36,927 nt of DNA from positions 1 to 36,927 of the forward strand of contig JAJFGE010000009.1 of NCBI GenBank assembly GCA_021776295.1, in the 5' to 3' direction. Below the pieces are notes generated by a model, which saw only the letters and a list, made by a program, of their open reading frames with translations, had not been told where the DNA came from and did not search any database. Shown here one piece after another: positions 1 to 36,927 of this stretch. Within the stretch, counting starts at the first letter, position 1; every line of letters starts with the position of its first letter. The DNA comes from Hyphococcus sp. (GTDB lineage Bacteria > Pseudomonadota > Alphaproteobacteria > Caulobacterales > Parvularculaceae). The position numbers and the translations under genes were made by a program.

Positions 1-18
1 GCGAAGAGGAAAACACAG

Positions 19-813
19 ATGCCGGACCTCACCATCAACCGGCGGGCGCTGTTGACCCGGCTCGGCGGCGCATCCGCCATCGCTGTCCTGCCTGCTGAAG
101 CGCTTGCCGATGCGCTGGAACATGAGCTGATGGATCAGGCAGCCTATGGCCCGGAATGTTCTGAAATTGATATCATCAAAGTCGGCCGCGATGTGCGCCG
201 GGGCGCGGGACAAATTTTTGACAAAACCATTGTCCCCAAGCTTTATAAAATGCCCGAGCGCCCGACGCTGATCGACTTTTTCAAGCGGCGCTTTTCAGAG
301 CCAACCGTCTCTCACTGCCTTAAAAGTGCGGCGCATGCGTTGAACGAGGGCCAGCCCGAACGCAACATTATCGCCTCGCTTGTCCATGATATCGCCATCA
401 ACCTGATCAAAACCGATCACGCATGGTGGGGCGCTGACCTCATCGCGCCTTATGTCGATGAGCGCGTCACATGGGGCGTTCGCCACCATCAGGCGCTGCG
501 GTTTTATGCCGATACTGAGACCGGCTATGAATATCCCGAACTTTACCGCTGTGTGTTCGGCAAAGACTATGCGCCCGAACCCTATATTCAAAACGCCTAT
601 CAGTATGCCCGCAACCATCGCTGGTATTTGGAAGCACGGCTGATTACGCTCAACGATACTTACGGATTTACGCCCGGCCCGGCGCCGGATATCGACCAGT
701 TTACCGACATTATCGCCCGCAACTGGCGCCAACCCGAGGAAGGCCTCGGTTTCGACAACAGTCCCTCCGCGCATATGTGGCGCACCCTCCTCAATCCCGA
801 GCGGCCACTCTGA
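19..813 (+). CDS. HD-domain (PhnZ/MIOX-like) protein with Tat-like leader
   Basis: This 264-aa protein carries an HD-type metal-binding pattern: His99, His123-Asp124, His134, His156/His157 and Asp214 within LNDTYG. That spacing is known from the HD superfamily, which includes phosphohydrolases and the di-iron oxygenases PhnZ and MIOX. The oxygenase reading is my inference. The N-terminus has a twin Arg (NRRALLTRLGG) followed by a hydrophobic stretch ending near AEALA, which looks like a Tat signal and would place the enzyme in the periplasm. GAGG lies 9 bases before the ATG and supports this start. It lies upstream of the DUF3179 and aldehyde dehydrogenase genes on the same strand, but a 218-bp gap holding two operator-like palindromes separates them, so it may belong to a unit that begins outside the window. 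Substrate unknown. Confidence 0.7.
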   Translation: MPDLTINRRALLTRLGGASAIAVLPAEALADALEHELMDQAAYGPECSEIDIIKVGRDVRRGAGQIFDKTIVPKLYKMPERPTLIDFFKRRFSEPTVSHCLKSAAHALNEGQPERNIIASLVHDIAINLIKTDHAWWGADLIAPYVDERVTWGVRHHQALRFYADTETGYEYPELYRCVFGKDYAPEPYIQNAYQYARNHRWYLEARLITLNDTYGFTPGPAPDIDQFTDIIARNWRQPEEGLGFDNSPSAHMWRTLLNPERPL

Positions 814-846
814 CCTGCGCCGGCGGCAAATATCACTCCATTTATT

Positions 847-860
847 GTTGCATCCGCAAC
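847..860 (+). promoter_or_regulatory. Operator palindrome GTTGC-ATCC-GCAAC
   Basis: This is a perfect 5-bp inverted repeat with a 4-bp centre and the cleanest copy of a motif that recurs upstream of many genes in this window. An A/T-rich stretch (TTTATT) lies just before it. It sits between the HD-domain gene and the DUF3179 gene, about 170 bp before the latter's start. Confidence 0.6.
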
Positions 861-927
861 TTAAACTCCCTACACTCTCCTCTTAATGGGGTAGTTTTAT
901 TTCTATTTTCCTCATTGTGAGTTTCGA

Positions 928-947
928 GCATCAGTTGCTGATGCATC
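928..947 (+). promoter_or_regulatory. Second operator-like palindrome before the DUF3179 gene
   Basis: Positions 928-944 form a perfect hairpin-capable repeat, GCATCAG-TTG-CTGATGC. Positions 934-947 read GTTGC-TGAT-GCATC, which fits the motif GTTGC-N4-GCA(A/T)(C/T) seen upstream of ubiD and the OsmC gene. It ends about 85 bp before the DUF3179 start. Confidence 0.5.
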
Positions 948-1031
948 TAAAATGCCTTGACTGTCTCGCGGTGGCGGGGCGCTCTATCCTGGAGATGGTT
1001 CAAGGAACATTATGTCGAGGAGCAGTGAACC

Positions 1032-2255
1032 ATGACCGGTGCGGAGCTGATCGCAATCTTAGCGGCGTTGATATTTGCAGCCGCCATACTCCCAGGCACG
1101 CTCGGCGTGTTGTTGATGACGTCGAAAATCGCCGCAAAAGACTGGGGTGCGCGGCTGATTTATCAAAAGGCGATGTGGCTCGCCGGCGCGGCGGCAGCGC
1201 TGATGGCGCTTGGCTGGGGGCTTGCGCTTTCCGCCGGCAATATTTCGCTATTGCTGCTCGGCGCCTCGGCGCTGTTTGGCGGCGTTGCGACCTTTGGCTT
1301 CTTCATGCACACCAAGTTTTTGTTCAAGCCGGTGACCAAGCCACTTTATATGAGCGTTGATGAGGCGATCGAGAAATTCGGCCCCGATGAAGAAGTCATC
1401 GGCGTCATCGATGATAATGGCGTTGCATGGGCCTATGTCGCACGCCTCGCGCGACGCCCGCATATTGTCCAACAGCGCCAGGGCGACAGCCCGTTCATGA
1501 TGACCCACTGCATTCTTGCGCACAGCTCAATGGCCTTTGCGCTCGAAAACCAGTTTTCCGCGCCGAACATCACCATCACCTCGGCGCTCGCCAACAACCT
1601 GGTCTTCTACGAAGAGAATACCAAATGCTCGATTGTCCAGGCGCATAATGGCGCGCCCGGTGGCGGTGCGGCGCTGCGCATGACGCCGACCATTGCGGTC
1701 AGCTTACGAACCTGGAAGGCGGCCTATGGCGACACCAAAGTCTGGCATCGCCACAAGGAATGGCGCGATGAATTTTATCTCAAGCTTCTCGCCCGCGCCG
1801 ATGTCATCGACCCCAACAGCCCGGTGATGGTCTATCCGTTAAAGCACGGTCTTGATGAACGCCTGGCGATGAAATCCATGGTCACCGGTGTTGAAATCAA
1901 CGGGCAATCGCGCACCTATACGCTCGATCATTCACGCGACAACCCGCTTATTCACGACCAAATCGCCGGCGTCGACATTCTCGTTGCTTCCGGGTTTGAC
2001 CTCGACCTCATCCAGGTTTTCGACCGCAATGCGAACGGTAAGGCGCTGACCTTCACGGCGGACAGCGAAAACCATTTCATTGACGACCAGACCCGGTCAA
2101 CGTGGAATTTGCTTGGTGAATGCATTGACGGCGAAATGAAGGGACAAAAGCTGGCGCTCATTGCCCATTACAATAAAATGTTCTGGTATGTTTGGGCCGA
2201 TTATCACCCCAATACCGAGATCTATAATCCAGCAAAGCAAGCTGCCGCCGCTTGA
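1032..2255 (+). CDS. Membrane-anchored DUF3179 domain protein
   Basis: The 407-aa product starts with about three hydrophobic segments (residues 5-30, 47-68 and 72-92). A soluble domain follows with features of DUF3179: a short DDNGVAWAY strand, then a conserved THC-type segment (MMTHCILAHS). DUF3179 proteins have no settled function and are often found near metal- or oxidation-related genes. GAGGAG at 1017-1022 is 9 bases from the ATG, so the start is well supported. The aldehyde dehydrogenase gene begins 12 bp downstream, which implies co-transcription. Two operator-like palindromes lie upstream. The family call is fairly sure; the role in the pathway is unknown. Confidence 0.7.
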   Translation: MTGAELIAILAALIFAAAILPGTLGVLLMTSKIAAKDWGARLIYQKAMWLAGAAAALMALGWGLALSAGNISLLLLGASALFGGVATFGFFMHTKFLFKPVTKPLYMSVDEAIEKFGPDEEVIGVIDDNGVAWAYVARLARRPHIVQQRQGDSPFMMTHCILAHSSMAFALENQFSAPNITITSALANNLVFYEENTKCSIVQAHNGAPGGGAALRMTPTIAVSLRTWKAAYGDTKVWHRHKEWRDEFYLKLLARADVIDPNSPVMVYPLKHGLDERLAMKSMVTGVEINGQSRTYTLDHSRDNPLIHDQIAGVDILVASGFDLDLIQVFDRNANGKALTFTADSENHFIDDQTRSTWNLLGECIDGEMKGQKLALIAHYNKMFWYVWADYHPNTEIYNPAKQAAAA

Positions 2256-2267
2256 GCAAGGTTTAAA

Positions 2268-3773
2268 ATGCCGCCGGAAGGAAATGCACGCGCCGGAACG
2301 ACAACCAAGCCGCGGCGGGTGCGCAATTTTATTGACGGTGCGTATGTTGAAAGCGCTGGCGCTAAAACATTTGAAAGCCGCTGTCCGGCTGATAACGCCG
2401 TCGTCGCCATCGTCGATGAAGCCTCGCGCGCCGATGTTGACCGAGCGGTATCGTCTGCGCGCGCGGCGCTCGGCGGTCCATGGAGCGAGATCAGCCTTGA
2501 TGAGCGCGCCGCTATCTTGCACCGGGTCGCCGACCTTATTGATGAACGCGCGGCGGAGTTTGCAGACGCCGAAATCAGCGATACTGGCAAGCTGATCGGC
2601 CCGACCCTCAAAGGCGAGATACCGCGCGGCGCAATGCAGTTCCGCGTCTTTGCCGATATCGCCAAAGACGGGTTTGCAATGTCTCCGATTGCATCACAAA
2701 CGCCCATGGGCAAGGCCATCAACTATCCCGAACGCGCGCCGAAAGGCGTTATCGCGGCGATCTGCCCGTGGAACCTGCCCTTTGTGTTATCGACATGGAA
2801 AATTGCGCCGGCGCTTGCTTGCGGCAATACGCTGGTCGTCAAACCATCGGAAGAAACGCCGATGACGGCGACGCTGCTCGGCCAGGTGATGAACGATGCC
2901 GGCGTGCCAGCGGGCGTTTATAATGTCGTCAATGGTTTCGGCGCTGGCTCGACGGGCGAGTTCCTGACTGCCCATCCCGGCGTCAACGCCATTACCTTCA
3001 CCGGAGAGACCCGCACCGGCGCGGCGATCACCACTGGCGCCGCCAGCGATATAAAAGATATTTCGCTGGAGCTGGGTGGGAAAAACCCCGGAATAATTTT
3101 CGCCGATTGTGATTTCGACAAAGCGGTTGCGGGAACGGCGGCCTCTGTGTTTCATAATTGCGGGCAGGTTTGTCTTTGTACTGAACGGTTATATGTGGAG
3201 CGACCAATCTTTGACAAATTCGTCACCGCGCTGAAGGCCAAAGCCGAAGCGCTCAATCCCGGCGATCCGCGCGATCCGTCAACGACGCTGTCGCCGTTGA
3301 TCAGCCTCGGCCATCGCGAAAAAGTTTTGAGCTATTTCGAAGCGGCGCGCGCAGACGGCGCAACCGTGGTCACTGGTGGCGGCATTCCGAAAACAGACGG
3401 ACCCTTTTCCGATGGCGCCTGGATCGAACCAACAATCTGGACCGGGCTTTCGGAAGATTCTCGCACCGTCAAAGAAGAAGTTTTCGGTCCGGTCTGTCAT
3501 ATCCAGCCGTTTGATACCGAAGATGAGGCCATCGCCTACGCCAATGACAGCGATTATGGTCTTGCGGCGACAGTCTGGTCAGGCGATGGCGACCGCACGC
3601 GCCGCGTTGCTTCGCGCATTGAGACTGGCGTCGTCTGGGTCAATGGCTGGATGATCCGCGAGCTTCGCTCGCCCTTTGGCGGATTTAAGAAGTCAGGCAT
3701 TGGCCGCGAGGGCGGCGAGTTTTCACTCGATTTCTATACGGAGATTCGCAACGTTTGCGTTAGTGAGGGTTAG
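2268..3773 (+). CDS. NAD(P)-dependent aldehyde dehydrogenase
   Basis: This 501-aa protein is a full-length member of the ALDH superfamily and oxidises an aldehyde to the acid in the cytoplasm. The catalytic residues fall at the canonical positions: Asn169 in CPWNLP, Glu268 in LELGGKNP and nucleophile Cys302 in NCGQVC. The cofactor-binding FTGET motif precedes Glu268 (245 region). The sequence style resembles 2-hydroxymuconic semialdehyde and betaine aldehyde dehydrogenases, but the substrate cannot be read from it. AAGG lies about 6-7 bases before the ATG. It is the last gene of the DUF3179-ALDH unit and converges on the ThDP enzyme gene, with only 27 bp between. It may oxidise the aldehyde released by one of the ThDP decarboxylases in the window. 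Confidence 0.93.
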   Translation: MPPEGNARAGTTTKPRRVRNFIDGAYVESAGAKTFESRCPADNAVVAIVDEASRADVDRAVSSARAALGGPWSEISLDERAAILHRVADLIDERAAEFADAEISDTGKLIGPTLKGEIPRGAMQFRVFADIAKDGFAMSPIASQTPMGKAINYPERAPKGVIAAICPWNLPFVLSTWKIAPALACGNTLVVKPSEETPMTATLLGQVMNDAGVPAGVYNVVNGFGAGSTGEFLTAHPGVNAITFTGETRTGAAITTGAASDIKDISLELGGKNPGIIFADCDFDKAVAGTAASVFHNCGQVCLCTERLYVERPIFDKFVTALKAKAEALNPGDPRDPSTTLSPLISLGHREKVLSYFEAARADGATVVTGGGIPKTDGPFSDGAWIEPTIWTGLSEDSRTVKEEVFGPVCHIQPFDTEDEAIAYANDSDYGLAATVWSGDGDRTRRVASRIETGVVWVNGWMIRELRSPFGGFKKSGIGREGGEFSLDFYTEIRNVCVSEG

Positions 3774-3788
3774 ACTATTCGTTAGTCT
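3772..3788. terminator. Possible small bidirectional terminator hairpin
   Basis: AGACTA-TTCGT-TAGTCT forms a 6-bp stem in the 27-bp gap between two convergent genes and overlaps the ALDH stop codon. There is no strong T-run, so this is tentative. Confidence 0.25.
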
Positions 3789-3800
3789 GCTTGCGGCCAC

Positions 3801-5687
3801 TCACTCATGCCACGGCGCAGCATCGGCGCCAGGTCCGCGTTTGGCGATAACCACATCGAGCACAAAAGACCGGCCCTCACTTCCGGCGCGCACCGCACGC
3901 GCCAGCGCCGCCGCCAAATCCCCCGGGTCGGTAACGCGCTCGCCTTCAACCCCGTAACCGGACGCCATCGCCACATGATCGATCGCCGGGTCGTCAAGAT
4001 TTATGCCGATATACCGTCCGGTCTTTGCGCCGCGACCTTTAAGGCCGGCAATCGCCCAGCGGTTGGCCTGATAGGCGCGGTTGTTAAAGATGATAACGAC
4101 AATCACCTTGTTGTGACGCTGCGCGGTCCACAACGCTTGCAAGCCAAACTGGAAACTGCCGTCGCCAACCAGCGCGTATACGGATTTACTAGGCGCTGCG
4201 AATTTTGCGCCAAGCGCCGCGCCGACGCCCCAGCCAAGGCTGCCGCCGGATGAAATCAAGTGCCGCCGGCCGCCATTGTCCTGATCGAACTGAACATGGT
4301 CCCAGATATACCGGTCGGAACTGACGCCTTCCGTAACAACGATAGCGTCAGGGTCCATCGCGCGGTCAATTTCTGCAGCCAGCCGCTCCGGCGCGATGGG
4401 CACATCATCCCAGACTTTGCGCAAAGTTTCGATAATCGGCTCACGAAGCTTCTGCTTCAGCGCCTCGCCTTCATGCCGGCGGCGTTCAATCAACGCGCCA
4501 TCAAGCGGCATCGCGCTGAGACGTTGGTCGATACCGGCCAGGGCGAGACGCGCATCGGCGTAAATCAGATGGTCCACCGGATAGCCGCGCGACAGATGCT
4601 CCTCACGCACGCCAATTTCGATAATCTGCGCTTGTTCTGGAATCAGCGGATGGCCGCGGCGCGCAAGCGACAGTCGCGAAGCGCCGGCCAAAACCACAAG
4701 GTCAAACGGTGTTTCCGGGCGAATGCGGGCGCGCATCGCGCCGAGATATCGCGGATGGTTGGAGGCAAAGCCCATCGCCGAACGGCTCGACGATGTATCG
4801 CCGCTTACCACCGCACCAAGGCGATCAGCAATCGCGGCCAGCTCTTTGAGCCCGCCCCAGCGCGGCAATTCAGCGCCGGCGACGAAAAGCGGATTACGCG
4901 CCCGCGCCAACATTGCCGCGGCGCGCTCAATATCATCACTGCCCGGATGAATTGGCCCCGCCGGCGCCGAGCGCGCCGCGGGAATAATCCGCGCCTTGGC
5001 GGTTTTTCCGCTCCAGACATCTGCATTAACGCCGAGAAAAACCGGGCCCGGCGGCGTCGCTGACGCCATGCGCATGGACCGGCGCAGCGAGGTTGCGAGA
5101 TTGTCGCGATTGCTCGCCCGGAATGACAGCTTGGTGTAAAGCTCCGCGATCGATTCCACTTTTGCGGTCTCCGTAAAGACACCAAGATTTTCGCCGTTGC
5201 TGGCGCTAAAGCCGACCGAAATCACCATCGGCGAATTATCCGCATGCGCATTGACGATAAGGCCGAGCGCATTGGCCGCGCCGGTGACCGAATGGACGTT
5301 TACGAAAGCAGTCTTGCCGGTAACACGCGCATAACCATCCGCCATCGCCACAAGCGGGCCTTCATGCAGGCCAAGCACATATTGAATATCCGGATAATCA
5401 ACCAGCGCATCGACAAACCCCGCCTCATAGGCGCCGGTATTGCCAAACACATGGCTGACACCCCAGGCGCGCAAAGTCTCGCAGGTTATTTCCCCGCCGG
5501 TGGCGTTTTTAAGCGTGATAAATTCACCGCCCGGCGGCAGCGCATCAATATCCGCGTTTTGCGCAGAAGCGGCGCCAACCAGCTGGCTCGCCGCCGCAGC
5601 ACTCACCCCCGCCGCTTTCGTCAGAACGAGAAATTGGCGCCGCGAGAGGTCGCCATTCACCAGACCAAATGTCGCCTCACGGAGCAT
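3801..5687 (-). CDS. Tat-exported ThDP-dependent decarboxylase-like enzyme
   Basis: This is a 628-aa enzyme of the acetolactate synthase/benzoylformate decarboxylase superfamily. The catalytic Glu of the PYR domain is E109 in LHEGPLVAMADGYAR. The ThDP/Mg motif is GDGS at 508-511, with its Asn pair (FNN) at 535-536. Unlike typical family members it starts with a textbook Tat signal: SRRQFLVLT at residues 15-23, a hydrophobic segment and an ASAQ cleavage region near residue 43. The longer reading frame begins at 5774. I chose the ATG at 5687 because AAGAGGA precedes it by about 8-9 bases. It follows the TonB receptor gene on the same strand, 94 bp downstream, with a hairpin between. Likely chemistry is cleavage of a 2-oxo acid or carboligation; the substrate is unknown. 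Confidence 0.85.
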   Translation of the reverse strand: MLREATFGLVNGDLSRRQFLVLTKAAGVSAAAASQLVGAASAQNADIDALPPGGEFITLKNATGGEITCETLRAWGVSHVFGNTGAYEAGFVDALVDYPDIQYVLGLHEGPLVAMADGYARVTGKTAFVNVHSVTGAANALGLIVNAHADNSPMVISVGFSASNGENLGVFTETAKVESIAELYTKLSFRASNRDNLATSLRRSMRMASATPPGPVFLGVNADVWSGKTAKARIIPAARSAPAGPIHPGSDDIERAAAMLARARNPLFVAGAELPRWGGLKELAAIADRLGAVVSGDTSSSRSAMGFASNHPRYLGAMRARIRPETPFDLVVLAGASRLSLARRGHPLIPEQAQIIEIGVREEHLSRGYPVDHLIYADARLALAGIDQRLSAMPLDGALIERRRHEGEALKQKLREPIIETLRKVWDDVPIAPERLAAEIDRAMDPDAIVVTEGVSSDRYIWDHVQFDQDNGGRRHLISSGGSLGWGVGAALGAKFAAPSKSVYALVGDGSFQFGLQALWTAQRHNKVIVVIIFNNRAYQANRWAIAGLKGRGAKTGRYIGINLDDPAIDHVAMASGYGVEGERVTDPGDLAAALARAVRAGSEGRSFVLDVVIAKRGPGADAAPWHE

Positions 5688-5710
5688 GCGCTGTGTCCTC
5701 TTCCAAAGGC

Positions 5711-5751
5711 CAAAAAGTAAACGCCGGGAGCGATTTTCATCATTCCCGGCG
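5711..5751 (-). terminator. Terminator or attenuator hairpin between TonB receptor and ThDP genes
   Basis: CGCCGGGA (5722-5729) and TCCCGGCG (5744-5751) form a perfect 8-bp stem with a 14-base loop. Read on the minus strand, the stem is followed by TTTACTTTTT. It could reduce read-through from the receptor gene into the ThDP gene. Confidence 0.5.
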
Positions 5752-5781
5752 CCAAGCCAACCCCCATCGGTCAATTGCGGA

Positions 5782-8493
5782 TCAGAATTGTTTCTGGAAT
5801 GTCACGCCCCACATTCGCGGCGGGCCGAACAAGGCTTGCGCGGTGCCGCCGCCGGGGAAACCGCCAACGCCCCCGCCGGCGCCGTCAATGCCGAAGGTCC
5901 GGATGATCGGATTGAACCGGCGGAACGATGCATAACGCTCATTGGTGAGATTGCGCACCCAGAAGAATGCCTCCCAGCCATTTTCGTGGCTGACATAGCC
6001 AAGCCGGGCGTTGAGAAGATTGTAAGCGCCCTCGGTCACAACATCTTCAAGCGGACTGCCAACCTCGACCAGTTCGTGCAGGATTGAACCGGTGTAAGAC
6101 CAGCTAAGCCGCATCACCATATCGCCATTGTTGGTGACCGGGCGTTGATATGTCACCGCTGCATTGGCCGTCACTTCCGGCGCCAGCGGAAAACGCTGAC
6201 CGATAAAGCCTTCGCCAACCACCTCTTCAATGCCGCCGGTTTGATCGGCAATCGGAACGCCGCTCTGGATTTCGCTAAACGCGGTGCCAACGCCGCCAGT
6301 GAAGGTCAACTCATCCGTTAGCTGAGCAAATATGTCCGCCTCAAAGCCCCAAACTTGGGAATCCGGGACATTGAGAATGATTATGCCGGTCGCAAGGCGG
6401 GTGATGCCCTGCTGGCGGTCATTATAGTCTGTAAGATAGCCGGAAAGATTGACCCGCGCGCGACCGCCGGCAAAGCTTGTTTTAACGCCACCTTCATAGA
6501 CATTCACCGTTTCCGGATCAAAATCAATATTCGCCGGCGCAGCGTTCGGGTCGGCTGAGCGGGCGATAATTTCAGCGATGATCTCATCTTTGGTCGGCGC
6601 CCGACCCAGGCTTCCTGTCAGCGAGCCGATAACGCCGCCAACATTGGCCGGGCTGCCAATAATGAAGCCGCGAAATGCAGTAACATTTTCACCCTGGGTG
6701 ATATCGAACTGAAATCCGCCGGATTTAAAGCCGTGTGAATATTTCGCATAGGCGGTGATGTTGTCATTGGGCTGCCAGGTCAAAGACGCGGTGCCGGAAA
6801 ACTCATTGTCGCTGCGCGACCGCATAGTCGTGAATGACGGCCGCAGGATATTGATCATCCCGACCTGATCCATATCGAGGTCTTTGTCTTCCCAGGTGTG
6901 GCGAATACCGCCGGTCAGGGTGAGGGTTTCCGTCAGGCGGAAATTGGAGTGCAAGAACACCGAGATGGATTCTGTTTTTAGCGTTCCCTCTTCACGCACG
7001 CCAATCGTATCGGGCGCGCCCGCCGCCGTTACCGGACCCAGCTCATTTTCAAATCCGAAGGGCAGGAAGAAATCTTCCGCCTCGCCGCCAGGCAGGAAAC
7101 GGCCCGCGGCAATGAGGTCGGGGTTGTGACACCCGATGGTCGATTCATTGGCGCCAAACACTGTCACGTTCTCATTGAAGACGCCGTTCGCATTAAGGTC
7201 GAAATCCCAAATCGGCAGGCCGTCTGCGTCAAAGCCCGACAAGCGCGACGTCGTTTCAAATGGCGGCGGCGGCGGGAAGCCACGGAAGGTCGAGGTAGTT
7301 ACGCCAGCGGTACACCCAGCCAGAATATCCTGTGGGAAGAACCGTGTTTCCGAACTCGAATCCTGATTTTGGGTCAGGTAAAAGGCGCCAGCAATAAAAT
7401 CGAGCCGTTTTCCGGCCGGAGACGCAAGCCTGATTTCGCCGGACCACTGATCAAGGTCTTCCTGCAAAAACGTATCGGACAGGCGTTGGCGCGTGGTGTC
7501 GCCGTCAAACAGGCTGACAATATCATTGGCGCGATAGGCGCCGACGCCGGTCAGCAAAAATTCGCCGGGCAGGTCGAGATTGAATTCCAGCGACGTGCCC
7601 CAAAGATCGCGGTTGGAAGTCGAAGCAGAATCGATATCGACAATGCCTTCCGCAAGGTCAACGAATGCTGGTTGCTTTAAGTCGTTGGGATCGTCGTTGA
7701 TCTGACGGACAAAATCGCGCTCTTCCTTGAAGCGGTCTATCGACCAGTAGAGTTCAAGGCTATCGCTCGGCCGCGCAATCGCCTGGAACCGGCCAGACCA
7801 ATTGTCCTCGCCGTTAAAGCGGCGATTATCGAACGCATTTTCAATCCAGCCATCCTGACGCTCAACAGCAATGGTCGTGCGCGTCAACAGCTTTTCGTTG
7901 ATCGGCACATTAACGGCGCCGGCGGCATATCCGCGCTCATAATTCCCGGCTTCGAGCTTTAATTCCCCGCCAAACTCTTCGGTCGGCTTTTTGGTTGTGA
8001 TGTTGACCGCACCGGCGATTGTGTTGGCGCCAAAGAATGTTCCTTGCGGTCCGCGCAAAACTTCAACTTGCTGCACGCCAAACAGACCTGTGTCAAAGGA
8101 TGCAGAGCGCCCGGTCAAAACGCCATCGACATAGACCGTCGCACCGGAAGCCTCGCCAACCACGAACTGGTTAGTAATGCCGCGTACGGAGAAGTTTCCC
8201 AACACCGAGCCCTGATTGAGGAAGCTAAAATTCGGCACGCTCTCAACCACATCCGCAAGCGATGTCGCACCCGAACGCTTCAGATCAAGCTCGCTTTGAG
8301 CGGCAAGAGAGATCGGCACATCTTGCGCGGATTCTTCGCGCCGTTGCGCGGTGACAGTAATGACGTCGCGCGCCGCCGCCGCGCGCGCGGAGGCGTCGCT
8401 GTCCTGGCCCAATGCCGCCGGCGCCAGCGCCAACGCAATCACCAGCGCCGAGGCCCCGGCCATAAATATGGGTTTTTTGATCTGCCGTTTCAT
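5782..8493 (-). CDS. TonB-dependent outer-membrane receptor
   Basis: This 903-aa protein imports a ligand across the outer membrane using TonB energy. After a signal peptide (MKRQIKKPIFMAGAS... to about residue 30, ending PAALGQ) comes a TonB-box-like stretch (VITVTAQRREES). The plug domain follows (SLADVVESVPNF, VEVLRGPQGTFFG), then a long beta-barrel ending in the terminal aromatic of VTFQKQF. The frame is open from 8580, but the ATG at 8493 has GGGAGG about 7 bases upstream and begins a proper signal peptide. The sequence resembles the many receptors that sphingomonad- and Hyphomonas-type bacteria use for organic substrates rather than siderophores. An operator-like motif lies about 114 bp upstream. 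The ligand is unknown, but its position suggests uptake of the substrate of this island. Confidence 0.92.
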   Translation of the reverse strand: MKRQIKKPIFMAGASALVIALALAPAALGQDSDASARAAAARDVITVTAQRREESAQDVPISLAAQSELDLKRSGATSLADVVESVPNFSFLNQGSVLGNFSVRGITNQFVVGEASGATVYVDGVLTGRSASFDTGLFGVQQVEVLRGPQGTFFGANTIAGAVNITTKKPTEEFGGELKLEAGNYERGYAAGAVNVPINEKLLTRTTIAVERQDGWIENAFDNRRFNGEDNWSGRFQAIARPSDSLELYWSIDRFKEERDFVRQINDDPNDLKQPAFVDLAEGIVDIDSASTSNRDLWGTSLEFNLDLPGEFLLTGVGAYRANDIVSLFDGDTTRQRLSDTFLQEDLDQWSGEIRLASPAGKRLDFIAGAFYLTQNQDSSSETRFFPQDILAGCTAGVTTSTFRGFPPPPPFETTSRLSGFDADGLPIWDFDLNANGVFNENVTVFGANESTIGCHNPDLIAAGRFLPGGEAEDFFLPFGFENELGPVTAAGAPDTIGVREEGTLKTESISVFLHSNFRLTETLTLTGGIRHTWEDKDLDMDQVGMINILRPSFTTMRSRSDNEFSGTASLTWQPNDNITAYAKYSHGFKSGGFQFDITQGENVTAFRGFIIGSPANVGGVIGSLTGSLGRAPTKDEIIAEIIARSADPNAAPANIDFDPETVNVYEGGVKTSFAGGRARVNLSGYLTDYNDRQQGITRLATGIIILNVPDSQVWGFEADIFAQLTDELTFTGGVGTAFSEIQSGVPIADQTGGIEEVVGEGFIGQRFPLAPEVTANAAVTYQRPVTNNGDMVMRLSWSYTGSILHELVEVGSPLEDVVTEGAYNLLNARLGYVSHENGWEAFFWVRNLTNERYASFRRFNPIIRTFGIDGAGGGVGGFPGGGTAQALFGPPRMWGVTFQKQF

Positions 8494-8606
8494 CGTAATC
8501 CTCCCTGGTGCGCAAAGTTCGTTTAGCCCGCCGCACATTCTCCCACCGCTACACAACATGAAATGCCAACAGCGTCGCAATCTTGCGACAAGATATCAAC
8601 AATATA

Positions 8607-8620
8607 CTTGAAACTGCAAC
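8607..8620 (-). promoter_or_regulatory. Operator-like half-conserved motif upstream of the TonB receptor
   Basis: On the minus strand this reads GTTGC-AGTT-TCAAG. It is preceded by TTACAAATG, matching the layout of the ubiD site (TTACAGTTG then GTTGC). One arm is conserved; the other is degenerate (TCAAG instead of GCAAC). Confidence 0.45.
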
Positions 8621-9032
8621 CATTTGTAAGGCCGTTCCGGCAACGCTTTTCTAATGTGACAAAAATACACCATGCCGGACGCCGGGGCTTTGGTGCAGGC
8701 GCTGCATCGCCTGAAAGCCGGCCTGTTGTGAGAATAGAACCAACGTGGTCAGAGATTAGTAACATTATATCAGTATGTTAGTAATATTTCTAAAATCCGA
8801 CCAGACAGAATTCTCGCCCGACATAAAATTCTTCAGACCCGTTCAAGGCGTCTTTTCGACCAATATATCGAGCGGCGATGCCGCCGAGACGTCCCCATTC
8901 GACGCCTCGACAAGCTGCCCACTCTACAAGCCAACCGCTACACTTGCAACGATATGGCTGTCCGCGGATCAGCCATACGCCCGCAACATGTCGCATTCAT
9001 CACCCGCTTTTCTTCCTAATAGTGCTTGGTGC
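8621..9032. other. Non-coding interval between GMC gene and TonB receptor leader
   Basis: I find no credible gene here. It holds a nested GC-rich inverted repeat at 8686-8719 (GGCTTT/AAAGCC outside, AGGCG/CGCCT inside). It also holds an A/T-rich patch at 8755-8790 with two direct copies of TTAGTAA(C/T)AT starting 22 bp apart (8756 and 8778) and an internal inverted pair TAACAT/ATGTTA. These could be a leader hairpin and a regulatory site, but nothing proves it. Confidence 0.4.
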
Positions 9033-10583
9033 TCACAGCGCACCCGCAGACATCGCCTGGCGAATATGCGCCGCCTGACGGATCGCCAGCGCGACAATCG
9101 TCAAGGTCGGATTGGCCGACCCGCTCGACGAAAACTGACTGCCGTCGGAAATAAACAGATTATCAATCTCGTGGGCGCGGCCCCATTTGTTGCAGACGCC
9201 GTCTTTCGGGTCCGCGCTCATTCGGCAGGCGCCGAGATTATGGGTCGCCATATTGACCTTGAACGGAACGACGCGGCGTGCGCCAAGACTTTCAAACAGC
9301 GCCCGCGCCGAGTTTGCCGCATGCGCCCGCATCGGGCCTGCATTCTCATGGTCCTCATAATGAACGACCGGAACTGGAAGGCCATGCTGGTCTTTTAACT
9401 CAGGGTGCAAACGAATGCCATTGCCGCTCTGCGAGACATCCTCGCCAGTGATGAAGGTGGCGGCAATCTTTGTATAATCCTCCATCGCATCGGTGAGGTC
9501 CGGGCCCCATTTGCCGCCAAACGCAATACGCGCGACCGACAGTGGAGAGAAGGCCGCAGATTCGATCTGATAGCCGCCGGCAAAGCCGCGGCGCGTATCA
9601 TTGCGCTGTTCATCGGCGATATGACCGCCCTGTTGCGCCCCGCGATAAGAATGCACCTCGCCCGGCATAAAGCCCAGCGCGCCGACGACGACATGTTTCA
9701 GGTAATTCTTGCCGGCCTGCCCGGCGCCGTTGGCGAGCCCGTCCGGAAACGTCGCGCTGTTGGAATTTAACAATAGCCGCGCGGTTTCAATTGCATTGCC
9801 AGCCACGCACACCGCACGGGCGCGCTGGCGTTGGATCGCGCCTTGCTTATCTGCATAGATAACCGCGTTCACCCGCCCCGCATCGTCATGTTCGATTTGC
9901 AGCGCCATGGAATTTGGCCGCAATTCAAAATGACCGGTGGCTTCAGCTTTGGGTATTTCCGTATAGAGTGTCGACCATTTCGCGCCGATGACACAGCCGC
10001 TTTTGCAAAAGCCGATCTGCTGGCATTGCGGCCGGCCATCATAGGGGGCGGAATTAATCGCAACGCCGGTCGATGTCACATGTTTGTAGCCGAGCAGATG
10101 CGCGCCCGCCGCCAGCAGCTTCATATTGTTGTTCATCGGCAAAGGCGGCAGGCCATTGGTCCCCGAAACCCCCATCTTCGCCTCGGCCCGCGCATAGAAC
10201 GGCTCCAGCGCGTCAAGCGTCAACGGCCAGTCTATGGCGCTGGAATTTTCCATAGCATAGATCGTCTTTGCACGGAATTCATGCGCAGCCAGACGCACCG
10301 ATGTTGCGGTCCAGTGCATTGTCGTGCCGCCGACGGTCTTGCACATCCAGGCGGGGAAATTGGGATTGAGCAGCCCTTCGCCGATACGTTGGTCGCGCCA
10401 GGTCATGCGCTGGTCCATCACCCGTTCATCATTGATGATATCGCCAAAGCTGAGACGCCCGCCCGCCTCCAGGCAGACAACATCAATACCCGCCTGCGCC
10501 AGCTCATTGGCGAGCACACCGCCGCCGGCGCCGGACCCGATAACCACCACGACACTGTCGTCAGAAGGCGCAAAGACCGTCAT
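9033..10583 (-). CDS. GMC-family FAD oxidoreductase (gluconate-dehydrogenase-like large subunit)
   Basis: This 516-aa flavoenzyme oxidises an alcohol group. The N-terminal Rossmann motif is GSGAGGG (16-22) with the ADP-ribose-binding acid at Glu39 in LEAGG. The C-terminal catalytic pair of the family appears as His448 (ATHNLGACRM) and Asn491 (SANPTLT). It lacks its own signal peptide. Its start overlaps the end of the upstream small-subunit gene by 4 bp (ATGA), so the two are translationally coupled. In gluconate- and FAD-glucose-dehydrogenase complexes the small subunit carries the Tat signal and the flavoprotein is co-exported. The same arrangement is likely here, giving a periplasmic dehydrogenase. 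The usual cytochrome c subunit is not present next to it. Substrate unknown. Confidence 0.9.
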   Translation of the reverse strand: MTVFAPSDDSVVVVIGSGAGGGVLANELAQAGIDVVCLEAGGRLSFGDIINDERVMDQRMTWRDQRIGEGLLNPNFPAWMCKTVGGTTMHWTATSVRLAAHEFRAKTIYAMENSSAIDWPLTLDALEPFYARAEAKMGVSGTNGLPPLPMNNNMKLLAAGAHLLGYKHVTSTGVAINSAPYDGRPQCQQIGFCKSGCVIGAKWSTLYTEIPKAEATGHFELRPNSMALQIEHDDAGRVNAVIYADKQGAIQRQRARAVCVAGNAIETARLLLNSNSATFPDGLANGAGQAGKNYLKHVVVGALGFMPGEVHSYRGAQQGGHIADEQRNDTRRGFAGGYQIESAAFSPLSVARIAFGGKWGPDLTDAMEDYTKIAATFITGEDVSQSGNGIRLHPELKDQHGLPVPVVHYEDHENAGPMRAHAANSARALFESLGARRVVPFKVNMATHNLGACRMSADPKDGVCNKWGRAHEIDNLFISDGSQFSSSGSANPTLTIVALAIRQAAHIRQAMSAGAL

Positions 10584-11080
10584 GGCGCAGTCTCCGGAAG
10601 CCAGTCAATATCGTCGAAACCGCGATGGAGATAACCGCCCTGTTCAGCAGAAGAGCCGGGATATCCGACCAGTGTCCAAACGACGGGATGGGAATAAAAT
10701 TCAAACAACGCCGCCTGGTATACCGACTTAAAGAACCGCGTTTTGCTAATCACTTCGGCAGCTTTAACGCGCGCCTCCAGCTCCAGCGACTCCCAAGGAG
10801 CGCCCGCCGCTGCATCCAAAGCGGCGCGCCCCTCTTGTCGCAGGCGCGCCCAATCTTCGCGGGCCGATAGCTTGCGCCGCACCAGTTCAGCAACCTGTTC
10901 GTAGACAGACTGGTTGACATTTTGATGTGGAAACAGAACCACAATTAATGCCGCCAGCGCATCAAAGCCCTCTGAATTGTCCTGCCTCGCTTGCTCTTCG
11001 CCCGAACATCCGGCAAGCGCGGCAAGCCCCGCAAACGCGGCGCCGGTAAGCAGAAAATCTCTGCGCGCGATGGTCGCCAT
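10580..11080 (-). CDS. Gluconate 2-dehydrogenase subunit 3 family Tat lipoprotein
   Basis: The 166-aa product is the small (gamma-type) partner of membrane-associated GMC dehydrogenases. It starts with a Tat motif (ARRDFLLTG, residues 5-13), a hydrophobic stretch and a lipobox, LAGC, with Cys at about residue 25. It should therefore be exported folded and lipid-anchored. The rest is a short alpha-helical domain with conserved features such as DALAALIVVLFPH and TRFFKSVYQAALFEFYSHP. Its gene overlaps the GMC oxidoreductase gene by 4 bp, consistent with a stoichiometric complex. The Shine-Dalgarno sequence is weak (GGGAC next to the ATG). The leader holds a 15-bp tandem repeat and an operator-like motif. 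Confidence 0.85.
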   Translation of the reverse strand: MATIARRDFLLTGAAFAGLAALAGCSGEEQARQDNSEGFDALAALIVVLFPHQNVNQSVYEQVAELVRRKLSAREDWARLRQEGRAALDAAAGAPWESLELEARVKAAEVISKTRFFKSVYQAALFEFYSHPVVWTLVGYPGSSAEQGGYLHRGFDDIDWLPETAP

Positions 11081-11095
11081 TGTCCCAGCCCTCGT

Positions 11096-11133
11096 CTTGC
11101 CTTGTCGCGTCTTGCCTTGTCGCGTCTTGCCTT
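11096..11133. repeat. 15-bp tandem repeat, about 2.5 copies
   Basis: The unit CTTGCCTTGTCGCGT occurs perfectly at 11096-11110 and 11111-11125, with a partial third copy (CTTGCCTT) to 11133. It lies in the 5' leader of the small-subunit gene, between its operator-like site and its start codon. Confidence 0.85.
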
Positions 11134-11164
11134 CCGTGCCCGGCCGTTCGTCGCCAGCCAGTTA

Positions 11165-11178
11165 GTTGCAACTTCATC
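11165..11178 (-). promoter_or_regulatory. Operator-like motif upstream of the GMC operon
   Basis: On the plus strand this reads GTTGC-AACT-TCATC, one base from the ubiD-site form GTTGC-AACT-GCATC. It contains the self-complementary core GTTGCAAC. It lies about 85 bp before the small-subunit start and just downstream of the FG-GAP gene's stop codon. Confidence 0.45.
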
Positions 11179-11203
11179 TTTCTACGCAGCCTGACCCAAA
11201 GCG

Positions 11204-12436
11204 TCAATCAACCTCCGTCATATTGACGTAAAGCTTTGCGTTGCGGGTTGGAAAGCCAGCGCAGACTAGATCGACCCGCCCGTCCCCGGTCATATCCGCG
11301 GCTTCACATCCGCCCGCCGCCATGCCGTCTTTGTCGATGGTGATGCGGCGCCAGTCTTTTCCTCCGCCTGATGAGGAATATAGAAAGACGCCGCCGGCGC
11401 CGCGACTTTCACCGACGATAATTTCGTCGCCGCCGTCGCCGTTGAAATCCGCAACCGCAAAGCCGTGGGCGAGGCGATAGTCCTGGTCTATCACCTGGCG
11501 GCGCCATACACCCTGCGGGCTGATTTCATAGACCGCGACATCGCCGCCATGGACGCTTTCTATGGTCGCGAGAAATCGTGTCCCGTCTGCACGCATGCCC
11601 GTTTTTATGTCCCCGGCGCCGCGCTGGCGCGGATCATCATCGCGGCGGCCTTTGGTCAGCTGTTCACTCCGCCATTCCAGCTTGGAAAGATCACCGGACG
11701 CCTTGCCGCCAGTCTTACCTATAGACTGGTGTAGCCAGACGCCACCAAAGCCTGCGGTTAGAATATCGTCGCGGCCATCGCCATCCCAGTCGATAATTGA
11801 TAATCCGTGTACGGTTCCTTTTAAGGCGTCGGTGATGACGTGGCGCGCCGGCTGCGGCGGCCGATAGAGCACCAGCGGCGTCGCGACGAGCGAGGCAATC
11901 GGCGCATCATCGCCAGGCCCGGCGATGGGCGCAACCACAAGCTCGCGCGCGCCGTCGCCATCGATGTCGGCAAAAGCCGCACGATGCGCTGCTGGCTCAT
12001 GCGCAAAAACCGTCACCGGCGATGCCCCATCGGAGAACACCAACGCGCCTATATTCTGCGCGTAATCATCGCGGTGAAAGCCGGTCAATAAAACAATTTT
12101 GACGCCATCACGACGGGCGCCATCAAAATGAGCGTCATCTTGTTCATCTACCGCAGCGCCTACTGAAGCCGGTGTAATATCAGCAGCGAGCACATGACGG
12201 GTCCATGTCGGATTTTCAAACCATAAGACCTCGCTTGAACGCACCGAAAGTAAAATAACATCCGGTCGGCCGTCATCATTAAGGTCGGCAATTTTGGTGA
12301 GGTATGCGCCCTCTATGTCGCTGGCGATGGTCTCTGCCTCAAAACGAAACCCCGGATCACCGCTGCAAGCCGAAGCCGTCAACACCGTAAAGACGCCAAC
12401 CATCCAATAGACATATTTGTTTTTAACCGAGCGCAT
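11204..12436 (-). CDS. FG-GAP/VCBS repeat protein, probable lipoprotein
   Basis: This 410-aa protein has a hydrophobic leader ending in LTASACSGD, a likely lipobox. It then has at least five Ca-binding-type repeats with the pattern DxNxDGxxD: DLNDDGRPD, DIDGDGARE, DWDGDGRDD, DFNGDGGDE and DMTGDGRVD. Repeats of this kind build a seven-bladed beta-propeller like the integrin alpha-chain head, so the protein probably sits on the periplasmic or outer face of a membrane and binds a partner. GGAG precedes the ATG by about 7 bases. It is transcribed toward the GMC dehydrogenase genes, with a gap of about 120 bp that contains an operator-like motif. No enzymatic role is evident. Confidence 0.82.
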   Translation of the reverse strand: MRSVKNKYVYWMVGVFTVLTASACSGDPGFRFEAETIASDIEGAYLTKIADLNDDGRPDVILLSVRSSEVLWFENPTWTRHVLAADITPASVGAAVDEQDDAHFDGARRDGVKIVLLTGFHRDDYAQNIGALVFSDGASPVTVFAHEPAAHRAAFADIDGDGARELVVAPIAGPGDDAPIASLVATPLVLYRPPQPARHVITDALKGTVHGLSIIDWDGDGRDDILTAGFGGVWLHQSIGKTGGKASGDLSKLEWRSEQLTKGRRDDDPRQRGAGDIKTGMRADGTRFLATIESVHGGDVAVYEISPQGVWRRQVIDQDYRLAHGFAVADFNGDGGDEIIVGESRGAGGVFLYSSSGGGKDWRRITIDKDGMAAGGCEAADMTGDGRVDLVCAGFPTRNAKLYVNMTEVD

Positions 12437-12582
12437 TGCGCAGCTCCATTATCACAAGCTTTGGCAGTCTATCGAAGCGCGCCGCCACACGCTATCGCCG
12501 GGACTGCATACTGTGCTGATCGAATGACGCCGGCTCCTTTTCAATAGCCAAAGCCCCTCCGCAGAGTTTATTTTAACCGCCC

Positions 12583-13398
12583 ATGAGCATGCAATTTGAA
12601 ACCAAGCGCATTATCGTTACCGGCGCCGCCTCCGGCATCGGCGCGGCGACGGCGACGCTGTTAAAGCGCCGCGGCGCCTATGTGATCGCTTTCGACCGGC
12701 GCGAGCCGGACCCTTTAGCGGCGGATGACTATGTACAGTTTGATCAGGGCGATTTCGCTTCTATCGACACTGCGGTTTGCAAGGCGCCTGATAAAATCGA
12801 CGGCCTTGTCAATATCGCCGGCATCCCGCCAAAGCCGGATTGCTCGCCAGCGCAATTGCTGATGGTCAACTTTTACGGCATCCGAGCGTTGACCGAACAA
12901 CTGGTCGAAAGGCTGACGTCCGGCGGCGCCGTTCTAAATATGTCATCGCATGCCGGCAATGCCTGGCGGGAAAACGTCAGCCTTCTCAAGCAATTCCTGC
13001 CGGCGCAAGCGAAAGGCGATATCGATGCGCTCGCGCGCCGTCACGGTGTTGTCATGGGCGGGCTGGACGCTGTTTCCGCCTACCCTTTAAGCAAGCAATT
13101 GCTTAATCTGTGGACGGTGCAATCCTTTCCGGCAATGGAAAAGGCTGGCGTCAGAATGAACGCAGCCGCCTCCGCCGGCGTCCGGACCGACATCTTAAGT
13201 GATTTCCTCACCAGCTTTGGCGAGCAATCCGCTGCGCGCATCCGCGCCATCGGCATCGCCTCGCCGTCGAACATCGCCTCGGCGATTGCGTTCCTTGTTT
13301 CCGGCCAGTCCGCCTGGATTAAATCGGCAATCATTCCGGTGGATGGCGGCGCATCGGCGATGGCAGCGGCTAATAAGTTTGGGTTTGGCGGTGAATAA
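12583..13398 (+). CDS. Short-chain dehydrogenase/reductase (SDR)
   Basis: This 271-aa enzyme belongs to the classical SDR family. It shows the dinucleotide-binding motif TGAASGIG (13-20), an acid at the end of beta-2 (Asp38 in AFDRR) that favours NAD(H), NIAG at 77-80, a Ser at 121-122 and the catalytic YPLSK (Tyr167, Lys171). The C-terminus VDGGASA is also typical. The gap between the NIAG segment and the catalytic region, with its extra helix, resembles 3-alpha-hydroxysteroid dehydrogenase/carbonyl reductase-type and coniferyl-alcohol-dehydrogenase-type SDRs. No good Shine-Dalgarno precedes the first ATG; a second ATG at 12589 is possible. It stands alone on the plus strand, divergent from the FG-GAP gene. 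Likely role: interconversion of an alcohol and a carbonyl intermediate. Confidence 0.9.
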   Translation: MSMQFETKRIIVTGAASGIGAATATLLKRRGAYVIAFDRREPDPLAADDYVQFDQGDFASIDTAVCKAPDKIDGLVNIAGIPPKPDCSPAQLLMVNFYGIRALTEQLVERLTSGGAVLNMSSHAGNAWRENVSLLKQFLPAQAKGDIDALARRHGVVMGGLDAVSAYPLSKQLLNLWTVQSFPAMEKAGVRMNAAASAGVRTDILSDFLTSFGEQSAARIRAIGIASPSNIASAIAFLVSGQSAWIKSAIIPVDGGASAMAAANKFGFGGE

Positions 13399-13400
13399 TC

Positions 13401-13961
13401 TCAACCTTTGCCTTTGCCAGCGCCGGCTTTCACCGATTTGGGACCATAACCGCCGCCCGGCCCCATGGCGTTCGAGGCCAACTCAAAGGCTTCCGGCGAG
13501 CCGTTAATGCCGTGACCGCTGACAATTCTGTTCGAGCAATTCATAAATGCGGTGATGCAAATAACATCCTGCGCGGTCCTTTCCGTCCAGCCCGCTTGCG
13601 TGATCGCGTCAATATCCGCCTTGACAACTTTGTCCGGCTGTTTCGTCAGCTTGCGGACAAGCGCAAAAGCTGGGCGCAGATTTTCATCAAGCACACTATA
13701 ATCATTCGCCATCAGCGCCTCGACAATGCCGGCATCGGCGCCAAATTTTGCCGCCGTCGCGCTGTGAGCGCCGTAACAGAAGTCACACGCGTTTAGCGCC
13801 GCGACATACGTCACCATTAATTCGCGGTCTTTCTCGCTCAACTCCGATGGTCCGCGCATCACCTGATTGGCAAATTCGAGATAAGGTTGAAACCGTTCAA
13901 GATCGGCGAACAAGATATTCGCCATCGCATCGGTTGGTTTTAAAAAACTGAAATGAGACAT
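13401..13961 (-). CDS. Carboxymuconolactone decarboxylase/AhpD-like family protein
   Basis: The 186-aa product has the AhpD-like signature CxxCxxxH at Cys59, Cys62 and His66 (NACDFCYGAHS) within a helical domain. Family members include peroxidase-linked disulfide reductases (AhpD), gamma-carboxymuconolactone decarboxylase and many uncharacterised peroxidase-related enzymes. The paired Cys argues for a redox role rather than true lactone decarboxylation. A Gly/Lys-rich tail (about residues 170-186) is not part of the usual fold. AAGGG lies just before the ATG. It is the last gene of a minus-strand unit with the binding-protein-fold gene (36 bp upstream) and the small secreted protein. Confidence 0.8.
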   Translation of the reverse strand: MSHFSFLKPTDAMANILFADLERFQPYLEFANQVMRGPSELSEKDRELMVTYVAALNACDFCYGAHSATAAKFGADAGIVEALMANDYSVLDENLRPAFALVRKLTKQPDKVVKADIDAITQAGWTERTAQDVICITAFMNCSNRIVSGHGINGSPEAFELASNAMGPGGGYGPKSVKAGAGKGKG

Positions 13962-13997
13962 CGGCGCCCTTTTATGGTTGAGTGAGGAAAGGCGCCA

Positions 13998-14873
13998 TTA
14001 TTGAAACACCGCATCCTGATAGCCGGACTGCACCAGTGCGCCTTCGGGGAAAATTTCTCGCTCTGAAATCCATTGCTGCGATTGTTCATATGTTTCGCGT
14101 GAATAGGGCTCAAAGACGATGCGCTCGCCGGGACCAAAACGTCTCACGTCAATCGATGCGTGGAATCGCTCCGGCAACTCATTGAGGTAAAATTTCACAT
14201 AAAGCTCCGGTCGCAAATCAATATCCGCCTGGGCGCGGCGCAATGCGCGGTAGAACTTGTCGACATCATGCATGTCCGAGCCCGGCTGCACCATGCCCGC
14301 CATCATGAAACTCGTGTCGCAAATCTTGCGGTAGCCAAGCTGCTCGGCGACATAATAAGCGCCGCTAAAAAGGCTCACCGCAGAAATTTCACCATCGACC
14401 AGTTTGCCAAGGCGATGGAATAACAGCCCGTCGCTGAAAGAAAGCTTGATGTCGGCGGCGGGTATGAATTGCTCTAGCGCGCGAATGGTCGAATAGTGAC
14501 TGCCGGACTGATATCCGACCGATACCGGAACATTGGCGAGGTCTTCCGGTTTTTTAACTGCTGACTTCGCAGCAACGAAGAGGCCGCAATTGGCGACCGA
14601 ATAGGCTTTTGCATAGAGCTTTCCGTGCCCGGCGGAAGCAGCGGCGTTCACCGTCCAGTGGCATGCGGAGCAAACATCGGACAGGCGGCCCTTTTCAAAA
14701 GTTTGATAAGCGCCAACCTTATCGCCGAGATTGTGAACCGTTCCATCCGGCGCAATCAGTTCTTTAACGAACTCATAGTCGAGCCCTTCGTCTTCAAAGT
14801 AACCCTTTTCTTCCGCCACCCATTCATGCAGGCGCATATGCGGGGCGATTTTAAATTTTGCTTTTTGAGCCAT
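13998..14873 (-). CDS. NMT1/THI5-like periplasmic-binding-fold protein lacking a signal peptide
   Basis: This 291-aa protein looks like the type 2 periplasmic-binding fold: the opening HEWVAEEKGYFEDEGLDYEF is typical of SsuA/THI5-type proteins, as are VPVSVGYQSGSHYSTIRALEQF and the later helical lobes. No signal peptide is present. The start at 14873 is well supported by AGAGGAG about 9 bases upstream, so the protein is probably cytoplasmic. Known cytoplasmic relatives of this fold are enzymes, such as THI5-type pyrimidine synthase and 4,5-dihydroxyphthalate decarboxylase. A CSACH motif (Cys68, Cys71, His72) and Cys96 could be catalytic or metal-binding. No ABC permease or ATPase lies nearby, which also argues against a transporter role. 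The enzyme idea is inference. Confidence 0.65.
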   Translation of the reverse strand: MAQKAKFKIAPHMRLHEWVAEEKGYFEDEGLDYEFVKELIAPDGTVHNLGDKVGAYQTFEKGRLSDVCSACHWTVNAAASAGHGKLYAKAYSVANCGLFVAAKSAVKKPEDLANVPVSVGYQSGSHYSTIRALEQFIPAADIKLSFSDGLLFHRLGKLVDGEISAVSLFSGAYYVAEQLGYRKICDTSFMMAGMVQPGSDMHDVDKFYRALRRAQADIDLRPELYVKFYLNELPERFHASIDVRRFGPGERIVFEPYSRETYEQSQQWISEREIFPEGALVQSGYQDAVFQ

Positions 14874-14904
14874 ATTTTGCGCTCCTCTTATCTGGTACGC
14901 AGCG

Positions 14905-15180
14905 TTAACGGCAGGAACTGACCGCGCTTTGTGCATCAGCATTCAAGGCGGCGAAACGTTCTTGACGGTCTTCGATGTCGCCGGCGCTTTCCATGCTGGC
15001 GCGCGCATCGCCATCACCCTCGGTCGCCGCTTCAAGACAGGCGCAGGTTTCTTCGATTTTCAACATGTCCGCACCGTCCGGCGCCGAGGCTGTGCACCAA
15101 TCAGCGAACTCGCCCGCCAGCGACAGGCCCGAGAAAACAAAAAAGGCGGCGCTCGCCGCGAGGATGGTTTTGGGGATCAT
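14905..15180 (-). CDS. Small secreted four-cysteine protein
   Basis: This 91-aa precursor has a clear Sec signal (MIPKTILAASAAFFVFSGLS, cleavage after LAG near residue 23). The mature part is short and acidic with four Cys (29, 46, 48 and 90), enough for two disulfides in the periplasm. The frame is open from 15207, but the ATG at 15180 has GGAG 6-8 bases upstream and starts the signal peptide directly. It is the first gene of the unit leading to the binding-fold protein (31 bp downstream) and the AhpD-like protein. Two operator-like palindromes precede it, at 15195 and 15233. I do not recognise the family. Confidence 0.7.
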   Translation of the reverse strand: MIPKTILAASAAFFVFSGLSLAGEFADWCTASAPDGADMLKIEETCACLEAATEGDGDARASMESAGDIEDRQERFAALNADAQSAVSSCR

Positions 15181-15194
15181 TGTCAGCTCCAATA

Positions 15195-15208
15195 GTTGTC
15201 CATGCAAC
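15195..15208 (-). promoter_or_regulatory. Operator-like palindrome GTTGT-CCAT-GCAAC
   Basis: One mismatch from the GTTGC-N4-GCAAC motif. It lies immediately upstream of the Shine-Dalgarno region of the small secreted protein gene, 15 bp before the start codon. Confidence 0.45.
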
Positions 15209-15232
15209 CAAGGCTATAGATACGGCAATATG

Positions 15233-15246
15233 ATTGCAGTTGCAAC
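15233..15246 (-). promoter_or_regulatory. Operator palindrome upstream of the small secreted protein gene
   Basis: On the minus strand this reads GTTGC-AACT-GCAAT, nearly perfect dyad symmetry. CATAAAATA lies directly before it on that strand and can serve as a -10 element. It is 53 bp before the start codon, the same distance as in the ubiD promoter. Confidence 0.6.
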
Positions 15247-15351
15247 TATTTTATGTGAGGCAGGAGAAACTGTTTAAATATAAGGGGTTTTGTGTGAGGG
15301 GGGGCCGCTCCTCGCACAAGCTACAGACGAAAGCCTATCCCTATAATAATG

Positions 15352-15500
15352 CGTCATCCCGGAAGCCGACAGTACCGAAATCTTTGATTTCGTTGTACTG
15401 CCGAGCTGTCCGGGATCTCGTGCAGCGCGTACGAAGTAATTTGCAACAGATCCCGGACCAGCATTCCAGCACTTCGTGCTGCAATGCATCCGGGATGACG
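15352..15500. repeat. Nested inverted-repeat element (REP/BIME-like)
   Basis: The outer arms CGTCATCCCGGA (15352-15363) and TCCGGGATGACG (15489-15500) are perfect 12-bp inverted repeats. The core ATCCCGGA occurs four times in alternating orientation (15356, 15409 inverted, 15450, 15489 inverted), giving two tandem palindromic units. Inside are two more hairpins: CAGTACCGAAATC/GATTTCG-tt-GTACTG (15370-15400) and CAGCAC-TTC-GTGCTG (15467-15481). It lies in the gap downstream of the alpha/beta hydrolase gene. This kind of element is usual for multicopy intergenic repeats in Alphaproteobacteria; only one copy is visible here. Confidence 0.8.
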
Positions 15501-15519
15501 AATTATTGAGCAGCCCGAC

Positions 15520-16236
15520 TTAACGCAATTTCAAAAGAATGTCCGCAAGCGCTTCAGGCTGAGACAGCATCGGACTATGTGCGGCGTTCAACTTAAATAC
15601 TTGTTCGCAGGGCGTCGCGGTATGCATCGCGCGCTGCGTTTCAGGATTTAACGCCCGGTCGTTAGCACACTCAATATAATAGCGCACAATCTGGCCGAAG
15701 TTCTCCGGGCTGATATGAACCGCTTCCATCGGCGGCGCCATTGGCTCAGGTATAGACAAAAGCCCACCGAGCATACTATCCGTATACGGCCCATCATGGC
15801 AAAAGGCATCACCGAATTTGTCATCGCGCAAGGTTGCGAAATGGCGGTCCGGCGACCAGTCCACATTATCATAGAGCGCGCTTTTGGCGTCCAGTTTGGA
15901 GAAATCCCGAATATTTTGACCGTCGCCCAACAAAAACGCAGCGATATAAACCAGCTTAGACACTTTGTCGGGCCGCCACTCAGCCGCTTGTGATATCACC
16001 GCCCCACCCATCGAATGGCCGACTAAACTGACCGGCTCGTCCGCCTTGTCGATTAGCGCACAAACGCTTTGCGCATAGGCCGCAAGCGAGCAGTCCTCGC
16101 CGCGCAATGCGCGCCGCCCATGGCCCGGCAGATCGTCTGCGATAACGCTGCAACCGGCCTGCCTCAGTATAGGAATGAGTTTATACCACGACCAAGCGCC
16201 ATGAAACGCGCCATGCACAAGAATAATTGTCGTCAT
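15520..16236 (-). CDS. Alpha/beta-fold hydrolase (esterase type)
   Basis: This 238-aa hydrolase has the complete catalytic triad: nucleophile Ser75 in the elbow GHSMGG, Asp193 in ECANDRAL and His220 in LNAAHSPMLSQPE. The oxyanion-hole segment is LVHGAFHGAWSWYK (6-19), followed by DLPGHG. The short length and these motifs place it with the methylesterase/hydroxynitrile-lyase-like subfamily (SABP2-type), which cleaves small carboxyl esters. GAGAGGGCGG precedes the ATG. Its start lies 22 bp after the ubiD stop, so the two are very probably one operon. It may release the acid that UbiD then decarboxylates, or act on a downstream ester or lactone. No signal peptide, so cytoplasmic. Confidence 0.88.
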   Translation of the reverse strand: MTTIILVHGAFHGAWSWYKLIPILRQAGCSVIADDLPGHGRRALRGEDCSLAAYAQSVCALIDKADEPVSLVGHSMGGAVISQAAEWRPDKVSKLVYIAAFLLGDGQNIRDFSKLDAKSALYDNVDWSPDRHFATLRDDKFGDAFCHDGPYTDSMLGGLLSIPEPMAPPMEAVHISPENFGQIVRYYIECANDRALNPETQRAMHTATPCEQVFKLNAAHSPMLSQPEALADILLKLR

Positions 16237-16257
16237 CCGCCCTCTCCGCCTGCAACG

Positions 16258-17775
16258 TTATCGCGTCGCCAGCGCCTTCGACCAGACGCCGTCGATGCGC
16301 GCCTCAACATCCTTATCGGGAACCACCCGCTCCATCAGTTTCAGCCCCAGCGGTTCGGTGCAATCGGCGCCCATAAAGCTCCGGGTGTTAAGTAGAATTT
16401 CGCTTTCGCCGTCATGAACGCCGAGCTTTGCCGGCATGCCCATTTTTCCCTGCGCCAGCGGGTCGATATTCATGCCGAGCGCATTGGGTACAATCAACAG
16501 ATCGCGGTCCGCCATAAAGCGATGCGCCAACGCCCAGTCGCGCTCATGCGGGTCGCGAATATCGATGTCTTTGTCATAGATAAACACATGTTTGCAAAAA
16601 CCCTGCAGCGCCGTGTAGGCGCGCATCATCGCCAGTTTCGGCTCGCCCACCCGGCGCTTGTCGATTTTGACATGCACGGTAAAGCCGCAGCCCGCCGAGG
16701 GGTCAACATAGACATCGACAACATTCGGCAACACCGCTTTTAGATCGTTATAGACGCGCACGCCGCGGAAAAACGCCGCGATGTTATTCGTCTCGTTCAA
16801 GGGGCGGCCAATATGGACGTGCTGGTAAATCGGATTTTTGCGCATGGTGATCGCCGTCACCTCAAACGCCGGGCGGCGGCGCGCCTCATCATAAAACCCG
16901 TTAAACGAAGCAAACCGGCCTTGTTTAGCCCATTTGAACGGATGATAGACGCCCTCGATGACAATTTCTGCATCCGCCGGCACGTCAACATCAATGGTCT
17001 CGCATTTGACCATCCGCACCGGCTTGCCCGTGAGCCCGCCAATGGTTGCAAAGTCGTTATTGTTATAGGGCAGCGCCGCATTGGCGCCCGCAAGAATGAA
17101 ATGCGGCTCAACGCCGATGACAAAAGCGGTAGGGAACGGTTTTGCCTTGTCTAAATCCCAGCTCGACGACGGATCGTCAATCTTCGCGCCCCACGCCTCC
17201 TCCATCGACTGCGCATCGCCCGTGCCGCGAAATATCCACACCGAGCCGTCGCGCGGGCCGGTAATTTCAAACCGGTGGAAGGAGATGTTGCGCCCATTGT
17301 GTGACGGTTTTGAAATCGCCGGCGGACAGGCAAAGCGCCCTTCCAGGAAAGCCGCGGTCTTGGTGCCGTCTTGCGGGTTCATCCGCAAAATCGGCAGCTG
17401 CGTCAGATCGGCGTCCTCACCTTTTAAAATAACTTCCTTACACGGCGCATCTTTGCAGGCGACATATTCCGGTTCAATACCCCCGGACTTTATTACCTTC
17501 ATCACCTTCTCGCCAGCGCACGCCACCGCCGCATCAAGCGGCACGTCAAAGGCTTCAGCGATGCGCTTGTAGCTGGAGCCTATGGTGTTGGCGAAAACCG
17601 GAATGTCGGAGCCTTTCGGGTTTTCAAACAACAAACCTTTGTCGATATGCGCGTAATCGGCGCGGGCGATAAAGGCGCCGATCTCATCAAGCGGGTCTAT
17701 CTCCTGTTTGATTCGCCAAAGCTCGCCGCGCTTTTCGAGGTCGTTCAAAAATCCACGAAACCCTGTCTCAGTCAT
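16258..17775 (-). CDS. UbiD-family prFMN-dependent decarboxylase
   Basis: The 505-aa product matches the UbiD superfamily in length and in motifs. The N-terminal segment is LEKRGELWRIKQEIDPLDEI. The central part has RFEITGPRDGSVW and a conserved GVEPHFILA stretch, followed by a substrate-region HERDWALAHRFMADRDLLIVPN. These enzymes use prenylated FMN, Mn/Mg and K to decarboxylate, or reversibly carboxylate, aromatic or alpha,beta-unsaturated acids. The prFMN would come from the UbiX encoded just across the divergent promoter. The frame extends to 17844, but the ATG at 17775 begins the conserved domain (MTETGFRGF) and has AAGGCGG about 7 bases upstream. The substrate is not predictable; presence of a dedicated TetR and transport genes argues for catabolism rather than ubiquinone synthesis. 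Confidence 0.9.
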   Translation of the reverse strand: MTETGFRGFLNDLEKRGELWRIKQEIDPLDEIGAFIARADYAHIDKGLLFENPKGSDIPVFANTIGSSYKRIAEAFDVPLDAAVACAGEKVMKVIKSGGIEPEYVACKDAPCKEVILKGEDADLTQLPILRMNPQDGTKTAAFLEGRFACPPAISKPSHNGRNISFHRFEITGPRDGSVWIFRGTGDAQSMEEAWGAKIDDPSSSWDLDKAKPFPTAFVIGVEPHFILAGANAALPYNNNDFATIGGLTGKPVRMVKCETIDVDVPADAEIVIEGVYHPFKWAKQGRFASFNGFYDEARRRPAFEVTAITMRKNPIYQHVHIGRPLNETNNIAAFFRGVRVYNDLKAVLPNVVDVYVDPSAGCGFTVHVKIDKRRVGEPKLAMMRAYTALQGFCKHVFIYDKDIDIRDPHERDWALAHRFMADRDLLIVPNALGMNIDPLAQGKMGMPAKLGVHDGESEILLNTRSFMGADCTEPLGLKLMERVVPDKDVEARIDGVWSKALATR

Positions 17776-17827
17776 AATATCCGCCTTTTTGTATGCGTTC
17801 GACGCAGCCGACGCAGGCGCGCCAGCG

Positions 17828-17841
17828 GATGCAGTTGCAAC
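17828..17841 (-). promoter_or_regulatory. Operator palindrome at the ubiD promoter
   Basis: On the minus strand this reads GTTGC-AACT-GCATC, 53 bp before the ubiD start. Directly upstream on that strand is a plausible promoter, TTGTCG-17 bp-TACAGT, whose -10 ends two bases before the palindrome. A protein bound here would therefore cover the transcription start. Confidence 0.6.
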
Positions 17842-17842
17842 C

Positions 17843-17864
17843 AACTGTAACAGGTGGTACAGTT
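17843..17864. promoter_or_regulatory. Candidate TetR operator AACTGTA-N8-TACAGTT
   Basis: This is a perfect 7-bp inverted repeat with an 8-bp centre, in the interval between ubiD and the divergent tetR-ubiX genes. It overlaps the predicted ubiD -10 and spacer and abuts the shared GTTGC palindrome. Its size fits a TetR dimer site. Confidence 0.5.
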
Positions 17865-17915
17865 TGCGACAAGCGCAAAAGCATTTTCCGACCCAATGGT
17901 TGCCGGTTGGGCGCT

Positions 17916-17952
17916 AGAGCAAATCCGAATCGGTACGATCGGATATGGCTCT
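17916..17952. repeat. Imperfect inverted repeat in the tetR upstream region
   Basis: AGAGC...AATCCGA and TCGGAT...GCTCT flank the inner palindrome ATCG-GTA-CGAT. It could be another regulatory site or a remnant of a palindromic intergenic repeat. The rest of the 17865-18053 interval shows nothing else I can support. Confidence 0.4.
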
Positions 17953-18053
17953 GGATTTTATTCTGCTTCCGTGCTGGTGAAAAACAGCGCTATGCTAATC
18001 GCACTCGCCTCAAAATCTGCCGAGATTCTGGCCAGGTAGAAAGATGAAGTCTC

Positions 18054-18698
18054 ATGCTCTGCAAAACCGCGAAGTCCTCGCGAACGCTGGTCAACAAACG
18101 CGACATCATTTTGAACGCGGCGGCGATGTTGTTTCTGAAACAGGGGTATGGCGCGGCCAGCATCAACAAGCTGATTACCCAGATCGGCGGCTCGAAAGCG
18201 ACGGTCTATGCTTATTTCGAAAACAAGGAGCGGTTGTTTGCAGCTGTAGTTGAAAGCATCGTCGATGAAGTGCCGGTGTTCATCAATGATGTGCAGCTTG
18301 AAGACCTAGAGATGCGCGACGGGCTGATTGCGATCAGCGAACGGTTATTGGAAATTGCAACCTCGCCGCGCCATCTCGCGCTGGCGCGGCTGGTGATTGC
18401 CGAAGCCGATAAGTTTCCCGAAATCGGCCGCATCTATTATGAGCGCGCGCCGCGCCATATCTGTGACGTCTTGGCCGCATTTTTGAAGGAGCAGACAGCC
18501 AAGAGCGGGATTAAGATTATTCGCCCGCAAGAGCTGGTTGAGAGTTTCACCGGCATGGTTTTGCATCACCAACTATTCCGGCAATTCTGCCTTGACGCCT
18601 CGCCGCCATCGTCAGCTGAGATCCGCCGGCTTGCAGTGCGCAACGCCAATATGCTGATCGCGATGATTAACACCGCGCCGGCGGGATCGCGCACATGA
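18054..18698 (+). CDS. TetR/AcrR-family transcriptional regulator
   Basis: This 214-aa protein has the N-terminal TetR DNA-binding domain: NKRDIILNAAAMLFLKQGY (14-32) and the helix-turn-helix around ASINKLITQIGGSKATVYAYFENKERLF (35-62). A helical ligand-binding domain follows. TetR proteins usually repress and are released by a small effector, often a pathway substrate. It is divergent from ubiD and overlaps ubiX by 4 bp (ATGA), so it most likely controls both. The best operator candidate is the inverted repeat at 17843-17864. The Shine-Dalgarno sequence is weak, so the exact start is less sure, but the domain begins close to this ATG. Confidence 0.88.
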   Translation: MLCKTAKSSRTLVNKRDIILNAAAMLFLKQGYGAASINKLITQIGGSKATVYAYFENKERLFAAVVESIVDEVPVFINDVQLEDLEMRDGLIAISERLLEIATSPRHLALARLVIAEADKFPEIGRIYYERAPRHICDVLAAFLKEQTAKSGIKIIRPQELVESFTGMVLHHQLFRQFCLDASPPSSAEIRRLAVRNANMLIAMINTAPAGSRT

Positions 18699-19264
18699 AA
18701 AAGATCATTATCGGCATCAGCGGCGCCAGCGGCGTCATCTATGGGGTGCGTTTATTAGAAAAACTGCGCCAGGCCGACGGCGTCGAGACCCATCTGGTGA
18801 TGAGCCCGACCGTGGCGATGAACTTAAAATATGAGACCGACTGGAGCATCGCTGATGTCCGCGCCCTTGCCGACGTCCATTATAAAGTGACAGACGTTGC
18901 CGCAGCGATTGCCAGCGGCTCTTTCAAAACCGACGCCATGGTGGTTGCGGCCTGCTCGATGAAAACGCTTTCCGGCATCGTTCATTCCTATGCCGATAAT
19001 TTGCTGATGCGAGCGGCGGATGTTTGCCTCAAAGACCGCCGGCGGCTGATTTTAATGCCGCGCGAGACGCCGCTGCATGCCGGACATTGCAAACTCATGT
19101 ATGAGGCGAGCTTGCTCGGCGCGATTATCGCGCCGCCAATGCCGGCGATGTATGTTCGCCCGCAAAGCGTTGACGATATTATCGATCACTCGGTCGGGCG
19201 GGTGCTCGACCTTCTCGATATTGACTGTGATTTCATCAAGCGCTGGGATGGCGGCGGCGCGTGA
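18695..19264 (+). CDS. UbiX-family flavin prenyltransferase
   Basis: This 189-aa protein carries the UbiX signature. The flavin-binding N-terminus is GISGASGVIYGVRLLEKL (7-24), the central segment is VVAACSMKTLSGI, and the C-terminal motifs are MPRETPLHAGH, APPMPAMYVRPQS and DHSVGRVLDLL. UbiX joins dimethylallyl phosphate to FMN to make prenylated FMN, the cofactor of UbiD enzymes. Its gene starts inside the end of the TetR gene (4-bp overlap) and lies next to ubiD on the other strand, so it very likely serves that decarboxylase. It ends 3 bp from the convergent TauE/SafE gene. Many bacteria have a second UbiX for ubiquinone synthesis; this looks like a dedicated catabolic copy. Confidence 0.93.
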   Translation: MKKIIIGISGASGVIYGVRLLEKLRQADGVETHLVMSPTVAMNLKYETDWSIADVRALADVHYKVTDVAAAIASGSFKTDAMVVAACSMKTLSGIVHSYADNLLMRAADVCLKDRRRLILMPRETPLHAGHCKLMYEASLLGAIIAPPMPAMYVRPQSVDDIIDHSVGRVLDLLDIDCDFIKRWDGGGA

Positions 19265-19267
19265 CGC

Positions 19268-20152
19268 TCAACTCATTGCGAGGCGTTTCATCGCCACAAA
19301 CGCCATCGCAACCGCGATCATCATAAACAAAACGCCGATCGCGCGCTCCATTGCCCGATGCGAGACCAGCCCTTGCAACCGTGGGCCAATTTGCCCGCCG
19401 ATAATCACGCCCGGTATAGTGTAAACGACGAGGTTCCAAGGAACTGCGGCAAGCCCGCCCTCGCTCACCAGTTGCCCGATTAAAGTGAACGAGGCTGACG
19501 CGACGGTTACGATCACCACTGCAACCGAGGTTGCCGCCGCCACCGCCACCGGCACGCCGCGCCGCGTCAGCTGCGGAACAATCGCCTCGCCAATGCCGAC
19601 CGAAAGCATGCCAGTCAAAAACGCGCCGGTCCCGGTAATCAACCCGCTGACCGGGCCGAGCCGCGGTGTGGCGTAAACATGCTCGCGCCCCTTATCGTCA
19701 ACCTTACGGCGCATATCATCGCCCGCTGATGCGACCAAAGCCGGATCAGCTTCAATCGCGCCATGGTGAAAAAATACCAGCACTACCGCTAGAATAAAAA
19801 CAAGAAACGAGTAACCAGCAATCAACACGCCGTCATCGACAAGATGCGCTATCAAGGCGCCAAAGATCGCCACTGGAACCGCGACGCGTAAAAACTTGAA
19901 CGCCAGCGCGAAGTCGACAATCCGTTTGCGGTAATACCCGATAAAGCCGGAAGAAAATCCGAATGTCTCCGTTAAGAGCGCCGTCCCAATTGCCGCAACG
20001 GTGCTTTCCAACACATATTCCGGCCCCAGCAGGGGAAAGAGGATAATAAAAATCGGCGTGAATAGCGCTGCACCGCCGATACCGCTCAGCATCGCAACCG
20101 TCGCCACCAACATCGATACCGGCGCCATAAACCAGTAAAGCGTGAAATCCAT
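19268..20152 (-). CDS. TauE/SafE (TSUP) family membrane exporter
   Basis: The 294-aa product has about eight hydrophobic segments and the typical start of this family (MLVATVAMLSGIGGAALFTPIF). A second repeat-like region is TGAFLTGMLSVGIGEAIVPQL, and a late GVIIGGQIGPRL motif follows. Family members export sulfite or sulfur-containing organic anions, and some move carboxylates. A hydrophilic loop of about 35 residues lies in the middle (DPALVASAGDDMRRKVDDKG). It starts 7 bp after the MarR stop, so MarR and this exporter form one operon. The actual substrate is open; sulfite export would imply a sulfonated substrate, which is only a hypothesis. Confidence 0.85.
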   Translation of the reverse strand: MDFTLYWFMAPVSMLVATVAMLSGIGGAALFTPIFIILFPLLGPEYVLESTVAAIGTALLTETFGFSSGFIGYYRKRIVDFALAFKFLRVAVPVAIFGALIAHLVDDGVLIAGYSFLVFILAVVLVFFHHGAIEADPALVASAGDDMRRKVDDKGREHVYATPRLGPVSGLITGTGAFLTGMLSVGIGEAIVPQLTRRGVPVAVAAATSVAVVIVTVASASFTLIGQLVSEGGLAAVPWNLVVYTIPGVIIGGQIGPRLQGLVSHRAMERAIGVLFMMIAVAMAFVAMKRLAMS

Positions 20153-20159
20153 ATCGTAA

Positions 20160-20648
20160 CTACTCCGTACCTTGCCGGCGCAACAGCGCTTCTTCTACAT
20201 GGCGCAGTGAGCGTAGCAAGGCGGTCTTTTCGCGCGCGCTCATCGCATTGGTGAGTGTCTGTTCAAAGTCGCCAAGGCCTGGCATGACCTCATCAATCGC
20301 TTTGCGACCGCGCGCCGTCACCTGGAGGTGAAACGCCCGCCGGTCGGTATCGCTCTGGCTTCGCTTGATGAATTTTAGCCGCGCCAGGCGCTCAATCATC
20401 GGCACCAAAGTTGAGCGGTCGACATTGGCAAGGCGCGCAAGGTCCATCTGGAAGCACCCGGAGTGTTCGGCAATTAACATCAAAATTGAAAACTGTCCCG
20501 GCGCGAGGTCAACAGCGCTGAAGATGCGCGAAAGTTCCTTGACGACTTCCGCGCCGACCCGCCGCAACTGATAGCCGACAAGCCCCTCTAAGTCGCGGCC
20601 TGGCGCGGCCGTGTCGTCAGATGTTTGTAGATGCGCCGTTTTGCCCAT
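20160..20648 (-). CDS. MarR-family regulator (first copy)
   Basis: This 162-aa protein fits the MarR family. It has an N-terminal helix (LVGYQLRRVGAEVVKELSRIF), then the winged helix with MDLARLANVDRSTLVPMIERLARLKFIKRSQSDTDRR cut as DNA-recognition helix plus the wing DRRAF. MarR dimers bind palindromes and respond to phenolic or acyl-CoA ligands. A GTG at 20651 is also in frame, but the GGAGGAG just upstream fits the ATG at 20648 better. It is divergent from the second ThDP enzyme and co-transcribed with the exporter. A strong palindrome lies in the shared 94-bp promoter gap, so it probably controls both directions. Confidence 0.88.
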   Translation of the reverse strand: MGKTAHLQTSDDTAAPGRDLEGLVGYQLRRVGAEVVKELSRIFSAVDLAPGQFSILMLIAEHSGCFQMDLARLANVDRSTLVPMIERLARLKFIKRSQSDTDRRAFHLQVTARGRKAIDEVMPGLGDFEQTLTNAMSAREKTALLRSLRHVEEALLRRQGTE

Positions 20649-20666
20649 CACTCCTCCTACTACAGA

Positions 20667-20685
20667 TAGTTGGTATTGCCAACTA
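20667..20685. promoter_or_regulatory. Palindrome TAGTTGG-TATTG-CCAACTA, probable MarR operator
   Basis: This is a perfect 7-bp inverted repeat with a 5-bp centre in the divergent promoter of the MarR-exporter operon and the ThDP gene, about 19 bp before the MarR start. It shares the GTTG/CAAC half-site idea with the other motif but has different spacing and inner bases. Confidence 0.6.
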
Positions 20686-20742
20686 GTTTAAAGAAGCATA
20701 AATACAAATATGCCAGAATAAAAACTCACGAGAGAACGCAAA

Positions 20743-22434
20743 ATGACCGCTACGCCGAAAACCTCCGCCCGCCTATTCCTGGATGCTCTGGGGGATGGCG
20801 GCGTAGACTATGTGTTCGCCAATGCAGGCACGGACTTTGCGCCAATCCTCGAGGCCTTGCTCGAGCATGAAAGCGAGCAGGTTCCGGAATTTGTGATTTG
20901 CCCGCATGAAAATCTCGCTGTCGCAATGGCGCATGGGTATTTCTTGGCGAGTGGAAAAGCGCAAGGGGTGATGGTGCATGTCAATGTCGGGGTCGCAAAT
21001 TCCCTGTGCGGGCTCCTCAATGCGGCGCGCGATAATATCCCGATGTTGTTTGCATCCGGGCGCACGCCGATTACCGAGCAGGGGCGGCTCGGTTCGCGTG
21101 ATAATTTTATCCATTGGGGCCAGGAGATGTTTGACCAAGCCGCCATGCTGCGCGAATTTGTAAAATGGGATTACGAGTTGCGCTGCCCGGAGCAGACCAG
21201 TGCCGTAGTCGGGCGGGCTTTGGCGATTGCCCGCTCGGAGCCAACTGGGCCGGTCTATTTGAGCCTGCCGCGTGAAGTGCTGGCGGCGACGGCAAATCCT
21301 GAACCTTTGCAAGCCCCCGCCGCGGCGGCGAGCCCGCCGGCCCCGGACCCCGCAGCGATTGATCGCGCCGCGCAACTGATTGCAGCAGCGAAGGCGCCGC
21401 TACTCATTACCGCACGAGCCGGGCGAACCGCGCGCGGCGTTAAGGCGTTGAGCACGCTGGCGGAGAAATTCGCCCTTCCGGTTGTCGAGGCTGCGGCAAA
21501 TTATATGTGCCTTCCCGGCGATCATCCGATGCATGCAGGGTTCTCGCCAGCGCCTTATCTGCCGGACGCTGACCTTATCATTGTCGTCGATGCGCCGGTT
21601 CCGTGGACGCCGTCGCGCATTCGTCCGCCTGATGACTGTCCGGTTATTCAAATCGGACCCGACCCCCTGTTTGAGCCCTTGCCGTTTCGCAGCTTCCGGT
21701 CCGACATCGCCATCAAAACCGAAACCGCCGCCGGGCTGGAGGCGGTTCTCGCCGCGGTGTATGTCAGTAAGTATCTTGACCAGCCGACGATTGATGCGCG
21801 GCGCAAGGCGCTGGCGCCAAAACTTTCCAAAGCCCGCGCAAAGCGCCTGGCAAAAGCCGCAATGCCTGGCGCGCAAATCACCCATGATTACGCCAGCCAT
21901 TGTCTCAATCAGGCGCTGGGCAAAGACGGTGTGTTGGTCAATGAGCGCGGCTGCCTGCGTGAGGCGATGGAATTTACCGAGCCCGGCACATTTTTCGGCC
22001 CGACCATTGCCGGCGGTCTTGGCGCCAGTATCGGCATCGCACTCGGGATCAAGCGCGCCGCGCCAGAGCGCATGGTCGCCGCCGCGCTTGGCGATGGTTC
22101 GTGCATTTTTAACAATCCCGTCGCCTGCCTCCAGGTCGCGGTCGCGCAGCAATTGCCGATACTGATCGTCGTTTTAAACAACGAGGCGTGGCACTCGGTG
22201 AAGGCCTCAACCTTGCAAGTCTACCCCGATGGCGCGACCGCCCAAAGCAACCACCCGCCGCTGACCTCGCTGGCGCCCTCGCCAGATTATGCCGGCGTCG
22301 CGAAAGCTTGCGGCGCGGAGGGCGTCAGGGTTTGCGATCCGGCGGTATTGCAGCAGACGCTTAATGACGCGGTCGCAACCGTCTGTGAACAGAACAAAAC
22401 CGTACTTGTGGATCTCGCAATAGAAATGAAGTAG
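20743..22434 (+). CDS. Cytoplasmic ThDP-dependent enzyme (acetolactate synthase/benzoylformate decarboxylase-like)
   Basis: This 563-aa ThDP enzyme has the catalytic Glu56 in CPHENLAVAMAHGY, a central domain with Ala/Pro-rich linker near residues 185-205, and the ThDP/Mg motif GDGS starting at about residue 450. The Asn pair (VVLNNEAW) follows about 26 residues later. It has no signal peptide, unlike the ThDP enzyme at 3801-5687, and the two sequences differ widely, so they are not recent duplicates. Likely reactions are decarboxylation of a 2-oxo acid or transfer of an activated aldehyde. It is transcribed alone from the promoter shared with MarR and converges on the TRAP permease gene (5 bp gap). 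The exact substrate is unknown. Confidence 0.88.
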   Translation: MTATPKTSARLFLDALGDGGVDYVFANAGTDFAPILEALLEHESEQVPEFVICPHENLAVAMAHGYFLASGKAQGVMVHVNVGVANSLCGLLNAARDNIPMLFASGRTPITEQGRLGSRDNFIHWGQEMFDQAAMLREFVKWDYELRCPEQTSAVVGRALAIARSEPTGPVYLSLPREVLAATANPEPLQAPAAAASPPAPDPAAIDRAAQLIAAAKAPLLITARAGRTARGVKALSTLAEKFALPVVEAAANYMCLPGDHPMHAGFSPAPYLPDADLIIVVDAPVPWTPSRIRPPDDCPVIQIGPDPLFEPLPFRSFRSDIAIKTETAAGLEAVLAAVYVSKYLDQPTIDARRKALAPKLSKARAKRLAKAAMPGAQITHDYASHCLNQALGKDGVLVNERGCLREAMEFTEPGTFFGPTIAGGLGASIGIALGIKRAAPERMVAAALGDGSCIFNNPVACLQVAVAQQLPILIVVLNNEAWHSVKASTLQVYPDGATAQSNHPPLTSLAPSPDYAGVAKACGAEGVRVCDPAVLQQTLNDAVATVCEQNKTVLVDLAIEMK

Positions 22435-22439
22435 CGGCG

Positions 22440-23747
22440 CTACATCAAACCCATCTTCATTGGCAGCCAGGTGACGATCGCCGGAACTAATGTCAGCAGC
22501 AACACCCGCAATAAATCAGCGATAAAGAACGGCGTCACGCCTTTGAAGATTTCACCGAGCGGGACGTCCTCCATCATGCCGTGCAGCACAAACACGTTGA
22601 TGCCAATCGGCGGCGTGATCATGCCGATGCCGGAAATCATCACCAGCATCACCCCCCACCACACCGGATCATAGCCGAGCCCGATGACCACCGGCAGGAC
22701 AAAAGGCAGCGTCACCACCAGCACCGCGAGAGATTCAAACACCGCGCCGAGCAAAAGATACATCACGTAAAGGCTGACAATGACCGCCAGCGGCGGCATG
22801 TTCAGCGATTGAATGCCGCCAACCAGCGCTTGTGAAAGCCCGGAGGCGGCAAGAAAATAGGTCATCGCAAAAGCGCCGATAACGATGACATAGATGATGC
22901 CGGCATTGCGGGCGGTATCGAGCGCAACCTCGCCGAATATTCCGGGCTTGAGGCGCCCGCGTGCGAGGCAAATTAAAAATGCACCGCAAGCGCCGACCGA
23001 GGCGGCCTCGGTGACGGTAAAGACGCCGCCATAAATTCCGGCGGTGACAATCAGCCCAAGGAGGATAACCGCCCAGGAACGACGAAGCGCTGATTTGCGC
23101 TCTCCCCAACCGCGTCTCGGCGCCGCTGGCGCAGCTTCCGGGCGGTAGCGGGCATAGAGCGCTGCGGCGGCGAGCTGAAACAGGGTGGCGATTATTCCCG
23201 GAACAGCCGCGGCGGCAAACAGCGTGAGAACATTTAATTCAGTTAAGATCGCATAGATGACAAGGATCAGCGAGGGCGGAATAATTACACCGAGCGTGCC
23301 GCCAGCGACAATGGCGCCGGCGGCAAAGCTCTTATGGTAGTTTCTCGAAAGCATCTCCGGCAGCGCAACCCGCGTCATCGTCGCCACCGTCGCAATCGCC
23401 GAGCCGCATACGGCGCCAAACAGAGCGCAAACGCCAATCGTCGCCATCGCCAACCCGCCGCGCCGGTGGCCTAAAAAGGCGTTCGCCAACCGGTAAAGGT
23501 CCTGAGACAACCCGCCCGCAACAGCAAAGCCGCCCATCAAAATAAACAGCGGGATAATCGCAAAATCGAGGCTGGTAATGGCGGCAATCGCCTCCACGCC
23601 AAGCGTTGCAACGCCCGGACCGACTCCAGCGATGGCCGCGAAGGTTAAAACCCCGGCAATCCCCATCGCCGCGCCGACCGGCGCATGCGCGGCGATGAGA
23701 ATGAACATCGCCAGCAGGCCAAGGATCGCAATGATAATCGGGTCCAT
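22440..23747 (-). CDS. dctM: TRAP transporter large permease (DctM type)
   Basis: The 435-aa product is the ion-coupled permease of a TRAP transporter, with about 12 hydrophobic segments. Family features include the start IAILGLLAMFILIAAHAPVG, the LFILMGGFAVAGGLSQDLYRLA region, GAVCGSAIATVATMTRVALPEM, and the C-terminal ITPPIGINVFVLHG motif, which is highly typical. It is the third gene of a dctP-dctQ-dctM operon, 4 bp after dctQ. Together they import an organic anion such as a carboxylate or sulfonate using the sodium gradient. All three components are present and intact. Confidence 0.94.
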   Translation of the reverse strand: MDPIIIAILGLLAMFILIAAHAPVGAAMGIAGVLTFAAIAGVGPGVATLGVEAIAAITSLDFAIIPLFILMGGFAVAGGLSQDLYRLANAFLGHRRGGLAMATIGVCALFGAVCGSAIATVATMTRVALPEMLSRNYHKSFAAGAIVAGGTLGVIIPPSLILVIYAILTELNVLTLFAAAAVPGIIATLFQLAAAALYARYRPEAAPAAPRRGWGERKSALRRSWAVILLGLIVTAGIYGGVFTVTEAASVGACGAFLICLARGRLKPGIFGEVALDTARNAGIIYVIVIGAFAMTYFLAASGLSQALVGGIQSLNMPPLAVIVSLYVMYLLLGAVFESLAVLVVTLPFVLPVVIGLGYDPVWWGVMLVMISGIGMITPPIGINVFVLHGMMEDVPLGEIFKGVTPFFIADLLRVLLLTLVPAIVTWLPMKMGLM

Positions 23748-23751
23748 CAGA

Positions 23752-24273
23752 TTACGCCTGCGTTGGTTGTGGGGGCGATTGCGGCTTAAGGATTTTCATA
23801 ATCTCCGTGAACAGAATAAAGCCCTGAATCGGCGCGCAGGCGAGAAGGATGGCCGCAGAAAGCCACATTGTCGGCGCCGTTGGAAGGCGCAGGATCAGCG
23901 TTGTCTGCACCCGTGTTTCTACCGCATAGAGCGTGAATTGCCATGCGATAATGGCGATGAACGCCAGCAGAATAAAATGTCCGAAAACATCGAGCCATGC
24001 GGCAGCTTTGGGGTTTAAAAATCGCCCGAACATGGTCACGCGAATATTTTGACGACCTATAAGGATCGCCGGGAAAAGGCTGGCGACGATAACCGAAATC
24101 ATCAAGCCGGAAACATCTTCAAGGCCGTGGATGGGTTTTGAAAACCACCATCGCGCGAGACCGTCGGCAACGATCAAAAACGCCTGTAGCAAAAGGAGAG
24201 CGACGCCGAGCCTGGCGATCATGATCGAGGCGCGCTTAATCGCGCTTTCAATTGTTTCAATCGTCAAAACCAT
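23752..24273 (-). CDS. dctQ: TRAP transporter small permease (DctQ type)
   Basis: This 173-aa integral membrane protein has four hydrophobic segments, the usual topology of DctQ, which binds the large permease and stabilises it. Segments include ASIMIARLGVALLLLQAF, GLMISVIVASLFPAILIG, the pair around AAAWLDVFGHFILLAFIAIIAW, and WLSAAILLACAPIQGFILF. Its start overlaps the stop codon of the binding-protein gene by one base (TGATG), and the large permease starts 4 bp after its end, giving tight translational coupling. Confidence 0.88.
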   Translation of the reverse strand: MVLTIETIESAIKRASIMIARLGVALLLLQAFLIVADGLARWWFSKPIHGLEDVSGLMISVIVASLFPAILIGRQNIRVTMFGRFLNPKAAAWLDVFGHFILLAFIAIIAWQFTLYAVETRVQTTLILRLPTAPTMWLSAAILLACAPIQGFILFTEIMKILKPQSPPQPTQA

Positions 24274-25322
24274 CAGCGCGAACCGCCCGGCGCCGGCGCA
24301 GCATCACCCTCTGCGCGAATCTCAGCCAGAATTTCGTCAAACCGCTCAATTAAAATATCATGATCGGGGCTGCGGGCGCGCCAGTCCTCGGCGGCGGCGG
24401 CGAACCGCTCGCGCCACAAGGCCGCTTCTTCGCTATCGGATTCGACAAACTGGCGTTGCGGATCGCGCCGGGCTTCGTCCATGGCCGCGGCCGCCGCGCC
24501 ATTCATGGCGTTCACCATCCGCCGAATTAACGGCTCTCCGCTAAGCTCATCAATCGCCGCGCGCGCCTTTGGCGATAGCGCCTCATAAACATCGCGGTTC
24601 ATCGCAATGATCGCCGGTGCAAAAGTTATCGCCTGGTCCACATGCACGTCCGTCGCGCGCATAATGCCGACCGGTTTGACACCGTGCCAGCTGAACAGCG
24701 CGCCGTCGATCAGCCCGCGGCTGAGGCTTTCGGCAACCTGGGTCGTAGTGACGCCGCCGACCGGCGTGGCGCCCGCCTCCTCCAGCATCCGCGCCTGCAG
24801 ATAGGTGACGGCGCGAATCTTTTTCCCCTTAAGCGAAGCATTATCTTCGTAGGCAAAGCGCAGATGAAACCGATATGGCGGCGAGACATAAAGCGCCAAG
24901 GGTTTTATATCGTCAAAGCCTTTCAGATAACCACGCTCATAAAGCCGCCAGAACGCCAGCGACATCTCCATCGGGTCGGAGGTTTTCAGAGGAATTTCAA
25001 AAAAATCCGTATTCGGAAAGAGGTTCGGCGTATTGCTCGGCAACATCCAGGTGATGTCGAGAATACCCTGCTTCAACATCCAATATTGCAGCTTTCCGCT
25101 GCGCCCAAGCGAGCCGCCCGGATAGAGCTTAATCTCTAGCGCGCCGCCGGAGGCCTTCGTGACCTCATCGGCCCAGGGTTGCATCGCCGCGCGCACCGTC
25201 ACGGTTCTGGCCGGTACGCTAACGCCAAAACGCAACACCTCGCCGCGCCCGTCGCCAAGCATGGCGGCGGCGAAAACCGCGATGGCAAACAGCGTCTTTA
25301 TCGGTGAAAACATCTCTATCAA
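24273..25322 (-). CDS. dctP: TRAP transporter solute-binding protein (DctP type)
   Basis: This 349-aa periplasmic protein captures the solute and delivers it to the DctQM permease. It starts with a Sec signal (KTLFAIAVFAAAMLGDGRGE). DctP features follow: LRFGVSVPARTVTVRAAMQPWADEV cut around residues 29-53, EIKLYPGGSLG, and the central KGKKIRAVTYLQARMLEEAGATPVG, whose Arg in the (I/V)R(A/V) motif is the usual carboxylate-binding residue. This supports an organic acid ligand. A GTTGC-type palindrome lies 60 bp before the start. The gene is divergent from the second MarR regulator. The ligand is unknown. Confidence 0.93.
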   Translation of the reverse strand: MIEMFSPIKTLFAIAVFAAAMLGDGRGEVLRFGVSVPARTVTVRAAMQPWADEVTKASGGALEIKLYPGGSLGRSGKLQYWMLKQGILDITWMLPSNTPNLFPNTDFFEIPLKTSDPMEMSLAFWRLYERGYLKGFDDIKPLALYVSPPYRFHLRFAYEDNASLKGKKIRAVTYLQARMLEEAGATPVGGVTTTQVAESLSRGLIDGALFSWHGVKPVGIMRATDVHVDQAITFAPAIIAMNRDVYEALSPKARAAIDELSGEPLIRRMVNAMNGAAAAAMDEARRDPQRQFVESDSEEAALWRERFAAAAEDWRARSPDHDILIERFDEILAEIRAEGDAAPAPGGSR

Positions 25323-25381
25323 AACGCCTGTCCTGGGTTTTCTATGGGCGAGGGCGTGAAGGCGACCCTATGGCAAAAATG

Positions 25382-25395
25382 ATTGTAACTGCAAC
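25382..25395 (-). promoter_or_regulatory. Operator palindrome upstream of the TRAP operon
   Basis: On the minus strand this reads GTTGC-AGTT-ACAAT, preceded by the A-rich ACAAAACTA. It is 60 bp before the dctP start, close to the spacing in the ubiD, small-protein and OsmC promoters. Confidence 0.5.
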
Positions 25396-25450
25396 TAGTT
25401 TTGTCGTCAAAACCCGCCCGCCGGCCACATCTACTGGCGCATTGGCGACA

Positions 25451-25526
25451 CTATACCATATTGTGCGCTTGCGTCGGTATAGTTGACATGGTTAGAGCGT
25501 GCTCACTGGCAACTATATTGGTTGTC
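25451..25526 (+). promoter_or_regulatory. Palindromes in the dctP-marR divergent region
   Basis: Two inverted repeats are present: CTATACC (25451-25457) with GGTATAG (25476-25482), and GGCAAC-TATATTG-GTTGTC (25508-25526), the latter about 28 bp before the MarR start. A TTGACA hexamer at 25483-25488 could be a -35 element, but I see no well-spaced -10. The second repeat is a good autoregulation candidate. Confidence 0.4.
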
Positions 25527-25553
25527 GCCGCTGCTGATCGGCAACTCTTATCC

Positions 25554-26102
25554 ATGGGAACTGCGTTGAAGAAAAAATCCACCCAAACGCCATCCACGAG
25601 CGCTGCGCAAAACCCCTACCCGGTGAGCGAGCCGCTCGACCTTGCCCATCACATGCCGTTCTTGTTGAGCGAAGTTGCGCGGATGTTGTCGATCGGCGCT
25701 TCACGAACCTTTCAAAGACAGTTTGGCCTCGGCGTTCGCGAATGGCGGGTCCTTGCCATTCTCGGCGACCAGGGACCGGTCAGCGCCGCGGCGATGGTTG
25801 GCCCCGCCGCGTTTGACAAAGCAACCGTCAGCCGGGCGATCAACACACTTGAGGCCAACGGTCATGTGGAACGCTTGCCTGACGAAAATGACGGACGCAA
25901 ACAATTGGTGCGGCTCACCGCATCCGGCGTGAAGCTGCATGACCGGATTGTTCCGATCGCCAAAATGCGCGCCAAGGTGTTGGAATCGGCGTTAACCGCG
26001 CAAGAACGCGTGCTGTTTTTTGCGGCCATAGAAAAGCTCAAGACACAAGTTGAATGGCTCGCCTCCGAAGAGCGCAACAATGCACTGCTGTCCGAAAAAT
26101 AG
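25554..26102 (+). CDS. MarR-family regulator (second copy)
   Basis: This 182-aa protein has a MarR winged-helix domain: LGVREWRVLAILGDQGPVSA, then KATVSRAINTLEANGHVERL as the recognition helix and DENDGRKQL as the wing. The frame stays open to 25401 upstream. I chose the ATG at 25554 because the earlier codons run through palindromic promoter sequence and do not match the family; no clear Shine-Dalgarno is visible, so the start is uncertain. The N-terminus has a Lys/Ser/Thr-rich tail of about 20 residues before the domain. It is divergent from the TRAP operon and is one of three regulators here that could bind the shared GTTGC-N4-GCAAC motif. Confidence 0.87.
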   Translation: MGTALKKKSTQTPSTSAAQNPYPVSEPLDLAHHMPFLLSEVARMLSIGASRTFQRQFGLGVREWRVLAILGDQGPVSAAAMVGPAAFDKATVSRAINTLEANGHVERLPDENDGRKQLVRLTASGVKLHDRIVPIAKMRAKVLESALTAQERVLFFAAIEKLKTQVEWLASEERNNALLSEK

Positions 26103-26125
26103 CTGCGGCGTTCACTGGCAAATTT

Positions 26126-27313
26126 TTATACGCTCACAACAACTGGATTGCTCGCCCTTAACGCGGCGTGCAAAAAGCATGTCTGCTCGCCCATCTGAAC
26201 CAGCTTTTGATTATGCGCGAGGTCTTCGCCGGATGACAGATAGACATGGGTGACAATCGGAAAAGCCTCCGCCGCGCCAGTCTCCAGCGACGGCGCTGAC
26301 GCGCGAAACCGGGTCAGTTGAATGAGTTCGTATGACTGTAAATCCTGTTTGACGATCTGCGCATAGCGCCCGAGCTGCGTCATAAAGCAGAAAGCAACGC
26401 CGGCGGACAGATAGTCGAGACCACTTGGCGCGCGTCCCTGCCCGCCACGATGGACCGGGTCGTCGCCGAAAAACTGAAACACGCTGCCAATCGGTTTGAA
26501 CAACTGAATGCGCACGTCAAACAGGCCGTTCTTGGCAATTTTCAAAACCCCGCGCACATGCAAAATGCGCTTTTGTTCTGACTTCAAGCTGCTGCCAACG
26601 CCGCCTTCAACATCAAACAGCTGTTCCGCCGCCGACACCTTGCTCAAAATTGGAATGCCGTCGACCTCGCCGGTAATCGGCGCAATAAGATCGAAGTCGC
26701 CGCCTGGCGCCGGCAAGATATCCGCCATGGTCGGCTTGACGCCATCGACCGGCGCCAGATCGCCGTTCAGATGCGTGGAAAATTCGCTGACTAATTCCTT
26801 GCCCAGAAAAGCTGATGCTGGCGAACAGCGCACACCGGCCTCGGCAAGCGCTTTAAGCGCCGCGTCAGTAATCCCGTCGGCACTGACATGTAACTCCGCA
26901 GGCAGCGCGCCGCCAGTCATCGTGCCGCGCAGCGCGGATCCTTCCATCGTATAGAAATTGTCGAGCGTGCATTGGAGGTTTTCGAGCGCCACGCCCTGGC
27001 TCTGCACAATCGCGCGCAGCTTCGATGCAAATGACATCACCATGCCGGAAGTAAAGAACGCCAGCGGGAATGGCGCCAGATCCGTACCGTTAAGGTAAGG
27101 CCCCTCGTCGCAAGTCAGCCGCCATGTTGTGCTTGCGCCGGCTGCGCCGGCCGCGCCGGTGTGGACAAGTGCTTCTTTTTGCATGCCTTCAAGCGAGCGG
27201 GATTTGACAACGATGAACGCCTCATCCGCTTCCGAAAGGTCCGCCGGCGCCACCCCGTCAAAGGACGCTTTATAGGCAAGCGGCGCCGCTAAACTCTCAA
27301 TAGATGGGGACAA
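26126..27313 (-). CDS. Tandem OsmC-like domain protein
   Basis: This 395-aa protein appears to contain two OsmC/Ohr-type domains. The second (about residues 250-395) has both expected Cys: Cys309 in SAGVAFCFMTQ at the start of the long helix, and Cys379 in EQTCFLHAAL. The first (about 30-180) has the matching segment APFPLAFFTSGMVMSF, where the helix Cys is missing, and only the resolving-type Cys163 (VRCSPASAFL). OsmC/Ohr proteins reduce organic hydroperoxides, so only the second half looks active. The start codon is TTG at 27313, supported by AAAGGAG 7 bases upstream. A GTTGC-type operator lies 46 bp before it. It converges on the second MarR gene. Confidence 0.72.
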   Translation of the reverse strand: MSPSIESLAAPLAYKASFDGVAPADLSEADEAFIVVKSRSLEGMQKEALVHTGAAGAAGASTTWRLTCDEGPYLNGTDLAPFPLAFFTSGMVMSFASKLRAIVQSQGVALENLQCTLDNFYTMEGSALRGTMTGGALPAELHVSADGITDAALKALAEAGVRCSPASAFLGKELVSEFSTHLNGDLAPVDGVKPTMADILPAPGGDFDLIAPITGEVDGIPILSKVSAAEQLFDVEGGVGSSLKSEQKRILHVRGVLKIAKNGLFDVRIQLFKPIGSVFQFFGDDPVHRGGQGRAPSGLDYLSAGVAFCFMTQLGRYAQIVKQDLQSYELIQLTRFRASAPSLETGAAEAFPIVTHVYLSSGEDLAHNQKLVQMGEQTCFLHAALRASNPVVVSV

Positions 27314-27358
27314 ATCGACGCTCCTTTGGGGTTGCTTCCGCCATCTTAGGCAGATTTA

Positions 27359-27372
27359 GATGCAGATGCAAC
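27359..27372 (-). promoter_or_regulatory. Operator palindrome upstream of the OsmC-like gene
   Basis: On the minus strand this reads GTTGC-ATCT-GCATC, preceded by TTAAGAATG, the same layout as the ubiD site. It is 46 bp before the TTG start codon. Confidence 0.55.
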
Positions 27373-27434
27373 CATTCTTAACGCCATGCGACAAGCCGCC
27401 CGATAGGCCTTACCGCCCGGCGCCTGGCGCGACT

Positions 27435-28436
27435 TTATATAAAACTGATCGCAGCCATCGCGGCGGCGCAGAGAAAAACCGTTTCCGCGACAACGACGCC
27501 GATATGCAAAGCGCCAAGATCGAACATTTCCTTCAGCGACGTCTTCATGCCCAACGCCGAAATCGCGCCCAGGAGAAGCCAGCGCGAGCTCCAGTCCATA
27601 GAGTCTGCGGCGAATGACGGGATCAGGCCGATGCTGTTAACGAGGAGGATGGCCGCAAAGGCGACCGCGAACCACGGGAAAGGCGCCTTCGCATCGCCCG
27701 CCGCACCGCGCCGAAGCAATGCCGCCAGCAACAAGATGACGACAGGCAAACAAGCCACGCGCAACAACTTCACATAAGTCGCCGTGTCGCCAGCCAGCTC
27801 CGACACCGCATAGCCGGCGCCGACAACTTGCGCCACATCATGAATAGTCGCGCCAATGAGAACGCCGATCTGGGTGTCGGTGAACCCAAGGCTTGAAAAC
27901 AAAATCGGATAAATAATCATCACCATCGTCGACAGCGACGTCACCGCAACAACGGTAAATAATGTGTCGCGCTGGCTGGTCTCAGATTTCGGCAGAACCG
28001 AGGCAATCGCCAGCGCCGCCGAAGCGCCGCAAATCGCCACCGCCCCGCCGGTCAACAGACCGAAAGAGACAGACCGGTTAAACAATTTGGAAAACAACAG
28101 CCCGGCGCCAATTGTAAAGATAATCAGTATCGGTATGATTAAAACAAGAACCGGCCCAAGGCTTGAAATCTGATCAAGGGTGACGCGCACGCCCAAAAAC
28201 GCAACCCCGATTTTTAACAATTGCGATGACGCAAGCTGGATGCCGGCAACACATTTGCCGTCCGCCGAGAGAAAATTGAACGCCATGCCAAGCAACAACG
28301 CAAACAACATCGCCGGGGCGCCATAGTGCTCGGAAATAAACCGCGCTGCTGCGGCAATCGTGAACGCCATCAAAATGCCCGGCGCAAGCGCTCCGGCGCG
28401 CGCGCGCAACACCGCCGCCGACTGTGTTATTTTCAT
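27435..28436 (-). CDS. YeiH-family putative sulfate/sulfite exporter
   Basis: This 333-aa membrane protein has about ten hydrophobic segments and the conserved motifs of the YeiH/UPF0324 family: LFALLLGMAFNFL, QLLKIGVAFLGVRVTL, LTGGAVAICGASAALAIASV and the late GATIHDVAQVVGAGYAVS. The frame is open to 28574, but the ATG at 28436 (MKITQSAAVL) has AAGGGAA about 8 bases upstream and matches the usual length. Family members are annotated as sulfate exporters on limited evidence. It lies downstream of nothing on its own strand in this window and upstream of the OsmC-like gene by about 120 bp. Its presence together with a TauE/SafE protein hints at sulfur-anion efflux. Confidence 0.87.
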   Translation of the reverse strand: MKITQSAAVLRARAGALAPGILMAFTIAAAARFISEHYGAPAMLFALLLGMAFNFLSADGKCVAGIQLASSQLLKIGVAFLGVRVTLDQISSLGPVLVLIIPILIIFTIGAGLLFSKLFNRSVSFGLLTGGAVAICGASAALAIASVLPKSETSQRDTLFTVVAVTSLSTMVMIIYPILFSSLGFTDTQIGVLIGATIHDVAQVVGAGYAVSELAGDTATYVKLLRVACLPVVILLLAALLRRGAAGDAKAPFPWFAVAFAAILLVNSIGLIPSFAADSMDWSSRWLLLGAISALGMKTSLKEMFDLGALHIGVVVAETVFLCAAAMAAISFI

Positions 28437-28756
28437 CTCAAGTTCCCTTGTGGCGGCAATTTCCTCGCCCAAGGACTGGCATAAGCCAGCCCGGTCATGA
28501 CTGCTTTGTTGCGATTTGCAAGGCGCGACAAGCCCGGCGCCGGGCCATGCCAAAATCGTGGACAACAGGCCCACCCCATGGGTCTCAGCATCGCGGGTTG
28601 TGTTTTTAATAAGTTTATCTTCTTGCGCTCAGCCCTTGCGACCGGAAATAGATGAAATTTCACCTGGGCGAGCGCTAGCTTTTTTTGCACCGCCTGCTTA
28701 TGGTCACGTCGAAGACGTTGATCCGTCAACCGCGTGTAACACTGGGGAGAGTGTAC
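28437..28756. promoter_or_regulatory. Divergent intergenic region with palindrome GTTGA-TCCG-TCAAC
   Basis: This 320-bp gap between the YeiH gene and the first giant gene holds no credible gene. It contains the perfect inverted repeat GTTGA-TCCG-TCAAC at 28717-28730, 27 bp before the GTG start. This repeat has the same arm length and 4-bp centre as the GTTGC-N4-GCAAC motif, differing at the innermost pair. An A/T-rich stretch around 28600-28622 may hold a promoter, but I cannot place -35 and -10 boxes with confidence. Confidence 0.4.
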
Positions 28757-31700
28757 GTGGGCAAAAAGCCGGAAGAGAACAATCTCGCTGCTCTTTGCGA
28801 AGAGGTGCGCATTACGCGCCGCACCGTAACGGGGATGCTGGTTACTGCGCTCGGCTTGATATCGCAGGCGCAAGCAGCGCAAATTCGCAGGCAACCCCTT
28901 AAGAAGACAAGAAAAGCGCCCGCTACGGCTGACCGCCGTAAAGCTACGATCTTGCTGCAAACCTATGAAGTGCGACGGCCGGACGATTTCCTCTATTTCG
29001 ACTATCGGCTGAATAATTTGCGCGTGATGGGGGCTGTTCCCAATCAGGTCATCGCGCGCGTCAATACGCAAAAGCCTGCATGGATCGTTGTCGAGCATCA
29101 GGCGCAATCCATAGATGAGCAAGCCTATTGGGACAAGATTGACAGCGTACCGGTTCCTCCGGGCGCCGCCTTGTCGCGTCTGTCTGGCAAAAGCCGCACC
29201 GTCTTTCAGATGCCTACTGGCGTCAGTCAGAGCCAATGGGGGCTGGACGGATTATTGGAGGCATGCAGAACCTGGCCGATGCGCCTTGATGCACTCGCCA
29301 AGCCGCCGCCGCCTGCGTTTGAATTGTTTATTGCACCGCTGCGTGTGTTTCAGCTTTCCCAGCAACGGCTAGACAGTGCGGCGCAAGTGTTGCTGGCGAG
29401 CTTGCCGGCTGATCAGCGGGCCGTTATTGGCGACATTATTCCCGGCGCCGCACAACGGATTGCAGACAAAATCAACGCCGCCGCAAAACGTGGCGAAGAG
29501 ATTTCAGATCCGGGTATTGATGCTCTTGTGGGCGCAGAGTTGCAGGCGGGCCTTACCAATTCGCCAGCGGTGCAAACCTTAGAACATGCGTTTTTATCCA
29601 AGCGCGCCCTTGAGGCGGCGGCGGCGAGCGCCAGCCTTTCCGTCCTGGCCCAAGCCGCGCCGGCGCGCCGGCTGCAACGCAGGGTTCCCACCCAGCCCAA
29701 TAGAATCATCAAAGCCCCCAATACCGCCAAGCTGGCGCTTGCGCTAAAGCCGCGCAAACCAGCGGAGTCGGTGACGGCGATCGAGCTGCCCTACAGGCTG
29801 GTGCAAACCCCGCTCGCCACTGCCGGATGGTCGCACGCGCTCGGCCCGATCACCCATGGCAAGCGCACCGAGCTTTGGCACACCCGCCTTGGGAGCCGCA
29901 AAGGAGATGGCGTAGCGGATTTGTCGCCTGAGCCGTTGCGGGCGATGTGGTCGCCCGACTACCCGAACTCAAAAAGCGCCATTGGCGGTGCGCCGCGCTT
30001 TGCGCTTTATGGCAATGAGCGCCGAGACATTGTCCGGCTGACTGCAGGATTTAATGAAAAAAAACCCGGCGGCGGCGCTTTTATTCCACAACCGACGACC
30101 GCTGAAAAATTGATGTTAACGGCGCTTGGCGGTTGGCTTGATCTGGACGGCGACTGGCGCATCCGACCGGACACACTGTACTTAGACTTACCCCCCGGCG
30201 TTATCGGCCCGCCAAACAAACTGCCCGTCGTCAATATTGAAAGCTGGACCCATAAATCTGCGATGGCGCGGGATTATTTTGTCCGCATTGTCAAAGCCGG
30301 CCGGTTATTCCCGTTTGGTCACGCTGCATCACTTGTTAGAATTACGGAGCGCAAGTTTGAAACACGCGGCGATGGCGGCCGTGTCGCTGCTCTTCGCCAG
30401 AAAGCTTTTATCATCGTGCGCGAGCCAGTGCGGAAATATAAAGGCGGCAGCCAGGCTCACGCCGGACGGGACTTTCCGTTCCGCCGGGTTGAAATCCTGA
30501 CAAAGATAACCCCAAACCTGGAACCTCCCGGCGACAAGAGTTGTGACCGCGTATTCTCAGGCCAGGGGGACGGCGCCGATGAGGGATTTGTTCCTGTGCT
30601 GCTCAGTAACGGTGCTGACGTTCAGTTCCGTATGGTCGGCATAGATGGCGCGGGACGACGCATCCCGTTCTCAGCGCCTCTGGTGCTCGTTCTCGATAGC
30701 AAAAACAACACCAGCGGCATCAGCGCGGTAAGTAGTTTTTACTCCAACAGCAAACCATCTTGCAGCGGCGCCGATAAAAACCGGGCGGTCGTTCCTATGA
30801 GCGGCGCCGTCATTCAGTATGCGCCGCAATCCACCGGCGGCGATTTGGACGGCGACACGAATATCCCGACTGAATCCATCAAATTTAAAGGCGCTCCGCC
30901 GACAGGAGGCGTCGGCATTGGCGCGCCAAAATACTTCCCGGCGATTGAAGAGGCGAAAGTTATTCTACCGGCCGTGAAAAGCCTTTTGGGAACCGACAAA
31001 TCGCCTATCGTTACGTTCAACGACAAGTACCTTGCCAATGGATTTGCCGGCGCCAATACCAAGGGGCAGCTTTTCCTAAACGTCAACCTTCCAGGTGCGA
31101 TTACAGTCGACGCCTCAGAACCAAGCGATAAATTCGGCGGTATGATTACCCCTGACCTGTCGCCGAGCGCACTATCGCGGAATTTCGGCGTTGTCGCCGG
31201 CGCCAGCGATGCTCAGAATTTTTCCCAGGGAAGTTTCAAACCGGAAGATTTTCTACCCAATGCAAAATTGCTCGGAGCGATTGAGCTAAAGGATATTCTC
31301 CAACTGGTGGTCAATATTGTTTCGGAAAAAGCCAAGACCCCCAAATTTACGAGTATCGAATTGCCTGACCGCATTGAAGCGACATATTCGCTTGAGCAGG
31401 CGCCTTTGCGAAATGTCTCGCCGATCTTCGAGGCGATGCCAGGCAGCCGTCTGAAAATCGATACGAAAATTGTCGTCCGTCGCGACAAACTCAATGTACC
31501 GCCCCCGGAGGCGTCGGTTGAGGGGCGTGTTGAAAATTTCCAGATCAACTTGTTCAGCTGTCTGATTTTGACTTTCGATCAGCTTTCATTCGTTACCGTC
31601 CCGGGCCAAAAACCGAAAGTGGATGTCGATCTCGACCCTGAATTCGGCGTGATGTTTGGCGGGCCGCTGGAATTCATCAATGAGCTCAAAGACATCATTC

Positions 31701-32383
31701 CATCCAACGGGTTTTCAGACCCCTCGCCGATTTCACTGACGCCGACCGGCATAACCGCAGGTTATACGCTTGGCCTGCCGACCATTCAGGTGGGGATTTG
31801 TTCGATATCGAACATTTCTATCGGCGCGGCGTTCAGCATCCCGTTCACGGGCGGGCCGCCAAGCGCGCGGTTTAATTTCGCCGAACGCCAATCACCGTTC
31901 AATATCACTGTCTCAATGTTTGGCGGTGGCGGCTTCGTTGCGGTTACGGTTGATACCGGCGGCATGCGCGAGATTGAAGCGTCATTGGAATTCGGCGCTA
32001 AAATTGAAATCGATCTCGGCGTCGCCTCCGGCGGCGTTTACATCAAGGGCGGGTTTTATTTCCACCTGCAAGACGACGCCGGCACGCAGTCGATATACTT
32101 TGAGGGCTTTATCGAAATGGGCGGGCACTTATCGATCATCGGATTGATCTCCGTGTCTCTGGTATTCCATCTTGCGCTTGCATACGAAAAAGACGGCGCT
32201 GCAAAAACCTCCCGCTTGTTCGGGCAGGCGTCGCTGACGGTGGAAGTCGAAATTCTATTTTTCAGCACCTCCGTGGAAGTCAAAGTTCAGCGACAGTTCG
32301 CCGGCTCTGAAGCTGATCCGTTGTTTGTCGATTTTGTCCCCACTAAAAATATCTGGGACGAATATTGTGAGGCGTTTGCCTAG
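28757..32383 (+). CDS. Giant exported protein of unknown function (1208 aa)
   Basis: I do not recognise this protein. The frame is open from 28685, but I prefer the GTG at 28757, which has GGGGAGA 6 bases upstream. From there the N-terminus carries a Tat-like signal: twin Arg at 21-22 (ITRRTVTGMLV), a hydrophobic stretch and AQAAQ near residue 40. An alpha-helical, Ala-rich part follows (to about residue 330), then a long stretch with loops. The last ~250 residues are beta-rich with alternating hydrophobic residues and many Gly (FGGGGFVAVTVDTGG, GAKIEIDLGVASGGVYIKGG), which looks like a large beta-sandwich or barrel-like sheet. No enzymatic motif is visible. It is 11 bp upstream of the second giant gene, clearly one operon. 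Confidence 0.7.
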   Translation: MGKKPEENNLAALCEEVRITRRTVTGMLVTALGLISQAQAAQIRRQPLKKTRKAPATADRRKATILLQTYEVRRPDDFLYFDYRLNNLRVMGAVPNQVIARVNTQKPAWIVVEHQAQSIDEQAYWDKIDSVPVPPGAALSRLSGKSRTVFQMPTGVSQSQWGLDGLLEACRTWPMRLDALAKPPPPAFELFIAPLRVFQLSQQRLDSAAQVLLASLPADQRAVIGDIIPGAAQRIADKINAAAKRGEEISDPGIDALVGAELQAGLTNSPAVQTLEHAFLSKRALEAAAASASLSVLAQAAPARRLQRRVPTQPNRIIKAPNTAKLALALKPRKPAESVTAIELPYRLVQTPLATAGWSHALGPITHGKRTELWHTRLGSRKGDGVADLSPEPLRAMWSPDYPNSKSAIGGAPRFALYGNERRDIVRLTAGFNEKKPGGGAFIPQPTTAEKLMLTALGGWLDLDGDWRIRPDTLYLDLPPGVIGPPNKLPVVNIESWTHKSAMARDYFVRIVKAGRLFPFGHAASLVRITERKFETRGDGGRVAALRQKAFIIVREPVRKYKGGSQAHAGRDFPFRRVEILTKITPNLEPPGDKSCDRVFSGQGDGADEGFVPVLLSNGADVQFRMVGIDGAGRRIPFSAPLVLVLDSKNNTSGISAVSSFYSNSKPSCSGADKNRAVVPMSGAVIQYAPQSTGGDLDGDTNIPTESIKFKGAPPTGGVGIGAPKYFPAIEEAKVILPAVKSLLGTDKSPIVTFNDKYLANGFAGANTKGQLFLNVNLPGAITVDASEPSDKFGGMITPDLSPSALSRNFGVVAGASDAQNFSQGSFKPEDFLPNAKLLGAIELKDILQLVVNIVSEKAKTPKFTSIELPDRIEATYSLEQAPLRNVSPIFEAMPGSRLKIDTKIVVRRDKLNVPPPEASVEGRVENFQINLFSCLILTFDQLSFVTVPGQKPKVDVDLDPEFGVMFGGPLEFINELKDIIPSNGFSDPSPISLTPTGITAGYTLGLPTIQVGICSISNISIGAAFSIPFTGGPPSARFNFAERQSPFNITVSMFGGGGFVAVTVDTGGMREIEASLEFGAKIEIDLGVASGGVYIKGGFYFHLQDDAGTQSIYFEGFIEMGGHLSIIGLISVSLVFHLALAYEKDGAAKTSRLFGQASLTVEVEILFFSTSVEVKVQRQFAGSEADPLFVDFVPTKNIWDEYCEAFA

Positions 32384-32394
32384 GAGCTTGGACG

Positions 32395-35300
32395 ATGATT
32401 ACACAACGCGTCGTCTGGACGCTTCTTCCAAACGGCATCAACAAAAAATCAAAGCGCGCAAGGGCGTCCGTACTGGTGTCGCCACGACTGATGCTGCCAA
32501 ATACAACACAGCCCGCCGATCTTAGTCATTTTGACTACTGGCAGGACTGGCCGGCGATCATTCAAGCGGCTTCGTTCAAAATTAGCATCAATGGCGGCGC
32601 GCAAGTTGTTGATGCAGCATTGACCTCGAAACCGGACAGCGCAATCTGGAAAGCAATTTTTCCCGTTACGACTTTTGTTAAACCATGGCAGTTCGACGAG
32701 GCTGGCCTTCGCAACAAAGTCATATTGAGCTATCCGGTCGCAGCGGTTTCTAACCTCATAGAAGACCTCTACGGACAAATCGGTATAGCCGCACAAGCCG
32801 GGCTACCGGATCGGCGCAATCTAGCTGGTGTTATCGCCGGGCTTCAAACTGACAATAGTTTTCTCGCCGTCGCAGGTGGCGACGGGGTCAGACCGAAACC
32901 ACTTACGCCAGAAGAAGTCCTTGACCGGTTGCGGCGCGAGAGCAAGCGGCAGGACTTGAAAAGGCCTGCGGGCAACAATCCAAAAGCGGGCGCCAATCAG
33001 GGACTGATGGGCGACCCGGCGCAGGCGCTTGACCTTCTGCAAGCCTATCACACGCCGCTTGAGGCTGTGAAAACAGGCCAATATGCCGCCAATCAGAAGC
33101 CGGATAATTATGGCGCGAAATTTCCGAACAAACCCAACCCATTCCGCCATGCAAAATGGAAAACGCGGGACAAATCACCGCTGCCGGATGCGCAAGATTA
33201 TAAAGACCATATCGATTTTCATCAGATTTCGGCGTCACTTTGTCAGTACCCGGAAATCAATCGCCTCTGCGGTCTTGTACTTGATCTTGAGTTTGATCGT
33301 CCCAACACTATGGGCGCGACCGCCACGCTGGAACTAAAAGCGGATTGGCAGACGCTGGCGCAACCAGGTCCCGCCGCGACCGAGCCGGATATTAATCCGA
33401 AAATCATCGTTAACAGCTCGAAGTCTGTTTTTTACGCCGCCAGAAAAAACACCTCCAGCCCGATTATCGAGCGCTATTTAAATCTCTCTGGCGAGGACTT
33501 TTCACTCGTTCAAATGGATGTCGATGGCGCAGGAATGAAGCTTAAGAACTTGCGCGAAAGTCTTAAGCGCGATGTTCCGATCGTGTATGATGACGACACT
33601 TTCGAACAGGAGACAAAACCGGAAGCAGGTTTGCCGTCGCTTCGCACGAGCGGCGTTATGCTGGCGGAAAACCGCCGGGATTTATCCGTAACGGCGCTCC
33701 TGCAGCGCGCTGGCGCCATGCAATCGGCCCTCGCCAGCTCCAGCCAGGCGCCAACGCTCTATGCCGAAGACATCATCCGGGGCTTCCGCGTCGATGTTCT
33801 GGACGATAAGTCTAACAAATGGCGCTCGATATTTTACCGCCAGACGAATTTTAAATTCACCAATACCGGCGGCGATCACATCACGCCGAAAGAAGAGGGC
33901 ATGGCGCGGATCGCCGCTGGCGGGTCAACCGATAACACCAACGCCGATATTGTTAAAATTCACGAAGCGCTAGTCAGCTGGACGGGCTGGAGCCTCGCCG
34001 CACCGGAGCCTGGACGGCTTGTCAAAAAAGATGATTCCGTTGGAGACGACAACGAACAGACGCCGCCCGGCCTGCCCCTGGAAACCAAATATTCTGTTGT
34101 GCCGGACACACTGCCGCGATTGCGTTTTGGAAACACCTATCGCATGCGCGTGCGCCTCGTCGATCTTGCCGGCGCGTCGGAAGACCATTCAGAAGCGAAT
34201 ATTCACCCCAAAGGCGCCGCCAGCATGCCGATGATGCTCCGGCGGCATGAACCAATCGAACCGCCGGCTCTGGCGCTGGTTAGCGCTGGCGGGACAATCG
34301 ATCCGTTGGGGGACGGAGAATCGATGCAACATATCGCGATCCGCAGCTGGAATGATACGCCAGACAAAAATGTCGTCGCCGCCACACAAACCTCGCGCCG
34401 ACATGTCACGCCTACGCGCGTCAGTCATCGCTTCGCGGAACTGCATGGAGCGATGGACACCGGCTCGGGCGGCGCAATCGATAAATCTATTTATGCGATG
34501 CTCGTCGCCCAGGACAAAGCACTGCCGGAAATCTCTCTTGACCGCGGAAAGAATGCAGCGACGAACGCGCCCGAGCGTTACACATTCGCCGATGAAAAAT
34601 TCAAACTCCCGTATTTACCCGATCCCCTGGCGATCAGCGTAGCCATCCGGGTTATCGGCGCTGACGGGGTCAATCCGGATATCATTCACAAGGTTCCGCT
34701 TTATTGCAGCGGCGCCGCACCAGATTGCAGCTGGCCTAACGCGCTTGCGTTCAAAATCATTGTTGCTGAGTCCGCAATTGCAGATGCAACATTCAACGCT
34801 ACAACGCGTGAATTTCATATTCCGATGAAAAAAGCAGAGCGCGCACGGGTTTATCTCAGCTGCCTGATGCCAAAAGACGCCATGGCTATGATGGCGGTCC
34901 GGCAAATGATTATGAAGCGCAACCCTGATGCGAACACCCGCCAGGAAATTGAAAAACGTATTGCCAACGGGCAGCACTGGATGTTTACGCCGTGGCGGAT
35001 CGTTGAAATTGTTCACGCCGTGCAAAAGCCGCTGATCGCGCCCGTCATCACCAATTTGAATATCAACCGCAAGCTGGGAGATACGGCGGCTACGCCAGGC
35101 ATCGAATCCCTGCCGCTACACTCAAAGAGCACGGCGCGCGTTGATATGAAGGGCGAATGGCGCGAACCGGTGGACGATCCCGCCGATCTGCAAGCCGCTG
35201 AAGGCCCGTACACTGTGGCGTTAAAAGCCCACGCCTTTTCCAAAAAAATCGCCCGCAATGACGCTCCAAACGGCGTCTACAATTACTTTACCGGAAAACA

Positions 35301-36633
35301 CAACTTTGCGAACACACATTACCGGCGCGTCCAGTACAAGCTGGATGCGATGACGCGGTATAAGGAATTTTTTGAAGAACCAATCCGCATCGACGAACAA
35401 AAGCAAAAAGTAACCTCGCCAGTGCGGACGGGCTGGGCGCCGAATTCCGCGCCGCCGCCGCCGCCAAGCATTCTTTATGTGGTGCCTACATTCGGATGGG
35501 TGCGGACCAACAAGGGCGGACGCGCGTCATCCTTGCGAGCCGGCGGCGGTTTGCGGGTTTATCTTGACCGTCCATGGATGACCACCGGCTTTACTGAAAT
35601 GCTCGGCGTCGTTCTCGCCCACAAGTCGAATACCAAACCTGTCAGCAATGCAACAATCGATGCGGACTATACTGGTTCGGTGACCATGTGGGGGGCTGAC
35701 CCGATCTGGGCCAATCCGGCTAAGATCGCTGACGCTTCGCCGCCACTATCTGCTTTTCCGCTGGCGAGACTGCAGGGCCCGATCACTTTTGAAGGGTCCG
35801 GCCTGCCAGAGGAAGAGGGAACGGATTTACCGCCCGGCGGATTTTTCCATACGCGGTTGCCGCATCCTGAAATCATGGATGATACTGCGCCGAGCGCTGA
35901 TCAGACCCGTCTCGATGTAGCGCCGCATGTCACCGGTTACGATCCAGAGCGTAAGCTATGGTACTGCGATATCGTCATCCGGCCGCCGGCGGGGACATAC
36001 TACCCCTTCGTGCGGCTTGCTTTGGCGCGCTACAATCCGATCTCAACATGGCGCGCGCATCTGTCTGCAATGGTGATGACGGAGTTTCAACAATTGACGC
36101 CGGACCGCCTGGTGATCGCCACCAAGGATGGATCTGCGCGCAAAGCCCATGTGGCCGTTTACGGCGTTGCTGGAAAGCCGTCGCTGTCGCAACTTGACGC
36201 TGGCCGTTACGAGGCGATCACCCAGGTGCTGTCCGCGGGGGCTGACCCGGAACTCGGCTGGCGAACAGTTAAGGCCGCAGCGCCGGCTAGCCCGCAGCTG
36301 TCAGCACGGCTGGCGCGAAGAGGCGTCGTAAGAGCAGCGCCGCAATCTACACAACTGAAGCGGCAGGCCGAGCAAGCGCTTCAGGCGGAAAATCTCAACG
36401 CCCTTATTGCAAAACCGGAATTGATTTTGGCTTTGCGCCCGCCCTTGCTTTGGGAAACGGATATCTGGCTTCCAGACGCGCCGGCAGGTGGAAAACGGCG
36501 CATTCTCGTTACCGAAAAAGAGCATTACCGGATAGAAGCTGACGACCTTTGGTCGCAACCCGGCGCTGCCATCTCATCACAGACCCTGCCGAAGGCAAGC
36601 CGCGTCGTTTATATGGAAGTATTGGACGTATAG
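32395..36633 (+). CDS. Giant partner protein of unknown function (1412 aa)
   Basis: I do not recognise this protein either. It has no signal peptide: it opens with ITQRVVWTLLPNGINKKSKR and then RASVLVSPRLM and DYWQDWPAI. Mid-protein segments such as YRMRVRLVDLAGASEDHSEA (about residue 580) look like an Ig/fibronectin-type beta domain. Pro-rich and Ala-rich linkers occur near 1020 and 1285-1330. The C-terminus RILVTEKEHYRIEADDL suggests a further beta domain. AGGAG 8 bases before the ATG supports the start. It lies 11 bp after the Tat-signal-bearing giant gene. If the two products bind each other before export, this one could leave the cell by co-export; alternatively it stays cytoplasmic. Confidence 0.7.
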   Translation: MITQRVVWTLLPNGINKKSKRARASVLVSPRLMLPNTTQPADLSHFDYWQDWPAIIQAASFKISINGGAQVVDAALTSKPDSAIWKAIFPVTTFVKPWQFDEAGLRNKVILSYPVAAVSNLIEDLYGQIGIAAQAGLPDRRNLAGVIAGLQTDNSFLAVAGGDGVRPKPLTPEEVLDRLRRESKRQDLKRPAGNNPKAGANQGLMGDPAQALDLLQAYHTPLEAVKTGQYAANQKPDNYGAKFPNKPNPFRHAKWKTRDKSPLPDAQDYKDHIDFHQISASLCQYPEINRLCGLVLDLEFDRPNTMGATATLELKADWQTLAQPGPAATEPDINPKIIVNSSKSVFYAARKNTSSPIIERYLNLSGEDFSLVQMDVDGAGMKLKNLRESLKRDVPIVYDDDTFEQETKPEAGLPSLRTSGVMLAENRRDLSVTALLQRAGAMQSALASSSQAPTLYAEDIIRGFRVDVLDDKSNKWRSIFYRQTNFKFTNTGGDHITPKEEGMARIAAGGSTDNTNADIVKIHEALVSWTGWSLAAPEPGRLVKKDDSVGDDNEQTPPGLPLETKYSVVPDTLPRLRFGNTYRMRVRLVDLAGASEDHSEANIHPKGAASMPMMLRRHEPIEPPALALVSAGGTIDPLGDGESMQHIAIRSWNDTPDKNVVAATQTSRRHVTPTRVSHRFAELHGAMDTGSGGAIDKSIYAMLVAQDKALPEISLDRGKNAATNAPERYTFADEKFKLPYLPDPLAISVAIRVIGADGVNPDIIHKVPLYCSGAAPDCSWPNALAFKIIVAESAIADATFNATTREFHIPMKKAERARVYLSCLMPKDAMAMMAVRQMIMKRNPDANTRQEIEKRIANGQHWMFTPWRIVEIVHAVQKPLIAPVITNLNINRKLGDTAATPGIESLPLHSKSTARVDMKGEWREPVDDPADLQAAEGPYTVALKAHAFSKKIARNDAPNGVYNYFTGKHNFANTHYRRVQYKLDAMTRYKEFFEEPIRIDEQKQKVTSPVRTGWAPNSAPPPPPSILYVVPTFGWVRTNKGGRASSLRAGGGLRVYLDRPWMTTGFTEMLGVVLAHKSNTKPVSNATIDADYTGSVTMWGADPIWANPAKIADASPPLSAFPLARLQGPITFEGSGLPEEEGTDLPPGGFFHTRLPHPEIMDDTAPSADQTRLDVAPHVTGYDPERKLWYCDIVIRPPAGTYYPFVRLALARYNPISTWRAHLSAMVMTEFQQLTPDRLVIATKDGSARKAHVAVYGVAGKPSLSQLDAGRYEAITQVLSAGADPELGWRTVKAAAPASPQLSARLARRGVVRAAPQSTQLKRQAEQALQAENLNALIAKPELILALRPPLLWETDIWLPDAPAGGKRRILVTEKEHYRIEADDLWSQPGAAISSQTLPKASRVVYMEVLDV

Positions 36634-36800
36634 ACTGGCGTGCTATGGCCTCTGGACCATGGTGCTTTACAGCATGAGCACGTATCGCGGTCAGGGAATA
36701 AAATTAGGTGACAAGGAATGGATATCCGGCCGCTCTGTGCCAAAGGGTTCACCAGAATTAGTTTTTTGACAACCAAAAAGCCGCCCAAAAAGTCACTTGG

Positions 36801-36927
36801 CTAACGCGTTTGCTGAAATATAGCATCGGCCAGCGCATTGATTTGTTCGTCCGTATGCCGTGGAGATGGGGTTATGCGCAAGCGTTCCGTTCCTTTCGGC
36901 ACGGTTGGATGATTGATTGGCTGCAAA
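36801..36927 (-). CDS. hemA: 5-Aminolevulinate synthase, C-terminal fragment (runs off the window)
   Basis: The last 127 bases, read on the minus strand, encode the final 41 codons and the TAG stop of a protein cut by the window edge. The fragment includes [21 protein letters not shown] followed by [15 protein letters not shown] cut as shown. This is the well-conserved C-terminus of the C4-pathway 5-aminolevulinate synthase (PLP-dependent condensation of glycine and succinyl-CoA, the first step of haem synthesis). The C4 pathway is typical of Alphaproteobacteria. The gene is convergent with the giant operon, with about 165 bp between. Confidence 0.88.

Follow-up and report, generated by a model that had tools for sequence, protein, structure and literature searches.

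In a window of 36,927 nucleotides from Hyphococcus sp. (the whole stretch of DNA analysed), the palindrome GTTGCA-N2-TGCAAC (full form approximately TAGTTGCANNTGCAACTA) is probably the operator of the island-encoded MarR-family protein MarR2, which would act as a ligand-released repressor of about six transcription units, with a TetR protein and a second MarR protein, MarR1, acting locally. The sites, their conservation, three separate dyads and a link between MarR homologues and their operators were computed directly and are presented below, with the coordinates collected in Table 1.

The initial annotation had described the motif as GTTGC-N4-GCAAC (GTTGCNNNNGCAAC) at positions 847, 934, 8607, 11165, 15195, 15233, 17828, 25382 and 27359. 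All nine coordinates are correct, with no mismatch to GTTGCNNNNGCAAC at 847, one at 934, 15195, 15233, 17828 and 27359, and two at 8607, 11165 and 25382. With up to two mismatches this form is about as frequent in the window as expected by chance (30 matches vs. a shuffle mean of 28.2; 39 of 100 shuffles reach 30). With up to one mismatch, the window contains 10 of the 145 genome matches in 1.2% of the genome, but over the whole genome it does not outnumber its reversed control (145 vs. 184). Because of the chance-level window count and the reversed control, the degenerate pattern was dropped as too loose. The sharpened form GTTGCA-N2-TGCAAC (GTTGCANNTGCAAC) yielded 11 window matches at up to two mismatches (shuffle mean 1.88, maximum 7) and five at up to one mismatch (shuffle mean 0.18, maximum 2; 60 shuffles in each case). 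Ten of the 11 are intergenic, against 0.8 expected (intergenic DNA comprises 2719 of the 36,927 bases by our own gene calls). Genome-wide, GTTGCANNTGCAAC at up to two mismatches has 131 matches vs. 85 for the reversed control, and the rest of the genome predicts 1.46 matches in the window compared to 11 observed, although the corresponding Poisson P of about 4e-7 is partly circular because the window itself served to sharpen the motif. The pattern RGTTGCANNTNCAW, which was likewise built from the window, has six of its eight genome matches there, and nine genomes of the same genus without the island contain 0-8 matches.

Outside the window, the eight genome matches with up to one mismatch all overlap an open reading frame (ORF) of at least 60 aa, two of them near its 5' end, and no further regulon member was found among these eight, which were examined in context (of 120 looser matches outside the window). 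With the window matches mostly intergenic and these eight in ORFs, the outcome named beforehand as a refutation, a motif just as frequent in coding or unrelated intergenic sequence, was not observed. Twelve matches to RGTTGCANNTNCAW were also examined in context: nine lie in longer ORFs, one (UBA11161, contig C295) is a DUF3179 promoter, one (G031, contig C268) is in intergenic DNA, where no ORF of 50 aa or more overlaps it, and shows no apparent connection, and one (G018, contig C129) overlaps only a 60-aa ORF beside an unrelated gene. Several matches in the window were rejected as operators. The match at 8937 is conserved but lies inside what remains of an amidase-like gene, whose intact form in M25 is located between GMC and TonB; the match at 34777 falls in coding DNA and has not been retained in M25, and those at 19530, 20171 and 36180 are coding matches. 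The 11 sharp matches include 8937 and 34777, neither of which is counted as an operator.

Comparison with relatives revealed that the sites are kept while their surroundings diverge. In the nearest relatives 298 of 308 site columns are identical, compared to 1795 of 2591 columns in the remaining upstream DNA; this count leaves out 8937, and with 8937 included the figures are 340 of 350 and 2469 of 3779. Even with unalignable flanks, a site is again present upstream of ubiD, the small-protein unit, the TonB receptor, TRAP/marR and DUF3179-ALDH. At up to one mismatch, the island piece of UBA11161 contains five matches in 20 kb (shuffle mean 0.03), M31 three, one of them in dctM (shuffle mean 0.08), and O124a two (shuffle mean 0.02), and this excess in relatives, unlike the Poisson P of the window-sharpened motif, is non-circular evidence. 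That one operator is shared by several island units, as first proposed, is therefore well supported at the level of sequence, by the kept sites in diverged flanks, by the same promoters in unalignable relatives and by the six of eight RGTTGCANNTNCAW matches in the window.

The individual sites differ in how widely they are kept. Both sites before DUF3179-ALDH are identical (14/14) in M25 and M34, that at 847 being located at -184/-186, and in UBA11161 a genome-wide pattern search found a perfect site 184 bp upstream of this unit on a separate contig, together with GTTGCTATTGCATC at -97 and GTTGCTGGTGCATC at -77. The site before the TonB receptor occurs in every sequence examined (the window, M25, M33, M34, M31 and UBA11161). 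The 15233 site has one mismatch in each of the sequences having the region, and the 17828 site one or two in those having the ubiD upstream region. The neighbouring 15195 site is identical in M25 and M33 and matches at 10/14 positions in M34, and was not found in M31, UBA11161 or O124. At 25382 there are at most two mismatches in the window, M33, M34, UBA11161 and G031 and three in M25; at 27359 there is one in the window, M25, M33, M34 and G031, two in G018, and three at the same place in UBA11161. For 11165, no counterpart with up to two mismatches was present within 350 bp in five of six relatives, whereas in the remaining one, UBA11161, the corresponding GMC unit is preceded at 51 bp by a perfect site. 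Six of the seven units originally assigned to one circuit are firm (DUF3179-ALDH, TonB, small-protein, ubiD, TRAP and OsmC), whereas the GMC unit is a weak candidate here. The promoters of MarR1/ThDP2, TetR-UbiX, SDR, TauE and YeiH showed no conserved shared site among the relatives compared, and part of the island therefore lies outside the control of the shared operator.

Table 1. Candidate operators, dyads, target units and regulators of the island (positions in the window)
Feature	Position	Strand	Remark
Operator GTTGCATCCGCAAC before DUF3179	847..860	+	185 bp before start codon
Second operator GTTGCTGATGCATC before DUF3179-ALDH	934..947	+	at -98
Operator before TonB receptor (ThDP enzyme behind)	8607..8620	-	6/6 sequences
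Weak candidate site before GMC small subunit / GMC dehydrogenase	11165..11178	-	
Second, genus-level site at small-protein unit	15195..15208	-	
Operator before small-protein / substrate-binding-protein / CMD unit	15233..15246	-	8/8 sequences
Operator before ubiD, just downstream of -10 hexamer	17828..17841	-	7/7 sequences
Operator in TRAP (DctPQM) / MarR2 intergenic region	25382..25395	-	
Operator before OsmC-like gene	27359..27372	-	
Putative ubiD promoter TTGTCG - 17 bp - TACAGT	17844..17872	-	
Second dyad AACTGTAACAGGTGGTACAGTT, core TGTAMC-N4-GKTACA	17843..17864	.	likely operator of divergent TetR gene
Third dyad AGTTGG[TC]ATTGCCAACT, MarR1/ThDP2 divergent promoter	20668..20684	.	likely MarR1 operator
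Target unit: DUF3179 protein, aldehyde dehydrogenase	1032..3773	+	
Target unit: TonB receptor, then ThDP enzyme	3801..8580	-	
Target unit: small secreted-type protein, substrate-binding-like protein, CMD-family protein	13401..15180	-	
Target unit: ubiD, alpha/beta hydrolase	15520..17775	-	
Target unit: TRAP transporter DctP, DctQ, DctM	22440..25322	-	
Target unit: OsmC-like protein	26126..27313	-	
TetR, AefR-like C-terminal domain, own dyad	18054..18698	+	
MarR1, Saro_0803-like MarR, own dyad	20160..20651	-	
MarR2, MarR-family, 182 aa from likely ATG	25554..26102	+	Pfam MarR, MarR_2 above cut-off

At four promoters the initial annotation had placed the site 46-60 bp before the start codon, next to a -10-like hexamer. 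The hexamers are present at 15233, 17828, 25382 and 27359, and the spacing nearly holds, at 52, 52, 59 or 68 (from TTG or ATG) and 45 bp, respectively. There is, however, no layout common to all sites, because the two DUF3179 operators are further from the start codon (98 and 185 bp). At ubiD, a CTTG..-17-TACAGT arrangement occurs in the window, M25, M33, M34, M31 and O124a, with TACATG in UBA11161, and TACAGT doubles as the right arm of the second, TetR-type dyad. Since the operator lies just downstream of the -10-like hexamer, it would cover the transcription start. We infer that a MarR2 dimer would occupy GTTGCA-N2-TGCAAC and block the DUF3179-ALDH, TonB-ThDP, small-protein, ubiD-hydrolase, TRAP and OsmC units (about six) until released by one of the pathway's substrates or intermediates, probably an aromatic acid, and that TetR and MarR1, on their own dyads, would add local control at ubiD/tetR-ubiX and ThDP2/marR1. 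A common operator of one island-encoded repressor means that the target units are probably induced together by one, probably aromatic, compound. The aldehyde dehydrogenase of the DUF3179 unit scores above the cut-off of the 2-hydroxymuconic semialdehyde dehydrogenase model. Two observations would agree with MarR2 binding these sites yet activating some of the units, or competing with a silencer: both DUF3179 sites, like a possible second TonB layout, are located further upstream, and activating MarR proteins are mentioned in an excerpt of PMC9613470. This reading is nevertheless unlikely, because in four of the units (ubiD, small-protein, TonB and OsmC) the -10-like hexamer is immediately followed by the site, which is where a repressor usually binds.

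MarR2 is predicted to be the most likely binder of the shared operator. It scores 40.4 bits with Pfam MarR (cut-off 24.6) and 41.8 with MarR_2 (cut-off 27), and reaches 43.8 bits with the HpaR model TIGR02337, under its equivalog cut-off of 121.2. A shared site lies between DctP and MarR2 in all six sequences, in one with three mismatches; as the 25382 site is located about 160 bp upstream of the likely MarR2 start at 25554, it may serve the TRAP genes only. The two MarR proteins and the TetR protein had all been named as candidate binders, and TetR and MarR1 are indeed both in the island with close relatives in island-bearing genomes. However, the divergent promoter of each contains a conserved dyad of another type, and it is quite improbable that either binds the shared operator. 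The TetR-type dyad is located between -35 and -10 of the ubiD promoter and includes the -10, and its core is present in all seven sequences. The MarR1 dyad AGTTGGYATTGCCAACT is clean in the window, M25, M33, M34 and M31 and imperfect in UBA11161 (clean in five of the six sequences with a MarR1 gene), and none of the six has a GTTGCA-type site upstream of MarR1. At the O124a locus, both the MarR1 gene and its dyad are absent, yet the shared sites are kept. Similarly, G018, in which the search gave no close relative of UbiD, TetR or MarR1, nevertheless retains UbiX-MarR2-OsmC, and there a site is located some 53 bp upstream of OsmC; this site could be due to chance, as the 40 kb around MarR2 in G018 show no site excess (2 matches vs. 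a shuffle mean of 2.17).

A survey of MarR2 homologues across the order covered 32 loci (16 top matches and 16 spread over genera, from matches in 138 genomes). The pattern GTTNCANNTGNAAC occurs with up to one mismatch in 23 of them (shuffled loci: mean 1.1, maximum 3) and exactly in 17 (shuffled: 0); it is present at all 23 loci with an HPPD gene beside the MarR gene and at none of the nine without. These HPPD-linked MarRs are 30-38% identical to MarR2, and their operator in the HPPD promoter (23/32 loci) reads TTAGTT-[GTA]CA-N2-TG-AACTAA. The island operator fits the frame of this group, TTAGTNNCANNTGNNACTAA, and one locus, L105, carries TTAGTTGCATCTGCAACTAA, the island motif itself; most HPPD-linked sites have GTTTCA or GTTACA, not GTTGCA, which suggests a family layout and not the same word. 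The HPPD-linked site may also go with the HPPD gene and not with the MarR protein. The window's gene list contains no HPPD gene. The HPPD gene of the host genome is located on contig C33 with its own MarR gene, and its operator and the island operator have a common TTAGT..CA..TG..ACTAA frame but differ at two positions per half (TTAGTAACA vs. TAGTTGCA) in all five testable genomes. In a phylogenetic tree, MarR2 and the HPPD-linked MarRs are separated from MarR1, the only other group included, with 100/100 support; the inner fork has 80/92, and MarR2 is on a long branch.

It is quite possible, though we would stop just short of calling it probable, that MarR2 is a paralogue of the HPPD-linked MarR with an insulated operator (TTAGTAACA-TA-TGTTACTAA vs. 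TAGTTGCA-NN-TGCAACTA), that at least six promoters of the UbiD island gained the new operator, and that the ubiD promoter reads both TetR (between -35 and -10) and MarR2 (over the start). A binder encoded elsewhere, e.g., the HPPD-linked paralogue acting on both sets of promoters, would agree with the presence of that protein in the same genome and with the common frame, but the difference between the two operators and the concentration of sites in the island make it very unlikely. Finally, chance or compositional matches, or parts of extended promoters, are a barely credible source of the sites, given their conservation relative to flanks, their recurrence in diverged relatives and the DUF3179 site on another contig of UBA11161, even though the degenerate form is at shuffle level and two of the 11 sharp matches are demonstrably not operators.

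With MarR2 as the predicted repressor, the separate genes of the island become one testable circuit. MarR2 is likely released by the substrate of the island or by an intermediate formed early in the pathway, and the inducer would therefore point to what this UbiD/TRAP/TonB-type island of Marinicaulis-type marine bacteria eats. The two related repressors might represent a natural case of separable operators in one genome, and GTTNCANNTGNAAC is predicted to be a general operator for the MarR group beside HPPD genes across the order.

The predicted regulon is new; its type is already known. A literature search, judged by titles, found no description of the GTTGCA-N2-TGCAAC motif or of the catabolic island. 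The marO operator of Escherichia coli MarR is of the TTGC-N4-GCAA type. E. coli MarR is, however, only a distant relative of MarR2 (5h3r, E 0.00086), the nearest solved relative being IadR (MarR_73; PDB 7KFO, E 1.5e-16, residues 30-144). The comparisons that follow draw on excerpts of the cited papers. IadR of Variovorax paradoxus is a repressor of auxin degradation released by IAA (PMC9613470), and resembles the predicted role of MarR2 as a ligand-released MarR repressor of an aromatic catabolic locus; its control, however, is local, through a 24-bp site between iadR and iadA, whereas MarR2 would serve about six units with one operator. HmgS, a MarR protein predicted for hmgAB in Alteromonadales (PMC5343134), may be a counterpart of the HPPD-linked MarRs. 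The latter adjoin one tyrosine-catabolism gene, whereas MarR2 is encoded in a UbiD/TRAP/TonB island and has predicted sites at about six units. Saro_0803, the resveratrol-responsive repressor of nov1 in Novosphingobium (PMC10046596), is the best NCBIfam model for MarR1 (79.8 bits, under the equivalog cut-off of 200); both have a site overlapping the -10 box, but the Saro_0803 repeat GCAATA-TATTGC is unlike AGTTGGCATTGCCAACT of MarR1. DesR of Sphingobium sp. SYK-6 is a MarR repressor of several aromatic-catabolism units, including desR, through similar inverted repeats (PMC6888825); compared with MarR2 by description, it differs in its repeats (GTTTGTGTCACATAC and similar) and in its three units.

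By every computational test run, the regulon is real. The initial annotation had taken a palindrome, GTTGC-N4-GCAAC, to mark an island-wide regulon, and all nine of its sites (847, 934, 8607, 11165, 15195, 15233, 17828, 25382 and 27359) were found in place; however, the motif as written was not enriched, with 30 matches in the window versus 28 in shuffles at up to two mismatches. Two further bases common to the intergenic sites of the window give a sharper form, GTTGCA-N2-TGCAAC, which had 11 matches in the window, ten of them intergenic, and 131 matches genome-wide versus 85 for the reversed control (1.46 expected per window). At no more than one mismatch, 5 of the genome's 13 matches fall in the window; the other eight all overlap mechanical ORFs, two of them near the ORF 5' end. 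The pattern RGTTGCANNTNCAW occurred eight times genome-wide, six of these in the window (control: three), and because nine genomes of the genus that lack a close ubiD gave 0, 2, 2, 2, 2, 4, 5, 5 and 8 matches, its counts outside the island look like background.

The genome with the window (contig C165) comprises 3.08 Mb in 186 contigs and is 85.5% complete; close relatives of its ubiD (81-97%) are present in five of 61 other genomes of the family. The island-bearing relatives were Alphaproteobacteria M_MetaBat.60 (G025, here M25), Parvularcula sp. UBA11161 (G003, P03), Marinicaulis sp. OFTM183 (G033, M33), OFTM16 (G034, M34) and OFTM304 (G031, M31), and the MAG OFTM124 with two contigs (O124a and O124b). 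Gene order was conserved in all of them within the parts present on their contigs. In OFTM124, two contigs (L017, L019) carry island pieces that overlap and both include ubiD, yet are not the same in sequence; this MAG may combine two strains.

Among the nearest three relatives, identity reached 298/308 in site columns versus 1795/2591 in the remaining upstream DNA of the same regions, and relatives too diverged for alignment still hold the site at the same promoters (see table). The DUF3179-ALDH pair of UBA11161, brought up on a separate contig by the genome-wide pattern search, has three sites in the DUF3179 promoter, a perfect one at -184 and the others at -97 and -77. No conserved shared site was found at the MarR1/ThDP2, SDR, TauE and YeiH promoters of the island sequences compared, and the sole shared site at tetR is the one in the intergenic region common with ubiD.

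Features of the window, with conservation of the shared site
Feature	Position (strand)	Observation
DUF3179 promoter		two sites each in window, M25, M34
ThDP enzyme	3801-5774	apparent twin-arginine-type signal (SRRQFLVLTKAAG) near N-terminus, read by eye
Gene remnant	8600-9033	short broken piece
TonB receptor promoter		site in 6/6 sequences
Site at GMC unit	11165	weak
Site	15195	conserved at genus level only
Small-protein unit promoter		site in 8/8 sequences
ubiD promoter		site in 7/7 sequences
TetR	18054-18698 (+)	
MarR1	20160-20651 (-)	
TRAP/MarR2 intergenic		site in 5/6 at up to two mismatches; three mismatches in M25
MarR2	25554-26102 (+)	matches Pfam MarR
OsmC promoter		one mismatch: window, M25, M33, M34, G031; two: G018; three, same place: UBA11161
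Two very large ORFs	28685-36633	1232 and 1412 aa; no Pfam match

A putative ubiD promoter (CTTG..-17-TACAGT) was seen in the window, M25, M33, M34, M31 and O124a, and its operator starts 2 bp past the -10 hexamer. The layout is similar at the small-protein unit (TAAAAT), TonB (TACAAA) and OsmC (A-rich), so the site would cover the inferred transcription start.

The binder had been left among the two MarR proteins, the TetR protein and perhaps a protein encoded elsewhere. A second dyad, TGTAMC-N4-GKTACA, lies between ubiD and tetR in all seven sequences, where it sits within the ubiD promoter between the -35 and -10 elements. A third, AGTTGGYATTGCCAACT, lies between marR1 and ThDP2 in the window, M25, M33, M34 and M31; it is imperfect in UBA11161 and was not found in O124a, from whose locus marR1 is also missing. 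TetR and MarR1 therefore each seem to have a site of their own, so that MarR2 remains as the most likely binder of the shared operator.

Homologues of MarR2 (30-38%) are spread over the order: with a limit of E 1e-15, 138 of 249 genomes have one. At no more than one mismatch, GTTNCANNTGNAAC occurred in 23 of 32 homologue loci (shuffled loci: mean 1.1, maximum 3), and an HPPD gene, in one case confirmed by Pfam, was present in exactly the same 23 within the ~1.5 kb examined per side, a span that a more distant HPPD would escape. A control set of 11 loci with distant homologues of ubiD, 105 kb in total, gave no exact and three one-mismatch matches to GTTNCANNTGNAAC. The operators of the MarR2 kin all share the frame TTAGT..CA..TG..ACTAA, and one genus (L105) has exact TTAGTTGCATCTGCAACTAA. 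The window's own genome also has an HPPD gene accompanied by a second MarR; the operator there is TTAGTAACATGTGTTACTAA, and M25, M33, G018 and G031 have a similar HPPD-MarR operator (UBA11161 was left out, being at a contig edge). A tree of 51 rows, with MarR1 as the sole other group, placed the seven MarR2 sequences in one clade (100/100) on the HPPD-linked side, apart from MarR1 (100/100); inner forks are weak and the MarR2 branch is long.

G018, from another genus, retains UbiX-MarR2-OsmC with a site ~53 bp before OsmC; its MarR2 region showed no overall excess of sites. By eye, the trio (L055, 12846-19141) adjoins ORFs resembling proline racemase, a dihydrodipicolinate-synthase-like protein and an amino-acid oxidase, which looks like another context for MarR2. 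Four loci of one genus, g27 (L041, L046, L047, L053), contained neither HPPD nor the operator, so their MarR2 homologues may use another site. A glutathione-transferase-like ORF was seen by eye near L041, L046 and L047, and a FAH-like one near L047.

Some further genes of the window deserve mention. The gene remnant, which we take to be amidase-like from its sequence, has an open counterpart of ~400 aa in M25, between GMC and TonB. The two very large ORFs are 89% and 94% identical in M25 and were unmatched in the compared pieces of other relatives. The signal of the ThDP enzyme, if true, would locate a thiamine enzyme outside the cytoplasm.

The ALDH scored 737 against a cut-off of 693 for the 2-hydroxymuconic semialdehyde dehydrogenase model, and UbiD and UbiX also exceed their model cut-offs; together with the TRAP carrier, TonB receptor, GMC dehydrogenase and ThDP enzymes encoded in the island, these scores suggest that an aromatic or unsaturated acid is broken down. 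Of most interest is that a single genome has two related MarR proteins whose operators differ. IadR, the nearest solved relative of MarR2, is described as sensing the aromatic acid IAA (PMC9613470), which would fit an aromatic substrate but proves nothing; the regulon is new, of a familiar kind.
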